NCBI GenBank assembly: GCA_030447875.1
Contig: JAUJOA010000005.1
Coordinates: 74,667-138,666 of the forward strand
Direction: 5' to 3'
DNA from: Thermoleophilaceae bacterium
GTDB taxonomy: Bacteria > Actinomycetota > Thermoleophilia > Solirubrobacterales > Thermoleophilaceae
Length of the DNA: 64,000 nt
The position numbers were made by a program, and so were the translations under genes. The notes under the pieces were generated by a model. The model saw only the letters and a program-made list of their open reading frames with translations. It was not told the origin of the DNA and made no database searches. Positions 1 to 64,000 of this stretch are shown one piece after another (positions within the stretch are counted from its first letter, which is position 1; each line of letters begins with the position of its first letter).

Positions 1-212
1 TCGCCCGTGACGGAGATCGCGGTGACCGGGCAGTTCCTGGCGGCGTCCACGATGTCGTCGACCGGGGCTCCGTCCGGGTCCACCACAACGGCCTTGCCCT
101 CGTCGTCGAGTTGGAAGACGTCAGGGGCGGAATCCACGCAGTCCCCTGATCCGATGCAGAGCTCACGGTCCACGTCAATCCGTATGCGGTTCGTCCCTGA
201 TACCTCCGTCAC
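1..212 (-). CDS. [3Fe-4S] ferredoxin, partial (C-terminus beyond left edge)
   Basis: Small electron carrier of the kind that feeds cytochrome P450s and other oxygenases in actinobacteria. Read from GTG at 212 (an in-frame GTG at 221 is an alternative), the protein has Cys19 and Cys25 in CIGSGDC and Cys61 followed by Pro62. This three-cysteine C-x5-C...CP pattern, with no fourth cysteine, is typical of single [3Fe-4S] ferredoxins. The frame is open at the window edge, so only the last residues are missing. It is divergent from the membrane protein that starts near 240. The partner enzyme is probably outside the window; the GMC oxidase nearby is a less likely partner because it is flavin-dependent. 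Confidence 0.85.
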   Translation of the reverse strand, partial: MTEVSGTNRIRIDVDRELCIGSGDCVDSAPDVFQLDDEGKAVVVDPDGAPVDDIVDAARNCPVTAISVTG

Positions 213-239
213 GGGAGTCACGGTATCGCGCCGGTTACG

Positions 240-728
240 ATGCCCGCCATGAGCCCGGACAAGGCCGAGCGGCTCGTCGTCCTCACTATGCGGCTGCTGG
301 CCGCATGCTTCGCGGTGACGGGGTTGCTCTTCATCGTCACGCCCGATGGAGTGATCGACACGGTCGACCGCGTCGGCGGCTGGTTCGGCAGCTTCGCCGA
401 AGCTCCGGCGACCGAGCAGAAGCTCTGGCTCGGTCTCGCGTTCGCCTACATGGTCGTGATCACCGGCATCGCACTGATCGTGCAGTCGGACGTGCGGCGC
501 TTCCGGCCGCTGCTCCTCGTGCTCGCGGCCGGGAAGGCAGCGTCATCGCTGGCGGGCGGCGCGTTCTTCGTGTGGGACGCCGACGTCTTCATCTATCTCC
601 TCAACTTCCTGGTCGACGGCAGCTTGGTCGGCATCGCCATCTGGTGCTGGGCGCTCGCCGGGCAGGTCGAGTCAGCGCCCGCACCCTCGGCGCGAACGCC
701 GAGCGCCGCGGTCACTCCGCCCGCCTGA
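240..728 (+). CDS. Small integral membrane protein, unknown function
   Basis: A 162-residue protein with about four hydrophobic segments (near residues 14-32, 60-80, 88-108 and 115-140) and a short Pro/Ala-rich tail. I do not recognise a named family. ATG codons at 240 and 249 are both possible starts, and neither has a strong ribosome binding site. The stop lies 13 nt before the GTG of the GMC oxidoreductase, so the two genes probably share a transcript and this protein may be a membrane partner of that enzyme (inference). Confidence 0.7.
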   Translation: MPAMSPDKAERLVVLTMRLLAACFAVTGLLFIVTPDGVIDTVDRVGGWFGSFAEAPATEQKLWLGLAFAYMVVITGIALIVQSDVRRFRPLLLVLAAGKAASSLAGGAFFVWDADVFIYLLNFLVDGSLVGIAIWCWALAGQVESAPAPSARTPSAAVTPPA

Positions 729-741
729 GGGGCGGGAGCGC

Positions 742-2658
742 GTGGCGGCAACCGGGCTCGACGCACCGGGGCGCGCGACGCTGAGAGCGTTCGCCGAGGC
801 GCTGCTGCCAGCTGGCGGAGCGCTCCCGGCGGCCGAGGCCGACGGCGGAGCGCCGGTCGTCGAGCCCGTGTCCCGACTGCTGGCCGCCGTGCCCCCTCAA
901 ACGCAGCGGCTCGTTCGGGCGGCGCTCCGGGTCTTCGAACGCTCGACGTTCCCACGCCGCTTCTCGCGCCTCCCGCTCGACGAGCGGATCGCTCACATCG
1001 AACGCATGGAGCAGAGCTCCGTTAGCCTGCGCCGGGACCTCCTGCTCCTGCTGAAGACGGTCACCTGTTTCGCCTACGGCCGCGACCCGCGGGTGCAGTC
1101 AGCGGTGGGCACGGAGCCGCGCTGCGTCCTTGCGCCGGGGGCCGAGGAGCCCGCATGGGACGCACCGGCCCCGGCCCTCGACCGCGACTCGCTCGTGCCG
1201 CCCGATGCGGTCGAGCGCTGCGACGTGGTCATCGTCGGCTCGGGCGCCGGGGGCGCCGCGGCGGCGCGCGTGCTCGCCGAGCGGGGCCTCGACGTGATCG
1301 TCCTCGAGCAGGGCGGATACCACGACGCCGGGAGCTACTCCTCCGACCCGCTCGAGGCCGTGCGCACGCTCTACCGCGACGGCGGGCTCACGTTCTGCGA
1401 GGGGCGTCCGGCCATCCCCCTGCCGGTGGGCCGCTGCGTCGGCGGGACCACGGTCGTGAACTCGGGCACCTGCATGCGGCCACCGACCGATGTCCTCGCA
1501 CGCTGGAGCGAGGACTACGGCATCGCCTGGTCCACGTCGCTCGACGAGGAGCTCGAGGCCGTCGAGCGCGCGCTGCACGTGGCGCCGGTCGACCCGGCGA
1601 CCGCCGGGCGCAACGCGGCGCTGTGCCGCGCGGGCTCCGAAGCACTCGGCGTCTCAAACGGTCCGATAGCCCGCAACGCCGGCCGCGTTCGCTGCTGCGG
1701 CGCCTGCCCGATGGGCTGCAGGATCGACGCCAAGCAGGCCACCCATGTCTCCGAGCTGCCGCGCGCCGTGGCCGCGGGGGCCCGCGTGCGCGCGCACGCG
1801 CGCGTGGAGAGGGTGATCCTTCAGAACGGTCGAGCGGTAGGGGTCGCCGCGGCAAGGGAGGCCGGGGGCGGTCGGTATGAGGTCCGCGCTCGTGCGGTCG
1901 TGCTGGCCTGCGGATCGCTGGGGACGCCCGAGCTCCTTCTCGGCCAAGGGCTGGCAAACGGCTCCGGCATGGTGGGCCGCCATCTGCGAGTCCACCCCGC
2001 CTGCTGGGTCGGCGCCCTCTTCGACGAGGAGGTCCGCGGCTGGGACGGCGTGATGCAGAGCTGGTACGTCGACCAGTGGAGCGACCGCGGGCTGTTCCTC
2101 GAAGCGACCTTCACGCCCCTGCCTTTCGGCGCGCACTGGCTCCGCGGCGCTGGACCGCCCTTCAAGCGACGCCTGGAGGGCTTCGATCGGCTCGCCGTGA
2201 TCGGCGTGCATCTTTCCGAGCGATCGGAGGGGCGGGTACGCCTTCGCGGCGGTCGCCTCCGGCTCTCCTACCGCCTCCGCGGTGACGACGCCGAGGCGAT
2301 CCGCTACGGGATCGCGCGGGCGGCCGACGTCCACTTCGCCGCCGGTGCCCGGGAGGTGTACCCGCAACTCGGCCGGATCGCCTCACTCGCCCCCGGCGAG
2401 CAGAGCGCTCTGGTCGAGAACGGCGGCTTCCGCCCCTCCGAGCTACGGTTGGAGGCGTTCCACCCCATGGGGACCGCGCGGATGGCCGCCGATCCGCGCC
2501 GGTCGGTGGTCGCCCCGTCCGGCGAGACGCACGATGTCCCGGGCCTCTACGTCGCGGACGCCAGCATCTTTCCGACCGCCGTGAAGGTCAATCCGATGGT
2601 CACGATCATGGCCTGCGCGCGCCACATCGCCGCCGGGCTCGCGGGCCGGCTCTCCTAG
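742..2658 (+). CDS. GMC-family FAD alcohol oxidase/dehydrogenase (long-chain alcohol oxidase-like)
   Basis: FAD-dependent oxidation of an alcohol, by family membership. The N-terminal 150 residues are a helical extension like those of fatty-alcohol-oxidase-type GMC proteins. The dinucleotide-binding motif VIVGSGAGGAAAA lies near residue 163, a cysteine cluster CCGACPMGC near 318, and the C-terminal GMC signature with the catalytic-region HPMGTARM near 573 and VKVNPMVTIM near 614. The length of 638 residues suits the long-chain alcohol oxidase branch better than choline dehydrogenase. GTG at 742 has a GGGAG ribosome binding site and follows the membrane protein closely. The substrate cannot be read from sequence. 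Confidence 0.87.
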   Translation: MAATGLDAPGRATLRAFAEALLPAGGALPAAEADGGAPVVEPVSRLLAAVPPQTQRLVRAALRVFERSTFPRRFSRLPLDERIAHIERMEQSSVSLRRDLLLLLKTVTCFAYGRDPRVQSAVGTEPRCVLAPGAEEPAWDAPAPALDRDSLVPPDAVERCDVVIVGSGAGGAAAARVLAERGLDVIVLEQGGYHDAGSYSSDPLEAVRTLYRDGGLTFCEGRPAIPLPVGRCVGGTTVVNSGTCMRPPTDVLARWSEDYGIAWSTSLDEELEAVERALHVAPVDPATAGRNAALCRAGSEALGVSNGPIARNAGRVRCCGACPMGCRIDAKQATHVSELPRAVAAGARVRAHARVERVILQNGRAVGVAAAREAGGGRYEVRARAVVLACGSLGTPELLLGQGLANGSGMVGRHLRVHPACWVGALFDEEVRGWDGVMQSWYVDQWSDRGLFLEATFTPLPFGAHWLRGAGPPFKRRLEGFDRLAVIGVHLSERSEGRVRLRGGRLRLSYRLRGDDAEAIRYGIARAADVHFAAGAREVYPQLGRIASLAPGEQSALVENGGFRPSELRLEAFHPMGTARMAADPRRSVVAPSGETHDVPGLYVADASIFPTAVKVNPMVTIMACARHIAAGLAGRLS

Positions 2659-2666
2659 TTGACGAC

Positions 2667-2903
2667 TCAGCGGGCGGCGAGCCGCACGGCGGCCACGATC
2701 GCCACGAAGGCAGCGAGCGACGCCCCCGTGGCGGCGGCGCGTCGCCCGGGCGTCCGCTCGGAGGAGCCCACACGCCCGAGCGTCGCGCTCGATCCGATGG
2801 AGCCGATCGACCCGATGGATGCGATCGATCCCACCGATCCGGTGGAGGCGATGCTGCCCGCGCCGGAACTCGACCCTCGTCCCGCGCATCCGAAACGGCT
2901 CAT
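2667..2903 (-). CDS. Small Gly/Ser/Ile-repeat protein with C-terminal hydrophobic helix
   Basis: A 78-residue predicted protein with an unusual GSI-type repeat (GSIASTGSVGSIASIGS and onward, residues about 16-38), a short basic linker, then an Ala/Val-rich hydrophobic helix at the C-terminus. No family recognised. The ATG at 2903 overlaps the stop of the upstream lipoprotein gene by 4 nt (ATGA). This arrangement is the main argument that it is real and co-translated. The repeat could be an artefact of GC-rich codon periodicity, so confidence is limited. Confidence 0.5.
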   Translation of the reverse strand: MSRFGCAGRGSSSGAGSIASTGSVGSIASIGSIGSIGSSATLGRVGSSERTPGRRAAATGASLAAFVAIVAAVRLAAR

Positions 2904-3427
2904 TGCTCACCACCCCACGAGATCGCGAAACGAGCGCGCTGAGAGGCTTTCGTGCAGGAGTAGGTCACGTCGACGCCGCGCTCACGCGTGGACGGCTCAC
3001 AGTCAAAGCCATCGCGACGAACCGGGAGGTTCGCCCCGGCAGGCTGGCCCAGCGCGGCCGCGAGGGCGAGCCGGCGCCGTTCGTCGCAGGACGCCCCGGT
3101 GAGCTCGATCTTCACCGCTCCCTCGCCGAGCCGTCCGGGCGGTGCCGTGTACTCGCATCCACCTGGGCCGTTTCCACCGGCGGCTTCGCCGTGCGCCTGC
3201 GGCGACGGAGCGCCGTTTCCTCCGGCTCGCGGTCGTTCCTGCGGCTTCGCCGCCGGCTGCCCTCCCCGAGCCTCCGGCGCGGTTGCCCGGCCCGTAGTCT
3301 GGCCGGTCGGTGCCTCACGGGCCGCTCCCTGCTCGTCGGTGCCGCCGCAGCCGGCGGCCAACAGGAGCAACAGACCTGTTCCCAGGGCGAGGCTCCAGCG
3401 GGTGAGCGATATCGAGCGTCCGGACAT
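2900..3427 (-). CDS. Secreted lipoprotein, unknown function
   Basis: The start is placed at ATG 3427, giving a basic n-region, a Leu-rich hydrophobic stretch and the lipobox LLAAGC near residues 22-27, typical of a lipid-anchored exported protein. A Pro/Gly/Ala-rich linker follows. The C-terminal 80 residues contain several cysteines (CEYTAPPG, GASCDERR, DGFDCEPS, VTYSCTKAS) that may form disulfides outside the cell. The end overlaps the Gly/Ser/Ile-repeat gene by 4 nt. No enzymatic motif seen. Confidence 0.7.
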   Translation of the reverse strand: MSGRSISLTRWSLALGTGLLLLLAAGCGGTDEQGAAREAPTGQTTGRATAPEARGGQPAAKPQERPRAGGNGAPSPQAHGEAAGGNGPGGCEYTAPPGRLGEGAVKIELTGASCDERRRLALAAALGQPAGANLPVRRDGFDCEPSTRERGVDVTYSCTKASQRARFAISWGGEQ

Positions 3428-3593
3428 TCGTCGCCTAGTGCGCGCATGAGCGGATGCCGAACCAGACGACGCCGGTGTCACCGCCCTACGGGCGAGCGTT
3501 CGCAGCCTAACCAGTGCCGGCGTCGATGGGTCTTCGATTCGTCGGAGATCCAGGCTTTTCACGTCCGTACGGGGTCGCTACCCTGCCGAGCAA

Positions 3594-4121
3594 ATGGGAA
3601 CGTTCCTTCTGATTCTGATCCTCCTCATCGCGTGCGTGGTGGTGGGGGTGATGGCCAAGAACGGCGCCGAACGCGAGATGCGCTCGCGCGAGGAGCGCTG
3701 GGCGCGCGCGCCGCTTCCCGCGGGCGGTCAAGCCTTGCAGGCCGCTGGCTCACGGCCATTCCTGTCCGAGGACCGGTCCGCGGCGACACGGTCCTCGTCC
3801 GCTCGGGCGGAACCCTCGCCGACCCGAGATGGACCGCAGCCCTCCAGCCGTCCGCGTAGCGTCCGCGCCACCACGACGGCAGCCGAGCGATCGGCACCGG
3901 CAGAGCGCGCTCGCCCGCCCGTCGACACGTCTCCGGTCAACCTCAACGAGGCCACCGCCGAGGAGATCAGGAACCTGCCGGGGGTCGGCATGCGAGCCGC
4001 CGAACGGATCGTCGCGCACCGAGAGACGTACGGACGCTTCGCCTCCGTCGGTGACCTTCAGGCGGTCGAGGGCTTCGACCACCACCGCGTATCGCGCCTG
4101 GCCGGTCACGCCGCCGTTTGA
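3594..4121 (+). CDS. Membrane-anchored helix-hairpin-helix (ComEA-like) protein
   Basis: The N-terminal hydrophobic helix (residues about 2-21) is followed by a long disordered Arg/Ala/Ser/Pro linker. A C-terminal helix-hairpin-helix domain begins with VNLNEATAEEIRNLPGVG and continues through AAERIVAHRETYGRFASV, the hallmark of the ComEA/HhH1 DNA-binding fold. Known ComEA proteins bind incoming DNA during transformation; whether this one does is inference. A 55-nt exact tandem duplication begins in the last codons and contains the stop codon, so the C-terminal sequence HHRVSRLAGHAAV and the stop appear twice in the DNA. Confidence 0.75.
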   Translation: MGTFLLILILLIACVVVGVMAKNGAEREMRSREERWARAPLPAGGQALQAAGSRPFLSEDRSAATRSSSARAEPSPTRDGPQPSSRPRSVRATTTAAERSAPAERARPPVDTSPVNLNEATAEEIRNLPGVGMRAAERIVAHRETYGRFASVGDLQAVEGFDHHRVSRLAGHAAV

Positions 4122-4188
4122 CCGGGCGGCTCGCCACCACCGCGTATCGCGCCTGGCCGGTCACGCCGCCGTTTGACCGGGCGGCTCG
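4079..4188. repeat. Exact tandem duplication, two copies of 55 nt
   Basis: Positions 4079-4133 are repeated without any difference at 4134-4188. The flanking bases differ (a at 4078 against g at 4133; g at 4189 against c at 4134), so there are exactly two full copies. The unit starts ccaccaccgcgtatcgc and contains the stop codon of the helix-hairpin-helix gene. Another period-55 duplication occurs at 33902-34011, which points to an assembly artefact rather than biology. Confidence 0.95.
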
Positions 4189-4199
4189 GTTGACCGTGC

Positions 4200-4487
4200 T
4201 TAAGGGAGCCTGCGGCGCTCCGGCGCCGGCCGCGTGAGCGTCCCTCCCCGCGAGCGGCGGATCGCGTAGACGATTCCGGTGGCAAACAGCACCGACAGCA
4301 GGATCCCGCCGCCGTTGCGGCTGAAGACGAGCCAGTAGACGAGCCCCGCGGCGAGCGACCCCGCGATGCCCACGAGCATCGTCTGTGGTAGAGACAGCGG
4401 ATCGCGTCCCGGAAGCGCGAGTCGAGCCAGAGCTCCGACGAGGAGCCCGCTCACGGCGAGGATGATGAGGTAGAGGATGATGCTCAT
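4200..4487 (-). CDS. GlsB/YeaQ/YmgE-family small membrane protein
   Basis: From ATG at 4487 the protein begins MSIILYLIILAVSGLLVGALARL and has three hydrophobic segments with GIAGSLAAG in the second. This matches the transglycosylase-associated (GlsB/YeaQ) family of about 85 residues, which is linked to general stress responses. The basic C-terminal tail TRPAPERRRLP is a little longer than usual. A longer in-frame reading upstream to 4538 has no family support. The gene stands alone between the ComEA-like gene and the ROK kinase. Confidence 0.85.
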   Translation of the reverse strand: MSIILYLIILAVSGLLVGALARLALPGRDPLSLPQTMLVGIAGSLAAGLVYWLVFSRNGGGILLSVLFATGIVYAIRRSRGGTLTRPAPERRRLP

Positions 4488-4631
4488 CGCGCGTTTCCGG
4501 GCCACAGTCTGCCAGGCGGTGCCCTGGTCGAACCCCACCTCGCCCTCGAGTGGTGTGCGGCAGCCTCGGCTAGACCGTTGACGTTGGCAGGCAACTCGCC
4601 ATCTGCTCGCCCGGCGAGCGCCGGTGAACGC

Positions 4632-5663
4632 CTAGGCTCGCGCCCGCGCCGCCGAGGGCTTCCGAGCTCGGGCATTTCGCGGCCGTGGTTTGGCCCCGCG
4701 CCCGTTGCCGCTCGACACGAGCAGAGCGGCGCCGATCGCGCCGCCGAGGTCTCCGAGCGAGGCCACGTGCACCTTCGGGGGACGATCCGAGACGAACAGG
4801 TGGGGAGCCATTGCGTATTTGATCCGCTCCGCGAAAGGGGCGCCGAAGCGGACGCCGAGCCCGCCGCCGATCACGACCGCCTCCACGTCCAGCAGGTTCA
4901 CCGCGGAGGCGACACCGGCGCCGAGCGCCTCCACCGCGCGGTCGATCAGCTGCTCCGCCAGCTCGTCCCCGTCGCGCAGCGCCTTGGCCCACACCCCGCT
5001 AGCGAGGCGCGTCTTGCCCTTGCTCTCCATGATCTTGAAGAGCTTGGTCTTCTCGCCATCCTTCACCGCGCGCCGCGCACGTGCCTCCATCGCTCCGCGC
5101 CCCGCGTAGGCCTCGAGGCAGCCGTAACGGCCGCAAGGACAGTGCGCGCCGCCGCGCTTGACCACCATGTGACCGATCTCGCCGGCGGCTCCCCGGCCGG
5201 TCCAGGGCTTCCCGTCGAGGATGAGCCCGCCGCCGACGCCGGTTCCCCAGAACACGCCCAGCAGGGACCGGTACGGCTCGCCGGCGCCGAGCTCGAACTC
5301 CGCGTCGGTTGCCACCTGGACGTCGTTTCCGATGGCCACGGGCGCCCCGAGCGACTTGCTGAGCCTCGGCCCGAGCGGGAAGGCCTTCTCCCAGTCGGGA
5401 AGGTTGCGTGCCTGGGCGACGGTCCCGGCCGCGGCGTCGACCTCGCCCGGCGATCCGACGCCCACGCCAACGAGGCTGTCTACCTCCACGCCGGCCGCAG
5501 CGACGGCCTCCTCGAGGATCGTCGCCATCGCCGCTGCCACGTCCGCCGGTCCGCCGGTCGTGGGCGTCGGCCCCCGCGCCTCACCCAGAACCCGATTGCG
5601 GGAGTTCACGATCACGGCCTGGATCTTCGTTCCTCCGAGATCGATGCCTCCACGCGCGTTCAT
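4632..5663 (-). CDS. ROK-family sugar kinase (probable glucokinase)
   Basis: ATP-dependent phosphorylation of glucose or a related hexose in the cytoplasm. The phosphate-binding motif GIDLGGTKIQ is at residues 6-15, the catalytic region NDVQVATDAE follows, then GEIGHM and the ROK zinc motif CPCGRYGCLEAYAG near 175-190. A second glycine-rich motif VIGGGLG lies near 285. The length of 343 residues fits ROK glucokinases, with a basic Arg/Ala tail of about 20 residues. It is monocistronic, so the true substrate is not shown by context. A long plus-strand open frame over this gene is an antisense shadow. Confidence 0.88.
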   Translation of the reverse strand: MNARGGIDLGGTKIQAVIVNSRNRVLGEARGPTPTTGGPADVAAAMATILEEAVAAAGVEVDSLVGVGVGSPGEVDAAAGTVAQARNLPDWEKAFPLGPRLSKSLGAPVAIGNDVQVATDAEFELGAGEPYRSLLGVFWGTGVGGGLILDGKPWTGRGAAGEIGHMVVKRGGAHCPCGRYGCLEAYAGRGAMEARARRAVKDGEKTKLFKIMESKGKTRLASGVWAKALRDGDELAEQLIDRAVEALGAGVASAVNLLDVEAVVIGGGLGVRFGAPFAERIKYAMAPHLFVSDRPPKVHVASLGDLGGAIGAALLVSSGNGRGAKPRPRNARARKPSAARARA

Positions 5664-5864
5664 ATCTCTCGACTCCCGTCCGAGGGCTTGACGGCCGATT
5701 GGACCCTATCGCCCCCGAGCGCCATGGAGGTCGCGGTCATACTGCTTGCTTTACCCACCCCGCAGGAGGATCATGACCTGGTCGAGGGCGGCAGGAGCTC
5801 CGCCGAGGAGGTCGAAGTCACGGATGACGGCACTGGCGCGACTCGAGCGAAGGGATGCTCGAGG

Positions 5865-6176
5865 ATGATCATCGAAACGGCGATCCCGCTAGCGGTCTCG
5901 CTGCTCGGCGCCCTCGGCATCGCTTGGGCGATCCTGCTGGCGCTCGTGCTCGCGGTCCTCGTGCTGTACGGCGAGCGGCGTCACCAGCTCGAAGACCGGC
6001 GACGCGGTCCACCGGACCGCCGTCACGGACTCGAGGACTCTCGCGAGGACCCGGTCGAGCGCCGCGCCGGCCCGGGGGATCGGCGCACCGGGGAGCCCGA
6101 TCGTCGCGCGGGTGGACAGAGCCCACGCGCGGGAGTGCGCAGTCGATTTCCGCGCCTGCCGCGGCGCGGCGGCTGA
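5865..6176 (+). CDS. Small membrane protein with charged DRR-repeat tail
   Basis: From ATG 5865, which follows a GAGG ribosome binding site, the protein has one strong hydrophobic helix at residues 4-27. About 70 hydrophilic residues follow with the recurring pattern DRR-x-G (RRRGPPDRRHG, RRAGPGDRRTG, EPDRRAGG). It is probably a single-pass protein with a cytoplasmic or surface charged tail. Family and function are unknown. Confidence 0.5.
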   Translation: MIIETAIPLAVSLLGALGIAWAILLALVLAVLVLYGERRHQLEDRRRGPPDRRHGLEDSREDPVERRAGPGDRRTGEPDRRAGGQSPRAGVRSRFPRLPRRGG

Positions 6177-6281
6177 TCCTCACCTGAGCGACGTCGCTGT
6201 GCTGGCGCTCTGGGACCTCGCCATAGCCGCGCGCCAGTTCAAGTGGGAGCCGCAGGCCGCCCGAGGTTGACGCGCCCCCGG

Positions 6282-6809
6282 TCAGGCCGGCCCGTCACCG
6301 CCCTCACGAAGCAGCGCCGCCAGGTCGAGCGGAGCGTTGTACATGGCGATTCCGCCGTCGGGCCGCCGCGGCCACTCGTCACGAGGCCTGTCGCGATAGA
6401 GCTCGACGCCGTTCTGGTCGGGGTCGCGCAGGTAGAGCGCCTCGCTCACGCCATGGTCGCTCGCTCCATCGAGGCGGATGCCCGCGTCCACCACTCGCCT
6501 CAGCGCGTCGCCGAGCGCTCCGCGCGTGGGATAGCGCACAGCGAGGTGGAAGAGGCCCGTAGTCCCGGGCGGGGGCGGGCCGCCGCCACGGCTCTGCCAG
6601 GTGTTGAGCGCGATGTGGTGGTGATAGCCCCCTGCTGAGATGAACGCGGCCTCCCCGCCCCACCGCTCCTGCACCTCGAAGCCGAGCACTTCGTGGTAGA
6701 AGCCGAGCGAGCGCTCGATGTCGGCCACCTTGAGGTGTACGTGCCCGATCTCGACGCGAGGGTCGATCGTCGCGCTTCCTCGGTCGCCTTCGCTTTCATT
6801 CGGCTGCAT
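6282..6809 (-). CDS. VOC-superfamily protein (catechol 2,3-dioxygenase/glyoxalase-like)
   Basis: A 175-residue protein of the vicinal oxygen chelate fold. It has HVHLKVADIERSLGFYHEVLGFEV at residues 23-46, then GGYHHHIALNTW and LFHLAVRYPTRGALGDAL, and DHGVSEALYLRDPDQNGVELY near the end. His24, the His in GYHHHIAL and the Glu in GVELY are plausible metal ligands of the family. Many proteins of this exact shape are annotated as catechol 2,3-dioxygenase-like but their substrates are unproven. It sits alone, convergent with nothing obvious. Confidence 0.8.
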   Translation of the reverse strand: MQPNESEGDRGSATIDPRVEIGHVHLKVADIERSLGFYHEVLGFEVQERWGGEAAFISAGGYHHHIALNTWQSRGGGPPPPGTTGLFHLAVRYPTRGALGDALRRVVDAGIRLDGASDHGVSEALYLRDPDQNGVELYRDRPRDEWPRRPDGGIAMYNAPLDLAALLREGGDGPA

Positions 6810-6915
6810 GTCTCAATTCAAGCGGAGGAACTGGGCCAGGCCGTCCGCGCGTCAGTGACGATCTGCTGCCCTGGGCCTAGAGCAGGAGGCCCGACTCTGT
6901 TAGATGTAGCCGCCC

Positions 6916-8094
6916 GTGACGAGCTTACGCACCCTCCTAGTCCCCCTACTTGTGACCGTTGGCGTCGCCCCGCTCGCGTGCGGCGGCAGCCCCGATCGCC
7001 CCGATCCGCTCGTCCTCGATCCGCGGGCGGAAACTCGGGCGACCGTCGCCGAGGAGCCCCCACAAGCCCCGGATCCGGCCGGCAACTCGGGTCCCGACAA
7101 CGTGTACGCCGCCACCGCTGAAGGCATGCTGGCGCCCGCGACGCAGGACGTGCCCTACCGCCTCTACGTGCCGAACAGCGAGAGCGACACCGTAGATGTG
7201 ATCGATCCCCTGAAGGAGAAGATCATCCGCAGCTTCTCGGTCGGCGGCCTTCCCCAACACGTCACGCCCTCCCACGACATGTCGCGGCTCTACGTGAACA
7301 GCAATCAAGGCAACACGCTCACGGCGATCGATCCGGCGACCGCTCGACCGGACGGCAAGCCGATCCAAGTCGAGGACCCCTACAACCTCTACTTCACTCC
7401 CGACGGCAGCTCGGCGATCGTCGTGGCCGAGCGCCTGGCGCGCCTCGACTTCCGCGATCCGGAGACGATGAAGCTCGAGGAATCGGTGGAGGTGCCATGC
7501 GAGGGCGTCAACCACATGGACTTCTCCGCCGACGGGAGCTACGCGATCGTCAGCTGCGAGTTCGCCGCCGCGATGATCAAGATCGATCTCGAGAGGCGCA
7601 AGCTCGTGGACCGGCTCGCGCTACCCCGGGCGGACGGCATGCCACAGGACGTGAAGCTCTCGCCCGACGGGCAGATCTTCTGGGTAGCCGACATGGCCTC
7701 GAACGGGCTCTGGCAGATCGACGGAGAGCGGTTGAAGGTCCTCGACTTCCTGCCCACCGGGGAGGGCGCGCACGGCCTCTACCCGAGTCGCGACGCGAAG
7801 GTCATGTACGCGTCGAACCGTGACGAGGGCACGATCTCGGTGGTCGACTTCACGAAACGCAGGGTCGTGGACAAATGGCAGATTCCCGGCGGCGGAAGCC
7901 CCGACATGGGGGGCGTGTCGCCCGATGGCAAGGTGCTCTGGCTCACGGGGCGCTACAGCAGCGAGGTCTACGGCTTCGACACGAAGAGCGGAAAGCTTCG
8001 CGCTCGCATTCCGGTCGGCAGCGGCCCACACGGAATGGCCGTGTGGCCCCAGCCCGGCCGCTACTCGCTGGGGCACACCGGCAATACGCGTTAG
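6916..8094 (+). CDS. YncE-like beta-propeller lipoprotein
   Basis: The GTG start at 6916 gives a signal sequence ending in a lipobox (VAPLACGG, near residue 22), so the product is exported and lipid-anchored. Residues 75-390 carry repeated propeller blades of the type RLYVPNSESDTVDVIDP, RLYVNSNQGNTLTAID, YAIVSCEF and VMYASNRDEGTISVVDF, characteristic of YncE/40-residue YVTN repeats. The C-terminus GPHGMAVWPQPGRYSLGHTG is typical of the actinobacterial branch. Such proteins are thought to bind ligands or cell-wall components; no catalytic role is visible. Confidence 0.85.
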   Translation: MTSLRTLLVPLLVTVGVAPLACGGSPDRPDPLVLDPRAETRATVAEEPPQAPDPAGNSGPDNVYAATAEGMLAPATQDVPYRLYVPNSESDTVDVIDPLKEKIIRSFSVGGLPQHVTPSHDMSRLYVNSNQGNTLTAIDPATARPDGKPIQVEDPYNLYFTPDGSSAIVVAERLARLDFRDPETMKLEESVEVPCEGVNHMDFSADGSYAIVSCEFAAAMIKIDLERRKLVDRLALPRADGMPQDVKLSPDGQIFWVADMASNGLWQIDGERLKVLDFLPTGEGAHGLYPSRDAKVMYASNRDEGTISVVDFTKRRVVDKWQIPGGGSPDMGGVSPDGKVLWLTGRYSSEVYGFDTKSGKLRARIPVGSGPHGMAVWPQPGRYSLGHTGNTR

Positions 8095-8150
8095 AGCCCG
8101 GCTCGGGGGTGCTGAAAGGCGATCGGGCACGACTGGCTAGCGTAGGGGCC

Positions 8151-9035
8151 GTGGGGCGCACGGTGTCGACCGCCAAGCGGACGTTCAAGTCGTTCTACGA
8201 CGACCAGATGACCCATCACGCCGCGGCGCTGACCTATTACAGCCTGATGTCGCTGTTTCCGGCCTTGCTGATGGGCATGTCCCTGCTCGGGCTCCTCGGC
8301 CAGTTTCCCGCCACCTATGACGCGATCCTCTCCTATCTGCGCGAGGTGGCGCCGGCCTCGACGATCGACACGATCGACGCCTCGCTTCGCAGCGCGCTGC
8401 AAAGCAAGGGCACGGCGGCGACCGCTCTGGCCGTGGGCCTCGTGACGACGCTCTACGGAACCACCGGCGCACTGGAGGCAGCCAGACGAGCGCTCAACGT
8501 CGTCTACGAGACGGACGAGGGCCGCGGGTTCGTGCGCCGCAAGGCCACGGACGTGGGATCCACGTTCCTGCTCGGGGCGCTGATCCTCGTGACGCTCATC
8601 CTGATGTTCGTCGGCGGGGGGCTCGCCGAGGACGTGTTCGGCTTTCTCGACCTCGGCTCGACGGCCGCGCTCGTCTGGAAGATCTTGCGCTGGCCGGCGG
8701 CGCTCGCCGTGGCGATGCTGGTGTTCGGCTTCGTCTACTACGTGACGCCCAACGTCACGCAGCGCAAGTTCAAGTGGATCACGCCGGGCGCCGTGGTCGG
8801 CGTGCTCATTTGGCTGCTCGCCTCGGCCGCCTTCTTCCTCTACGTATCGAACTTCGGCAGCATAAACGCGACCTACGGCGGCTTCGCGGCCGCCGTCGTC
8901 CTACTCGTATGGCTATGGCTCACGAACTCCGCGCTTCTCCTCGGTGCCGAGTTGAACGCGGAGATCGAGCGGACGAAGGAGCTGTCCGAGGGCGTTCCGA
9001 TGCCCGAGACGCTGCAGATGCCGGAGAAGGAGTAA
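8151..9035 (+). CDS. YihY/BrkB-family inner membrane protein
   Basis: Polytopic membrane protein of the YihY/virulence factor BrkB family. GTG 8151 is preferred because AGGGG lies just upstream; GTG 8109 is an in-frame alternative. Diagnostic sequence includes HHAAALTYYSLMSLFPALL near the start, then GLVTTLYGTTGALEAARRALN, YYVTPNVTQRKFKWITPGA, and FGSINATYGGFAAAVVLLVWLW. About six transmembrane helices are predicted. Function of the family is uncertain despite old RNase BN annotations. A second, more distant family member is at 32985. Confidence 0.88.
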   Translation: MGRTVSTAKRTFKSFYDDQMTHHAAALTYYSLMSLFPALLMGMSLLGLLGQFPATYDAILSYLREVAPASTIDTIDASLRSALQSKGTAATALAVGLVTTLYGTTGALEAARRALNVVYETDEGRGFVRRKATDVGSTFLLGALILVTLILMFVGGGLAEDVFGFLDLGSTAALVWKILRWPAALAVAMLVFGFVYYVTPNVTQRKFKWITPGAVVGVLIWLLASAAFFLYVSNFGSINATYGGFAAAVVLLVWLWLTNSALLLGAELNAEIERTKELSEGVPMPETLQMPEKE

Positions 9036-9048
9036 CGCTCCTTGGGCA

Positions 9049-10395
9049 TCAGAGCAGGCTGCCCTGCCCCGGATGCCCGGCGGCGAACGTGTCGCCCGCG
9101 AGCGGAGCGCTGCAGCGCCGACAGTACGCGTCGTCCTCGTCCCCCGGGGCACCGCAACTGGCGCACCGAGTAGTCGCCGACGAGCGGACGACCGAGCCCG
9201 CGCCAAGGGCGCCCGCGCGTGGCGTGCCCCACGGCTCGAGCACGAGGTGACGCCGCAGGTAGACGGCCGTCTCGCGGGCGACCGCCGCCAGCGGCAGGGC
9301 CACGAGGGCCCCGACGATCCCGTACAGCTTGCCTCCGAGGAGCAGGGCGAAGATCACGAGAAGCGGGTTGATTCGAAGCGAGTGGCCGAAGACCTGCGGG
9401 GCCACGACGTGGCCCTCCAGCTGCTGTAGGGCGAGGAACAGGAGCCCCACCCAGACGGCCGTGATCGGATCCTGGAACAGCGCAACGAGGATCGCGGGCA
9501 GAGGGCCGATGATTGGCCCCACGTACGGGATGATCTCCATGAGCCCGAAGAAGGCGCCGAAGGCCACGGCGTAGGTCCGCCCGGCGGGGAAGATCCCGAG
9601 CGCGCCGAAGACCCACAGCGCCGCGCCGGCGCTCGTTCCCATGATGAGGCTGAACGCGAGCTGGCCGCGCACGTATCCGAACACGGCCTTCTGTGCGCGC
9701 GTCGGATAGTCGTCTTCGGGAGATCCGTCCCCTGACGGCATGGCCGAGCGAACGACGGCTCCGATCCGATGGCCGTAGAGCAGCATGTAGATCGAGAGGA
9801 CCAGCACGAGGATCAGAGCGAAGGCCGCCTCCACGAAGCGCCGGAGGAGCTCGCCGGTGAATGACACGATCTCGCCGGAGCCGGCCACGAGGTTGTCTCG
9901 AAGCGTCTCGAGCGCGGTGGAGCCCGGCTGGGTTATCTCGATGTCGATCCCGCGCGCGTCGAGCCAGCCCTGAACCCCGGCAAGCGAGCGGTTGGCCGAA
10001 TCGATGAGCCCGGGCACCTGGTCCCGCAACGTCGAGACCTGGTTGGCGACCGGGTTGGCCAGCACCAGGATCACGACGGCCATCACGAGGAACGCGCCGA
10101 CGTAGACCGCCAAGACCGCCAGCCCGCGCGGAAGCCGGCCGCGCTCGAGCAGCGTCACCAGTGGATTCAGGATGAGCGCCGCGACGGCCGCGACGATGAA
10201 GATGAGGAGAACCGGACCCGCCGCGCGAGCGAGCTCGAACAACCCGAGCGCGGCGAGCGGCAGGAACACGAGCTGGATCCAGCGGGGGACGACCACCGGC
10301 TCGGCGCGCGCGGGAGGCTCGGCGGGCTCCTCCTCGAGCGGCCTGGGGTCGCGGGGTGCCTGTTCGTCGCTCACGGGCCGGGTCTCCAAGCGCAC
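9049..10395 (-). CDS. AI-2E-family permease with C-terminal zinc ribbon
   Basis: About eight transmembrane helices with the AI-2E/PerM family signatures: FGAFFGLMEIIPYVGPIIGP, QLEGHVVAPQVFGHSLRINP and LYGIVGALVALPLAAVARE. The central soluble region (residues about 115-175) is the usual extracytoplasmic segment. The unusual part is the C-terminal 60 residues: after the permease domain comes CASCGAPGDEDDAYCRRC, a two-CxxC zinc ribbon. Start is at GTG 10395; an alternative GTG lies at 10374. It converges with the YihY gene, 13 nt between stops. Transported substrate unknown. Confidence 0.87.
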   Translation of the reverse strand: MRLETRPVSDEQAPRDPRPLEEEPAEPPARAEPVVVPRWIQLVFLPLAALGLFELARAAGPVLLIFIVAAVAALILNPLVTLLERGRLPRGLAVLAVYVGAFLVMAVVILVLANPVANQVSTLRDQVPGLIDSANRSLAGVQGWLDARGIDIEITQPGSTALETLRDNLVAGSGEIVSFTGELLRRFVEAAFALILVLVLSIYMLLYGHRIGAVVRSAMPSGDGSPEDDYPTRAQKAVFGYVRGQLAFSLIMGTSAGAALWVFGALGIFPAGRTYAVAFGAFFGLMEIIPYVGPIIGPLPAILVALFQDPITAVWVGLLFLALQQLEGHVVAPQVFGHSLRINPLLVIFALLLGGKLYGIVGALVALPLAAVARETAVYLRRHLVLEPWGTPRAGALGAGSVVRSSATTRCASCGAPGDEDDAYCRRCSAPLAGDTFAAGHPGQGSLL

Positions 10396-10450
10396 GCACA
10401 GTATGAGCCGCGCGGCCCGATAACGCAGGCGCGGCCGACGGAACGACGTA

Positions 10451-10971
10451 TCAGCGCCGCGCCGCGGCCCGCAGGGCCCGCTGCAGGAGGCCGCCGATCC
10501 CGTCCGTCGGCAGGTCGACGACGTACTGGCTCGTGCCTTCCTCGCCCGAGCCGCCGTCGCCCATGGCGCCGGCGCGCTCGAGCCGGTCTGCCATCTCTCG
10601 ATTGTCCGTCGCCACGACGGCCGTATAGCGCCGTATGCCCTCGCGTCTCGCCCGTTCGGTGAGCCTGGTCAAGAGCTCCGTGCCGATGCCGCGACCCTGC
10701 CAGTCGTCCGCCACGGCCACCGCCACCTCCGCCGTCTCCGGCTCTCCCGGCTTGCGGAAGAACCGCGCGATTCCGAGCCCGCGGTCGGAGCCTGGCTCGA
10801 CCGCCACGAGCGCCTCGTGGCGGCGGTGATCCACGTCGTCGGACAGGTAGGAGAGGTCCTCCTCGCTCCACGATGCCACGGGGCGCAGCCGCGGTCGTCG
10901 GCCGCAAGCGGCCGGATGCCCACCGCGGCACCGTCTCGCAGCTTGATGTGCTCGGTCTCCCAGGAAACCAT
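10451..10971 (-). pseudogene. GNAT acetyltransferase with disrupted N-terminus
   Basis: The C-terminal two thirds, readable from GTG 10879, is a GNAT domain with DDWQGRGIGTELLTRLTERA, the acetyl-CoA loop motif. Upstream, in a different frame from ATG 10971, lies the expected N-terminus (HIKLRDGAAVGIRPLAADDR). The two halves meet near 10885, where the second frame reads RLRPVASWSEEDLSYL. Relatives normally have about 20 more residues between these motifs, so the join combines a frameshift with a short deletion. The remaining part could still be translated from GTG 10879. Confidence 0.65.
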
Positions 10972-10984
10972 GGACGGCGTCCGC

Positions 10985-12172
10985 TCACTCGTAGAGATCG
11001 TTCAGGCGCAGCGGGTCGAGCAGAGGGATCCCCGGGGATCGTGGATGTTTGTCGCGGTCTCGTCCGTGGCGCCTGTCTCGGCCGTGGCGCCTGACGCGAC
11101 CCTTCGGGCCGCATAGCGAGTGACCCTTCTTGCGCTGCTCGAGGTAGCCGTACGCGCGCTTGGCCGCGGCGAGCCGGCCCTTCCTTCCGGTCAGCGCACC
11201 CGAGTAGGCGAAGCCGCGGATGGCAAACCCGTACCCGGGCGTCTTCGGCTCGCCGTTCGTGTTGCGCTCGCGGCAGGTGCGCGTGCTCCCGCGCCAGTCG
11301 ATCCACCCGTCCCTGTCGATTCGCTTCGCCATCCAGCCGAGCCCCCGGTCGACCATCCGGCGGACCCGCCGCGTCAGCTGGCGGCCGGGGAAGTAAACCG
11401 ACCAGCGCTCCGCATAGACGATGCCCGCCATCTGGTAGCGCACGTCGTAGCCGCCCAACTCAGGGTTGACGCCGTTCGATCGCTGACGGCTCAGGCCGAG
11501 CCTGATCGCCTTGTTTCCACGGCGGGTGAACTTCGCGCGCCCGGTGACCAGGCCGGTAAGGCCGAGCGAGGTCCCGACCGTGAACCCGCTGTGGGTGTAG
11601 AACGAGTTGCGCTGCTTGAACAGGGACCAGGCGGAGCGTGCGGTCATCCGGCGGGCGGCCCGCCGCAACGGCCGCTTGTACTTCTTCAACTTCCGCTCGT
11701 GGTTGCGCCCGTAGCGCGTCTGGTCGAGAAGCAGAATCGAGTGCGCCACGGCCTCGAGGAAGAAGGCGTACTCCTCCGTCTGAATGGCGCCGAAGCTGCC
11801 GTCGGGTCGCTGGCGCGCAAAGGCGTAGTCGAAGGCTCGCAGTCCACGCTTGACCAGACGCGGGCTCCCCCGGACGAGCCCGGCGCGCACATAGAGGTCA
11901 CCGGCTTGCTGGTGGGCGAGGAAGAACGGTGCGCCCTCTTTGCGATTCAGCCCGAGCTGGCCGCGCCTTCCCATCGGGGGAAGCTTGCGGTAATCGCTCC
12001 TCGCGATGACCGGAGTTCGCTCGAGACGGAGGTCCAGTCGCGCCTTGCGCGCCGGCTTTCGCTTGTCCTTCCCGGGGCGAGCCTTGCCGCCCCTCTCTCC
12101 CTGCTCCGGCAACGGAAGAAGATCGAGCGGTCCGGCAGCGCTGACCGAGGGGAAGGCGAGGCCGAGGACCAC
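10985..12172 (-). CDS. Secreted toroid-like protein, paralogue 1 (unknown family, possible glycan-active)
   Basis: A 395-residue exported protein, closely related to the one at 45966-47165. Shared blocks include ERTPVI, FFLAHQQAGDLYVRAG, FDYAFARQRPDGSFGAIQTE, YTHSGFTVGTSLGLTG, GVNPELGGYDVRYQMAG, WIDWRGSTRTC and the terminal DLYE. The regularly spaced helical segments and conserved His/Asp/Tyr/Trp residues resemble alpha/alpha-toroid glycoside hydrolases and lyases, but I recognise no named family. The first usable start is GTG 12172; the hydrophobic signal region (LALLVVLGLAFPSVSA) extends just upstream with no standard start, so the 5' end may be wrong. Near the C-terminus this copy has a basic HGRDRRHGRDRDKH insertion. 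Confidence 0.75.
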   Translation of the reverse strand: MVLGLAFPSVSAAGPLDLLPLPEQGERGGKARPGKDKRKPARKARLDLRLERTPVIARSDYRKLPPMGRRGQLGLNRKEGAPFFLAHQQAGDLYVRAGLVRGSPRLVKRGLRAFDYAFARQRPDGSFGAIQTEEYAFFLEAVAHSILLLDQTRYGRNHERKLKKYKRPLRRAARRMTARSAWSLFKQRNSFYTHSGFTVGTSLGLTGLVTGRAKFTRRGNKAIRLGLSRQRSNGVNPELGGYDVRYQMAGIVYAERWSVYFPGRQLTRRVRRMVDRGLGWMAKRIDRDGWIDWRGSTRTCRERNTNGEPKTPGYGFAIRGFAYSGALTGRKGRLAAAKRAYGYLEQRKKGHSLCGPKGRVRRHGRDRRHGRDRDKHPRSPGIPLLDPLRLNDLYE

Positions 12173-12346
12173 CAGTAGGGCAAGACCCGCTCCGCTCCGT
12201 AGCGCCGCAGCGGGCGCTCTCCGGTGGCCAGCAAGCCCGGACCTTCCTCCTCTCGCGCCTATCCCCTCACCCCGCGCCCACTCTTACCGATCCGCCGGCG
12301 AGCTGCAACCCGGCCGCGGCTGGAGCGCAGCCGTTCGCGCCGCGGG

Positions 12347-12460
12347 TCAAGCGTGGGCGGCTTCGACCAAGGTCGGCGGAGCCAGTCGCTTGACGGCCGC
12401 CTTCACATCCGCATCGTTCGCGGCGTGGCCGCAGAAGAGGATGTGCGCGGCGCGCACCAC
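12347..12460 (-). other. Possible small ORF, 37 residues
   Basis: Between the toroid-like gene and the cold-shock gene (12173-12511) I see only this candidate. From GTG 12460 it reads VVRAAHILFCGHAANDADVK and ends KRLAPPTLVEAAHA before the stop. The residue mix is protein-like, but there is no clear ribosome binding site and no family. It may be chance or the remnant of a longer gene. Confidence 0.2.
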
Positions 12461-12511
12461 GAAGCTTGCCCGGCGCAGCGCTCAGCGCCGGGCCGGCGTG
12501 GGGAGACGCGA

Positions 12512-12541
12512 GCGAAGGGCCTCCGGCCGGAGGCCCTTCGC
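12512..12541 (-). terminator. Perfect 13-bp stem-loop after the cold-shock gene
   Basis: The sequence gcgaagggcctcc, a 4-nt loop ggcc, then ggaggcccttcgc forms a perfect 13-bp hairpin. It lies 14 nt past the stop of the minus-strand cold-shock gene. There is no T-tract, so it is either a terminator of the GC-rich actinobacterial kind or an RNA-stabilising hairpin. Confidence 0.65.
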
Positions 12542-12555
12542 CGCGCTGCTACTTG

Positions 12556-12759
12556 CTAGACCGGCTGGACGTTTACCGCCCTCGGGCCCTTGTCTCCGGC
12601 CTCCGAGTCGTAGGAGACCTTCGCGCCCTCGTCGAGCGACTTGAAGCCCTCTCCGACGATGGCTGAGTGATGGACGAACAGATCGGCGTTGCCTTCATCG
12701 GGGGTGATGAAGCCAAAGCCCTTGTCGTCACTGAAGAACTTGACAGTTCCGGTGGCCAT
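12556..12759 (-). CDS. cspA: Cold-shock protein (CspA family)
   Basis: A 67-residue single cold-shock domain starting [20 protein letters not shown], with the RNP1 motif KGFGFI and RNP2-like DLFVHHSAI. It binds single-stranded nucleic acid and acts as an RNA chaperone, by family. ATG 12759 has the ribosome binding site GGAGG 5 nt upstream. The upstream in-frame extension to 12828 is untranslated leader. A strong hairpin lies immediately downstream. Confidence 0.95.
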
Positions 12760-12897
12760 GTTTCCTCCACGGCTCATGTGCTGCACGAACGCGGAGGATG
12801 CTGGTACGCAACAACAGCGCGGCTGCACGGCTTTCGTCGAGTGCGAACCACTCGACCTTCGCCAGGGACCGTAGCAGCCCGCGCGCGTTTCTGGTTG

Positions 12898-13299
12898 CTA
12901 GCTCGAGCCGTTGCGGTGGCTCGGAGTCTGCCCTTCGATCTTCTCCCTGATCCGCTGGAACGTGACTGAATCGAGCCCGAGGGCGACCGCCACGCGCTCC
13001 AGCCGAAAGCCCTTGTCGGCCGCTCGGCGCAGGATCGCCTCGGCGTGCTCCGAGCGACGGTGCGCGGACGCGTGGTCGACGCTCGCGCTCGGGCCGCCCA
13101 ACTTGGCCATCTGCGTCGTCTCCCCTAGGTGCTCAGTGATGAGGGCGCTCCCCGCGGCCTTGGTCCCCTTCCCAGAAATGGCTGACGACCTCGCCGCGGC
13201 CGCCTTCGTCCACTCCTCAATCAGGGGCTCGAGCGGAACCCTAGCCGGTCGGCGGACGCTCCGCGTGGAGAACCCGCTCCTCCGCCAGCGCGCACGCAC
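12898..13299 (-). CDS. Hypothetical protein with possible HTH-like C-terminus
   Basis: Unrecognised protein of up to 133 residues. The region from LEPLIEEWTKAA to the end looks protein-like. The stretch AEAILRRAADKGFRLERVAV followed by ALGLDSVTFQRIREKI resembles a helix-turn-helix, though weakly. The start is uncertain because the earliest one overlaps the preceding small gene by 59 nt. It is downstream of the 60-residue coiled-coil gene and may be co-transcribed with it. Confidence 0.5.
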   Translation of the reverse strand: MRARWRRSGFSTRSVRRPARVPLEPLIEEWTKAAAARSSAISGKGTKAAGSALITEHLGETTQMAKLGGPSASVDHASAHRRSEHAEAILRRAADKGFRLERVAVALGLDSVTFQRIREKIEGQTPSHRNGSS

Positions 13300-13423
13300 G
13301 CTCGAGCTCCCTCAGGCGAACAAGGCTGGTAGGCCGCGGGCCATGGACCCTGGCCTTGTAGAGGTCTCGGCGCTGGCGCTGGTACCGCGCCTCGGCTCGA
13401 AGCTCCTCTACGCGCGACGACAT
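13241..13423 (-). CDS. Small charged helical protein
   Basis: From ATG 13423 the protein starts MSSRVEELRAEARYQRQRRD and continues LYKARVHGPRPTSLVRL, then a second helix RELERACALAEERVLHAE. The pattern of two amphipathic charged helices separated by GPRPTS suggests a short coiled-coil hairpin. It is 60 residues long. No family name can be given. It lies directly downstream of the DEAD-box helicase gene. Confidence 0.55.
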   Translation of the reverse strand: MSSRVEELRAEARYQRQRRDLYKARVHGPRPTSLVRLRELERACALAEERVLHAERPPTG

Positions 13424-13463
13424 GGCGCGGGCCTTCCGGAGCGAGTGGACGCGGACGCGAACA

Positions 13464-14585
<1,122 letters not shown>

Positions 14586-14714
14586 ATGTGTGAACTCCTT
14601 GTGAGCTGCGGGGAGATCCGGCGACCCCGGTAGCGCTCACGAGCGCACAGAGAGACGGAACCTCTCGGGCGCCACGGTGGCCACCCGACTCGCTCACCGT
14701 AGCATCAGCCGCCA

Positions 14715-16550
<1,836 letters not shown>

Positions 16551-16577
16551 GCGGGCGCGCAGCAGCGCATCCGCGAG

Positions 16578-17597
16578 TCACCCGGTGCTGCAACTGAGTG
16601 AGCCCGAATCCCCTCGCCGGCCGGACTTGCGAACGAAGGTGTATCTCGCGGAGCCGCTCTCGAGGCGGAGGCGCAGGGCGCCGAAGTGGCGATCGTCCGA
16701 GGCCTTGAGTCGCCGGTGGCTCTCATCGACCGAGTAGCGCTCCCTGCCGCCGGTGCCGACCACGAACTGGACCACGCCATGACGGCGCCGAAAGCGCTGG
16801 TAGTTGTGATCGTGGCCGCTCAGCGCGGCGACCGCGTGACCTGACAGCGTCGACCAGAGCGCGCCGAGCGAGGGATCGCTTCCATGCTCGCCGGCGTTGT
16901 AGCGCGGCCTGTGGAAGAAGGCGATCGTACAGTCGCCGGGGTGGCGCGCCAGATCGCCCCGCAGCCAGGCGAGTTGGGCCGAGCCGCTGCCGATCGGCTC
17001 CTGCGTGTTCAGGCTGACGATGTGCCAGCCGCCGAGGTCGAACGAATAGAAGTGGCCGCCGTTGCGCGGTGCCTGGGGCCCCCAGTAGGGGTCGTAGCCC
17101 AGGGGGTGATTCGGCCAGTCGTGATTCCCGGGCGTAGGGCTCGTCTTCGCCTTGAAGCGTCCGAATGAGCTTTGGTAGTTCGTGGCGAACTCGAACGCGG
17201 TGCCGGTCTCGTACACGTCGCCCAGATACAGCAGCCGCCGGAAGTCCCCCTCCGCCTGGATGCGCGCGGCGGTGTCATCGTCCGCGGAGCCTGGAACGGC
17301 TCCGTCGCCGACGGCCCAGATCGTCGTCGCCTGCGCTGAGGAGGCGGGACCGAGCGCCAGGACCAATGCGACCGCGAGCGCGACGACAGTCAGCGGTGAG
17401 GTCCATCCGGCGCTTGGTCGCCGGACGGGCGCCCCTGCGCCCAACCGCGTCGATCCAGCGCCATCCACCGGCCGCCCTCTCGTCGATGCCCGAGCCAAGC
17501 GGCTTCCACGTCGACGCGCTTCATCGCCAGGCGAAGGCGCTGGGCCTCGCCACCGTTGCGCTTCGTACTGGAGCCCGAGCGCCCGATGTACCCGCAC
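16578..17597 (-). CDS. Secreted metallophosphoesterase (purple acid phosphatase-like)
   Basis: Exported calcineurin-like phosphatase. After a signal peptide (LTVVALAVALVLALGPASSAQA) the metal-binding motifs appear in order: AVGDGAVPG, LYLGDVYETG, GNHDWPNH, FFHRPRY and GHDHNYQRF. These fit the purple acid phosphatase branch (GDxxY, GNHD, GHxHxY). The ORF extends 70 residues upstream of the signal sequence with no ATG next to it, so the true start may be one of several GTG or TTG codons between 17380 and 17460. Confidence 0.83.
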   Translation of the reverse strand: MRVHRALGLQYEAQRWRGPAPSPGDEARRRGSRLARASTRGRPVDGAGSTRLGAGAPVRRPSAGWTSPLTVVALAVALVLALGPASSAQATTIWAVGDGAVPGSADDDTAARIQAEGDFRRLLYLGDVYETGTAFEFATNYQSSFGRFKAKTSPTPGNHDWPNHPLGYDPYWGPQAPRNGGHFYSFDLGGWHIVSLNTQEPIGSGSAQLAWLRGDLARHPGDCTIAFFHRPRYNAGEHGSDPSLGALWSTLSGHAVAALSGHDHNYQRFRRRHGVVQFVVGTGGRERYSVDESHRRLKASDDRHFGALRLRLESGSARYTFVRKSGRRGDSGSLSCSTG

Positions 17598-17632
17598 CCG
17601 CTACAGCGTAGTCGCGAACGACGGAGCCGGCG

Positions 17633-18166
17633 CTACTTCGAGCCGACCAGGTCGATCACGAAGACGAGCGTCTCATTCGGGCCGATGGCCGGCGGGGAGC
17701 CCTGGGCCCCGTAGGCGAGGTCCGGGGGAATCGTGAGCCGGCGGCGGCCGCCGACCTTCATCCCCTCGAGCCCTTGGTCCCAGCCGGGGATCACCATGCC
17801 CTCGCCAAGCCTGAAGGCGAACGGCTCTCCACGCTCCCAGGAGGAGTCAAACTCCTCCCCCGTCGCGTAGGAGACGCCGACGTACTGCACCTCGAGCTCG
17901 TCACCCGCCTCGGCGGCCGCGCCGTCCCCTTCCACGATGTCCTCTGTCTCGAGCGAGCTCGGAGGCGGCGCCTCGGGGACCTCGATCGAGGGCTTGCTGT
18001 CCAGGTCGGTCGAAACGTCGCTCGGCGCGGGCGTCGTGGCCGCCTCGCCGGCGGGCGCCGGCTCGGCTCCCGTCGTGCCGTCCTCGCTGGCCGCGTCGTC
18101 GCCGCCGCAGGCGGCGAACGCAAGCGAGAGCACGAGCAGCGGGAGAGCGAGCGCCTTCTTCACCAC
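17633..18166 (-). CDS. FKBP-type peptidyl-prolyl isomerase lipoprotein
   Basis: GTG at 18166 overlaps the preceding stop (TAGTG), and gives a lipoprotein signal KKALALPLLVLSLAFAACGG. A linker of acidic and Pro residues precedes the FKBP domain: GDELEVQYVGVSYATGEEFD, WERGEPFAFRLGEGMVIPGW, LEGMKVGGRRRLTIPPDLAYG and ETLVFVIDLV. It accelerates prolyl isomerisation in exported proteins at the outer face of the membrane. Third gene of a likely operon with the SDR and the nitroreductase-like gene. Confidence 0.92.
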   Translation of the reverse strand: MVKKALALPLLVLSLAFAACGGDDAASEDGTTGAEPAPAGEAATTPAPSDVSTDLDSKPSIEVPEAPPPSSLETEDIVEGDGAAAEAGDELEVQYVGVSYATGEEFDSSWERGEPFAFRLGEGMVIPGWDQGLEGMKVGGRRRLTIPPDLAYGAQGSPPAIGPNETLVFVIDLVGSK

Positions 18167-18615
18167 TACGTCCGTGGCTCGAGCACGACGAGCGGGATCT
18201 CCCGCTCGGTCCGCTGCTGATAGCCCCTGTAGCCGGCGTAGGTCTGGATCGCCTTCGGCCACAGGCGCGCGCGCTCCTCGGGTTCAGCCACTCGAGCCCG
18301 GACCTGGCGGCGTTCAGAGCCCACCTGGATCGTGGTGTCCGGGTTCGCGCGCAGATTGTGAAACCAGGCGGGGTTCCTCGGATGGCCGCCCTTCGAGGCC
18401 ACGAGGACGACGCTGTCGCCGTCGCGCACGTAGACGAGCGGCGTCGTCCGCCTCGCGCCGCTCCTCGCCCCCACGTGCTCGAGCAGGAGCATGGGCGGCG
18501 CGCCCGGAAAGCGGTGGCCCACGAAGCCGCCCGTGGCGCGATAGACCACGGTGTGGCCCTTCATGAGCCGGTTGAGGACGGGCCAAAGCCTGTCGGTGGC
18601 GCGCATGTAGTCCAT
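18166..18615 (-). CDS. F420/deazaflavin-type nitroreductase family protein
   Basis: About 149 residues with the Ddn-family signature: LNRLMKGHTVVYRATGGFVG, LLLEHVGARSGARRTTPLVY, LVASKGGHPRNPAWFHNLRA and NPDTTIQVG. These proteins bind F420 or haem/flavin and act in redox detoxification. ATG 18615 (MDYMRATDR) begins 7 nt after the SDR stop, and the stop overlaps the FKBP start. Confidence 0.9.
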   Translation of the reverse strand: MDYMRATDRLWPVLNRLMKGHTVVYRATGGFVGHRFPGAPPMLLLEHVGARSGARRTTPLVYVRDGDSVVLVASKGGHPRNPAWFHNLRANPDTTIQVGSERRQVRARVAEPEERARLWPKAIQTYAGYRGYQQRTEREIPLVVLEPRT

Positions 18616-18622
18616 GGGCCGC

Positions 18623-19450
18623 TCAGGCGCCCGGCTCGCCGCGGCGGATCTCACGCGACATCACCCTCCGCGCGACCGGCAGCGCCAGCCGCGCGGGGGC
18701 GATCCGGTTGGGTCCGAAGAACGCGCGCACGGCGCGCCCGCCGGGAATCACCGTTCGCCTGCCGCTGTCGGCTGCCCGCAGCGCCTCCTGCGCGACCTGC
18801 TCGGGACCGCAGCGCACGAGCTTCGGCATGCGGGCCATGAAGAGCGGCTCGGAGACCTCCTGGAACTCCGTCTCTACCGGCCCCGGACAGACCGCCGTCG
18901 CCGTCACGCCGGTCCCCTTGAGCTCTTCATGCAGCGCCTCGGTGTGGTAGAGGACGAATGACTTGCTCGCCGAGTACGTCCCGTTGCCTGGAAGCGGCTG
19001 GAACCCGGCGGTGGAGGCGAGGTTGAGCACGGCACCGCGTCCGCGCTCCACCATCCCGGGCACGTAGCGACCGTCGAGGTCGACCACCGCCTCCACCAGC
19101 AGGCGCACCTGCTGGAGCTCGCGCTCGCGTTCACTTCGTGCGAACGCGCGGTAGATGCCGAAGCCGGCGTTGTTGACGAGTACCTCGACGGTCAGTCCGC
19201 GCCGCTCGAGCTCGGCTGCGAGACGATCGCGCTCCGCGGCGTCCGACAGGTCCGCGGGCAGCACATCGGTGCGCACGCCGTGGCGGTCGGCGAGCTCCGA
19301 CGCTAGCTGCTCCAGGCGCTCGGCGCGCCTTGCGACAAGCGTGACCGCGTGGCCCCTGGCGGCCAGGCCGCGCGCGAGCTCCCGGCCAATGCCGGCGGAA
19401 GCGCCCGTGACGAGCGCCGTCGAGTTCGGTGCCGGGAGCGGAAGAGCCAC
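18623..19450 (-). CDS. Short-chain dehydrogenase/reductase
   Basis: Classical SDR of 275 residues: cofactor motif TGASAGIGRELA near residue 15, NNAGFGIY, catalytic Ser in LNLASTAGF and the Y-x3-K pair in TYSASKSFV, followed by CPGPVETEF. The Arg residues after the first strand (VARRAERLEQ) suggest NADPH preference. Substrate unknown. First gene of the SDR, nitroreductase, FKBP unit. Confidence 0.93.
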   Translation of the reverse strand: MALPLPAPNSTALVTGASAGIGRELARGLAARGHAVTLVARRAERLEQLASELADRHGVRTDVLPADLSDAAERDRLAAELERRGLTVEVLVNNAGFGIYRAFARSERERELQQVRLLVEAVVDLDGRYVPGMVERGRGAVLNLASTAGFQPLPGNGTYSASKSFVLYHTEALHEELKGTGVTATAVCPGPVETEFQEVSEPLFMARMPKLVRCGPEQVAQEALRAADSGRRTVIPGGRAVRAFFGPNRIAPARLALPVARRVMSREIRRGEPGA

Positions 19451-19547
19451 AGCGCCGCAGCCTACTCGGCCTCCCTACCGGGTACCGCGGACCGGCAGTA
19501 TCCCGTTCGACGATCCTTGCCCGAAGTCACTACACCGTCTCGCCCTC

Positions 19548-20561
19548 ATGTCCTCCCTGCTCCAAGAACGCTATCCCGATCTGCGGGCAACCCTCCCCCG
19601 CCTCGAGCTCTGCACTACCCCGACACCGGTTCGAGAGCTCGATGCCCTCATGCGCGAGACCGGCGGCCGCACGCCGCTCTGGCTGAAGGACGACAGCCGT
19701 ATCGCGCCGGCGTGGGGAGGCAACAAGCCGCGCAAGCTCGAATGGACGCTTGCCGACGCAAAGCGACGAGGCTGCCGGACCGTTCTGACCTTCGGCGGCC
19801 TGGCGACGAATCACGGACTGGCGACCGCCCTCTACGCCCGCCGGCACGGGCTGCGGTGCGTGCTCGCGCTCGTCGATCAGCCGATCGACCCCCACGCCGA
19901 GGAACAGCTCGCGCGCCTCCGCTCCTCGGGCGCACGCATCCACGTGACCCACGACGTACCGCGAACTGTCGCGGCGATCCCGTACCTCATGGCTCGTTAC
20001 GCCCAGATGCGTCCGGCGCGCCTGCCGTACTGGCTGCCGCCCGGCGGATCGTCCCCGCTTGGCGCCCTCGGCTTCGTCGAGGCCGCCTTCGAGCTCGCCG
20101 CGCAGATCGAGCACGGGCTGCTTCCGGAACCGGCGAAGATCGTGGTGCCGCTCGGCACCGGTGGAACCGCCGCCGGGTTGCTTCTCGGCCTGCGCCTCTC
20201 CGGTCTGCGGAGCGAGGTCATGGCCGTGCGCGTGAACGACCAACTGAAGCTCTCGCCGGGGACGATCGCGAAGCTCGCCCGGCGCACTCACGCGTTGCTG
20301 GTGCGCCGCGGCGCGCGCATCCCGGCGCTGTCCTTCGGGGAGTGCGACGTCGAGGTCCCCGAGCAGTGGATGGGCAAGGGCTACGGCCACCCCACCCCCG
20401 AAGCGCACGAGGCGCTAGCGGTGGCCGGACGCGCGGAGGGGTTGCGGCTCGAGGGCGTGTACACGGGCAAGGCGATGGCGGCGCTGCTCGCAGGTGCGCG
20501 CGAGGGAAGCCTCGGGCCGGGACCCGTGCTCTACTGGAATACGCACGGCGAGGTCACCTGA
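19548..20561 (+). CDS. PLP-dependent D-cysteine desulfhydrase/ACC deaminase-family enzyme
   Basis: Fold-type II PLP enzyme of 337 residues. The PLP lysine is in WGGNKPRKLEW near residue 55, the FGGLATNHGLATA segment contacts the substrate carboxylate, and VPLGTGGTAAGLLLG is the phosphate-binding loop. D-cysteine desulfhydrase releases pyruvate, H2S and ammonia; ACC deaminase opens the cyclopropane ring. The sequence alone does not decide between them. ATG 19548 starts MSSLLQERYPDLRATLPR, the typical family start. Confidence 0.85.
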   Translation: MSSLLQERYPDLRATLPRLELCTTPTPVRELDALMRETGGRTPLWLKDDSRIAPAWGGNKPRKLEWTLADAKRRGCRTVLTFGGLATNHGLATALYARRHGLRCVLALVDQPIDPHAEEQLARLRSSGARIHVTHDVPRTVAAIPYLMARYAQMRPARLPYWLPPGGSSPLGALGFVEAAFELAAQIEHGLLPEPAKIVVPLGTGGTAAGLLLGLRLSGLRSEVMAVRVNDQLKLSPGTIAKLARRTHALLVRRGARIPALSFGECDVEVPEQWMGKGYGHPTPEAHEALAVAGRAEGLRLEGVYTGKAMAALLAGAREGSLGPGPVLYWNTHGEVT

Positions 20562-20592
20562 GCCACGCATCCGAGCGGTCAGGGCGGGATCG

Positions 20593-21825
20593 TCAGGAGC
20601 TCGCCGCCAGGGGTGCGATGTCGTGATCGGGCGTGGTCGCCCTCGAGCCTTCGTCGCCGCGGTACGGCCCGGGCTTCGGACGTGGCTTCCCGCCGGGGAA
20701 CGCCAGACGCACGATGGTTCGCTGTACCATGCCCCACTGCCTGAAGAACGGGCCCGTGTTGTAGGGCAGTCCGTAGCGCTCGCAGATCTCGCGGACTCGC
20801 GGCGCGATCTCGCCGTAGCGCGTGCTCGGCATGTCGGGGTAGAGGTGGTGCTCGACCTGGTAGCCGAGGTTCCCGCTGATCACGTGGAAGAGTGGACCGC
20901 CCTCGATGTTGGCCGCACCCACGAGCTGGCGGACGTAGCGGGCGCCACGGCTCTCGTCGCTCGTCTCTTCCTGGCTGAACGTGTACGTCTGGTCCGGGAA
21001 GTGACCGCAGAAGATGATCGCGTGCGCCCAGACGTTGCGCACGATGTTTGCGGTGACGTCCGCCCAGAGGGTCGAGCGGAACGAACGCCGTCCGGAGCGG
21101 AGCTTGTCCCCGTCCAGAGCGCCGGCACCCCGCTCGGCGGCCACCATGACCAGCGCGCTTAGGAGCGGCCAGGCCACATAGTCCTTCACGATCTGGTCCT
21201 TGGCCTTCCCGGCCATGCCCTTGAGCTCGCGCTTGACCTGGGACTTGGACTTCTCTCCTGCGCGGATCGCGTCGAAGTCGAGGTCGTGGAGGGCGACGCC
21301 CCACTCGAAGAGCGCCATCAGCACGAGGTTGTAGAGCGGCTGGGCGAGGTAGACCGGGTGCCACTTCTGGAGCGGGTCGATGCGCATGATCTCGTAGCCC
21401 AGGTCCTTGTCCTTGCCCCTGATGTTCGTGTACGTGTGATGGACGTAGTTGTGCGAGTGCTTCCACGCCTCGGCGGTCGAGGCAGAGTCCCAGTCCCAGG
21501 CGGAGGAGTTGATGACCGGGTCGTTCATCCAGTCCCACTGGCCGTGCATCACGTTGTGGCCGATCTCCATGTTCTCCAGGATCTTGGCCAGCGACAGCGT
21601 CGCCGTGCCGGCGAGCCACAGGGGACCGCGGCTCGATCCGAGCAGAAGCACACGGCCGAGCAGTCCGAGCCGGCGATGGAGAGCGATGATGCCGCGTATG
21701 TAGGCGGCGTCCCTGTCGCCGAGCTCCTCGAAGACCTCGTCGTGCAGCTGGTCGAACTCGCGACCGATCGCCTGGACCTGCTCGGGGCTGAGGCCTTGGA
21801 GCGGATTCTCGATGTCAGTGGTCAT
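20593..21825 (-). CDS. Membrane acyl-CoA desaturase (DesA3-like)
   Basis: Di-iron membrane fatty-acid desaturase with the three histidine boxes: GHNVMHGQW near residue 89, HSHNYVHHTYT near 122, and QVEHHLYP near 318. Hydrophobic stretches flank them. Length 410 residues as in mycobacterial DesA3, which makes oleoyl-CoA using an NADPH ferredoxin-reductase partner. That partner is the next gene upstream, 19 nt away in the same direction, so the two form an operon. Probably tunes membrane fluidity. Confidence 0.93.
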   Translation of the reverse strand: MTTDIENPLQGLSPEQVQAIGREFDQLHDEVFEELGDRDAAYIRGIIALHRRLGLLGRVLLLGSSRGPLWLAGTATLSLAKILENMEIGHNVMHGQWDWMNDPVINSSAWDWDSASTAEAWKHSHNYVHHTYTNIRGKDKDLGYEIMRIDPLQKWHPVYLAQPLYNLVLMALFEWGVALHDLDFDAIRAGEKSKSQVKRELKGMAGKAKDQIVKDYVAWPLLSALVMVAAERGAGALDGDKLRSGRRSFRSTLWADVTANIVRNVWAHAIIFCGHFPDQTYTFSQEETSDESRGARYVRQLVGAANIEGGPLFHVISGNLGYQVEHHLYPDMPSTRYGEIAPRVREICERYGLPYNTGPFFRQWGMVQRTIVRLAFPGGKPRPKPGPYRGDEGSRATTPDHDIAPLAASS

Positions 21826-21844
21826 GCGTTCTCCTCCGTTGAAG

Positions 21845-22942
21845 TCAAAGCTTTATCTCGACGGGGCCTTCCGGCGCGCTCACGCAGGTCCGGACCATCT
21901 CCCCGTCCTGGCCGTAGACCTTGCCGGTGCGGAGGTCGCGCACCTGGCCGGAGCAGAGCTCGCCCACGCAGGTGTGGCAGATGCCCTCGCGGCAGCCATA
22001 TGGGAGGTCCACTCCGGCGTTCTCACCGGCCACGAGGATCGGCGTCCCGCCGTCCGACTGCCCCTCCGAGTCGCTCGCGAGAAAGCGAATCGTGCCGCCC
22101 TCGCCCTCCTCCACGTCGCCCCCGATGATCGGTTGAAAGCGCTCCATGTGCAGACGACCGGGATCGCCTTCGCGGTCCCAGTGCTCGGTCATGGCGTCCA
22201 GCAGCTCGCCGGGACCGGAGAGGAAGGCTTCGCGGTCGCGCCAGTCGGGACACAGCTCGTCGAGGTCCGTCGGCACGAGGCGACCCATCTCCCCGGTGAG
22301 CTGCTCGTGGAGCCGAAAGCCCGGATGGCGTTCGCGCAACTCGTGGAGCTCGCTGCCGAAGATCACCTCGTCGGCGGTGCGCGCCGAGTGAAGATGGACC
22401 ACGTCGGTCAGGGCGTCCCTGTGCGCGAGGCTTCGGAGCATGCTCATGATCGGCGTGACGCCGCTGCCCGCGCTTATGAAGAGCAGCTTGTCCGGGAGCG
22501 GATCCGGCAGCAGGAACGTGCCCTCCACCCCGCCGAGCGACACGATGCTCCCGGGTCGCCCGCGCCGCACGAGATGCGGCGAGACCTTGCCGTCGTCCAC
22601 GTTCTTGACCGTGATGGTGATGCAGCCGTCGGGCCGACCGGGGTCGGATGTCAGCGAGTAGGCGCGCCAGTGGCGCCTGCCGTCGATGTCGACTCCCACG
22701 CGCAGGTACTGACCCGGCTGGTGGCCCCTCCACTCGTAGCCGGGGCGAATGACAACGGTGGCCGCATCGGGCGTTTCCCGCTCGATGCTCTCGATCCGGC
22801 CGCGCAGCTCACGCGTCGACCACAGCGGGTTGATGAGCTCGAGGTAGTCGTCCGGCAGAAGGGGTGACGTGAAGGCGCTGACCGCCCGCAGCACCCGGCG
22901 CTGAAGGACAGGGACGTCTGGAGTTGCGCCGCGCTCAGGCAC
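21845..22942 (-). CDS. Ferredoxin reductase partner of the desaturase (Rv3230c-like)
   Basis: Electron-transfer protein with an FAD domain (GHQPGQYLRVGVDIDGRRHW, RAYSLTS), an NAD(P)H domain (FISAGSGVTPIMSMLRSLA) and a C-terminal plant-type [2Fe-2S] domain with LPYGCREGICHTCVGELCSG. This is the same order as the mycobacterial oxidoreductase that feeds DesA3. GTG 22942 is the start. A repeat-rich promoter region lies 72-114 nt upstream. Transcribed together with the desaturase downstream. Confidence 0.92.
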   Translation of the reverse strand: MPERGATPDVPVLQRRVLRAVSAFTSPLLPDDYLELINPLWSTRELRGRIESIERETPDAATVVIRPGYEWRGHQPGQYLRVGVDIDGRRHWRAYSLTSDPGRPDGCITITVKNVDDGKVSPHLVRRGRPGSIVSLGGVEGTFLLPDPLPDKLLFISAGSGVTPIMSMLRSLAHRDALTDVVHLHSARTADEVIFGSELHELRERHPGFRLHEQLTGEMGRLVPTDLDELCPDWRDREAFLSGPGELLDAMTEHWDREGDPGRLHMERFQPIIGGDVEEGEGGTIRFLASDSEGQSDGGTPILVAGENAGVDLPYGCREGICHTCVGELCSGQVRDLRTGKVYGQDGEMVRTCVSAPEGPVEIKL

Positions 22943-23013
22943 GGTGTGAAGCGAGACGGTGAGGGCCGGGAGTTGGTCGAGGCATGACTTCTGGTACGCC
23001 GACAGCGCAATAG

Positions 23014-23056
23014 GTTACATTAACGCATGTTACATATTTTGCCGCAACGTTGCGGC
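23014..23056 (-). promoter_or_regulatory. Candidate operator/promoter of the desaturase operon
   Basis: An AT-rich island in a GC-rich genome, upstream of the reductase start. On the coding strand the heptamer ATGTAAC occurs twice, 15 nt apart (complement of gttacat at 23014-23020 and 23029-23035). Next to it lies a perfect 16-bp palindrome gccgcaacgttgcggc at 23041-23056. Direct repeats at about 1.5 helix turns plus a palindrome suggest regulator sites. Mycobacterial homologues of this operon are under a TetR-type repressor. Which protein binds here is not known. Confidence 0.55.
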
Positions 23057-23080
23057 GGGGCCCGGCCCCCAGCGATAGGA

Positions 23081-23108
23081 CGAAGAAAAGCCCCGGCAAG
23101 CCGGGGCT
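23081..23108 (-). terminator. Intrinsic terminator after the CBS-domain gene
   Basis: On the minus strand the perfect 8-bp stem agccccgg/ccggggct with a 4-nt loop (23108-23089) is followed by TTTTCTTC. This is a classical rho-independent terminator. It lies 115 nt past the CBS gene stop and insulates the desaturase operon promoter from upstream transcription. Confidence 0.85.
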
Positions 23109-23223
23109 CTCCCTCAGGGAACGATGCTCAGGTCACGAGCTGACCGGCGCGCGGATCGCTCGACGACCGGCGACCGCCGCCGAGTCGCCTGAGCTCCTCC
23201 CGCCCGCAGCCCGAGGCGGACTC

Positions 23224-23646
23224 CTACGGGCCTGCGGAAATCGCCTTGACGAGCTCGCCGGCCTTGTCGTCCGGGAGGCTCGTCGCGAGGTCCCCCTGGC
23301 TGACCACTCCGATCAAGTCGTGCCCGTCGATCACCGGTAGGCGGCGGACCTTGTGGTCGGTCATCGTCTGGAGCGCCTCCTCGAGCGAGTCGTCCGCGCC
23401 GATCGTCACCGGCTTGCCCTCGCCGAGCTCGCCGGCGGTCGTCGAAGCCGGGTCCTTGCCCTGGGCGAGCACCTTCACGACGATGTCGCGATCTGTGACC
23501 ATGCCCTTCAGCCGGTCGTCCTCACCACAGATCGGCATGGCGCCGACATCCAGCTCGGCGAGTCGCTTCGCCGCGTCGAGAATCGAGTCGTTCTCGCCTA
23601 CGCACTCGGCACTGCCGGTCATGGCTTCACGCGCTGTCTGGGCCAT
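23224..23646 (-). CDS. Two-CBS-domain protein
   Basis: A 140-residue protein made of a CBS pair: AREAMTGSAECVGENDSILD with MPICGEDDRLKGMVTDRDIV, then PVTIGADDSLEEALQTM with VRRLPVIDGHDLIGVVSQGD. CBS pairs bind adenosyl nucleotides and sense energy or redox state. ATG 23646 (MAQTAREAM) has a GGGAGAG ribosome binding site. Similar stand-alone proteins in mycobacteria respond to hypoxia; a parallel role here is inference. Terminator downstream. Confidence 0.9.
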   Translation of the reverse strand: MAQTAREAMTGSAECVGENDSILDAAKRLAELDVGAMPICGEDDRLKGMVTDRDIVVKVLAQGKDPASTTAGELGEGKPVTIGADDSLEEALQTMTDHKVRRLPVIDGHDLIGVVSQGDLATSLPDDKAGELVKAISAGP

Positions 23647-23748
23647 CAGTCTCTCCCTTGGTCGAATGTCTTGTCGAACGCTACCCGCGCCACTCCCGCG
23701 CAAACGCTCGCAGATCGACCGGCACCGGCTCGGGGCCGGCGCCGGCCG

Positions 23749-24672
23749 TCATGCGCGGGCGGCGGACTTGCGCGGGTTGCGCAGCGGCGCCAAGCCGCGC
23801 TCGATGCGATCGCGCTGCGGCTCGAGCGGTGGCGGCAGGGAGAGCTTCTCGCCCAGCCGATCGGCATCCTCATCGATAGCGAACCCCGGCCCGAGCGTCG
23901 CTATCTCGAACAGCACGCCGCTCGGCTCACGGAAGTAGATCGAGCGGAAGTAGAAGCGGTCGATCACCGGCGTGGGACGTGCACCGGCCTCGAGCACGCG
24001 CTGAAGCCAAGCCTCGTGATCCGCGGGGGTCGACGCCCACGCGACGTGGTGAACGGTGCCCGCGCCCTGCAGTCCGCGCTCGGGCGGCGGCGGGTCGTAG
24101 GCGTAGAGGGAGCCACGTCGATCACCGCGAACCTCGAAGTCGCTGTCCCGCACCGCGTACCCGAGCGCGGCCTCGAGCAGCTCGCGGCTTCCGGCCGGGT
24201 CAGCGCTGTACGCTCGCACGCCGTCGAAGCCTCGAAGTGCGAGCTCCTTTGGGATCTCCGGATGATCCGCAACCAGGGGCTCGTCATCCGTGCGGTCGAT
24301 GAGGAGCTCGTGCGCGAGGCCTTCCGGGTCGGCGAAGCGCAGGCTCCCGTCGGTCCGCTCGGGCTCGACGCCCGCGGCTCCAAGCCGGCCCGCCCAGAAC
24401 TCGAGCGCCTCCTCGGAGCCGACGCGCCAGAGGACGCGATGGACCATGCCCGCTCCCGGTCGACCGCGCGTGGCGCCCGGGTACTCGAAGAAGGTGAGGT
24501 CCGAGCCGGCGCTCCCGTGCTCGTCGGCGTAGAAGAGGTGGTAGACGGTCGGATCGTCCTGATTGACCGATTGCTTGACGAGGCGCAGCCCGAGCGTGCC
24601 TGCATAGAAGTCGACGTTCGCCTGCGCGTCGCCCGTTATCGCGGTGATGTGATGGATGCCGTCGAGTCTCAT
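23749..24672 (-). CDS. Ring-cleaving-type VOC dioxygenase (MhqO/LinE-like)
   Basis: A two-VOC-module protein of about 307 residues starting MRLDGIHHITAITGDAQANV, the usual start of the MhqO group (ring-cleaving dioxygenases and quinone-responsive VOC proteins). Likely metal ligands are His8 of GIHHIT, the His in GTVHHVAWA and the Glu in GVLFEIATLG. GTG/ATG starts further upstream lack family support; ATG 24672 has AGGAAGG upstream. Substrate may be a hydroquinone-like aromatic (inference). Confidence 0.85.
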   Translation of the reverse strand: MRLDGIHHITAITGDAQANVDFYAGTLGLRLVKQSVNQDDPTVYHLFYADEHGSAGSDLTFFEYPGATRGRPGAGMVHRVLWRVGSEEALEFWAGRLGAAGVEPERTDGSLRFADPEGLAHELLIDRTDDEPLVADHPEIPKELALRGFDGVRAYSADPAGSRELLEAALGYAVRDSDFEVRGDRRGSLYAYDPPPPERGLQGAGTVHHVAWASTPADHEAWLQRVLEAGARPTPVIDRFYFRSIYFREPSGVLFEIATLGPGFAIDEDADRLGEKLSLPPPLEPQRDRIERGLAPLRNPRKSAARA

Positions 24673-24736
24673 GTCCTTCCTCCCCTGACTGCACGTTCGT
24701 GCGATTCGACGGCCTTGCTCGAGGGTTGCCCCACGG

Positions 24737-26335
24737 TCACAAGCTCGACCGCCCGGAGCGGGAGAATCCATCGGCGTCGCGCTGGGGGGAGCCTGAACAG
24801 CGTGTCGTAGTGCGTCCCTGCGGCGTCATGCGCAAGCCGACTCGCTTCGCGCCTCGGCAGCTCTTCAAACGCAGCGTCTTCGCGCTCGGGCTCGAGACCA
24901 CGCGCGCGCCCTCGAGCTCGACCGCGTAGCCCCTTCGGTAGTGGAGCGCGGGGACGAAGACCTCGCTCACCGAGCCGGGCCCGAACCGTCCCCGCCCGCT
25001 CGCTCGCCGCGTCGAGTAGCGGAGGTCGAAGACCTTGGTGTCGTCGTCGAAGTCGAAGCTCCGGGGCGTACCGGCAACCGTCTGGGGATACGGCCGCGCC
25101 GAGATACGAAGCTTGTCGCGGTCGAGGTTGCGACCTCGCGGCGGTTTCGAAGGGTCCTTCACGAGAGCCTGTGCGTCAAGCGGCCGGGCAGCCGTCGTGG
25201 GGTCGTCGCACGCGCAGTAGTGCCACTGCTGCCAGGAGATCATCCGCTTGTCGGCAAGCTCGACTACCCGCTCCACCGTCTCGAGGTCGTCGGTCGCGGC
25301 AAACTCCGACATCAGGAGCGCATCGCCGGTCTCGCTCGACTGGCTCTCCGCGTTGTCGAGCGTGAGCTCGTAGCCGGTGTCGCAGGCGGCCTGTCCCGGA
25401 GGACCGGGGATTCCCCCAGGGAATCCGAGACCGTCCGCGAGGCAGTACATGTTGAAGGCAAAGCCCGCGTTGCGATCACCTGTGTCGCCGTGACTCGTGT
25501 CGGCACCGAAGTCAAAGGTGAGGAGGGGCGCATACCAAACCAGCGTCTGACGATCGACGGTCCGAATGGCCTGGATGATGCGCTTCGAGAAGGGCTCGAG
25601 GAACTGGCGGTCGAACACGGGGCAGCCGGTCGGCGAGATGCAGCTCGGGTACTGCGACCCCGGCCACGGCTCGTTGAACAGGTTGTAGCCGAGGACGTGA
25701 GAGTTGTCGCGAAAGCGCTTCGCCACGTGCCGCCAGGCGGCGCCGTAGGCCTCCTGCAGCCGCCGACCGTCGGCGGCGCGGTCGTTGGTCCAGAAGTGGT
25801 CGAAGGCGCGATTCAGTGCCTGCATCCCGAGGTAGTTCGCAGGGAAGCCCTGCCTTGGCTCGGCCGGGAGCGTCCGGGCATCGCCTACGACGGCCCAGTC
25901 AGGCAGTCCCTCGCCCTGAAAGCGCTCGTTGTAGAGGTCTTGGTGGAAGTCGAGCAGGCTGTAGATGCCGCGACGGGCTAGCACCCGCTCCGTGTCCTCG
26001 ATGCCGCGCAAATACGACCGCCGGTAGCGTGGATCGCCGTCCGGATCCGGCAAGCGCGGCTCGAGGCCCTTGTGGGTGAGCCCGAGCCGCACGGTGTTGA
26101 AGCCGTGGCGTGCGAGGAAGCGGGCGTCGTCTCTGCCAAAGCCGGCGTCCTCGGGCAGGTACGAGCCGACCTTGTAGACCATGTTCCAGCCGTGCAGGAT
26201 GACGGTTCTCCCGCGCGCGTCGGTTATCCACCGGCCTTCATGCGACAGCGGCTCGCTGGGCCCAGCCACGGCCACCCCGGAGCACGCAAGGGCCAGCATC
26301 GGCGCCAGCAGCAACGTGAGCCTTCTACTCCCCAT
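24737..26335 (-). CDS. Secreted GH5 hydrolase, endoglycoceramidase-like
   Basis: Exported glycoside hydrolase family 5 enzyme. After a signal peptide (MGSRRLTLLLAPMLALACSG) comes VILHGWNMVYKVGSYLPED, then SLLDFHQDLYNERFQGEGLP, the acid/base Glu in YNLFNEPWPGS and the nucleophile Glu in ALLMSEFAATDD. The FHQDLYNERF block is characteristic of endoglycoceramidases, which release glycan from glycosphingolipids. A C-terminal beta domain (residues about 420-500) is also usual. Whether the substrate is a glycosphingolipid or another glycolipid is unknown. Monocistronic. Confidence 0.88.
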   Translation of the reverse strand: MGSRRLTLLLAPMLALACSGVAVAGPSEPLSHEGRWITDARGRTVILHGWNMVYKVGSYLPEDAGFGRDDARFLARHGFNTVRLGLTHKGLEPRLPDPDGDPRYRRSYLRGIEDTERVLARRGIYSLLDFHQDLYNERFQGEGLPDWAVVGDARTLPAEPRQGFPANYLGMQALNRAFDHFWTNDRAADGRRLQEAYGAAWRHVAKRFRDNSHVLGYNLFNEPWPGSQYPSCISPTGCPVFDRQFLEPFSKRIIQAIRTVDRQTLVWYAPLLTFDFGADTSHGDTGDRNAGFAFNMYCLADGLGFPGGIPGPPGQAACDTGYELTLDNAESQSSETGDALLMSEFAATDDLETVERVVELADKRMISWQQWHYCACDDPTTAARPLDAQALVKDPSKPPRGRNLDRDKLRISARPYPQTVAGTPRSFDFDDDTKVFDLRYSTRRASGRGRFGPGSVSEVFVPALHYRRGYAVELEGARVVSSPSAKTLRLKSCRGAKRVGLRMTPQGRTTTRCSGSPQRDADGFSRSGRSSL

Positions 26336-26466
26336 TCGCGGCGTAACGTACAGCGCCACGATCCTCCCGGCTACCGCTGAGGCGCTCGAGCACTCCCCTG
26401 GTCAACCTGCTGCGGCCGGCGCCCGGAGTCGCCTGAAGACGACCGGGCGCAGCCGCGCTGAGACTG

Positions 26467-26682
26467 CTACTCGCCTGACTCGTACTTGAACGACATACCG
26501 AGCCGAACGCGGTAGTTCGTCACCTGGCCGTTCTCGATGGTCACGTCTTGCCTTAGCACCTCGGCGATGCGCAGGTCGCGCACGCTCTTGGACGCGGTCT
26601 CGATCGCGTTGCGCGCCGCCGCCTCCCAAGACTCGGTGCTCACCCCGATCACCTCGCTGACCCGATAGACGCTGTCCGCCAT
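26467..26682 (-). CDS. Dodecin (flavin-storage protein)
   Basis: A 71-residue protein, MADSVYRVSEVIGVSTESWE then AAARNAIETASKSVRDLRIA and VTNYRVRLGMSFKYE. This matches dodecins, which form hollow 12-mers that bind flavin or CoA. The Trp in STESWE is the residue that stacks on the isoalloxazine ring. ATG 26682 is chosen because it matches the family start and follows AGGAGA. Divergent from the plus-strand gene at 26831. Confidence 0.93.
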   Translation of the reverse strand: MADSVYRVSEVIGVSTESWEAAARNAIETASKSVRDLRIAEVLRQDVTIENGQVTNYRVRLGMSFKYESGE

Positions 26683-26830
26683 GCCATCTCCTCTCCTCGA
26701 TGCCGATGTGGCGAGCACTCTAATCCCGCCGGGTCGACGAGGTCAGCTCGTCATCGCCTGGTCGACCAGCCGTTTACTTCGGGGGCCCCGGGGCAACCCG
26801 GGAGGACGATCAAGCCACGGGAGGAACGAG

Positions 26831-27295
26831 ATGACCAGAAAAGCTGACTTCAACGCCGAAGATTGGTCGGTCGTCCTTCAGGGGCCGCCGATCGCCGGCA
26901 TGATCGTGATCACCGCGGAGCGCGGAGGGACCCTTCGGGAGAGCGTCTCAATGGGGCAGGCGTACGTCGAGGCTCGAAAGCAACACGATGAGAGCGAGCT
27001 GCTCGGCGAGATCTTGGCGGCCAGGCCGGAGCTCGATCAAACGCGCTTCAGCTCGCCGGAAGAGCTACGGAGCCAGGGGCTTCAGCGTCTTCGAGACGCC
27101 GTTCAGCTGCTCGAGCAGACGGCGACGCCCGAGGAGGTCGAGGACTACAAGCAGTTCATCGTCACGCTGGCGGACAAGGTGGCCGGCGCTCACAAGGAAG
27201 GTGGTTTCCTCGGGGCCGGCGGAAAGCCCGTCAGCGACAGCGAGCGGGCCGCGCTGGACGAGATCGCTGCAACGCTCGGCTTGCAGCAGCGCTAG
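26831..27295 (+). CDS. Conserved hypothetical protein
   Basis: A 154-residue soluble protein beginning MTRKADFNAEDWSVVLQGPP, mostly helical, with LQRLRDAVQLLEQTATPEEV and VAGAHKEGGFLGAGGKPVSD. I recognise the general pattern as a conserved actinobacterial hypothetical protein but know no function. ATG 26831 has a clear GGGAGGAA ribosome binding site 6 nt upstream. Confidence 0.75.
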   Translation: MTRKADFNAEDWSVVLQGPPIAGMIVITAERGGTLRESVSMGQAYVEARKQHDESELLGEILAARPELDQTRFSSPEELRSQGLQRLRDAVQLLEQTATPEEVEDYKQFIVTLADKVAGAHKEGGFLGAGGKPVSDSERAALDEIAATLGLQQR

Positions 27296-27353
27296 CTGAC
27301 TACGAGACCCTCGCGCGACCTTCCCGGGACGAGGTCCGGTCCAACCAACCGCT

Positions 27354-28499
27354 CTAGACGCCGAGCTCCTCGGTGGCCATCCGGGCTCCCTCGAGTCGCG
27401 CTGAGATCTTCTGCATCGCGACGTCGCGCGCGAAGTCCGGGGAGCCGTGACTCGGCTTCACATCCCGGCTGAATGGCGAGAAGCCGCAGTCGTCCGTGGC
27501 GCCGAGCCGCTCGACCGGAATGTACTTGGCCGCGGTGACCAGCTCGTTCTTTATCTGCTCCGGCGTCTCGACCTCCGGCGAGAGCGGGTTGATGACACCC
27601 ATGAAGCAGACCTGCGGCACGCCGTTCGCGTCCTCGCGGCGGTTCTCGCCGCACAGCTTGTAGACGGACTCCCTGTCGTCCTCGCTCGAGCACTGGATCA
27701 GGAAGTAGCCGGCGTTGATGTCGAACATGTGGTTCAGGAGCTTCTCGTACGGAACATCCTTGCTGTGCACCGAGTCGCAGTCGCCGCCCGGGCAGGTGTG
27801 GATGCCGATGTTCCTGCGCTCCTCGGGCGAGAAGCGGTCGAGCACGCGGTTGTTCAAGTCGATGAACTCCTGGAGCATGTCCTTGCCGGTCCACGGGTTG
27901 CGCGAGTCGTTCTTGTTGGCCAGCCGACCCTCCGTGAAGTCGATCGACACGCGCACCGCGCCGGCGTCGAAGCACTGGCGTATGTCCTTCTCGCACTCGT
28001 CCACGAGGTCTGAGAGGAACTCCTCGCGCGAGTAGCCCTCGATCTCGTCGTCGAGCGGGTAGAGGAGCATCAGCATCGAAGGGGCGATCACCGCCTGCTT
28101 GACGTCGCCCTTCGCGATCTTCTTGTTCTTCTCGACGAACTCCGACGCGTAGGTCTTGTACTTGAACGGCCCGCCCGTCAGGCGCGGCAGCTGGCGGTGG
28201 TGGCCGTCGTCGAAGATGGCGAAGTACTGGCCGTCGCCGGCCGCGAGGTTGTCGGCCAGGCCGGTTCCCGCCAGGGTGTCGGTGAGCGGGTAGGTGGCGA
28301 AGCTCGACTCGCGCTGCTCACCGTCGGTGACGGGCGACTGGCCCGTCTCCTCGAGCCGCCGGATGGAGTCCTCGGCGGCCTCGTCCTGCAGCTTCTGGAG
28401 CTCGGAGAAGTCGATCTTGCCGTCGTCGAGATCCTGATAGGCCTCCTGCAGCTTCATCGGCCTCGGCAGCGAGCCGACGATTTCGGTGGGAATAGCCAT
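27354..28499 (-). CDS. Short MetE-like methionine synthase (cobalamin-independent, C-terminal catalytic domain only)
   Basis: A 381-residue protein corresponding to the zinc-containing catalytic half of MetE. Starts EIVGSLPRPMKLQEAYQ. The zinc ligands are His and Cys in HTCPGGDCDSVH and the late Cys in GATDDCGFSPF; the Glu-rich ITPSMLM-like segment is VIAPSMLMLLYPLDDE. Full MetE is about 750 residues with a duplicated N-terminal half, so this is a core-MetE/YxjG-type enzyme that would methylate homocysteine or a related thiol from an unknown donor. It is divergent from metK, placing methionine synthesis next to its use. Confidence 0.85.
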   Translation of the reverse strand: MAIPTEIVGSLPRPMKLQEAYQDLDDGKIDFSELQKLQDEAAEDSIRRLEETGQSPVTDGEQRESSFATYPLTDTLAGTGLADNLAAGDGQYFAIFDDGHHRQLPRLTGGPFKYKTYASEFVEKNKKIAKGDVKQAVIAPSMLMLLYPLDDEIEGYSREEFLSDLVDECEKDIRQCFDAGAVRVSIDFTEGRLANKNDSRNPWTGKDMLQEFIDLNNRVLDRFSPEERRNIGIHTCPGGDCDSVHSKDVPYEKLLNHMFDINAGYFLIQCSSEDDRESVYKLCGENRREDANGVPQVCFMGVINPLSPEVETPEQIKNELVTAAKYIPVERLGATDDCGFSPFSRDVKPSHGSPDFARDVAMQKISARLEGARMATEELGV

Positions 28500-28580
28500 A
28501 GCACTCTCCCTCTCCTACTCAGCGATGATCCGCCCGAACCGAAGCCGGCCCTGGCAGGCCGCGGAACAAGGCGGGCCTGT

Positions 28581-28727
28581 AGACCGATAGGTCTCCCTCG
28601 TTCCCGAGGCACCGTACTCCATTCGAAGCGAGGGACCGACCTCAGCGGCCGGACGCAAGTTGCCCACTTACGTCCTACGCGGCCTCGGGGTAGTGTGCCG
28701 TGCGCATCTGAGGGAGAACGGTCGGTC
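28581..28727 (+). promoter_or_regulatory. Structured 5' leader upstream of metK
   Basis: Several perfect stems can be drawn by eye. They are agacc/ggtct at 28581-28594, cctcg/cgagg at 28596-28609, a closing helix gaccgacc 28634-28641 with ggtcggtc 28720-28727, tcag 28642-28645 with ctga 28708-28711, and an inner hairpin ggacg-aagt/actt-cgtcc at 28651-28675. The segment ccctcg at 28595-28600 can instead pair with cgaggg at 28629-28634, which would compete. Nesting and competition are what a regulatory leader needs. I could not match it to the SAM-I, SAM-II, SAM-III or SAM-IV consensus from memory. No covariation data. Confidence 0.4.
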
Positions 28728-28788
28728 TAATGTGGCTGGCCGGTCAGGTCCGGCACAGACGACGACGTTCATGAATCGAGGCTCAGCG

Positions 28789-30024
28789 ATGTCCGCACCC
28801 AACGAGTTCCTGTTCACCTCCGAGTCGGTCACGGAGGGCCACCCGGACAAGGTGGCCGACCAAATCTCCGACGGCGTCCTCGACGCCGTCCTCCGGGACG
28901 ACCCCACCGCCCGGGTAGCGTGCGAGACGCTGGTCAACACCGGCCTGATCGTGGTCTCCGGGGAGATCTCCACCGAGACCTACGTGGACATCCAGGACGT
29001 CGCTCGGGAGACGGTCCGCAAGATCGGCTACACGGACGCCGACCTCGGCTTCTCGGCCGACAGCTGCGCCGTCCTGAACGCGATCGACAAGCAGTCGCCC
29101 GACATCGCCCAGGGCGTCGACGAGGCGTTCGAGTCGCGTACCGGCCTGTCGGACGATGACGCGATTGACGAGGCGGGCGCGGGCGACCAGGGGATGATGT
29201 TCGGCTACGCGACGCGTGAAACCACCGAGCTGATGCCCCTGCCGATCTCGCTGGCCCACCGGCTGGCCCACCGGCTGGCCGAGGTGCGCCGCGGCGACGT
29301 GGTGCCCTACCTGCGTCCGGACGGCAAGACGCAGGTGACAGTGCGCTACGAGAACGGCCGTCCGATCGAGATCGAGAAGATCCTCATCTCCGCGCAGCAC
29401 AAGGATGGTGTGGACGCCGACACCCTGATCCGGCCAGACCTCTGGGAGCACGTCGTGCACCCGATCCTGCCGGGCGAGCTCTACGACGAACGCAAGCTCA
29501 ACCAGCCGCGGAACTTCCTGGTCAACCCGACCGGGCGGTTCGTGATCGGCGGCCCGGTGGGCGACTGCGGGCTGACCGGGCGCAAGATCATCGTGGACAC
29601 CTACGGCGGCATGGCGCGCCACGGCGGCGGCGCCTTTTCGGGCAAGGACCCGTCGAAGGTCGACCGCTCGGCCGCCTACGCGGCGCGCTACGTGGCCAAG
29701 AACGTGGTCGCGGCCGGCCTGGCGGACCGCTGTGAGTTGCAGGTCGCCTACGCCATCGGCGTCGCGCACCCGGTCTCGCTGATGGTCGAGACCTTCGGAA
29801 CCGAGAAGGTTCCCGTCGCGCGTATCACCGAGCTCGTGAACGAGCACTTCGACCTGCGGCCGGGCGCCTTCCGCCAAGACCTGAAGCTCCACCGGCCGAT
29901 CTATCAGAAGACCGCGGCCTACGGCCACTTCGGACGCGATGACCGCGACTTCACCTGGGAGAAGACCGACAAGGCGGATGCTCTGCGCCAAGCGGCGGAC
30001 GTCGCCGACGCCGTCCCCGCATGA
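28789..30024 (+). CDS. metK: S-adenosylmethionine synthetase
   Basis: Makes S-adenosylmethionine from methionine and ATP. Motifs: [20 protein letters not shown] near residue 12, [13 protein letters not shown] near 130, and [20 protein letters not shown] near 283. The length of 411 residues is standard. ATG 28789 is preferred over ATG 28771 because GAGG lies 8 nt upstream and family members start [15 protein letters not shown] 12-nt duplication makes [12 protein letters not shown]. The stop overlaps the ATG of a TetR fragment by 4 nt. Confidence 0.97.
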
Positions 30025-30365
30025 GCATAGTGGTCACCGGTCCGGAGATCGGCTACGCGACCCTGGTCATGGGCGGCAACGGCAACGATCGCGATGTCGT
30101 GGAGCTCCTCGAGTTCGCCCGATGGGAAAGCCTGAAGCCGATTCTTCGCGGACTTGAGATCGACGACCCGAAGCCGAGACTGCGCATCGCCCTGCGTGCA
30201 TGGTCTTCGTTGAACGAAGGCGCGATAGTCGACTGGCTCAAACGCCGCGACCTGCACGCCGACGAGCTGGTCGACCTGATGGCGCAGGCGCTCTTGTCCG
30301 CCGTGCGACTCACCGGAATAGAACCGCCGGTTGACAGCGAAGGCCCGGCTAGGCGAAGCCCTTGA
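30021..30365 (+). pseudogene. TetR regulator fragment, C-terminal ligand domain only
   Basis: Open from ATG 30021 (ATGA overlap with metK), this reads RLRIALRAWSSLNEGAIVDW then LKRRDLHADELVDLMAQALL. Such sequence is typical of the C-terminal half of TetR proteins with the RGW...WL-x-RRDL pattern. The DNA-binding helix-turn-helix is absent and the first 20 residues ([19 protein letters not shown]) are not TetR-like. It is therefore a 5'-truncated gene placed next to metK. It may still be translated by coupling. Confidence 0.65.
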
Positions 30366-30849
30366 GACGGGCGCCACTTGCTCGCCGGCGCGCGGAGCTC
30401 GTGGAAACTGGAGCCACGAGTGCGTCGGTGAGGGCGCCGGTGGAGAAGGAATAGACGGCCTTATGGGCGACGTCGATCAGCAACTCGTCGCGCGGCCACG
30501 TCCAGGGCGGGGCGCCGACACCGGTCGCGTTCTCCAGCGTCTGGTCGATGCTCAATCGAACGTTCGTGTGCATCAGCGAGGCGAACGGGCCGCGCAAGTT
30601 CGCTGCGGACATGAGGCCACGCAGGACGCCCGCGAGCGCGCCGGTGCCGTAGTGCATGGCCATGTTGCGGCCCCACCGGTCGCTGTCCGGATCGTCCAGC
30701 CCGAGCAGGTGCGAGAGCGTCCGGCTGGGGACGTAGGAGCTGGGTCGGCTGGTCAGGAGCTGCTCGAGCTTCGAGCCCGCCGTCATGACGCCCGCGCCGG
30801 CCACGCCGCTGAGGGCTCCCAGGAGCGCCCCTCTTGTGAACGAGGACAC
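30349..30849 (-). CDS. Membrane protein of unknown family
   Basis: The start is set at GTG 30849 (VSSFTRGALLGALSGVAGAG), giving 166 residues with a hydrophobic N-terminal segment, NMAMHYGTGALAGVLRGLMS, and a C-terminal DVAHKAVYSFSTGALTDAL. This resembles small DUF1440-type membrane proteins but the assignment is weak. Its 3' end overlaps the TetR fragment by 17 nt, convergent. Confidence 0.65.
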   Translation of the reverse strand: MSSFTRGALLGALSGVAGAGVMTAGSKLEQLLTSRPSSYVPSRTLSHLLGLDDPDSDRWGRNMAMHYGTGALAGVLRGLMSAANLRGPFASLMHTNVRLSIDQTLENATGVGAPPWTWPRDELLIDVAHKAVYSFSTGALTDALVAPVSTSSARRRASGARLKGFA

Positions 30850-30892
30850 GGTCCTTCCATACCCCGAGGACGGTGAGCGTAAGCGGCGTAGC

Positions 30893-31052
30893 GCTCTCCG
30901 TGGCTCGACAGCCATCGCCAGCGCCGAGGACTTCGCGCGCGAGTGGCACATACTGATGCAGGGCTCGATCGTGGCAGCCGGCGAGGGCGACCGCGACGCG
31001 GCGCGCCCGGAAGGTCGGCCGCACGCTCCTGCGCCAGCACGGCGTCCAGTAG
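30893..31052 (+). pseudogene. TetR regulator C-terminal remnant with frameshift
   Basis: Translated from about 30893 the sequence reads SAEDFAREWHILMQGSIVAA then GEGDRDAAR, the typical last helices of a TetR protein. After that, near 30998-31004, the natural continuation RKVGRTLLRQHGVQ and stop at 31052 lies in another frame. No upstream part of the gene remains. It differs from the TetR piece at 30021, so two unrelated regulators have decayed within 1 kb. The rest of 30850-31189 shows nothing else. Confidence 0.6.
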
Positions 31053-31188
31053 CCCTCGGGGCGCTACAGCGCGGCCTCCAATCTGAAGACACAGCGAGGT
31101 GTGCTCGTCCTGCCGCGCTTGTTTGGCGAGAGCGGAAAAGGGAAGACTTCGTCTGCCGGTGCGGACCTCGGAGCTATAAAGGATTCGT

Positions 31189-31599
31189 GTGGCTTCCTCT
31201 CACTTGCCAAGCACCGCGGTGAACGTCCAGGCCCTTGCGGACAGCAAGTTTGGCTCACAGGCAATTATGCGCCTGCGGGCGGCGTTTGAACGGTCGCGGC
31301 ATCCGATGCTGATCGCCGATGACCAGCGGCGCTGGGTTACCGGGAATGCCGCTGCCTGTGACCTGTTGGGGATCGCTCGGGAAGAGGTCCCCTGGCACAC
31401 CATGGACGATTTCACGCCTCTGAGCGAGCGTAGGCGACTCGAGGAGCGGTGGGAGGCGTTCTTGACCAGTGGGACGGCGGAGGGTTGGTACCAGTTGTAT
31501 GTTCCTGACCGCGGACCGGTGCCCGTCGAGTTCAGTGCGACGGCCAACGTGCTGCCCGCGCGTCACCTGTCGGTCTTCATCCCGGCGGCGCCGTGGTGA
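31189..31599 (+). CDS. Stand-alone PAS-domain protein
   Basis: A 136-residue protein from GTG 31189. Residues 30-130 form a PAS domain: AAFERSRHPMLIADDQRRWV, TGNAAACDLLGIAREEVPWH, LEERWEAFLTSGTAEGWYQL and VPVEFSATANVLPARHLSVF. There is no output domain, so it would act by partner binding. The stop overlaps the GTG of the LPXTG-tailed gene by 7 nt. Relatives often precede a LuxR-type helix-turn-helix, which is missing here. Confidence 0.8.
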   Translation: MASSHLPSTAVNVQALADSKFGSQAIMRLRAAFERSRHPMLIADDQRRWVTGNAAACDLLGIAREEVPWHTMDDFTPLSERRRLEERWEAFLTSGTAEGWYQLYVPDRGPVPVEFSATANVLPARHLSVFIPAAPW

Positions 31600-32051
31600 G
31601 GTGCAGGGTCTCGATCACCACCAACATCGTCCCCGACGAAGGTGACAACGACGGCGGCGACAACGACGGCGGCGGCGGCGACAACGACGGCGGCGGCGGC
31701 GACAACGACGGCGGCGACAACGGCGGGCCAGGCGCCGACAGCGGCACAGCCGGCGGCCGGAGCACGGGCGGTGGCGGCAGCACAGCCGGCGGCGGCAGCA
31801 CCGGCGGTGGCGACAGCGGCCTGACCGGCCCGGGCAGCCCCGCCGCACAGGTCGTCCCGATAGCGCAGTTCGAGCGTGGCGGGCAGAGCGGCCCGAACAC
31901 CCAGAACGGCCAGTCAGGTTCCTCAGGACCCCAGGGGACCCTTCCCTCCACCGGCCTCGACACCAGCGTTCCGGCCCTGCTAGGCATTCTCTTGCTGCTG
32001 CTGGGGGCCGGCCTCAGCTTCGGGCTTCACCTGGCCAAGCCGCGATCCTAA
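31593..32051 (+). CDS. LPXTG-tailed protein with DNDGG repeats, no signal peptide
   Basis: From GTG 31593 the protein has a low-complexity region of DNDGG and DNDGGGG units (residues about 16-42), a Gly/Ser/Thr-rich stretch, and a C-terminal sorting signal. That signal is LPSTG, a 20-residue hydrophobic helix (VPALLGILLLLLGAGLSFGL) and the basic tail HLAKPRS. Such tails are cut by sortase and attached to the cell wall. No N-terminal signal peptide is present, so either the true 5' end was lost or the frame upstream is broken. The DNA repeat spans about 31640-31725. Confidence 0.6.
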   Translation: MVRCRVSITTNIVPDEGDNDGGDNDGGGGDNDGGGGDNDGGDNGGPGADSGTAGGRSTGGGGSTAGGGSTGGGDSGLTGPGSPAAQVVPIAQFERGGQSGPNTQNGQSGSSGPQGTLPSTGLDTSVPALLGILLLLLGAGLSFGLHLAKPRS

Positions 32052-32262
32052 TGTCCTCCGGGACGCTCGTTCCTTGAAGCACCGTCAGTACTAAGCGAGG
32101 CCGACCGGTCCAAACCTGGCCTTCTCAATCTGGACGATGAATCGGGACGGGACCGAACAGCCCGAAGTGGGCACCGGCTACGAGGAAAGCGTTCAACCGC
32201 GATTGGCCCGTGGGCGGTGAGCGTAAGCCCATACGCGCCCCGGCTTCCGATGGCGAGGTAAG

Positions 32263-32865
32263 GTGCCCAGAGTGAGCACTGCTCTCAACGCCACGGTCCG
32301 CATCGCAGTTGCGCTGGTCGCTTCGTTTGTCCCTGCCGGCTGCGGGGCCACCGCAGGCGACCAGGCCAATGACGGCGAGCCCGCGGTGACAACGCGCGGG
32401 GAGGCGAGCGACGGCGTCTCGGCGAGCGAGTCGGCCGCGTCCAGCGGCGGGCACTGCCAGGACGAGCCGGCCACGATCGTCGGCCGCCGGCTTCCGGACG
32501 GCCCAATCGTGGGGACTCCGGGCGACGACGTCATGGTCGGTACCAAGAGAAACGACTTCATCGACGGTCGCGGCGGTGACGACCAGATTTGCGGCGTCGC
32601 GGGCGAAGACAGGGTGCTTGGCGGCCCGGGTAGGGATCGTCTGTTCGGAGGACACCACAACGATCGCGTGGTCGGCGGAACGGGGGGCGACCGCATCACC
32701 GGACGCAAGGGGGCGGACGAGCTTCTCGGCGGTGACGGCGCTGACGACCTCCTCGGTGGCGACGGCGACGACGCACTCAACGGTGGTCCTCACTCCGACT
32801 TCTGCGACGGGAAGCCGGGGCTTAACACGGCGACGCGGTGCGAGGAGACCCAAAGCGTGCCGTGA
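32263..32865 (+). CDS. Lipoprotein with RTX-type calcium-binding repeats
   Basis: Begins with an exported lipoprotein signal (IAVALVASFVPAGCGA, lipobox Cys near residue 27). After a disordered linker, residues 83-190 carry RTX-like nonapeptide repeats: GTPGDDVMVG, GRGGDDQICG, GGPGRDRLFGG, GGTGGDRITG, LGGDGADDLLGGDGDDALNG. These form calcium-binding beta-rolls. The C-terminus TRCEETQSVP is typical of the small actinobacterial RTX family. GTG at 32263 or 32272 is the start. A decayed relative is at 49552-49822. Confidence 0.85.
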   Translation: MPRVSTALNATVRIAVALVASFVPAGCGATAGDQANDGEPAVTTRGEASDGVSASESAASSGGHCQDEPATIVGRRLPDGPIVGTPGDDVMVGTKRNDFIDGRGGDDQICGVAGEDRVLGGPGRDRLFGGHHNDRVVGGTGGDRITGRKGADELLGGDGADDLLGGDGDDALNGGPHSDFCDGKPGLNTATRCEETQSVP

Positions 32866-32984
32866 GCCGGGGGTTGGCGGTTAGCGTGAGCAACCTCCGC
32901 GACCGCTTCTAGGGCTGTTGCCCCCGCGGTGCGGCTTGCGGCGTAGGCGCGAACAAGCATCCATCGGCCGCGACGCCCCGTCAG

Positions 32985-34415
32985 GTGAGCCGTGATCTGA
33001 CGAAGCTCCAGGTCCGCGGCTTCGCTGACTCGCTGTTCCGCCGGATGCGCCACCATCACGCGGTGGCCGCTCTCTGGAGGCACGCGGGTCGGCTGCTCGA
33101 CCGGTTGTTGCTGACGACTTGGCGGGCGGCGGTCGAGTTCGTCGACGACCGCGGCCACCGGGATGCTGCCCAGATCGCGTTCTTCGCGGCGCTGTCGTCG
33201 ATCCCCCTCGCGCTATTGCTGATCGGCTCCTTCGGGATCGTGTTCGAGCCGACAGAGATTCGCGACCGGATCCTCGCCACGGCGCTCGACAACATTCCGC
33301 TTGCCGAGGACGGCGACCGTCCGGAGCTCGAGCGCACGATCGCCGATTCGCTCGCTAGCGCGGGACGGCTCGGGGTCCTCCCGATTCTGCTTCTGATCGT
33401 GGCGGCGAGCGGCGTCATGAGCGCGCTGCGGCACGCGATCAATCAGGCGTGGGACATCGAGTCACGGCCGCCGCTGCTGCGACGCAAGGCGCTGGACGTG
33501 GCGCTCGTGCTCGGGGCGGTCGTGATCCTGGTCCTGTCGCTGTCGCTGACGGCCACGCGTCGGGCGGCCGAATTGCTCGACGACGAGGAGACGGGGGGAC
33601 CGATCGCAGCGGCGCTGCTCGATGCGGTGGGCGATGCCCTCCCGCTCATCTTCGTCGTGATCGCGATCGTCTTCCTCTACCGCATACTCCCGATGGAGCG
33701 GCCGAAGGTCCGAGATATCTGGCCCGGAGCGCTCGTGGCCGCGGCGCTCCTGGCGATCGTCAAGGGTGCCATGGAGCTCTACTTCGAGCAGCTAGCGGAC
33801 TTCGGTGCCCTCTATGGATCGCTGGGGGCGCTTATGGCCCTTCTGCTCTTTCTGTTCGCAGCGTCGAACGTCATCGTGTTCGGCGCCGAGTTTGCGTCCG
33901 AGTGGGCGCGGCTGCCGCCGGACGACGAGGTCAGGCAGACCGTGCGGAGCGCCGGCGTGGGCGCGGCTGCCGCCGGACGACGAGGTCAGGCAGACCGTGC
34001 GGAGCGCCGGCGGTCGTGTGCTCGCCTTGACGCACCGAAACCGGGCAGGCGACTCCGGCCCTTGACGGTCCTACTCGCCCTCGCTCTCCCTCCTTCGGCG
34101 CTCCTGCTCTGCGAGCTCGGCCTTGTCAGGGCCCTGCTCATGGTGGTCGGGAAGCGCGACCCAGGCCCAGTACGCCGCCACCGCAAGGATCGCAAGGATG
34201 ATGAGTGCGACCCCCACCCAGAAGTAGTAGAGGAAGCCCAGAACGACGATAATCGCGAGCACGACAGCGCTCGTGATCAGAGCCCATCGTGGCCATCCGC
34301 CGAAGAGGCGCGTCAGGCCTTGCTTCATCGACCTCTTCGATGCGACCGGCACTCAGCTTTCACACCGCGCTCATCTCGACTCTGGAACCAGAGGTGGCAA
34401 GCGCTCAGGGCGTGA
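32985..34415 (+). CDS. YihY/BrkB-family membrane protein with artefact-extended C-terminus
   Basis: Residues 35-310 are a YihY/BrkB membrane protein: DAAQIAFFAALSSIPLALLL, GVMSALRHAINQAWDIESRP, FLYRILPMERPKVRDIWPGA, LYGSLGALMALLLFLFAASN. The native end reads EWARLPPDDEVRQTVRSAGG then RVLALTHRNRAGDSGP with a stop at 34065. The 55-nt tandem duplication at 33902-34011 shifts the frame and carries the ORF on to 34415, antisense to the next gene. That extension is composition-only sequence and should not be trusted. A paralogue lies at 8151. Confidence 0.8.
   Translation: MSRDLTKLQVRGFADSLFRRMRHHHAVAALWRHAGRLLDRLLLTTWRAAVEFVDDRGHRDAAQIAFFAALSSIPLALLLIGSFGIVFEPTEIRDRILATALDNIPLAEDGDRPELERTIADSLASAGRLGVLPILLLIVAASGVMSALRHAINQAWDIESRPPLLRRKALDVALVLGAVVILVLSLSLTATRRAAELLDDEETGGPIAAALLDAVGDALPLIFVVIAIVFLYRILPMERPKVRDIWPGALVAAALLAIVKGAMELYFEQLADFGALYGSLGALMALLLFLFAASNVIVFGAEFASEWARLPPDDEVRQTVRSAGVGAAAAGRRGQADRAERRRSCARLDAPKPGRRLRPLTVLLALALPPSALLLCELGLVRALLMVVGKRDPGPVRRHRKDRKDDECDPHPEVVEEAQNDDNREHDSARDQSPSWPSAEEARQALLHRPLRCDRHSAFTPRSSRLWNQRWQALRA
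33902..34011. repeat. Exact tandem duplication with period 55 nt
   Basis: Positions 33902-33956 are repeated perfectly at 33957-34011 (one further base matches by chance). The unit begins gtgggcgcggctgccgcc and lies in the 3' part of the YihY gene. Because 55 is not a multiple of 3, it moves the reading frame. The period equals that of the unrelated duplication at 4079. Confidence 0.95.
34071..34328 (-). CDS. Small two-helix membrane protein
   Basis: From ATG 34328 (MKQGLTRLFGGWPRWALITS) the 85-residue protein has two adjacent hydrophobic helices (residues about 15-35 and 37-58), then a charged Glu/Arg tail. No named family. It converges with the native end of the YihY gene, whose stop at 34065 lies 6 nt away. 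This supports the view that the YihY extension across it is false. Confidence 0.65.
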   Translation of the reverse strand: MKQGLTRLFGGWPRWALITSAVVLAIIVVLGFLYYFWVGVALIILAILAVAAYWAWVALPDHHEQGPDKAELAEQERRRRESEGE

Positions 34416-34429
34416 GAGCGGCGCCGACC

Positions 34430-34702
34430 CTACTGCCCTTCGCCGGGCTCGCCAGGCCAGGTTCCGGTCGACTTGGCGATCGCTCGCCGCAGGCTTCGAT
34501 CGAACAGCATGCGGCTGAGCTGATAGATCGTTCCTTCGACGATCGCAGCGGGGATCAGCTGGACCCAGCGGACATCCTCTTGCCCCGTATCCGGTGGGGG
34601 GCTGCCCAGAAGCTGACTCCACAACCTCTTGGCGACCTTCTGCCCGAGGATCCCGGAAAGCAGTATGCCGGGGAAGGCCGCCGCGGATAGAAACTTGGTC
34701 AT
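34430..34702 (-). CDS. DUF4235 membrane protein
   Basis: A 90-residue protein from ATG 34702 (MTKFLSAAAFPGILLSGILG). It shows QKVAKRLWSQLLGSPPPDTG and VQLIPAAIVEGTIYQLSRML followed by FDRSLRRAIAKSTG, the pattern of DUF4235. Two weakly hydrophobic helices are likely. Function unknown; common in actinobacteria. Confidence 0.85.
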   Translation of the reverse strand: MTKFLSAAAFPGILLSGILGQKVAKRLWSQLLGSPPPDTGQEDVRWVQLIPAAIVEGTIYQLSRMLFDRSLRRAIAKSTGTWPGEPGEGQ

Positions 34703-34737
34703 GGCCACCGTATACCCCCCTCGCTCGGGGCCTATTC

Positions 34738-35265
34738 CTACGAGTCCCGTCTGAGGCGAACGCCCTGGCCACCGACTCCGACAGACGATGGCCACCTCCA
34801 GGAAGCTGGCGGTGTTCCCGACTGGCTCGAGCGCCGGCGGGTCGAATTCACCGGCGGCCCGATGTGTCTCGCCGAGCGACGAGCGCTGCCGCGAGTCTCG
34901 GCGCGCAGGCGCGTCCGCTCCACCTCAAGCTCATCCAGTCTGAAGACCAACGCGTAGCGCGAGAGACGATGGTCGCCTTCGAGCGCCAGCGCCTGCCCTC
35001 GCCGCCTCCGCGCGTGATCCTGTCGAGCCGTAGATCGACCCGCTTCACCGCACCGCCGTCGGGTGGAGTGCCGGGGGCTGTCGGGGTGTCCTCCGTGATC
35101 GTCCGCCCACGGATCTGCGCACGGCTAACCGAGACCACGAGGTCCGGCGGGCCTCATCGTCGAGAACCGGTTCTTCGACTCTTGACGCGGGGCTTCCGCG
35201 GCGGCGCTGCTGGCTGCGGCCCACGAGAGGGCCAACACGACGGCGAAGGTCAGAAGCAATCTTCT
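34738..35265 (-). other. Probable decayed coding region
   Basis: The 630 nt between the DUF4235 gene and the collagen-like gene has no convincing intact gene. On the minus strand near 35260-35150 a signal-peptide-like sequence LLLTFAVVLALSWAAASSAA ends in a stop after about 20 more residues. Near 34950-34880 another frame reads VFRLDELEVERTRLRAETRG, which looks like the end of a small DUF2867/SRPBCC-like domain. These could be remnants of one or two genes broken by frameshifts. Weak evidence only. Confidence 0.3.
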
Positions 35266-35333
35266 GCCACGACAAAGTAGAGCGCCGCATCGAGATCACC
35301 GCGACGTCGCCGACCGTCGACGGCACGGCCAGG

Positions 35334-35579
35334 TCACCGGCGGAGCTTCTTTTCTAGCCTTGAGATACGGTCGTCGAGCCGAAGCAGACGTGTTTCGAGG
35401 ACTCCGATGTCTGCCGAAATCCCCGGCGGTCCAGCAGGGCCTCGCGCGCCCGGCAAGCCGCGCGGTCCCCGTGGCCCCGGTGGATCCTCAGCAAGTACCA
35501 AGATTGCTGCCGCGCCGGTCGCAGCTCCGATGACAGCAGCCACGCAACTAACGATGATCAACGACTTGAGTCGAATCAT
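35334..35579 (-). CDS. Small membrane-anchored collagen-like protein
   Basis: An 81-residue protein from ATG 35579 with an N-terminal helix (SLIIVSCVAAVIGAATGAAA) acting as anchor, then a collagen-like stretch of Gly-X-Y triplets (GPRGPRGLPGARGPAGPPG, six triplets). A C-terminal heptad region follows (VLETRLLRLDDRISRLEKKL) that could trimerise it. Anchor, collagen and coiled coil is the order found in larger bacterial collagen-like surface proteins, here in miniature. Function unknown. Confidence 0.7.
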   Translation of the reverse strand: MIRLKSLIIVSCVAAVIGAATGAAAILVLAEDPPGPRGPRGLPGARGPAGPPGISADIGVLETRLLRLDDRISRLEKKLRR

Positions 35580-35724
35580 CTGCTCATCACTCCCTTATCG
35601 GCTTCGAGGAAAGCGGATCGATGGGTACCGAAGATCCCGTTCGCCGGGACACGGACTGACGTTCGCCGTCGCGCTTCCGGCCTAACCGGTCCGTCTGTCG
35701 CGCGGCCCTGCGGCGAACGCTACG

Positions 35725-35952
35725 GTGATTGCGGTCTTGAGTCGCACGCCGAGTCCACGAGCTCTGCTCCTGCTCACCCTCCTCTGGGCAGCACTTCTCG
35801 TGCCGAGCATCCCGCTGTCGATGCACGAATGCCACGGCTTCGTGGGCTTCCTCGCCCACAGTCCCCTTTATGCGTTTCTGGGCGTGAGCGTATTACTCAC
35901 CGCGATCGCAGCGCTAGCCCTTGTGCGTTCCGTGAAGACGCCGAGGCCCTAA
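35725..35952 (+). CDS. Small two-helix membrane protein
   Basis: A 75-residue predicted protein from GTG 35725. Hydrophobic helices lie at residues about 13-30 and 46-66, with MHECHGFVGFLAHSP between them; the Cys and three His there could bind a metal, which is speculation. No family recognised. Confidence 0.5.
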   Translation: MIAVLSRTPSPRALLLLTLLWAALLVPSIPLSMHECHGFVGFLAHSPLYAFLGVSVLLTAIAALALVRSVKTPRP

Positions 35953-36073
35953 CTCAGCCGAGCGCCGACACTTCAAGCATGTCGCCCGGCGCGACTGCAA
36001 ACTTCACAGCTGGCGGCTCCATGACTCCTGTCGGCGCGAGCGACGGGTCGGCCGCGACCCGACTGCGCCTCCT

Positions 36074-36817
36074 TCAGCCGGTCCAGCCCTCCTGGGACGC
36101 CGGATAGGCGTACGCGCGCAATCGGTTCAAGATCCCGGCGGGCTCGAGGCCTCCGCCCGTGTTCCACGGGTTGAAGTGAAGCCCCTCAAGCCCATCGGGC
36201 AGCCGGCGGCCGATGCTGAGCTCGCCGACCGGCTTGAAACGCCCGAGCATCGGCGAGACCACGAGCGAGAACCGCAGAGCTCCCGTGGCTGCGGCTCGCT
36301 CGAGCCGCTCCTCGAGCGTCGAGCCAGCGGGTCGGGGCGAGTCAGGCACCGGGCTGAAGCCCACGAGGAACAGCTCATTGGCTGACCGGTATGGAAGCGA
36401 GGACGAGTAAGTCGCCTGTTGCGCGTCGGTGACGGGCACGAAGAAGTGGTGGAGCAGCGGGGCGTCAACCGAGGTGACCGTCAGGAAGTCCTGGTGACGG
36501 CCGGGACCGTAAACGTCAGGTAGGCGCACAGCGATGCCGAACAGGTCTGGAACCCTGCGGGGGAGCCCGACCGATCTCGAGAAGCGCACGAGGGCGTCGT
36601 ACTCGGCCGGCTCGCCGAGCAGCGCCGCCGGCGGAGCCCCCCGAACGCCGGCAATCCGCAGAAGGCCCTCGTAAACGGCGCCTCTCGGGTGCAACGACTT
36701 CGCTCCGCGCACCCGGGACACAAGCGCGAAAGCGGTCCCCGCGGAGCGACCGGCAGCTTCGACAAACGGAGCCAGGCGACCCGCCGGACGATGACCGGAC
36801 TGGGTCATTCGACGCAA
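36074..36817 (-). CDS. Catalase-fold (mini-catalase/SrpA-like) protein
   Basis: A 247-residue protein with a reduced catalase core: SLHPRGAVYEGLLRIAG, YDALVRFSRSVGLPRRVPDL, GIAVRLPDVYGPGRHQDFLT and LHHFFVPVTDAQQATYSSSL. In true catalases the segment RFS...G.PD..G.A..... lies around the haem. The usual catalytic His motif at the N-terminus is not evident and the length is half that of a catalase, so peroxidase activity is unproven. ATG 36808 is an alternative start to 36817. Confidence 0.65.
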   Translation of the reverse strand: MRRMTQSGHRPAGRLAPFVEAAGRSAGTAFALVSRVRGAKSLHPRGAVYEGLLRIAGVRGAPPAALLGEPAEYDALVRFSRSVGLPRRVPDLFGIAVRLPDVYGPGRHQDFLTVTSVDAPLLHHFFVPVTDAQQATYSSSLPYRSANELFLVGFSPVPDSPRPAGSTLEERLERAAATGALRFSLVVSPMLGRFKPVGELSIGRRLPDGLEGLHFNPWNTGGGLEPAGILNRLRAYAYPASQEGWTG

Positions 36818-36878
36818 AGATACCCGGCTCGTCGGGGTTAGGCGGCTCCGAATGCCGCTGGATGGAGCGCCGGCGGCG

Positions 36879-37960
36879 TTAGCTAGCTACGCGCTCCCGG
36901 ATGCGCCGAAGCTGGTGGTATAGGCGATCGCCTGGACACTCGGTCAGGTTTGCATCGCGGTGGCCGGAAACCCGCTTGAAGTCGACCGCCCGTCCCTTCG
37001 GATAGCGGTTCCCATCACCGCCGGCGGAGATCAGGCGGGCCTTACCCGAGCGCGCTGCGCCGTGGTGCTCGAGCTTCCATCGCAATACGCGCACAAGCCC
37101 GCGCCGTCCGGCCTTGGACAGCCGGTGTGACGTGTGCGTGCCGAGCGCCGCGACGCCCGTCGACTGCGAGTTGAAGCCCTGGGTGTGGGCGCCGACGACT
37201 GCCTTTCCGCTACCGCCGGCGCGGCCCTTGATGACCCTGCCGAAGCGGTCGACGAGGAAGTTGTAGCCGATGTCGTCCCAGCCGTTGACATTGCGGTGGT
37301 AGCGACAGATGCCGAGCACCATCGACAGCGCCTCGACCTCTCCGTAGGAGGGATCCCGGCGCGGCATCCCTCTGGTCGGCGTCCCACCTTCCGCGCGAGA
37401 GCATGTCGGGCCGCGGCTCCTCGGCGCCGGCCGAGGCCAGCCTGCCCAGCGCGATGACGCCGTCGTTGGCGAGTCCGCGCACGCTCGTCTGCATCCGCTC
37501 GAGCACCGGCGCTGCCGGTCACGTTGACGAAGTGAAGGCGCAGTCCTGGCGGCCGCTTCGAGAAGCGGTATTGGAGCGAGTCCGACTGGCCGGCCCAGAC
37601 CGGCTGCGAGACTCCACGCGGCGTACCCTCCTCGTCCGGCTCGGGATCCGGTGCTCCATCGGGCTGCGCCGGCAGCGGCGTCCAGGGCTCCAGCCGCCGC
37701 CGTCCTGACGCACTCGCACCGCGATCGCCGGCTTCGCCTCGCCGTCCCAGGAGAACCCGACGAGGTCGAAGCGCTTGGGTGCGTGGCACCTCGCTCGAGA
37801 CAAATCCCTCGGCCCCGGACGATCCAAGCCCTGCGGTGGGGGCCGGCAGTTTGAAACCGACCGCTTCCGGGCAGAGCTCGCGGAGCGAGAGCGCCGGGCT
37901 CGCAAGTAGGAGGAAGAGCAGCGCAGACACCGCTGTGACGAGAACTACGAGGGGTTTCAT
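36879..37960 (-). pseudogene. Peptidoglycan-recognition amidase (PGRP/Amidase_2), frameshifted and deleted
   Basis: The signal peptide MKPLVVLVTAVSALLFLLLA starts at 37960. The protein then runs through at least three frames: KRFDLVGFSWDGEAKPAIAV, SLQYRFSKRPPGLRLHFVNV, MLERMQTSVRGLANDGVIAL and finally the PGRP domain GWDDIGYNFLVDRFGRVIKG with VKRVSGHRD-like FKRVSGHRDANLTECPGD. Frame changes fall near 37795, 37700, 37510 and 37370. In SYGEVEALSMVLGICRYHRN about 20 residues are missing compared with relatives, including the VHHT zinc-ligand segment. So the gene is inactive as read even if the frameshifts are sequence errors. Confidence 0.75.
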
Positions 37961-38129
37961 GGATCGCCAACAGTAGAGACATTGGGCGTGGGACGTGACG
38001 CACGACGACCTCTCACCGCGGCGAGTGAGTCTGCGGCCCCGCTTTCCGAACCAATCACCATCCCTCCGGCGACTCTAAGTCCGACGGGGGAGGCCGACCG
38101 CCGTGTCCGTGCGCGCGGCCTTAGCCCCA

Positions 38130-38700
38130 GCCCCGAGATGATCGCTATCGACGGCCCGCCACCGACGGAACGCGGTCGGCGAGATTCCAGACACCACGCG
38201 GACCCCTTCGCGGTCGTCACCTTCTTCGAGCCGGACGCAACCGTGGCGCTGAACGACCCGCTCGACTACCCGGCCGTGCTCGAACGGGTGGAGGAAGCAC
38301 TGCCGGGGGCGCCTGCCAGGCGCTGCGGATCGACGGGAGCTTCGAGCCTGTAGTGGCCCGCTCGGTGCATCGCCAGGTCAAGCCGTATCCGCCATTGGCC
38401 GACGTGGCCGCGGGCCAGAGCGTCTTCACACTCTGCGCGACGTGGAGGGCACGCTGGTGGGATTCCGCTTCCCCGGCTACGCGGAGGGTCTCGAGGTGCC
38501 CGGCTACCACCTGCACTTCATCAGCGGCGACCGCACGCGCGGCGGGCACGTCCTCGATTGCCGGTTGAACCGTGGCACCCTCGAGTTGGAGCGCTCCAGC
38601 GAGCTACACGTCGAGCTGCCGCGCGGCGTCGAGTTCGGGGCCCCGGAAGGCGAACGGCGGGAAGCGGGACCTGCTGGACCGGATCGAGGGCGGGTCCTAG
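38130..38700 (+). pseudogene. Acetolactate decarboxylase, 5'-truncated and frameshifted
   Basis: Decarboxylates acetolactate to acetoin in intact relatives (AlsD/BudA). Recognisable pieces in order and in different frames are PEMIAIDG, DPFAVVTFFEPD and DYPAVLERVEEALPG; then RSVHRQVKPYPPLADVAAG; then VEGTLVGFRFPGYAEGLEVP, GYHLHFISGDRTRGGHVLD with the zinc histidines; then KRDLLDRIEGGS and the stop at 38700. At least three frame changes occur and the N-terminal third is missing. The stretch 38004-38130 shows nothing else. Confidence 0.75.
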
Positions 38701-38749
38701 CGGAGGGCTGGTATGTTCCTCCGAGCGACGCCTCGGAGAGTCGAGCGTT

Positions 38750-39357
38750 CGCCTGTCCAGTCCGAGCACGCCCGCGACGGTGCGGGCGGCCAGTAGCTCG
38801 TCGTGCGGTGCTTGCCCGGCGAGCGCGATCACGGCGCCCTCGAGCGCTCCCCAGAACCCCAGTGCAACCGCCCTCGCGGGCGGGCCGGGGGAATCGACCC
38901 GTCTCTGCGCCCCGCGTTGATCAGGCTGGCGCAGCGCTTCACCAGCGCTTCGAGATCCGCTTGATCTCGCGCCCAACCGGATGGTCCTGAGCGCTGAACT
39001 CGACCCTGAGCGCCATGATGACGCGGGCAACGTCTCGTCGGCAGTAGACGGCGTGACCGCGCGCCAGCACCATCAGCGCAGCCACCGGATCGGGATCTTG
39101 CTCGGCCGGCCCGCCCACCTCGCGCCACCACGTCTCGTCGATCCACTCGACCACCGCCAGAGCCAGCTCCTCCTTGTCCTTGAACTGGTGATACAGGGCG
39201 CCGCGCGTGTAGCCCGCCTCACGCGCCACCTGTTCGAGCACGAGGTTGCCGTAGCCGTGGCGAGAGAGCTCCTCGCGGCCGACTCGAGCAATGCGCTCTG
39301 CGTGCGGGCGCTCCGCTCAGCCTGCGTTGAACGCCTAGGAGCTGCCGGCGCCCGCAC
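38750..39357 (-). pseudogene. TetR-family regulator with several frameshifts
   Basis: All parts of a TetR protein are present but in different frames: STQAERSARTQSALLESA; VLEQVAREAGYTRGALYHQF with KDKEELALAVVEWIDETWW; LVKRCASLINAGRRDGSIPP; and GFWGALEGAVIALAGQAPHD with ELLAARTVAGVLGLD. Frame changes fall near 39270, 38950 and 38900. The helix-turn-helix itself (EAGYTRGALYHQF) is intact. A near-perfect operator lies just upstream, and a membrane protein diverges from it, the normal TetR arrangement. Sequence error could explain all the shifts. Confidence 0.7.
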
Positions 39358-39383
39358 CGTCGAGCGGCCGATCGAAGACGGCC

Positions 39384-39403
39384 TACGTACATGCATGTAT
39401 GTA
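39384..39403. promoter_or_regulatory. TetR-type operator palindrome
   Basis: The 20-bp sequence tacgtacatgcatgtatgta is an inverted repeat with a single mismatched pair, centred at 39393/39394, containing a perfect 12-bp core tacatgcatgta. It lies between a TetR gene (minus) and a membrane protein gene (plus), the classic place for an autoregulated TetR operator. The half-site TACATACAT resembles operators of AcrR-like repressors. A TATAGTAT box follows at 39402-39409. Confidence 0.75.
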
Positions 39404-39436
39404 TAGTATCGTCTGGTCTAGCGAGGAAGACTTCTG

Positions 39437-39976
39437 ATGTGGACGACCACAGCCCCGCCCCGCAGCTCACACTGTCTCCGTGGCGGGCACCTGCGCGCGG
39501 AAGCCGCACGGCCTGCTGGTCACCACGCCGGGTCGCGGCCGAATGCGGGCGCCGCCCAAGCGTGGTTCATCGCGGGCACGATCCCGCTCATTCTCGCCGG
39601 CGGCCTTCACGCGCTCGCAGCGCTGCGCGCGACACGGTCCGCCCGACATACTTCTACTCCGATCGACCGGTCGGTCAAGCCGGTGGTCGAAGGCACCGGT
39701 ATCCGGCTGGTGGGCAAGCCCACACCGTCGATGTGGAGAGTATGGCTCGGCATCAACATCACCCACGGCCTCGGCATCTTCACCTTTGGGCTGCTATGCC
39801 TGCTGATCGCCACGCACGACTTCAAGCTGGTCGAGGGCATCGACGCCATCCGACCGCTCACGATCGCCTTCTCCGCCGCCCTACTCGCCGTCTCCCTGCG
39901 CTTCTTCTTCTACGGTCCAGCGATCACCGGCATCGCCACAGCATGCTTCACCGTCGCCACCGTGGTCTCGGCATGA
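39437..39976 (+). CDS. Membrane protein under probable TetR control
   Basis: About four transmembrane helices: AWFIAGTIPLILAGGLHALA, VWLGINITHGLGIFTFGLLC, PLTIAFSAALLAVSLRFFFY, AITGIATACFTVATVVSA. The segment between helices 1 and 2 (RSVKPVVEGTGIRLVGKPTP) is polar. The first 40 residues of the open frame are not convincing, so the true start may be later or the 5' end frameshifted. Family seen elsewhere next to TetR genes; function unknown. Confidence 0.65.
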   Translation: MWTTTAPPRSSHCLRGGHLRAEAARPAGHHAGSRPNAGAAQAWFIAGTIPLILAGGLHALAALRATRSARHTSTPIDRSVKPVVEGTGIRLVGKPTPSMWRVWLGINITHGLGIFTFGLLCLLIATHDFKLVEGIDAIRPLTIAFSAALLAVSLRFFFYGPAITGIATACFTVATVVSA

Positions 39977-40069
39977 CGACGAAGGGGGCGCAGCGGTCGT
40001 ACTCGCCGAAGCCAGAGGCTGTCAGCAGTCCGTCGCCAGAAGAACCACCGTACGGATGGAGGTCCACGA

Positions 40070-40666
40070 GTGAGGCTCCCTAACACCGCGCACACCTCCC
40101 GGCCCTGGCGGATCCACGAGCTCACCCGCGACTTCCGGCTCGAGGACGTCTGGGCGCTGCCCACGCCGGGGGCCCGGACGACCTCCCGCGGCTGGTGGCA
40201 CGGATCGCCGCGGGCGACACGTCGACCAACCCCTCCCGCGCCGCTCCGCGCGCTCTTCGCGATCCGGTGGAAGGTCGGGAGCCGCTCGGCTGGGATGACC
40301 CGGACGCCGGCCACGGCTCGCAGCCGACGCTCCAGGCGACCGGTTGCCGGTGGATCTGCGCGAGGCCCCGGCCCGGACTTCGACACGCTTCCCTTCAGCC
40401 TGCTCTACCTGCTCGACGACGAGTGGGCGGCGGAGGTCGTCAACCGGACCGTTCACGGAGTGATGCACATCGGCTGGGTCCCGGACGGGACCGGCGGCTA
40501 CCGCGGCCAGATGGCCGTTCTGGTGAAGCCGAACGGGCTGCTCGGCAGCGCCTACATGGCCGCGATCATGCCGTTCCGGCGCCTGATCGTCTACCCGCCG
40601 CTGATGCGAGCGCTCGGGCGGGATTGGCGGGCGAGCGCCGGCGATCCGACACCGGCGCACGCTTAG
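40070..40666 (+). CDS. DUF2867 protein with internal out-of-frame patches
   Basis: Starts at GTG 40070 (RLPNTAHTSRPWRIHELTRD) and ends with a clear DUF2867 domain: PDFDTLPFSLLYLLDDEWAA, VVNRTVHGVMHIGWVPDGTG, MAVLVKPNGLLGSAYMAAIM, RLIVYPPLMRALGRDWRA. In the middle (residues about 33-105) the natural sequence alternates between frames: ARIAAGDTSTNPSRAA and LGWDDPDAGHGS are in a second frame, while RALFAIRWKVG is in the first. Several indels that happen to cancel would explain an open but partly scrambled frame. Confidence 0.65.
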   Translation: MRLPNTAHTSRPWRIHELTRDFRLEDVWALPTPGARTTSRGWWHGSPRATRRPTPPAPLRALFAIRWKVGSRSAGMTRTPATARSRRSRRPVAGGSARGPGPDFDTLPFSLLYLLDDEWAAEVVNRTVHGVMHIGWVPDGTGGYRGQMAVLVKPNGLLGSAYMAAIMPFRRLIVYPPLMRALGRDWRASAGDPTPAHA

Positions 40667-40796
40667 CCTCGGATGACACGAAGACGACCGCGCCGACCAC
40701 GTCGGACGACGGGTCCTCCGCCAGCTCGCTAGAGAGCGAGGTCGCGCCCGCGGTGCCAGAGAAGCGCTGAAAGCGGTGATGAACCGTCGGGGGCCG

Positions 40797-41456
40797 TTAC
40801 TCGAGGAAGCTCGCGGCGGCTGCTGCGGTGGCCGCGGACGACTTGTTCAGGCTGCGGGTCGCCCTCAGCTCGCTGCTCGTAGGCCACCAGTTGGCGCGGC
40901 AGCCCTGGAGACCGATCGACTGCTGTTGCATCACGGGAGCCTTCGTGCCTCGTTCGGGACAGTTGCGGTCGCCGTGCCCGATCCGATGGCCCATCTCGTG
41001 ATTGACGAGCATCCGGCGGTAGTTCCGGCGCGAGTCGGGCCAGTGGGGCACACCGCGCTGCCAACGACGTAGGTTGACGACGACCTTCTCCCCTATGCGG
41101 CATGAGTATCTCCGCGTTTGCAGGTAGCAGAGCCGCTGCACCTGGCGGGGCTTAGCCAGGATGACGCGCGTGTTTCCGCCCCCGTCCACCCGCTTGAATG
41201 CGACCGCTCCAGAGCGCGTCCAGCTTCGGTCGTCGACCAGGATGCCCTCGACCTCCGCGGCGAAGCGCTTCCGGCGGATGTCGATCGACCGCTGCACCTG
41301 CACCTCGAAGCGGTAGGTCGCGCCGGACCCGACCCGCTTGCTCTCGCCGTCGACCGTGACGTAGTCCGCGGCGGATGCGACCGGGGCAGCCTGGGCGGCA
41401 CCCGCGCCGAGGGCCAGGCCAGCGGCCGCCGCCCCGAGAATCTTGGACCGCACCAT
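40797..41456 (-). CDS. Secreted DUF3152 zinc-metalloprotease-like protein
   Basis: A 219-residue exported protein: signal peptide MVRSKILGAAAAGLALGAGA, central region DYVTVDGESKRVGSGATYRF, and the zinc motif NHEMGHRIGHGD near residue 152 (HExxH-x2-GH type). This fits DUF3152, a probable metallopeptidase family of actinobacteria. Cysteines in RLCYLQTRRYSC, DRNCPERG and LQGC may form disulfides. The Ala/Ser-rich tail after residue 190 is not part of the domain. Confidence 0.85.
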   Translation of the reverse strand: MVRSKILGAAAAGLALGAGAAQAAPVASAADYVTVDGESKRVGSGATYRFEVQVQRSIDIRRKRFAAEVEGILVDDRSWTRSGAVAFKRVDGGGNTRVILAKPRQVQRLCYLQTRRYSCRIGEKVVVNLRRWQRGVPHWPDSRRNYRRMLVNHEMGHRIGHGDRNCPERGTKAPVMQQQSIGLQGCRANWWPTSSELRATRSLNKSSAATAAAAASFLE

Positions 41457-41685
41457 CCCCGCACCTTAGAGGGCGTCACGGGGACGTGGCATCTCTTGAG
41501 GCTCAAGCCGTTCTCGGATCCTCGAGTAGCGCGCGAGCGCGGAGGGCTCTCGCTACGGATACGGAACGTCGTCCTCGAGCGCGTAGTGGCTGACGCCGGT
41601 TGTACCCCGGGGAGGCCAGAGTCGGGGGTCAGACCGACCGATGGCAAGTTCGGCGATTCGAGGGGCTCGAAGGTCCCCGGAGGCT

Positions 41686-42465
41686 CTAGGCCGGTGGAGC
41701 GGAGCCCGGGCGCGGCTGCGACTCGGGGACAGTCGGTTGTGTGGGCGCTTGAGCGCTCCCGCCGGGTTGCAGCGACGCAGCTTCTCCAGTCGGCGCCCCC
41801 TCGCCCTTCAAGCCTCTGAGGTTGAAGTAGAGGACGGCTGACGCGAGCGCCACAAGCGGCGCGGTGAGGACACTCGCGACGAAGTCCGCGATGAGACGGC
41901 CCGCGGTCCCTGCCGCGCCGCCGATGGCACCCAGAACAGCCGAAACGACGACGAGTATCAGGAAGAAGAGAACGATCACGGCGAGCACCTGCCATCCATG
42001 CCCCCGCACGAGCTCGCGGCTGCGCCCGAAGGCGGCAATGACGCCCGGCCGTTCGAGGACGATCACCGGGGAGATCACTGCCCAGATGGTGAGTAGGAAG
42101 AGGCCCGGAATGATCAGCAGGATGAAGCCGAGCGCGATCCCGAGCCCCGCCAGGAGGCCCGCGGCAATCAGCGGGACGACCGCCCCCGTGACCGCTCGGA
42201 GCAGCTCGCCGACAGAGAAGTCCCGCCTACCGTCCTGGACATCGTTTACCAGAGCGACGACCATGCCCTGGAAGAACGTCGTGGCTACGATCTGCACGAC
42301 GAGCGCGACGAGGACCAGGATCGGGCTCACGGCCACGAGGAGCGCGCCGAGTACTGCCTCGATCAGGAACACGGCCGCCGCCGCCGGCAGCAGGACAGCC
42401 GCGTGGTCACGGTAGATCTTGAAGACGCCGTCAATGACGTGCCCGATGTCGAGTCGTGAGTTCAT
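41686..42465 (-). CDS. Polytopic membrane protein (GPDP-membrane/DUF975-like)
   Basis: A 259-residue protein with about six hydrophobic helices. It starts MNSRLDIGHVIDGVFKIYRD, shows SVGELLRAVTGAVVPLIAAG and AVISPVIVLERPGVIAAFGR SRELVRGHGWQV. The ERPGVIAAFGRSREL pattern is shared by membrane domains of the glycerophosphodiester-phosphodiesterase-associated kind. A Pro/Gln-rich cytoplasmic tail of about 40 residues ends it. Function unknown. The 41457-41685 gap holds nothing I can support. Confidence 0.75.
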   Translation of the reverse strand: MNSRLDIGHVIDGVFKIYRDHAAVLLPAAAAVFLIEAVLGALLVAVSPILVLVALVVQIVATTFFQGMVVALVNDVQDGRRDFSVGELLRAVTGAVVPLIAAGLLAGLGIALGFILLIIPGLFLLTIWAVISPVIVLERPGVIAAFGRSRELVRGHGWQVLAVIVLFFLILVVVSAVLGAIGGAAGTAGRLIADFVASVLTAPLVALASAVLYFNLRGLKGEGAPTGEAASLQPGGSAQAPTQPTVPESQPRPGSAPPA

Positions 42466-42596
42466 GAGGCCAACCTAACCGATCAGTCGGCTACCTCGAT
42501 AGGACAGCTTCACCTGGACTACAAAGACCCAGGTCCGCTCTAGGACTCCTTCGCGCAGGCGCGGCTAAGTGACGATCAAGGCCGCACCGCGCAAAC

Positions 42597-43421
42597 TTAC
42601 GCCCGCGTGCCTACCGCGAGCAGGTACTCCTTCTCAAAGCGCGCTCGATCGGGCGTGCCGCGATTCCACTCGTCGCAGAACCGATCCAGTGCCTCGTCGA
42701 ACTCCGCTTCGCGCCCGTTCGTGCGCGCGTTTGCCTGGGCGGCGATGGTCGGACCGTATCGTGCCTTGAAGTGCTCGCCGTAGTCGCGAGGGCGCTCGAA
42801 GGCCGTGACCTCCAGCAGGTCGCGCTCCAGCGTCCGCCAGTCGACGCGATCCCCGAACAGCTCGTCGATGTGGTCCTCGCTGCCCCAGAGCGGCGGCGGT
42901 TGCGCGCCCGGTGGCGGCGGCGGGGCGAACGGTCCCATTGTCCGGAACAGTGCACCGATCATGCCCTCTGGTGTCCAGCACAGCAGCCCGATCGTGCCAC
43001 CAGGACGGCAAACGCGGACCAGTTCGTCGGCAACAGCCTGGTGGTGGGGCGCAAACATCGCGCCGATCGATGACATGACTACGTCGAACGACTCGTCGTC
43101 GAACGGCAGCTTCTCGGCATCGGCTTCCACCCACTCGAGCTCGAGTCCGTGCGCCTCCGCGTGGCGACGGCCCGCCTCGAGCAACTCGGGCGTGAGGTCG
43201 CTGGCCGTGACGCTGGCGCCGCGTTGCGCCGCGGGAATCGAGGCGTTTCCGGTGCCCGCGGCGACGTCGAGGACGCGCATGCCGGAGCCGATGCCGCAGG
43301 CTTCCACAAGCCGTGGCCCCAGCGGCAGAAGGAACGTCTCGACCATCGACGCGTAGTCGCCCGACGCCCACATCGCGCGATGGCGCGCCTTTAGATCGGA
43401 ATTTGGCACTGTGGAGGACAA
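42597..43421 (-). CDS. Class I SAM-dependent methyltransferase
   Basis: UbiE/Methyltransf_11-type enzyme: motif I VLDVAAGTGNASIPAAQRGA, the acidic loop after strand 2 (TASDLTPELLEAGR), FDDESFDVVMSSIGAMFAPH and CRPGGTIGLLCWTPEG. TTG 43421 is chosen because AAGGAG lies 6 nt upstream; GTG 43409 is the alternative. Substrate unknown. Its promoter region runs into a truncated nitronate monooxygenase gene. Confidence 0.88.
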   Translation of the reverse strand: MSSTVPNSDLKARHRAMWASGDYASMVETFLLPLGPRLVEACGIGSGMRVLDVAAGTGNASIPAAQRGASVTASDLTPELLEAGRRHAEAHGLELEWVEADAEKLPFDDESFDVVMSSIGAMFAPHHQAVADELVRVCRPGGTIGLLCWTPEGMIGALFRTMGPFAPPPPPGAQPPPLWGSEDHIDELFGDRVDWRTLERDLLEVTAFERPRDYGEHFKARYGPTIAAQANARTNGREAEFDEALDRFCDEWNRGTPDRARFEKEYLLAVGTRA

Positions 43422-43447
43422 GGCACTCTCCTTCCAATTGACAATGC

Positions 43448-43834
43448 CGAACCTACCGCGCCGAGGAGGCTCGTATCCACCCCCAGTACGTCGACGCCCT
43501 GATCCGGGCAGGTGCCGAGGACACGGTCCTGACCGAGGCATTTTCGGTCGGCGGTCCCCCCTCGCCCCACCGAGGTCTACGCTCGGCACTCGAGGCGGCG
43601 AGTGACTTCGAGGACGACATCGTCGGCGAGATGCAGGTGCTCGGCGAGCGCCGGAAGCTGCGCCGCTTCTCGGCCGACAATCCGGCCGACAACGCGACGG
43701 GACGCGTCGAGGCCATGGCGCTGTACGCGGGGGAGTCGGTGGGAGGCGTCAAGGGGGTCCAGCCCGCACGCGAGATCGTCGCCGAGCTTTCCGCCGAAGC
43801 GGCTGAGCTGCTGCGGCGCGTCGGCCCTCGATAG
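43448..43834 (+). pseudogene. Nitronate monooxygenase, 3' fragment
   Basis: In one open frame without a start, the sequence reads EARIHPQYVDALIRAGAEDT, VLTEAFSVGGPPSPHRGLRS and ends ESVGGVKGVQPAREIVAELS. This is the last third of an FMN-dependent nitronate monooxygenase, including the SVGGVKGVQPA region. The N-terminal two thirds with the FMN site are missing. The break point, near 43448, coincides with the upstream region of the divergent methyltransferase gene. Confidence 0.75.
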
Positions 43835-43976
43835 TCAACTCGATCGCGGACCGGCTCGCCGAGCTTTGCGCGAGTGCGGCGGGCTGATGCAGACCTACCC
43901 CGACACTCGCCTATCGCTTCGTCGAGGTAATCGACTGCCGTAGCGGGCTGCCGGCGCGTTGCCGATCCTGACGTAG

Positions 43977-43996
43977 CGGTATCAGTGGTGATACCG
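43977..43996. promoter_or_regulatory. Operator palindrome of the toxin-antitoxin pair
   Basis: cggtatca-gtgg-tgataccg is a perfect 8-bp inverted repeat with a 4-nt spacer, ending 5 nt before the antitoxin start region. Ribbon-helix-helix antitoxins bind such palindromes to repress their own operon, so this is very probably the autoregulatory site. Confidence 0.75.
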
Positions 43997-44000
43997 TCGT

Positions 44001-44207
44001 GTGATGGCCATGACGCTGCGCCTCACTGACCACGAGACCGATGCCCTGCGTCAGCGTGCTCAGCGCGAAGGACGTTCGATGCAAGACGTCGCCCGGGCGG
44101 CCGTGCGGGAGTACATCGATCGTACGAGCCGCCAGGAGTTGCTGGACGAGGTCCTTGACGAGGAGCTTCCCCGGTTCGCCGAGGCACTGCGACGCCTGGG
44201 CGAGTGA
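44001..44207 (+). CDS. Ribbon-helix-helix antitoxin
   Basis: About 65 residues: MTLRLTDHETDALRQRAQRE, GRSMQDVARAAVREYIDRTS then an acidic tail that would wrap the toxin. The strand-helix-helix pattern with the alternating TLRLT strand is that of CopG/RHH antitoxins. GTG 44001, ATG 44004 and ATG 44010 are all possible starts; ATG 44010 (MTLRL) best matches the family. The stop overlaps the toxin GTG by 4 nt. Confidence 0.88.
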   Translation: MMAMTLRLTDHETDALRQRAQREGRSMQDVARAAVREYIDRTSRQELLDEVLDEELPRFAEALRRLGE

Positions 44208-44581
44208 TCTTCCTCGACCTCGAGGCGCTTCTCCACGTCGCAACCCGGACGCTCGGCACAGAGCCCGAGGTGCGCGACTACGGGCTTCTCGAGTCGGCGC
44301 TCGCACGGCCGCAGATGTCGGCCTTTGGCAAGGCCGCCTATCCAGACATTCATGAGAAGGCGGCGGCGCTCCTTCATTCGCTCGCACGAAACCACGCCCT
44401 CGTCGACGGCAACAAACGACTCGCCCTCGCCACGACGATCGCCTTCTACGGCATGAACGGGATGCGCCTCACCCTCACTAACGACGAGGCCTACGACTTC
44501 ATCATCGACGTTTCGAGCGGGCGGCTCGACGAGATTGCCGCGATCGCCTCCGTGCCGATGAGGAGCACGGAGCCCCGCTGA
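44204..44581 (+). CDS. doc: Doc-type toxin (Fic/Doc family)
   Basis: A 125-residue toxin: MIFLDLEALLHVATRTLGTE, RDYGLLESALARPQMSAFGK and the active-site loop HALVDGNKRLALA, matching the Doc consensus H-x-F-x-[DN]-G-N-K-R. Doc phosphorylates EF-Tu and stops translation; the antitoxin gene before it overlaps by GTGA. The pair sits among gene fragments, as is common for TA modules in accessory DNA. Confidence 0.92.
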   Translation: MIFLDLEALLHVATRTLGTEPEVRDYGLLESALARPQMSAFGKAAYPDIHEKAAALLHSLARNHALVDGNKRLALATTIAFYGMNGMRLTLTNDEAYDFIIDVSSGRLDEIAAIASVPMRSTEPR

Positions 44582-44683
44582 CCTACGTGATCCTCTCCCG
44601 ATGCGGCCATCTCCATGCGCAGCGACTCCTCGACCTCCGTCGCGACGAGCGTTAGATCGGTCCCGCCTCGCCCATCATCGGAG

Positions 44684-44971
44684 CTACGCGGTGAGGACCT
44701 CGTTCCACTCGCGGATCTGGCAATCCTTGACGACGCCGTTCAGGACGAACGGGTCTTCTGCGATGAACTCCTCAGCCGCCTCGCGCGTCGTGAAGATTGC
44801 CATCGAGCCCTCGTTCTGAGGATCGCCGAAGGTGCCGACCATGAGCAGTCTCCCGTCTTGGTGGAACTGCTGAAGCCGGTCGCTGTGCGCCGGGAAGTGG
44901 ACCGGCGCCTTCCCCAGAACGTTGTCGGCCGACTCGTAGAGGAGGACGCCGCTCAGCCTTTCGTGTGTCAA
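44684..44971 (-). CDS. YciI-like protein
   Basis: A 95-residue protein: VLLYESADNVLGKAPVHFPA, HSDRLQQFHQDGRLLMVGTF, GDPQNEGSMAIFTTREAAEE and DPFVLNGVVKDCQIREWNEV. It fits the YciI/YCII-related family, whose His-Asp pair may be catalytic. The start at TTG 44971 is uncertain since relatives begin near M-x-x-VLLYESAD. Confidence 0.87.
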   Translation of the reverse strand: MTHERLSGVLLYESADNVLGKAPVHFPAHSDRLQQFHQDGRLLMVGTFGDPQNEGSMAIFTTREAAEEFIAEDPFVLNGVVKDCQIREWNEVLTA

Positions 44972-45154
44972 GCCGGCGCAAGATCCTCACCGGGAAGCTC
45001 GAGGACCTCGAGCGGCGGATCGGCCGGCAGGTACAGGCGCTCGAGAGCGGGCTCGAGCCGCAGCTCGTCGGGAAGCGATCGCGGAGCTGCGGCAGGACGT
45101 TAGGGTTCGACGCACAGGGCCGACCGCCGACCCCGAGCACTCAAGGAGACCGCT

Positions 45155-45619
45155 ATGCCGGACGTAAAGCCCATCCCTGACGGCTACCCGCGGGTCACCC
45201 CGTATCTACACGTGGACGGAGCGGCAGCCGCGATCGAGTTCTACGTGAACGTCCTCGGAGCTAGAGAGCGCATGCGCATGCCGGGACCCGGCGGGAAGCT
45301 CGGTCACGCCGAGCTCGAATTCGGGGACTCAATCGTCATGCTCTCCGACGAGTTCCCCGAGATGGACGCCCGCGGCCCCAGTTCGATTGGCGGCACGCCG
45401 GTCACGATCCATGTCTACGTGGAGGACGTGGACGCCGTGTTCGACGCCGCAGTCCAGGCTGGCGCGACCGCCGTGAGCGCGGTAGAGGATCAGTTCTACG
45501 GGGACCGCAGCGGTCAGTTCGAGGACCCGTGGGGGCAGCGCTGGAACGTGGCCACCCATGTCGAGGACGTGCCGCCCGACGAGATGGAGAAGCGGATGGC
45601 GGAGGCGATGGCCGGCTAA
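45155..45619 (+). CDS. VOC protein (PhnB-like)
   Basis: A 154-residue glyoxalase-fold protein starting MPDVKPIPDGYPRVTPYLHV, with AIEFYVNVLGARERMRMPGP, KLGHAELEFGDSIVMLSDEF and the C-terminal YGDRSGQFEDPWGQRWNVAT. This is the PhnB/YdeI-type VOC subfamily common in actinobacteria. No metal-dependent activity is established for most members. ATG 45155 follows AAGGAG. Confidence 0.9.
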   Translation: MPDVKPIPDGYPRVTPYLHVDGAAAAIEFYVNVLGARERMRMPGPGGKLGHAELEFGDSIVMLSDEFPEMDARGPSSIGGTPVTIHVYVEDVDAVFDAAVQAGATAVSAVEDQFYGDRSGQFEDPWGQRWNVATHVEDVPPDEMEKRMAEAMAG

Positions 45620-45797
45620 TGCACCAGGGTGCATAACGGCCGGCGCCTGTGCTTCACGCCCGCCGCGCCGCAGCCCTTCCACAGCACGAATAGGCCGGCG
45701 CGAGTGCGCCCTGTCGGGGGCGGGATCTGACATATATCCCCGGATGGCGTATCGAATCGTGGAGATCGGCGAAGCCCGGTATGTCAGAGGAGCAGCA

Positions 45798-45908
45798 GTG
45801 ACCGAGATCCTGACGTACGCACACGCGAATCCGATCCAGAGGGCCTTGCGACGCTTCGGGGCGAGGACACCCGGCTCATGGTTTCGCGCGCATGGGCTGG
45901 AGGCTTAG
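45798..45908 (+). pseudogene. Deazaflavin-nitroreductase-like N-terminal fragment
   Basis: From GTG 45798, which has a good AGAGGAG ribosome binding site, the protein reads VTEILTYAHANPIQRALRRF then GARTPGSWFRAHGLEA and stops after 36 residues. The NPIQRALRRFGARTPGSWF segment resembles the start of Ddn-type nitroreductases, whose remaining 110 residues are absent. A longer in-frame reading begins at ATG 45744. Likely a 3'-truncated gene. Confidence 0.45.
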
Positions 45909-45965
45909 CCCGTCCAGCCGGTACCGATCCGGATGCCGCGTTAGCCGGCGAAACTGGCGGGTGGT

Positions 45966-47165
45966 CTACTCGTAGAGATCCGTGAACGGGGCGCCATCGG
46001 TTGACTTGAAAGAGCGCGCCTCGGGCTCCTCACCCGACTTCGCCGCCGTAACCTCCGAGGGCGAGTCGCACAAGGACTCGGCAGCGGTCCGACTGTCCAG
46101 ATAGTCGCGCAGCCGTTCTGCGTCTGCGATCAATTCCTTGCGCTCCTGCAAGGCCCCCCAGTAGGCAAAGCCACGGATGGCGTAGCTGTAACCGGGCGTC
46201 TTCGGACGCCCAGACGTGTTCTTCTCCACGCAGGTCCTCGTGCTTCCGGTCCAATCGATCCTGCCGTCCGCCTCGATGCGCCTGGACATCCAGCGGATTC
46301 CCCGGTCGACCATCTCCCGAACCGCAGGCGTCAAGCCATGGCGAGGGAAATACACAGTCCAGCGCTCGGCGTATGTCAGTCCAGCCATCTGATAGCGCAC
46401 GTCATAGCCACCGAGCTCTGGGTTGACCCCGCTGTCACGTTGTCTGCCGAGCGCCAGTTCGACTGCCTTCCGAGCGCGGCGCTTTAGCTTCCTGCGACCC
46501 GTCAGTCGCCCGGTCATCGCGAGCGCCGTCCCGACCGTGTAGCCGGAGTGCGTGTAGCTCGTATTGCGATGCTTGAAGGCGCTCCACGCAGCGGTCGAGA
46601 TCATGTGCCGAGCGGCTTGCAGCAGCCGCTCCCTATAGGCCTTGAGCTGGTCCCGGTAGCGCTCGGCGTAGGGCGTCTTCTTGAGCAGCAGAATCGAGTG
46701 TGCCACCGACTGGACGAAGAAGGCGTACTCCTCGGTTTGGATAGCGCCAAAGCTGCCGTCTGGCCGTTGGCGAGCGAAGGCGTAGTCGAACGCCTGCAGC
46801 CCGCGCTCGATCAGATCAGGCTGATCTCGGATGATCCCGGCGCGCACGTAGATGTCCCCGTGCTGCTGGTGAGACAGGAAGAACGGCGACCCGCCCGAGA
46901 GGTTGATCCCCATCTGCCCTTGATCTCCGATCGGCGGGAGCCGCTGATAGCTGTCCTCGACGATTACCGGCGTCCGCTCGAGTGCTAGATCAAGCGAGTC
47001 GCTTGGAAGCGACGGGTCCGAGGTCGTGTCGGATGAGCCGTCCGCTGGTGCGGGGAATGCGTTCACGCCAAGCACGGCGACCGAGAGAAACAGAAGCGCC
47101 GCGAAGCGCAACCCCGCTCGCCCGCCACCCCGACCTCGACGAGCGCGAGCGTAGACCACGGTCAT
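45966..47165 (-). CDS. Secreted toroid-like protein, paralogue 2 (unknown family, possible glycan-active)
   Basis: An exported protein of 399 residues from ATG 47165, with an N-terminal signal (GLRFAALLFLSVAVLGVNAF). It shares long conserved blocks with the protein at 10985-12172: ALERTPVI, FFLSHQQHGDIYVRAGIIRD, FDYAFARQRPDGSFGAIQTE, YTHSGYTVGTALAMTG, GVNPELGGYDVRYQMAG, AERWTVYFPRHGLTPAVREM, IDWTGSTRTC and the final DLYE. The invariant His-Ser-Gly, Gly-Gly-Tyr-Asp and Tyr-Gln residues could line an active site. It is divergent from the heparinase-like gene, about 220 nt between starts, so the two may act on the same polysaccharide (inference). Confidence 0.8.
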   Translation of the reverse strand: MTVVYARARRGRGGGRAGLRFAALLFLSVAVLGVNAFPAPADGSSDTTSDPSLPSDSLDLALERTPVIVEDSYQRLPPIGDQGQMGINLSGGSPFFLSHQQHGDIYVRAGIIRDQPDLIERGLQAFDYAFARQRPDGSFGAIQTEEYAFFVQSVAHSILLLKKTPYAERYRDQLKAYRERLLQAARHMISTAAWSAFKHRNTSYTHSGYTVGTALAMTGRLTGRRKLKRRARKAVELALGRQRDSGVNPELGGYDVRYQMAGLTYAERWTVYFPRHGLTPAVREMVDRGIRWMSRRIEADGRIDWTGSTRTCVEKNTSGRPKTPGYSYAIRGFAYWGALQERKELIADAERLRDYLDSRTAAESLCDSPSEVTAAKSGEEPEARSFKSTDGAPFTDLYE

Positions 47166-47384
47166 TGCTTCAGGTCCGATGCAGCCGGCCCGAGGCCCGT
47201 CGAATGAAGTGTGGAGCCGCTCATGCCCTGGAGGATTCGGTTGTTGTGACGCGACGCCGAAGGGCAACTAGCGCTCACGGACATATGTTTGACGACCGGC
47301 ACGAAGAGCCGAGACAGGGCGCAGTGCTCAGTGTCGACGAGCAGGCCGAGGCGCGTGACTCACCCGACGTTACGATTGCGCGCC

Positions 47385-49499
47385 ATGTCGGCTACCGGCG
47401 GGGGGCGGGCGGCCGGGACGGCGGCGGTTGCATTCGTCGTCGCTCTCGTCTCACTGGGACTCTCGACACCTGAGGTCAGCGCTGCGGAGGCGAGCGAGAC
47501 CGATGCACTCCAAGGCGCGGACTGCGTCGACTACACGTCTCTGAAGGGGAAGACCGGCTCTCAACGCGACCTGCGTAACGCTCTCCGGCAGCGGCACTTC
47601 ACCATTCAGGGCAAGCGCTCGTCCCTCATGCGCCCCGTCGATTGGGATGCGGATCCATTTCGGAGCCGCTCGTGGCGCGCGAAGCTTCACAACTGGAGTT
47701 GGATGGACGTGCTGCTGGTCGGCTACCAGGAGACAGGAGATCGAGCGGCCCTGGAGTTGGCGCGCGACCTGGCGCTCGACTGGATCGATCAAAATCCTCC
47801 GAGCCCCGACATCTCATGGGGCGACAAGGTCACCGGCGATCGAGCCGGATTCCTCGCCTATATCGCGCGGGCCAGCGGTTGCCGCGGGCTGCTTTCGGAT
47901 GAGCAAGCGGCGGCAATGCTCGATTCGCTGCAGACCCACGGTGAGTTCCTAAGTGATCCTTCGAACTATTCTCGCTCCAACCACGGGCTGTTCATGGACG
48001 CCGGGCTGATGTTGATCGGCAAGTACGAGCCGTTCCTGGCGGACGCCCCGCGCTGGGAGAAGCTCGGACGTCGGCGGATAGAGCGCTCCTACAGCCGCTC
48101 GGTTGACCGCAAGGAGGGTGTGCACCTCGAGCACTCCCCCGGATATCACTTTCTGACGCTTGGCCTCCTTCAAGCGATCCTGCGCCTCACAGACGACCGC
48201 GATCCAGATCTGCTGCGGCTGCGCGATCGCATGATGGAGGTAGCGGGCTGGTTCACGATGCCCGACGGCAGGCCGACGGAGCTCGGCGACACCAACTTCC
48301 GGCGAATCCCCGATTGGGCGATCCAGCGGGCGGCCGGTCTCGAGGGGATCAGCCCGACGCGCAGATCCGGTTACGGGATCGTAAAGGCGCAAGGCGGCTA
48401 TCTCTCAGTCGCCGCCGGACATCACAGCCAAGCCCACAAGCAGGCGGATGAGCTGACGTTCGAGCTCTTTGACCGCGGCCGCCGGATCATCCGGGACACG
48501 GGCCGCTACGGGACGGCGCGTGACCCCACGGACCCGGCCAAGGTCGCGGCTCAGGAGTTCACCCTGTCAAGTCAAGCCCACAGCGTCCTCGTCGTCGATG
48601 GCCAAAGCTTCGATACTTCCGCGGAATCTTTCTACGGCAGCGCGATCCGCGCCACCGGCCAAGGGGCCGGCTGGTACGCGATCGAGGGGACCAACCCGTT
48701 GGTCGCGCGCCAAGGAGTTGACCACCGACGACTCTTTCTCTATCGCCCTTCTCAGGCACTGTTCGTAGTCGACATTGTCCGCTCAGACACGCCGCACAGT
48801 TACACGCGCTACTTGCAGCTCGACCCCGACATACGCGCAAAGGCTTCGGGACGAACGGTCGAGCTTCACGCTGACGACTTCAGGGGAACGATCCATGACG
48901 CTCGGACTCCGTGGGACACTGGGACGCCGGAGTTGGTACGAGGCCAGGAAAGTCCCCTGCTCGGCTTCTACTCCCAGCACGGATTTGCCGGCTTTAAGCC
49001 ACGGTACGCGGTGGCCTACACCTCTCAGGGAGACGATGTCGATCACGTCGCGGCGCTGCGCCTCGGTTCCTCGGCGCCGCTCAAGGCCGAGCTGACAACG
49101 ACGAGCCGCCGCCGGGTCCGCCTCCGTGTCGGCAGTTCGAACCTCACGGTCACCCGAGACAAGGAAACCCTTAGCGTTTCGGGAGACGGCCCGTTAGCCG
49201 CCACGGCGACGGCTCGAACTGCGCCGCCCCTAAGCGCTCGACGAAACGCACTTGCCCACGTTGTAGCGGCAGCGCTCGCCGTGATCGCACTGGGCGGACT
49301 TACCGCCTGGCGAATTCACCGAATGCGTAGTCGCCGAGTAAGGCTGCCGTCATTCCCGCCTCTTGGCACGGTACTTCGCGCGCCCGTGCAGGGGTTCGGT
49401 CGCGCGATCGGCGGCGCCATCGTGTCGACGGTGCTTGCTGTGATCGTGCTCGTCGAGCGTGTTAGGGACGCATCGCGCACAACGGCGGGGACTCGGTGA
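47385..49499 (+). CDS. Membrane-anchored heparinase II/III-like protein
   Basis: A 704-residue protein from ATG 47385: signal peptide (AAVAFVVALVSLGLS), helical toroid domain with SNHGLFMDAGLMLIGKYEPF, EHSPGYHFLTLGLLQAILRL and PTELGDTNFRRIPDWA, then a beta-sandwich domain containing RIIRDTGRYG, SSQAHSVLVVDGQSF and RLFLYRPSQALFVVDIVRSD. This order is that of heparinase II/III-type polysaccharide lyases; N-H-G, Y-H and the later His are the expected catalytic set. The C-terminus carries one or two transmembrane helices (HVVAAALAVIALGGLTAW), so the enzyme is held at the cell surface. Substrate unknown; family members cleave uronate-containing glycans. Confidence 0.82.
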   Translation: MSATGGGRAAGTAAVAFVVALVSLGLSTPEVSAAEASETDALQGADCVDYTSLKGKTGSQRDLRNALRQRHFTIQGKRSSLMRPVDWDADPFRSRSWRAKLHNWSWMDVLLVGYQETGDRAALELARDLALDWIDQNPPSPDISWGDKVTGDRAGFLAYIARASGCRGLLSDEQAAAMLDSLQTHGEFLSDPSNYSRSNHGLFMDAGLMLIGKYEPFLADAPRWEKLGRRRIERSYSRSVDRKEGVHLEHSPGYHFLTLGLLQAILRLTDDRDPDLLRLRDRMMEVAGWFTMPDGRPTELGDTNFRRIPDWAIQRAAGLEGISPTRRSGYGIVKAQGGYLSVAAGHHSQAHKQADELTFELFDRGRRIIRDTGRYGTARDPTDPAKVAAQEFTLSSQAHSVLVVDGQSFDTSAESFYGSAIRATGQGAGWYAIEGTNPLVARQGVDHRRLFLYRPSQALFVVDIVRSDTPHSYTRYLQLDPDIRAKASGRTVELHADDFRGTIHDARTPWDTGTPELVRGQESPLLGFYSQHGFAGFKPRYAVAYTSQGDDVDHVAALRLGSSAPLKAELTTTSRRRVRLRVGSSNLTVTRDKETLSVSGDGPLAATATARTAPPLSARRNALAHVVAAALAVIALGGLTAWRIHRMRSRRVRLPSFPPLGTVLRAPVQGFGRAIGGAIVSTVLAVIVLVERVRDASRTTAGTR

Positions 49500-49551
49500 A
49501 CCTACGAGCTGGTCGGCGTTCCATCCAAGACGCTGCGGCGGCGGTGCTGCT

Positions 49552-49822
49552 TTAACGCGCCCGCCGGCCTCGGCTGCAGCTGACTGAGTTGCGCTGGCGG
49601 TTGCGGGCGCTGATGGCGTCGTTGCTCGAGGCGCGGCTGAGGCGATCGCGCCCCGACCCGCCGTTGAGGCAGTCGTTGCCGAGTCCCCGAAGATGCGGGC
49701 GTTGCCGCCTCGCCGAAGATGCGGTCGTTGCCGACCTCGCCGGAGATGCGATCGCGCCCGTCGCCGCAGTTCATGACGTCGTTGCCGCCGCCGCCGTGGA
49801 CTACGTCATCGTGGACCCGCAA
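49552..49822 (-). pseudogene. RTX calcium-binding repeat protein, frameshifted remnant
   Basis: Read on the minus strand the repeats are GGGGNDVMNCGDGRDRISG, GEVGNDRIFGE, then, in the next frame, GNARIFGD, and in the third frame GNDCLNGGSGRDRLS with end RQRNSVSCSRGRRAR and a stop at 49552. Both frame changes sit at GG runs where one G more would restore the frame. The N-terminus and signal peptide are missing. The gap 49500-50064 shows otherwise only the inverted repeat at 49821 and a minus-strand stretch noted next. Confidence 0.65.
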
Positions 49823-49854
49823 GCCGCGGCGGCGCCGGTTGGCCGCCGCGGCTT
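49821..49854. repeat. 12-bp perfect inverted repeat
   Basis: aagccgcggcgg, a 10-nt loop, then ccgccgcggctt. It lies at the 5' edge of the RTX remnant, 320 nt after the heparinase-like gene. It could be a terminator, although there is no T-tract, or the edge of a small mobile sequence. Confidence 0.5.
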
Positions 49855-49929
49855 GATCTCAGCGGCTAGGGGTCGGGAAGTCCCGGGTGTCCGCGCATCC
49901 GCTCCGCGTGAGATGAAGACACCGAACCG

Positions 49930-50060
49930 CTAGCTCCTCGTGTCGGCGGGCTCAGGGTCGGGGCGAACGAGGATGGTGTCGGCTATCGGCAGCACCTCGT
50001 CGGCTGGCATGCCGACCTGTGCCGCAAGGCGGCGCACCGCGTCCTCGCTCGCCCGACGTC
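49930..50060 (-). other. Possible gene-end fragment
   Basis: The minus strand reads RRLAAQVGMPADEVLPIADT then ILVRPDPEPADTRS and a stop at 49930. It looks like a real protein C-terminus but no family is recognised and upstream sequence on this strand is antisense to the TetR fragment. Weak evidence. Confidence 0.2.
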
Positions 50061-50063
50061 CGG

Positions 50064-50486
50064 TCACTCTTGCAGGCGTGTTCGGGGCGGGTGCGCGAGA
50101 CGGTACCGCCGCCGGATCCGACCGCCTGGCGCTCGGTTTCCGATCCCGCTGACCGCCTGGAGACGGCCCTGCGTTATCTGTACGGCTACTACGAGCGCCT
50201 CGAGCCGTTGCTCGAGAACGTCCAGCGCGACGCCGCCGTGATGCCGCTCGTCGCCGAGTTGAACGCCTACCGGGTTCGCTACCTCGAAGAGATCCGCGAA
50301 CTTCTGCTCGAAGCATGGCCGAAGCGCGGGGGAGCGAGAGCGCGCCTGCGGCGAGCAATCGATCACGCGCTCGAGTTCCGCACCTGGCAGTCGCTCGTAC
50401 GCCGTCAAGGGTGCCGGACCAACGAGGCAGTTCAGCTGATGCTCGCGTTCGTCCGCGCGGCCGCGTCAGATGAGGCGGCGCAATGA
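50064..50486 (+). pseudogene. TetR regulator, 5'-truncated
   Basis: The frame reads VPPPDPTAWRSVSDPADRLE, TALRYLYGYYERLEPLLENV, QRDAAVMPLVAELNAYRVRY and ALEFRTWQSLVRRQGC. This is the complete ligand-binding half of a TetR protein whose relatives have PPPDP-x-W just after the helix-turn-helix. The helix-turn-helix (normally ending TVYRHFPDE) is missing, and the transition falls near 50064. Confidence 0.7.
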
Positions 50487-50517
50487 GGAAGGCCCGCTCA
50501 TGACGGACCTCGAGAAG

Positions 50518-50587
50518 TAGCCGGGGGCAGGATTTCAACCTGCGACCTGCTGGGGATCTGATGCCCCGCTCCAGGCCACGCCGGCTA
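50518..50587 (-). tRNA. Degenerate tRNA-like gene
   Basis: The minus strand folds with the perfect 7-bp closing stem tagccgg/ccggcta (with gccggcg/ccccggc as the alternative), a T-arm gcagg-ttgaaat-cctgc and a stem gggg-catcagat-cccc in the anticodon position. The segment ggtcgcaggttgaaatcctg closely resembles the T-arm region of bacterial initiator tRNA. The D-arm is too short and two extra bases follow the T-arm, so this is probably a tRNA pseudogene or a mobile-element scar at a tRNA. Confidence 0.4.
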
Positions 50588-50602
50588 CCGCCAAACCATG
50601 AA

Positions 50603-50618
50603 CCCCGCGGTTGCGGGG
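50603..50618. terminator. 6-bp GC hairpin beside the tRNA-like sequence
   Basis: ccccgc-ggtt-gcgggg, perfect 6-bp stem with 4-nt loop. It is located 15 nt from the tRNA-like element. It could terminate plus-strand transcription from the TetR fragment; no T-tract. Confidence 0.4.
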
Positions 50619-50628
50619 GCTTCAGTGC

Positions 50629-50674
50629 GTAGCGGGGGCGGGTTTTGAACACCTATCCGCGACCGGCTACGGAT
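50629..50674 (-). other. Second tRNA 3'-end-like fragment
   Basis: The minus strand reads ggtcgcgg, then ggtgttcaaaaccc and gcccccgctac. This resembles the T-arm and 3' acceptor strand of an actinobacterial tRNA-Met, with a small insertion in the T-stem and no 5' half. With the preceding element it gives two tRNA-tail-like sequences 110 nt apart. Confidence 0.3.
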
Positions 50675-50724
50675 CGTCGAGGTGCGTGAGCTGCCGTAGC
50701 CAGTCAAGGAAGGCGCCGGAACAG

Positions 50725-50741
50725 GGCCGTGCGGTACGGCC
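50725..50741 (-). terminator. Stem-loop at the end of the cobalamin operon
   Basis: ggccgt-gcggt-acggcc, a perfect 6-bp stem, 34 nt beyond the cobK stop. Placed where the operon should end. No T-tract is present, as is frequent in GC-rich actinobacteria. Confidence 0.5.
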
Positions 50742-50774
50742 TTGGCTTCGAACGCGCGGTCGCCGTTCAGTCAC

Positions 50775-51560
50775 TCACGGCGACGGGTAGGTTGTGCATG
50801 CTTGCGGTACGGCGCCAGCGAGTGACCTGCCGAGGGCCCACTCAAGCGCCTCGCGGGGCGTGCCTACGGTCGGAGCGTCGGGGCGGGGCGGACGGCGGAC
50901 CACGATGACCGGGAGATCGCGTAGGCGTGCGGCGTCGAGCTTGGCCTGCGTGTGGGCGCCGCCGCTGTCCTTCGTCACGACCAGGTCGATCCGGTGCCCG
51001 TCGATTAGCGCAAGCTCGCCCTCGACGGTGTACGGCCCGCGGTCGAGCAGGACGCTGTGGCGAGAGGGAAGCGGCGGGTCGGGGGGTTCCACGCAGCGGA
51101 TGAGGAACCACGCCTGCTGGACGCCGGCGAACGCGGCGAGGCCCTGGCGACCGGTGGTGAGCAGCACCCTCGACCCCAGCCTGGCCACGGCCGCGGCGGC
51201 CTGGTCGAGGTCGTCGACCCACTCCCAGCGATCGCCCCGCCGCTCGCTCCAGCCGGGCCGCTGGAGCCGCAGCAGCGGCACGCCGGCGTGCGCGCTGGCG
51301 GCGAGCGCCGAGGCGGAGATGCGCTCCGCGAAGGGGGGCGTGGACTCCACGATCGCGACGACCAGCTGCTCGCGCAGCCAGCGTGCGAGCCCGTCCGGGC
51401 CGCCAAATCCCCCGATCCGCACCTCGCCCGCGGGCAGGCGGGGGCGCGAAACGCGGCCCGCGAGCGAGGAGGTGACGGGAACGCTGGCCGCGACCAGGGC
51501 AGCGGCGAGGCGCCGGGCCTCCGCGGTCCCGCCGAGCACGAGCACGCGGCCTGCGCTCAT
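50775..51560 (-). CDS. cobK: Precorrin-6A reductase CobK
   Basis: Reduces the macrocycle of precorrin-6A with NADPH. Motifs: RVLVLGGTAEARRLAAALVA at the start, STPPFAERISASALAASAHA (the conserved D/STHPFA-like region), LLRLQRPGW, LLTTGRQGLAAF and VTKDSGGAHTQAKLDAARLR near the end. Length 261 residues. The ATG overlaps the cobF stop by 4 nt and it is the last gene of the operon. Intact. Confidence 0.93.
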   Translation of the reverse strand: MSAGRVLVLGGTAEARRLAAALVAASVPVTSSLAGRVSRPRLPAGEVRIGGFGGPDGLARWLREQLVVAIVESTPPFAERISASALAASAHAGVPLLRLQRPGWSERRGDRWEWVDDLDQAAAAVARLGSRVLLTTGRQGLAAFAGVQQAWFLIRCVEPPDPPLPSRHSVLLDRGPYTVEGELALIDGHRIDLVVTKDSGGAHTQAKLDAARLRDLPVIVVRRPPRPDAPTVGTPREALEWALGRSLAGAVPQACTTYPSP

Positions 51561-52321
51561 CCGCGTTCGTGGCGCCGTAGCAGGTAGGTGTCCATGATCC
51601 AGCCCTTGCGCCTGCGGACCTCCTCGCGGGCGCGCTCGATCTCGTCGGACACCTCGCTCAGCTCGCCCGCGAGCAGGAGCTCGTCGTCGGTGCCGACGTA
51701 GGCGCCCCAGTAGATGTCGATCCCCGACAGCGCCACCTCCCTGAACGTGCAGCCGCCGTCGAGCATCACTACCACGTCGTCTGCTTCCTCCGGGAAGCCC
51801 TCGGCGAGGCGACGGCCGGTCGTGATCTGGATCGCGCCGCCGATCCGGTTGAGCGCGATCCGGTGCTTCGCCGCGAGCGCCTGGACGCTGCTGATCCCGG
51901 GCACCACCTCGTAATCGAGCTCGACGTTTCCCGCGACGCGGATCTGCTCGAGCACGGAGAGCGTGCCGTCGTAGAGCGAGGGGTCACCCCAGACAAGGAA
52001 GCCGCCGCAGCCGCCGTCGCGAAGCTCCTCGAGGATGGCGGGCTCCCAGAGCGCGGCGCGGCGGACCCGCCAGGCGTCGACCTCGGCGCGGTAGTCACGC
52101 GGCCTGCGGTCGCGCGCCGCGTCCGGAATTTCGACGATCCGGTAGTCCGGGCGCTCGATGTAGCGATCGCAGATCTCCCTGCGCAGACGCACGAGGTCCT
52201 TCTTCTCGGGGCCCTTGCTGACGACGAAGAGGACCTCGACGTGGTTGAGCGCCCGGATCGCCTGGACGGTGACGTGCTCGGGGTCGCCGGCGCCGATGCC
52301 GATCACGAGCAGCTTCCTCAC
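51557..52321 (-). CDS. cobF: Precorrin-6A synthase (deacetylating) CobF
   Basis: C1-methyltransferase of the aerobic corrin pathway that also removes the acetyl group. Starts RKLLVIGIGAGDPEHVTVQA, the tetrapyrrole-methylase signature, with VWGDPSLYDGTLSVLEQIRV, VVPGISSVQALAAKHRIALN and DIYWGAYVGTDDELLLAGEL. CobF, rather than an anaerobic CbiD, shows that the oxygen-dependent route operates here. GTG 52321 overlaps the cobL stop (GTGA). Confidence 0.93.
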   Translation of the reverse strand: MRKLLVIGIGAGDPEHVTVQAIRALNHVEVLFVVSKGPEKKDLVRLRREICDRYIERPDYRIVEIPDAARDRRPRDYRAEVDAWRVRRAALWEPAILEELRDGGCGGFLVWGDPSLYDGTLSVLEQIRVAGNVELDYEVVPGISSVQALAAKHRIALNRIGGAIQITTGRRLAEGFPEEADDVVVMLDGGCTFREVALSGIDIYWGAYVGTDDELLLAGELSEVSDEIERAREEVRRRKGWIMDTYLLRRHERG

Positions 52322-53610
52322 CTCGTCTCGGCCCCCGTGCCGAGGAAGGACGCCGGCAGCTCGGGTGACGCCGACCACTGCACCACCGGCCGGTGGGCGC
52401 GCCCGGCGGTGAAGCCGCCGAGCGGCTCGGCGCGCGCGATCTCGAGCCGCAAGAGGCTGCCGCCGTGCTCGTGGTGGGCGGCGTGGAGGACTCGTTCGCC
52501 CTCGAGCGTCACCGCGTTGGCGACGATCCGCCCGTCCGCGCGAAGCGCGCCCATGCAGCGGTCCAGCAGACCCTCAACCGTTAGCCCGCCGCCGACGAAG
52601 ATCGCGTCGGGCGCGGCCAGCCTCTCAAGCGCCGCTGGCGCCTCGCCGTGCACCACCTCGAGGCCGGGGACGCCGAGGCGCAGCGCGTTGCGACCGATGC
52701 GCTCAGCACGGTCGGCGCGCGCCTCGACGGCGATCGCGCGGCAGGACGGGTGGGTGCGCATCCACTCGATCGCGATCGAGCCGCTGCCGGCGCCAACGTC
52801 CCACAGCAGCTGCCCGGGCACCGGCGCGAGCGCCGCGAGCGACACCGCGCGCACCTCGCGCTTGGTGAGCTGGCCGTCGGACTCGAAGGCGTCGTCGGGG
52901 AGCCCCGGGCTGCGCGGCAAGAGCTCCGCGCCGGGCTCCGCGCGGCACTCGAGCGCCACCGCGTGCAGGACCGCGGCCGGGCGGTCGCCCCAGTCGGCGG
53001 CGGTTGACTCCACGATGCGCTCGCGTTCACCGCCGAGCTCCTCGAGCACCACCAGCCGGCTCGGCCCGTAGCCGCGGTCTGTGGCGAGGCGGGCGACGCT
53101 CGCCGCGCCGTCGGTCCCGGAGACGTAGGCCACGATGCGCCGGCCGGGCTGCAACGCGGAGGCGAGCACCTCGACCGGGCGGGCGACCGCGCTGACGAGC
53201 TCGGCGTCGGCCTCGGGCCAGCCCAGCCGGGCGCAGGCGATGGCGTGCGCGGAGGGATGGGGGACGACCTCGAGCCGCTCCCGCCCTAGCCGGCGGGCGA
53301 GCGTGGCCCCGACGCCGTGGAGCATCGGGTCGCCGCTCGCCAGCACGCACACCTCGCGGCCCGTGACCGCCTCGAGCTCGTCGAACATCGGCGCCATCGG
53401 AGAGGGCCACGGGCGGCGCTCGGCGCCCGTGTCGGGCACGCGCGCCAGGTGGCGCTCGCCTCCAACCAGCAGGTCGGCGGAGCGGATGGCGGCGCGGGCG
53501 GCCTCGCCCAGGCCCGCCCAGCCGTCCGCGCCGATGCCCACGACCGTGACGCGCGCGGGCCGTGCGGCGGCGGCGCCAGGCGCGGCTGCCGTCCCGTGGG
53601 CGCAGCTCAC
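52318..53610 (-). CDS. cobL: Precorrin-6Y C5,15-methyltransferase (decarboxylating) CobL
   Basis: Bifunctional enzyme. The N-terminal CbiE-type domain has VTVVGIGADGWAGLGEAARA, ASGDPMLHGVGATLARRLG and VVPHPSAHAIACARLGWPEA. The C-terminal CbiT-type domain begins at KREVRAVSLAALAPVPGQLL and has the SAM motif WDVGAGSGSIAIEWMRTHP and VGGGLTVEGLLDRC. 430 residues from GTG 53610, which overlaps the cobN stop by GTGA. Intact. Confidence 0.93.
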   Translation of the reverse strand: MSCAHGTAAAPGAAAARPARVTVVGIGADGWAGLGEAARAAIRSADLLVGGERHLARVPDTGAERRPWPSPMAPMFDELEAVTGREVCVLASGDPMLHGVGATLARRLGRERLEVVPHPSAHAIACARLGWPEADAELVSAVARPVEVLASALQPGRRIVAYVSGTDGAASVARLATDRGYGPSRLVVLEELGGERERIVESTAADWGDRPAAVLHAVALECRAEPGAELLPRSPGLPDDAFESDGQLTKREVRAVSLAALAPVPGQLLWDVGAGSGSIAIEWMRTHPSCRAIAVEARADRAERIGRNALRLGVPGLEVVHGEAPAALERLAAPDAIFVGGGLTVEGLLDRCMGALRADGRIVANAVTLEGERVLHAAHHEHGGSLLRLEIARAEPLGGFTAGRAHRPVVQWSASPELPASFLGTGAETR

Positions 53611-56600
53611 GCGCTCGCCTCCTCGAGCTCGCCCTCGAGCTGGAGGTAGCGCTGCCTGATGCCGGCCAGCGTGTCGTCGTCTGGCTCCGCCCATAGGCCG
53701 CGCTCGGCCGCCTCGAGCAGGCGCTCGGCGATCGCCCGCGCCGCCCACGGGTTCGACCGGGCCATGAAGCGGGACACGTCCTCGTCGAGCAGGTGGCGCC
53801 GGGCCACCTGCTCGTACATCCAGTCCTCGGCCACCCCGGCGGTCGCGTCCCAGCCGAACAGGTAGTCGACCGTCGCCGACAGCTCGGCGGCGCCCTTGTA
53901 GCCGTGGCGGATCATCGAGGCGATCCAGCGCGGGTTCGCGACGCGGGCGCGGAAGACGCGCCGGGCCTCCTCGGCGAGCTCGCGCGTGACCACGCGCGAG
54001 GGGTCCGAGCTGTCGCCGACGTAGGCGCGCGGCTCGCGGCCGGCCAGCGCGCGGACCGTGGCCACCATGCCGCCGTGGAACTGGAAATAGTCGCCGGAGT
54101 CGAGGATGTCGTTCTCGCGCGAGTCCACGTTCTTGACCGCGACCTCCATCCGCGCGTAGCACGCGCGCATCGCCTCCTGGGCGTGCTCGCCGTCGAGCCC
54201 GCGGCCGTACGCGTAGCCGCCCCAGCTCTCGTAGACGCCCGCGATGTCGCCCTCCTCGCGCCAGTCACGCGAGTCGACGAGCTGGAGCAGGCCCGCCCCA
54301 TAGGTTCCGGGCTTGGAGCCGAACACCCGCGTGGTGGCGCGGCGCCACCCGGCCTCGGCACTGAGCTCGGCGGCCAGGCGCTCGGCCTCCTCGCGGGCGT
54401 GGGCGGCCACGAAGTTCAGCTCCGGGGGCTCGTCGAGCTCGGCGACCCTCGCCACCGCGTCATCCATCAGCCGCACCAGGTTGGGAAAGGCGTCGCGGAA
54501 GAAGCCGGAGATGCGCACGGTGACGTCGATCCGGGGCCGCCCGAGCTCCTCGAGCGGCACGACCTCGATTCCGGTCACCCGCCGCGACTCGCGGTTCCAG
54601 CGCGGCCGTACGCCCAGCAGGGCCAGCACCTCGGCCACGTCGTCGCCCTGGGTGCGGATCGCCGACGTGCCCCACACCACGAGTCCGACCATGCGCGGGT
54701 AGGCGCTCGTCTCCTCCAGGTGGCGGTCGAGCAGCGCGTCGGCGAGCTTGCGGCCCGTCTCGTAGGCCAGCTCGGAGGGGAGCGAGCGCGGGTCGATCGA
54801 GAAGAAGTTGCGGCCGGTCGGCAGCACGTCGACGCGGCCGCGGGTCGGGCTCCCCGAGGGGCCGGCGGGGACGAAGCGCCCGCGCAGGGCGTCGAGCACG
54901 CGGTCGACCTCGTCGCTCGTGCGGCGCAGCCTGAGCACGACCTCGCCGGCGGCGAAGCGCAGCGCGCGCTCGACGCCCTCCTCGCGCTGGCCGAGGACCT
55001 GGGCGCAGACCTCGGCGGCGGCCGCGGTGCTCCAGTCGCGTTCCGCGAGCGCGTCGAGCAGCGCCGCCTGGGCCGCCTCGAGCCGGTCGACGAGGTCGCC
55101 GGCCTTCGCCGACGGCCCGGGGAAGCGCTCGAGCAGCGTCTGCGGGCGCCTCGGCGCCGCGGCGCCGGGAGCGGCCACGAGCGCGGGCTCGTCGAGGCCG
55201 AAGGCGGCGCCGATCGCGCGGCGCAGCCCGCTGACACCGCCGGGTCCGATCCGCATGATCGCCGCGACCAGGCCGCGCAGCTGCTCGCCCTCGGGCGCGA
55301 GCCCGAGCGTGTGCAGGCCGTCCTTGACCTGAATGTCCTTGATCTCGCACAGGTAGCCGTCGATGTGCTCGACGAGTGCGCCGAGGTCGTCGGGGCGCTC
55401 CTTGATGCCGAGGTCGGACTGGAGGTTGGCCCGCTCGATGGCGCTCCAGATCCGCGCCGCGAGGCCGGGCAGCTTGCCGGGGTCGAGCACCTCGAGGAGT
55501 GCGTACTCGTCGAGCAGGTCTTCCAGCTCGGCGAGCTCGTCGTAGGTCTCCGCGCGCATCATCGGCGGCACCAGGTGGTCGACGATCACGGCGTGGGCCC
55601 GCCGCTTGGCCTGCACGCCCTCCCCGGGGTCGTTGACCACGAACGGGTAGACCAGCGGCAGGTCGCCGAGCACCGCGTCGGGCGCGCAGGCCGCGGACAG
55701 CGCGAGCGTTTTGCCGGGCAGCCACTCAAGCGTGCCGTGCTTTCCGAGGTGGACGATCGCGTCGGCGCCCCAGGCCCGGTCCAGCCACCAGTAGGTCGCG
55801 AGGTAGTGGTGAGTGGGCGGTAGCTCCGGGTCGTGGTAGATCGCGATCGGGTCCTCGCCGTAGCCGCGCGGCGGCTGGATCGCCACGAGCACGTTGCCGC
55901 GCTCGAGCCCGGCGATCACGAAGTCGTCCCCGTCCACGTAGTGCTCCCCAGGCGGCGGGCCCCAGCGATCCTCGATCGCGGCACGCAGCGGCTGCGGCAG
56001 CTCGGCGTACCACTCGAGGTAGCGCGCGACCGGCAGCCGCAGACGTGCGGCCGTGAGCTGCTCGTCGGTGAGGAACTCCGGGTCGTGCCCTCCTCCCGCG
56101 ATCAGCGCGTGCATGAGTTCGTCGCCGTGCTCGAAGGGCGACTCGACGGAGTAGCCGTCCTCGGCAAGCGCGGCCAGCAGCCGGATCGCGCTCGCCGGCG
56201 TGTCGAGGCCGACGGCCATCCCGACGCGGGCGTGGCGGCTCGGGAAGCTCGTGAGGACGACTGCGACGCGGCGCTCCGCCCCGGCACGCGCCGCAGGCGC
56301 GCGCTTCTGACCGCGAGGCGCGCCACGCGGTCGCAGCGCTCGCGGTCCGGTACGTAGCGGGGCACGGCGGTCCCGACCGGCGAGCCCTGGGCGTCCCGCT
56401 CCTTGAAGGAGATCACGCCGGCCAGCACGCGGCCGTCGAACTCCGGGATCGCCACCTGGGTCGCCGCGTCGAGCGGGGCGAGGCCCTCCGTGGAGCGCTC
56501 CCATGCCGCTCGCGAGCTCGTGGCGCAGACGGCCTGCAGGACGGGCACGTCCAGCGCCGCCAGGGCCTCGGCGTCCCACTCCTGCCAGTCGCCCCCGACG

Positions 56601-57360
56601 CCGACGGGCGCGGCCGCGTCGGCGGCTCGGAGCCGCCCGTCGCGAGCATCGTGGTGATCAGGGCGTCGACGTGGCCGTCGAGCAGCGCGAGCGCCGGGAC
56701 CCGACCGTCCGCATCGCGGCGGAGCGTGTAGCTCCACACGGCGAGCGCGTTGCCGCCCGCCTGCTCGATCGCGCTGCACAGCGCATCGACGAACGCGGTG
56801 TTGCCGCTCAGTCGGTGGGAGCGGTAGAAGGCGACGCCGATCGTCGGCCGCCCCCGTCGCACCGCTCGCGCGTGCTCGACCGTCACGTCGCCCTCGCCGG
56901 GCAGGTAGACGCCCAGGTCGGCCACCTCGCGCGGTGGCTCGAAACCCCAGCCCTCCAGCAGGAAGGTGTCGGCCAGGAAGCGCAGCAGCTGCTCGACGTT
57001 CTCCACGTCGCCGTGGCGCAGGTACTCGCCCGCCTGCGCGACCGCTCCGGCGGGCGCGAGGGACAGGGCCATCATCTCCGCGTCGGGCTCGGCCTCACCC
57101 CCCAGCGCGATCAGCGCGACGCCGCGCTCCTGGCAGCGTGCGCGCAACAGGTCGAACCCGTGCTGCCACCCCCGCCGGCCGCCCAGGATCCGGCAGAGCA
57201 CCGCCCGCGCGCCGGCCAGTATCTCCTCGACGACCGCCGCGTGGTCCTCGACGCCGCCCGGGTTGCGGCAGCGGACCTCCGGAAACCCCGCGGGCAGGCG
57301 CTCGACCGCAGCCGCGGTCGCCATGATCTCCGTGTCGGCGGTGGTGACGATCCGGAGCAC
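53607..57360 (-). CDS. cobN: Cobaltochelatase subunit CobN (two frame breaks)
   Basis: Large subunit that inserts cobalt into hydrogenobyrinate a,c-diamide. The protein begins at GTG 57360 (LRIVTTADTEIMATAAAVER), directly after the cobIJ stop. It runs in one frame to ALITTMLATGG, changes frame near 56635 (DWQEWDAEALAALDVPVLQA), and again near 56300 (ERRVAVVLTSFPSRHARVGM). From there it is open to the end with HLGKHGTLEWLPGKTLALSA and DYLFGWDATAGVAEDWMYEQ. Both breaks are single-base shifts in GC runs. ATPase partners CobS/CobT (chelatase) are not in the window. Confidence 0.9.
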
Positions 57361-58884
57361 CTAACGCCTCCCGTCGGCTTGGGCCGGATAGCGCCGCGGC
57401 GTGTACACGCGCGGCGGGCCTCCGCCGTTCTCGATCACCCGGGTCGTCGACGAGCCCACGATCACGAGCGTGCGCATGTCGACCGCTGCCGCAGGCAGCC
57501 CGGCCAGCGTCGTCACCGCAACCGCCTCGTCGGGACCCCCCACGTCGCGAGCGACCACCACGGGAGTCTCGGGCACGCGGTGGCGCAGCATCACCTCGCG
57601 CGCGCCCTCGAGCTGGTCGCGGCGCGTCCGGGAGGCGGGGTTGTAGATCGCCAGCGCCAGGTCGGCGGCGCCCGCCGCGTCGAGGCGGCGTTCGATCACC
57701 TCCCAGGGCTTGAGGTTGTCCGAGAGGGAGATGACGCAGAAGTCGTGGCCGAGCGGTGCGCCCACCCGTGCCGCGGCCGCCTGCATGGCGGAGAGGCCGG
57801 GTACGACCCGGACGTCGATGTCGGCGTGCTCGGCGCCCCCGTCTTCGAGCGCCTCGAGCAACGCGCTCGCCATCGCGAAGATCCCCGGGTCGCCCGAGGA
57901 GAGCACCGCCACGCGGGCGCCGTCGGCCGCCAGCGCCAGTGCCTGCGTCGCCCGCTCAGCTTCCCGCCGGTTGTCGCTCGGGTGGCGGCGCTGCCCGGGC
58001 CGCACGGGCACGCGGTCGAGGTACGGCCCGTAGCCCACCAGCTCCTGGGCGGCCGAGAGGGTGGCCTGCGCCTCCGGCGTCAGCCACTCGGGTCCCGCGG
58101 GGCCGAGGCCGACGATCGCAACCTCGCCGGCCCGGGCAAGGGGCCGCCCATCCGCCCGGCCGGCGGGCACGAACACGAGCGACATGTAGGGCACCTTGCC
58201 CTCCACGCCGGTGAAGGGCTCGACGCGCTGGCTGGGCAGCGTCGCGCGCTCGACGTAGACGGCCCGGTCGGTGAGGCCGGCGCGCTCGAGCGCATCGCGG
58301 ACGTTGCCGAAGGTACGCCCGAGCTTGATCACGGCCGAAGCATCGGCCGTCTGCAGGCGGGCGGCGAGCACCTCGGGGGAGAGCGTGCCGGGCAGCACCG
58401 TGAGCACGTCCTCGCGCCGTACGAGCGGCGTGCCGGCCACCGCGCTGGCGGCACTCACCGAGGTCACCCCGGGCACGACCTCGGTCTCGTAGCGGTGGGC
58501 GAGCCGCTCGTGGAGATACATGTACGAGCCGTAGAAGAAGGGGTCCCCCACGCAGAGGATCGCCACGTCGCGGCCGGCGTCGAGGTGCTCGGCCACCTCC
58601 TCCGCGCAGCGGTCGTAGAACTCGCTCAGATCGGCCTCGTAGCCGCCGGGATGCGTGCTCTCCTCGGTCGTCACGGGGTAGGTCATCGGCAGCTCGATCT
58701 GGTCGTGCCGCAGGTAAGGCTCGGCCACCGCCCGCGCGACGCTCCGACCATGCCGCGCCCCGGGGTAGGCCACCACGTCGGCGGCTTCGACGACGCGTCG
58801 GGCCTTGATGGTCATCAGCTCGGGATCGCCCGGACCGACGCCCACGCCGAACAGCTTCCCCGCTGCTTGCGCCGTCTCCATCAC
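57361..58884 (-). CDS. cobIJ: Fused precorrin-2 C20- / precorrin-3B C17-methyltransferase CobIJ
   Basis: Two tetrapyrrole methylases in one chain of 507 residues. CobI part: LFGVGVGPGDPELMTIKARR, VGDPFFYGSYMYLHERLAHR, VVPGVTSVSAASAVAGTPLV. CobJ part from about residue 250: VAIVGLGPAGPEWLTPEAQA, VLSSGDPGIFAMASALLEAL, AIYNPASRTRRDQLEGAREV and TLVIVGSSTTRV. The same fusion is known in mycobacteria. The 5' end overlaps the cobH stop; GTG 58884 or ATG 58881 starts it. Intact. Confidence 0.94.
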   Translation of the reverse strand: MMETAQAAGKLFGVGVGPGDPELMTIKARRVVEAADVVAYPGARHGRSVARAVAEPYLRHDQIELPMTYPVTTEESTHPGGYEADLSEFYDRCAEEVAEHLDAGRDVAILCVGDPFFYGSYMYLHERLAHRYETEVVPGVTSVSAASAVAGTPLVRREDVLTVLPGTLSPEVLAARLQTADASAVIKLGRTFGNVRDALERAGLTDRAVYVERATLPSQRVEPFTGVEGKVPYMSLVFVPAGRADGRPLARAGEVAIVGLGPAGPEWLTPEAQATLSAAQELVGYGPYLDRVPVRPGQRRHPSDNRREAERATQALALAADGARVAVLSSGDPGIFAMASALLEALEDGGAEHADIDVRVVPGLSAMQAAAARVGAPLGHDFCVISLSDNLKPWEVIERRLDAAGAADLALAIYNPASRTRRDQLEGAREVMLRHRVPETPVVVARDVGGPDEAVAVTTLAGLPAAAVDMRTLVIVGSSTTRVIENGGGPPRVYTPRRYPAQADGRR

Positions 58885-59507
58885 TCCTCCTCGCGCGCCA
58901 GCGCGTTGACCGCAGCCGCCGCGACGGCGCTCCCGCCGCGCCTGCCGTAGAGCACCAGATGCTCGAGCCCGGAGCCGTGGTCGGCGAGCGCCCGCTTGGA
59001 CTCTGCGGCCCCGACGAACCCCACGGGCACCCCGATCACCGTTGCCGGGCGGTCGGCCCCCTCCTCGATCAGCTCCAGGAGGCGGAACAGCGCCGTGGGG
59101 GCGTTGCCGATCACCACCAGCGAGCCCGCCAGGCGGTCGCGCCAGAGCTCGAGCGCGGCGGCCGTCCGCGTGTTGGCGATCTCTCTTGCCAGCTCAGGGA
59201 CGGCAGGGTCGGAGAGGGTGCAGAGCACCTCGTTGCCGGCGGGCAGCCGCGAACGGGTGATGCCTGCGGCCACCATCGCCGTGTCGCAGAGGATCGGGCT
59301 GCCCTCACGAAGCGCGGCCACCGCGGAGGCGACGAAGCCGGGGGACGCCTCCACGTCGTCGGCGAGGTCGACCATGCCGCAGGCGTGGATCATCCGCACG
59401 ACCACCCGTGTCAACACCTCGTCGAAACGCGAGAGGTCGGCTTCCGAGCGGATGATCGAGAACGACTCCCTGTAGATCTCGTCCCCGCTGCGGATGTACG
59501 TGCTCAC
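58881..59507 (-). CDS. cobH: Precorrin-8X methylmutase CobH
   Basis: Moves the C11 methyl group to C12, yielding hydrogenobyrinate. 208 residues from GTG 59507: YIRSGDEIYRESFSIIRSEA, VVVRMIHACGMVDLADDVEA (with the catalytic His), PILCDTAMVAAGITRSRLPA and TVIGVPVGFVGAAESKRALA. GTG overlaps the cobG stop by 4 nt. Intact. Confidence 0.94.
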   Translation of the reverse strand: MSTYIRSGDEIYRESFSIIRSEADLSRFDEVLTRVVVRMIHACGMVDLADDVEASPGFVASAVAALREGSPILCDTAMVAAGITRSRLPAGNEVLCTLSDPAVPELAREIANTRTAAALELWRDRLAGSLVVIGNAPTALFRLLELIEEGADRPATVIGVPVGFVGAAESKRALADHGSGLEHLVLYGRRGGSAVAAAAVNALAREEE

Positions 59508-60775
59508 GAGCCGCGCTCCCCGGCGAGCAGGACGAGCGCCTCCTCGACGGCCGCGACTCGGCGGACCCGGCCGCCGGTGCGCACCTCCCCTCCCTGCGCG
59601 TCGATCGAGACCGCGACCGGCACGTCGCCGCTCTCGCCGCAGCGACGCTCGCAGGCGGTCCAGTGCTCCGCGGGCGCGTCCGGTGCCCGCTGGGCGGCGC
59701 GCGCGGCCGCTGCGGCGCGCACGTCGGCGGTAGCCCGCCGGCAGGCGCGGAGCCCGGCGCACGCGGACAGGCCGCGCCAGCCCGAGGCTGGGTCGAGCAC
59801 CAGTCCGAGGTCGTCCAACTCGCGCTCGACCGCTACGGCGTGGGCATCGGGCACGTCGACCAGGGTCACGGTGCGGCAGGGCGAGAGGCGCGCCTCGGTC
59901 CCGCACCCGCGCGCGAGCGCAGCCAGCCGGTCGAGCTGTGGGGGGTCCAGCCGTCCAACGGGCGGCAGGGCCGTGATCGCCACTCGCCCGTCACGCTGGC
60001 GGAGCCGGCCAGGCGGCACCGGCGGCGTCGTGCGTCCGCCCGCCGCCGGCCCGCCGTCCACTTGCGGCGCGAGCTTGACGCCCATCCGCGCGGCCACGCG
60101 CTCGGCGCCGCCGGGCAGCTCGCGGATGCGCCAGGCGGCGGCTGCGCCGCGCTCGGCGATGAAGGCGTGTGCGGCCTCGAGGGCGAGTTCGGCCGCGCCC
60201 GCGATCGGCGCCCGCAGGCCGGTGTCGCCGCCGTCGAGGAACAGCCCCGCCTCGGGCGTAGCGGCGCCGCGCGAGACGCACAGCGCCACGTCGTGCTCGC
60301 GGCCACTCAGGATCCCGCTGCCGTCCTCGACCACGAACGAGAAGCGCCCCGAGAGCGTGGCCAGCGCGGGATCGGCGCAGAGCCCCCGGTCGAGGGCGGC
60401 CACCAGCTCGTCCACCTCGCCGGCCGCGCCGGGATGGCGCCCGGCGACCGGGCTGGCGAGGATGTTGCGTGCGCGCTCGTGCTCGGGGGAGGGGAGCAGT
60501 CCCGCGTCGGCCAGCAGCGCTCCCAGCGGCTCCCCGGCTCCTTGGGGCAGGCCGCGTAGCTGGACGTTGGCGCGCGAGGTGATCTCGACGATCCCGCTGC
60601 CCAGCCTGCCGCCGGCGGCGAGGGCGGCGAGCTGTGCTGCGCTGGCGCGCCCGCCGGGTAGGCGTACGCGCGCCAGTGCGCCGTCGAGGGCGTCGTGCAA
60701 CCGCAGCGCGCCCGGGCAGCGGTCGCTGTCTGAGCGCGGGCGGCAGTGCTCGGATGCGCGGGCCGTCGCTGCCAT
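59504..60775 (-). CDS. cobG: Precorrin-3B synthase CobG
   Basis: Oxygen-dependent ring-contraction enzyme of the aerobic pathway, related to sulfite/nitrite reductases. 423 residues from ATG 60775. It shows GIVEITSRANVQLRGLPQGA (the ferredoxin-like half domain), SFVVEDGSGILSGREHDVAL, the second half-domain copy, and Cys residues for the [4Fe-4S] cluster in SACAGLRACRRA and WTACERRCGESGD. The ATG overlaps the cobS stop (TGATG). Confidence 0.88.
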   Translation of the reverse strand: MAATARASEHCRPRSDSDRCPGALRLHDALDGALARVRLPGGRASAAQLAALAAGGRLGSGIVEITSRANVQLRGLPQGAGEPLGALLADAGLLPSPEHERARNILASPVAGRHPGAAGEVDELVAALDRGLCADPALATLSGRFSFVVEDGSGILSGREHDVALCVSRGAATPEAGLFLDGGDTGLRAPIAGAAELALEAAHAFIAERGAAAAWRIRELPGGAERVAARMGVKLAPQVDGGPAAGGRTTPPVPPGRLRQRDGRVAITALPPVGRLDPPQLDRLAALARGCGTEARLSPCRTVTLVDVPDAHAVAVERELDDLGLVLDPASGWRGLSACAGLRACRRATADVRAAAAARAAQRAPDAPAEHWTACERRCGESGDVPVAVSIDAQGGEVRTGGRVRRVAAVEEALVLLAGERGS

Positions 60776-61525
60776 CACGCCTCCACCGCGGGCACGAGCG
60801 CCACGATCGCGAGCGCCGCCAGCTCCGCCGCCATGCCCGTGGCCCCGGCGGCGTCGCCGGTCAGGGGGCCGAAGCGTCTGCGCCAGGCCGGTTCGCACGC
60901 CACGGCGACGGCCAGCGCCCCCGCTAGGGCGGCGAGCGCGAGCCCCTCGCCGCTCCCCGGCGCCGCCAGCCGCCCCGCCGTGAGGCAGGCGAGCGCCGCG
61001 AGCGCGATGGCCCCGGCGCTCACCGCCGGGGTGGCGGCCTGGGCGAAGCCGCGGGCCAGCGAGGCGCGGGTGCCCGTCGCCGACAGCGACAGGGCCACCA
61101 CCATGGCCGTGCGGCCGCAGAGCGGGACGGCGGCGATCAGCGTCCACAGCTCCTCCGTGGCGAGCGTGGCGAGCCACGCGAAGCGCAAGAGGAGAGTCGC
61201 CGCCCCGGTGTCCGCGCCGACCGCGGCCGCCGGCGGCGCGCGGCAGGTCACGAGCGCCGGGTCGGGCGGGCGCCGGCTGGCGATGCCGTCTGCGACGTCG
61301 GCCACCGCGTCGGCGTGGAGGGCACCGGTGAGCAGCAGGTCGAGCGCGACCACGAGCGCCGCCGCCGCCAGCGGGCTCCAGGCGGCGCTCGCCCCCCAGG
61401 CCAGGAGGTCCAGGCGCGCCCATCGCGAGGCCGACGAGCGGGAAGGCGAGCAGGGTGGTGCTGCGGGCAGCGTCGAGTCTGGCGCCCACGGGCAGCACGG
61501 TGAGGAAGGCCAGCGCCGACCTCAT
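60775..61525 (-). CDS. cobS: Adenosylcobinamide-GDP ribazoletransferase CobS (one frame break)
   Basis: Membrane enzyme that joins the lower ligand alpha-ribazole to adenosylcobinamide-GDP. Starts at ATG 61525 (MRSALAFLTVLPVGARLDAA, FPLVGLAMG), then shifts frame near 61420 to continue LDLLAWGASAAWSPLAAAAL and VVALDLLLTGALHADAVADV ADGIASRRP. The Asp residues of the HxDxxxDxxDG motif appear as LHADAVADVADG. Several transmembrane helices follow. ATG overlaps the cobT stop (ATGA). Confidence 0.87.
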
Positions 61526-62584
61526 GCGGCGATCCCGGCCTCCTCGAAAGTGGCCATCTCCGCCAGCGCCGCGGCCGCCGCCTGCACGAGCGGCACGGCG
61601 AGCACGGCGCCGGTGGCCTCCCCAGTCGCAGGCCCAGCTCGAGCAGCGGCATCAGTCCCATCGCCTCGAGCCCCACGCTCGCGCCGGGCTCCGTCGACCT
61701 GTGCCCGGCGACCGCGTAGCCGAGCGCCTCGGGGTAGAGCGCCCGGGCGACCAGCCCGGCTGCGACCGTGGAGACGCCGTCGAGGATCAGCGGCACCCGC
61801 TGCAGGGCGGCGCCGAGCACGAAGCCGGCGATCGCCGCATGCTCGAGCCCGCCGACGTTCGCGAGGGTTCCGAGCGCGTCGGCCGGGTCCGGGGCGTGGC
61901 GCTCGAGCGCCCGCCGCACGACCTCGACCTTGTGGGCGACCGCGGCGGCGTTCCCGCCCGCGCCCGGGCCGGTGACCTCGGCGGCGGGGCGGCCGGTGAA
62001 GGCGGCGATCAGGCAGGCGGCCGGCGTGGTGTTGCCGATCCCCATGTCGCCGGTCACGAGCAGGTCCGCCCCGGCGGCGGTGACCTGCCCGGCGAGGTCG
62101 ACGCCGGCCAGGACCGCGCGCGCCGCCTCCTCGCGGGACATCGCCGGGCCCGCGGACAGGTCGGCGGTGCCGGCGCGCACCTTGCCGCTCTTGAGGAGTG
62201 GGTGGCGCGGAAGCGCGGACGCGACGCCGACATCGAGCACGCTGACGCTGGCCCCGACGGTGCGTGCCAGCGCGCGTTGACCGCCGCGCGGTCGGCGCAG
62301 AACTCGCCGACCATGGTCGCCGTGACCTCTGCCGGCCAGGCGGACACGCCCTGGGCCAGCACCCCGTGGTCGCCCGCGCACACGAGGACGGCGGGCCGCT
62401 CGGGCACGGGCGGCGGGCTGCGACGGGCGACGGAGGCGAGCCAGGCGCCGAGCTCCTCGAGCCGGCCGAGGCTGCCCGGTGGCTTCACCAGCCGGTTGTG
62501 ACGCGCGCGGGCCGCGGCGGCTGCGTCGGCGTCGACGGGCGCGATCTCCGCGCAGACGCGGGCAAGGCTCTCCTCCGCGCTCAA
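61522..62584 (-). CDS. cobT: Nicotinate-nucleotide:dimethylbenzimidazole phosphoribosyltransferase CobT (two frame breaks)
   Basis: Makes alpha-ribazole phosphate for the lower ligand. TTG 62584 overlaps the upstream TGA. N-terminal part: RHNRLVKPPGSLGRLEELGA, VLVCAGDHGVLAQGVSAWPA. After a frame change near 62275: VSVLDVGVASALPRHPLLKS, LVTGDMGIGNTTPAACLIAA, GTLANVGGLEHAAIAGFVLG (catalytic region), PLILDGVSTVAAGLVA. After another near 61625: EATGAVLAVPLVQAAAAALA and EMATFEEAGIAA. Both breaks are single-base shifts in G/C runs. Confidence 0.9.
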
Positions 62585-64000
62585 GCCGTAACCTCCCGCA
62601 GCGCCGCCAGCAGGCGGTCGTTCGCCGCCGGGGCCCGGACCGCCACGCGGAAGTGGTCGGCGTCCAGCCCCGGGAAGCTCGCGCACGGGCGCACGGCGAC
62701 GCCCCGCTCGAGCAGCCGCGCGCTCAGCCGCCCACCCCCGCGCGCACGCGCGAGGATGAAGTTCGCGGCGGATGGCCAGCTCTCGACGCCGGGGATCCGT
62801 GCCAGGCCGGCCTCGAGGCGCCGCCGTGCGTGCGCCACCCGCTCGGCGCGCTCCTCCCCTCGGCGGTCCGCAGGGCGCACTCCCGCAGTGCGCACAAGGC
62901 GACGCTGTTCACGTTCCAGGACGGACGGATCCGCTCGATCGCCCGCGCCAGCCGCCGGGGAGCGAGCAGGTAGCCGGCGCGCACGCCGGGCAGCGACCAC
63001 AGCTTGGTGAGGCTTCGGACCACGACGAGATCCGGGATGTCCGCGCGACCGGCGAGGCTTTCCGCTTCGCCGGGGACGAGCTCCATGAAGGCCTCGTCCA
63101 CCACCAGCGTCCGCCCGGGGCGCGCCAGCCGGGTCAGCGTGGCCGACGGGTCGAGCGTGCCCGACGGGTTGTTGGGGTTGCCCGTGACGAGGAGATCGGC
63201 GCCGCCGGGCACGGCCGCAGGGTCGAGGGCGAAGCCGGGGCCGCGGAAGGCCCGCTCGACGGCGATCCCGTGCGCGCGCAGGGCGGCCTCGGGCTCGCTG
63301 TAGGACGGGTGGACGCACACCGCGTGGTGCGGACGTAGGGCGGCGGCGAGCAGCCAGAACGACTCGTTGGCCCCGTTGGTGAGGACGACCTCCTCCGGCG
63401 AGCGGCCGTGGCGACGGGCGATCGTCTCGCGCGCTGGGCGTTCGTCGGGATACCGGGCCGAGACCCGCAGCCCCGCCGCCAGGGCCCCCTCGAGCCACGC
63501 TGGCCGGTCCTCGTCCACGACGCTGACGGCGTGGTCCTCGCTCGCCTCGCGCCCCAGCTCGTCCCCGTGGAAGCGCAGCTCGGGCAGCAGAGCCGGCCGG
63601 GCCGCGGGCGCGAGCTCGAGCGCGCGGCCGGCCACCACGAGCAGCACCCGCGCGGTCTTGGCCGATACGAGCTGGGCGGCCTCGCCCAGGAGGTCGAGGA
63701 AGCGGCGGGCCGCGGCGCCCTCCGGCACCGGGCCGAGCCCGGCCTCCTCCGCCACGATCACCGTGGGCTCGGCGCGGGTGGCCGCCTCGGCCGCGAAGCG
63801 CTCGACCCGCTCCAGCAGCGCCGCTCTCGCGCGGCGGCCCTCGTCGCCCAGCGGCGCCACCGGCTCCGCAGTCATCAGGCGGTGCTCTTCCATCAGCGCG
63901 GCTAGCCAGCCGCCAAGCGAGTCGAGCAGGAGCGCCCGCCCGCCCGCGCCCGCGAGCGCCGCCAGGGGGTCGCGCGTCTCGAGCGTCTCCCAGTCCGCGG
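62581..64000 (-). CDS. cobU-cobC: Fused adenosylcobinamide kinase (CobU) and CobC/CobD-like aminotransferase, partial, one frame break
   Basis: The chain enters at the right edge with the C-terminal part of CobU: DWETLETRDPLAALAGAGG, RALLLDSLGGWLAALMEEHR, PTVIVAEEAGLGPVPEGAAA and RRFLDLLGEAAQLVSAKTA. It continues without a stop into a fold-type I PLP enzyme of the L-threonine-phosphate decarboxylase/histidinol-phosphate aminotransferase family: LPELRFHGDELGREASEDHA, VVLTNGANESFWLLAAALRP, VTGNPNNPSGTLDPSATLTR and the PLP lysine in VVRSLTKLWSLPGVRAGYLL. A single-base shift in a G run near 62862 leads to the last part, LEAGLARIPGVESWPSAANF. The kinase P-loop lies beyond the window. Confidence 0.85.
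   Translation of the reverse strand, partial: RGLGDARDARPPGGARGRGRAGAPARLAWRLASRADGRAPPDDCGAGGAAGRRGPPRESGAAGAGRALRGRGGHPRRAHGDRGGGGRARPGAGGRRGPPLPRPPGRGRPARIGQDRAGAARGGRPRARARARGPAGSAARAALPRGRAGARGERGPRRQRRGRGPASVARGGPGGGAAGLGPVSRRTPSARDDRPSPRPLAGGGRPHQRGQRVVLAARRRPTSAPRGVRPPVLQRARGRPARARDRRRAGLPRPRLRPRPCGRARRRRSPRHGQPQQPVGHARPVGHADPAGAPRADAGGGRGLHGARPRRSGKPRRSRGHPGSRRGPKPHQAVVAARRARRLPARSPAAGAGDRADPSVLEREQRRLVRTAGVRPADRRGEERAERVAHARRRLEAGLARIPGVESWPSAANFILARARGGGRLSARLLERGVAVRPCASFPGLDADHFRVAVRAPAANDRLLAALREVTA

What the first reader, a model, noticed from the sequence alone, without database searches (positions are those of the whole stretch)
10985..47165. Two paralogues of an unrecognised secreted toroid-like family in one window, one beside a surface heparinase-like enzyme
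The proteins at 10985-12172 and 45966-47165 share long identical blocks (FDYAFARQRPDGSFGAIQTE, GVNPELGGYDVRYQMAG, GSTRTC, terminal DLYE) with invariant His, Tyr, Asp, Gln and Trp residues. They are exported, have an all-helical repeating pattern as in alpha/alpha-toroid lyases, and copy 2 is divergent from a heparinase II/III-like protein with a membrane anchor. This could be a polysaccharide-processing system at the cell surface that has not been described. The sequence supports family, export and neighbourhood; enzymatic activity is inference.
Basis: partly seen in the sequence, partly recalled or inferred. Interest (0 to 1): 0.8.

Follow-up and report, generated by a model that had tools for sequence, protein, structure and literature searches.

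The report
Orphan exported toroid-like protein pair
Two sister genes in one actinobacterial genome make exported, probably ring-shaped helical proteins of a family not found in any protein library or other genome searched; one lies head-to-head with a heparinase-like sugar-cutting enzyme, so they probably process an acidic polysaccharide, but no activity is shown.

Summary
Copy 1 (10985-12172, -) and copy 2 (45966-47165, -) are paralogues, 64% identical over a gap-free 309-aa core with dN/dS about 0.26. No Pfam, NCBIfam, PHROG or PDB sequence match. Within the whole order (232 genomes), up to 399 class genomes, 397 phylum genomes and the contig and record collections, only the window's own genome has them. 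The fold claim is supported at class level only: AlphaFold gives consecutive helical hairpins at low confidence (pLDDT 54), and its Foldseek neighbours are mainly (alpha/alpha)6 sugar-active enzymes, none significant. Conservation concentrates on loops and inner helices (78% vs 49%). Each protein has just two cysteines after the signal region, both conserved. A weak but above-shuffle profile match links one hairpin to an uncharacterised toroid family from exopolysaccharide clusters. No homology to the heparinase toroid is detectable. The neighbour at 47289-49499 is a PL12-like heparinase II/III protein with the catalytic Asn, Tyr and His retained. Not supported: a recurring polysaccharide system. 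Copy 1 lies among unrelated genes, copy 2's link to heparinase is a single case, and no second genome exists to test it. Best reading: an unrecognised exported toroid family, probably processing an anionic glycan; chemistry open.

The parts
10985..12172 (-). Copy 1 of the orphan family, 395 aa from GTG; very basic (pI 11.5). Signal core continues in frame upstream without a canonical start codon.
45966..47165 (-). Copy 2 of the orphan family, 399 aa from ATG 47165 (longest ORF from TTG 47267); Sec-type signal peptide, linker, 309-aa helical core, variable tail ending DLYE
46068..46994 (-). Conserved core of copy 2 (309 aa), predicted helical hairpins; ends at the second conserved Cys (C400)
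11111..12037 (-). Conserved core of copy 1 (309 aa), gap-free against copy 2
47289..49499 (+). Heparinase II/III-like protein (Hepar_II_III_N + C), probable start ATG 47385, signal peptide, hydrophobic C-terminal stretch; nearest solved structures PL12 heparinase III; Asn231-His232, Tyr286, His383 retained (ORF numbering)
47166..47384 (.). 219-bp intergenic region between the divergent copy 2 and heparinase genes (probable starts)

Best explanation
The two genes encode exported, probably disulphide-clamped proteins built from consecutive helical hairpins that close into an alpha/alpha toroid of about five or six hairpins. Loops and inner helices would line a central cleft carrying the conserved polar residues (HQQxGD, QTEEY, RNxxYTHSG, NPELGGYDVRYQ, YAERW, GSTRTC, TPGY). 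The most likely role is an enzyme that binds and processes an anionic polysaccharide at or outside the cell surface, with copy 2 working on the same polymer as, or on the products of, the divergent PL12-like heparinase. Shown: paralogy, purifying constraint, uneven conservation, heparinase neighbour and its catalytic residues. Inferred: export and disulphide (from sequence), toroid closure, that the cleft is an active site, that the ligand is a polysaccharide, and the partnership. Hydrolase, lyase and epimerase chemistry cannot be told apart.
For: AlphaFold of the core gives helical hairpins, and Foldseek against PDB returns mainly (alpha/alpha)6 carbohydrate enzymes (GH8-like, GH76, GH116, PL5, PL38, GH88, sugar 2-epimerases) at E 0.006-0.2, probability mostly above 0.9, TMq 0.25-0.46; the same model against viral proteins gives nothing comparable. 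Loops plus inner helices are 78% identical against 49% for outer helices, p = 1.4e-6, the pattern of a ligand-binding toroid face. Both proteins have exactly two cysteines after the signal region, conserved and 54 residues apart, and pI 9.5 and 11.5, fitting an exported protein that meets a polyanion. The hairpin PDLxxRGLxAxxxxxxxQRxDGSF matches a toroid family of exopolysaccharide clusters: profile score 31.1 without the seed sequence, against at most 23.4 in 150 column shuffles, and in genome G041 that family lies next to a heparinase II/III gene. The neighbour matches PL12 heparinase III structures, E 3.8e-19, and keeps Asn, Tyr and His at the motifs reported as catalytic in PL12/PL33 (PMC12088678, PMC11848413).
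Against: The AlphaFold models are poor (pLDDT 48 and 54) because only two sequences exist; no Foldseek match reaches E 0.001. No sequence match to any known carbohydrate enzyme. Copy 1 has no polysaccharide genes nearby. The exopolysaccharide-family match covers about 85 residues of a motif (QxxDGSW/F) that recurs in many unrelated toroids. The inner/outer helix assignment rests on the low-confidence model. High GC content inflates arginine and so pI.
Confidence: 0.5

Rival explanations
1. Non-catalytic toroid: an exported glycan- or envelope-binding protein (lectin-like or scaffold) kept in two copies, with the DLYE end used for anchoring or partner contact.
For: High basicity, conserved C-terminal DLYE after a variable linker, two copies in different contexts.
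Against: Conservation is dense in loop and inner-helix polar residues including several carboxylates, His and Tyr, the pattern of an active site more than of a binding scaffold.
Confidence: 0.2
2. A toroid of a non-carbohydrate kind, such as terpenoid-cyclase-like, thioester-domain-like or cobalamin-binder-like.
For: The QRPDGSF repeat resembles the QW-type motif of several toroid classes (recalled, not tested); Foldseek also lists complement C4, alpha2-macroglobulin and transcobalamin at weak scores.
Against: No Pfam match to any such family even at E 10; with the core-only model carbohydrate enzymes dominate the list.
Confidence: 0.15
3. A very divergent D-glucuronyl C5-epimerase-like protein that replaces the C5-epim_C proteins common in this class.
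For: C5-epim_C proteins occur in 70 of 149 sampled class genomes but not in this one; weak profile score 24.7 over 174 columns.
Against: At least one of 150 column shuffles scored higher (maximum 27.0); merging the families lowers the score; the genome is only 77% complete, so the absence is weak.
Confidence: 0.1
4. A heparinase/lyase toroid that has lost its beta-sheet domain, homologous to the N-terminal domain of its neighbour.
For: A loose motif order by eye (THSG against SNHG, GVNPELGGY against GVHLEHSPGY, DGR loops).
Against: Profile comparison gives no signal: score 17.4 against shuffles of 15.1 +/- 2.2; no Hepar_II_III match.
Confidence: 0.05

Closest known systems
Uncharacterised alpha/alpha-toroid-like family of exopolysaccharide clusters (L045, L052-L058; L045 has no Pfam or NCBIfam match)
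   Same: Helical hairpin with QRxDGSW/F turn, 300-400 aa, one case next to a heparinase II/III gene; profile score above all shuffles
   Different: L045 shows no obvious signal peptide; G041 member shares an ORF with a glycosyltransferase; only about 85 residues align and the rest does not
PL12 heparinase III / Hepar_II_III (the neighbour gene)
   Same: Presumed alpha/alpha toroid; divergent gene pair
   Different: No sequence relationship; the orphan has no beta-sheet domain
D-glucuronyl C5-epimerase C-terminal family, PF06662
   Same: Helical family, several members with signal-peptide-like starts, common in the same class; weak alignment over 174 columns
   Different: No Pfam match; score not clear of shuffles
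Single-domain (alpha/alpha)6 enzymes: PL5/PL38 lyases, GH88, GH76, GH8-like
   Same: Size and predicted hairpin architecture; top Foldseek neighbours
   Different: No sequence similarity; TM-scores at most 0.46 on a low-confidence model; no matching catalytic motif identified

Membership tests
(alpha/alpha)n toroid fold | Closed ring of helical hairpins | tested here: inconclusive
   Helical hairpins predicted, pLDDT 54, pTM 0.53; best matches are toroids but none under E 0.001
Hepar_II_III (PF16889/PF07940), orphan proteins | Match to the N- or C-terminal domain profile | tested here: not met
   No Pfam match at E 10; hhalign within shuffle range
Hepar_II_III, neighbour 47289-49499 | Both domain profiles over the curated cut-off | tested here: met
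   PF07940 74 bits, PF16889 51 bits
PL12/PL33-type lyase, neighbour 47289-49499 | Catalytic Asn, Tyr and His | tested here: met
   Asn231, Tyr286 and His383 invariant in three homologues at the known motifs (PMC12088678, PMC11848413); assigned by motif, not by structure; activity not tested
C5-epim_C (PF06662) | Profile match | tested here: not met
   No Pfam hit, none in the genome; profile-profile score inconclusive
Alginate lyase PL5/PL38 (PF05426) | Profile match | tested here: not met
   No Pfam hit, none in the genome; fold similarity only
GH88 (PF07470) | Profile match | tested here: not met
   No Pfam hit at E 10; Foldseek 1vd5 TMq 0.46, E 0.17
Any uronate-processing enzyme | Activity on a uronate glycan | not testable with these tools
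   Needs a biochemical assay

The most novel reading that the evidence does not exclude
The pair founds a new carbohydrate-active enzyme family: an exported, disulphide-clamped toroid that works with a PL12-like heparinase on a heparosan- or uronate-like polymer in a free-living actinobacterium.
Probability: 0.2. Interest if true: 0.55.

Novelty: new variant of a known kind. Interest (0 to 1): 0.36.

Why it matters
If the toroid reading is right, this is a sequence family that public profile libraries miss entirely, and its pairing with a heparinase-like protein gives a concrete substrate hypothesis to test. Relatives of this heparinase are rare in the order (4 of 151 genomes), so what acidic glycan such bacteria meet or make is itself open. 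The value is limited for now because the family is known from one incomplete genome.

Tried and rejected
(1) More relatives: class, family, order and phylum genome searches, GTDB pattern scans (9, 15), viral contigs (21), plasmids, phages: none. The best outside hit, G007 (E 4e-4), lies antisense to a longer, evidently real gene (a trehalose-synthase-type protein by eye), so chance. Of the other weak hits I opened L045, L048 and L049; only L045 looks like a toroid. (2) Homology to the neighbour's toroid: suggested by eye, rejected by hhalign. (3) PDB sequence hits to a beta-galactosidase: 48 residues, E 0.5, chance. (4) Merged C5-epimerase plus exopolysaccharide-toroid profile: lower score. 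(5) First AlphaFold run on full length: poorer than core-only. (7) Papers on C5-epimerases in this class: none found.

Full report
WHAT IS THERE. Copy 1 (10985-12172, minus strand) and copy 2 (45966-47165, minus strand; the longest ORF starts at TTG 47267 but the better start is ATG 47165) are real genes. A six-frame search of the genome finds these two and no third. Their cores align over 309 residues without a gap at 64% identity. A Nei-Gojobori count gives dS about 1.17 and dN about 0.31, so the proteins are constrained and the duplication is old. The quoted identical blocks are correct, including the last four residues DLYE after a variable, charged linker. Copy 2 starts with a standard signal peptide (MTVVYARARRGRGGGRAGLRFAALLFLSVAVLGVNAFPA). 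Copy 1 has the hydrophobic part in frame but no canonical start upstream of GTG 12172, so its N-terminus is unresolved. After the signal region each protein has exactly two cysteines, both conserved and 54 residues apart, which suggests a disulphide.

HOW RARE. Pfam (to E 10), NCBIfam, PHROGs and PDB sequences give no match. Genome searches covered the complete order as held (232 genomes), all 31 family genomes, 249 and 399 sampled class genomes and 397 phylum genomes. Only the window's own genome, a 1.7-Mb, 77% complete assembly, has the family. Two pattern scans of the GTDB genome contigs, which see only close relatives, and scans of viral contigs, plasmids and phages were empty. Other phyla were not searched with a profile, so 'orphan' means within this phylum sample.

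FOLD. AlphaFold on the two-sequence core alignment has mean pLDDT 54 and pTM 0.53 and predicts helices at core residues 59-74, 87-106, 114-142, 149-165, 168-188, 199-215, 223-243, 269-282 and 286-301; the full-length run adds a helix over core residues 38-55. Foldseek against PDB is not significant (best E 0.006), but the list is dominated by (alpha/alpha)6 carbohydrate enzymes: GH8-like CPF_2247, GH76, GH116, PL5 (Smlt1473, AlgL), the lyase BACCELL_00875 (PL38 by my knowledge), GH88, sugar 2-epimerases. The viral library gives nothing of the sort. Taking the predicted helices, outer helices are 49% identical between copies and loops plus inner helices 78% (Fisher p 1.4e-6). This is what a ligand-binding toroid mouth would show. 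It depends on the low-confidence model.

REMOTE RELATIVES. A loose profile search in 399 class genomes gave chance hits and one interesting protein, L045: 396 aa, no Pfam or NCBIfam match, overlapping the start of a glycosyltransferase-like (DUF354-type, by eye) gene. Its family (7 of 119 genomes) shares with the orphan the hairpin PDLxxRGLxAxxxxxxxQRxDGSF. To remove selection bias I rebuilt the profile without L045: the score is 31.1, against 15.7 +/- 2.6 and a maximum of 23.4 in 150 column shuffles, 17.7 for the reversed core, and 12-19 for 18 other window proteins. The C5-epimerase family scores 24.7 (shuffle maximum 27.0) and the heparinase toroid 17.4 (no signal). The L045 family and the C5-epimerase family are themselves related (hhalign probability 92). 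So the nearest detectable kin is an unnamed exopolysaccharide-cluster toroid family, by one or two hairpins only; the motif could be convergent.

NEIGHBOURHOOD. The heparinase II/III protein at 47289-49499 (Pfam N and C domains) is the only one in the genome. Its three-sequence profile matches PL12 heparinase III structures, E 3.8e-19, and Asn231, Tyr286 and His383 sit at the motifs described as catalytic in PL12 and PL33 (PMC12088678, PMC11848413). It has its own signal peptide and a hydrophobic C-terminal segment. Copy 2 and heparinase are divergent with about 219 bp between probable starts. Both have lower third-position GC (0.78 and 0.75) than the mean of 0.86, with heparinase the lowest of 31 genes measured, a hint of a shared and later origin. 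Around them are a glyoxalase-like gene, a Fic gene and a methyltransferase, not a polysaccharide cluster. Copy 1 lies between GNAT/AI-2E transporter genes and a cold-shock gene. A same-family genome with four heparinase-like matches (G258; some on contig ends and partial) lacks the orphan. In G041 (same order) a heparinase II/III gene lies beside a glycosyltransferase-toroid ORF of the L045 family, an analogous but not homologous pairing.

INTERPRETATION. The best account is an unrecognised exported toroid family that probably processes an anionic glycan. Paralogy, constraint, rarity and the neighbour's identity are shown. Fold is moderately supported, glycan function is inferred, and chemistry is undetermined. 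Conserved residues suit either a hydrolase (E179/E180, E284, D289, E301) or a lyase/epimerase (N235, H240, Y288/Y292, R291).

SCORE. Orphan families with a plausible sugar-enzyme fold are common in metagenome-derived genomes (own knowledge), and this one rests on a single assembly. It is worth a follow-up in larger protein catalogues but is not surprising yet.

Noticed in passing
L045:1063-2253, L052-L058; L062:5282-7921: An uncharacterised 300-400 aa alpha/alpha-toroid-like family in exopolysaccharide-type clusters (L045 without Pfam or NCBIfam match), profile-related to C5-epim_C (hhalign probability 92); in G041 it appears in one 880-aa ORF with a glycosyltransferase, beside a heparinase II/III gene.
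   Followed up: partly
L013-L042 (other genomes of the class): Proteins with the glucuronyl C5-epimerase C-terminal domain (PF06662) are widespread in this class (70 of 149 genomes), but absent from the window's genome; no literature on them was found.
   Followed up: partly
L006, L009, L010, L011 (genome G258): One same-family genome carries four matches to the heparinase-like gene (some partial at contig ends), while most of the order has none.
   Followed up: partly
window 12173-12283: Copy 1 has in-frame signal-peptide sequence upstream of its only canonical start codon, so it either uses a rare start or carries an indel or assembly error.
   Followed up: partly
window 24737-26359: A GH5 glycosidase with the GH5 C-terminal domain.
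   Followed up: no
window 49502-49822: Short ORF with an RTX calcium-binding repeat match just downstream of the heparinase gene.
   Followed up: no
window 44204-44581: A small Fic/Doc-family protein (125 aa); a short ORF directly upstream (44001-44207, +) overlaps its start and could be an antitoxin partner.
   Followed up: no
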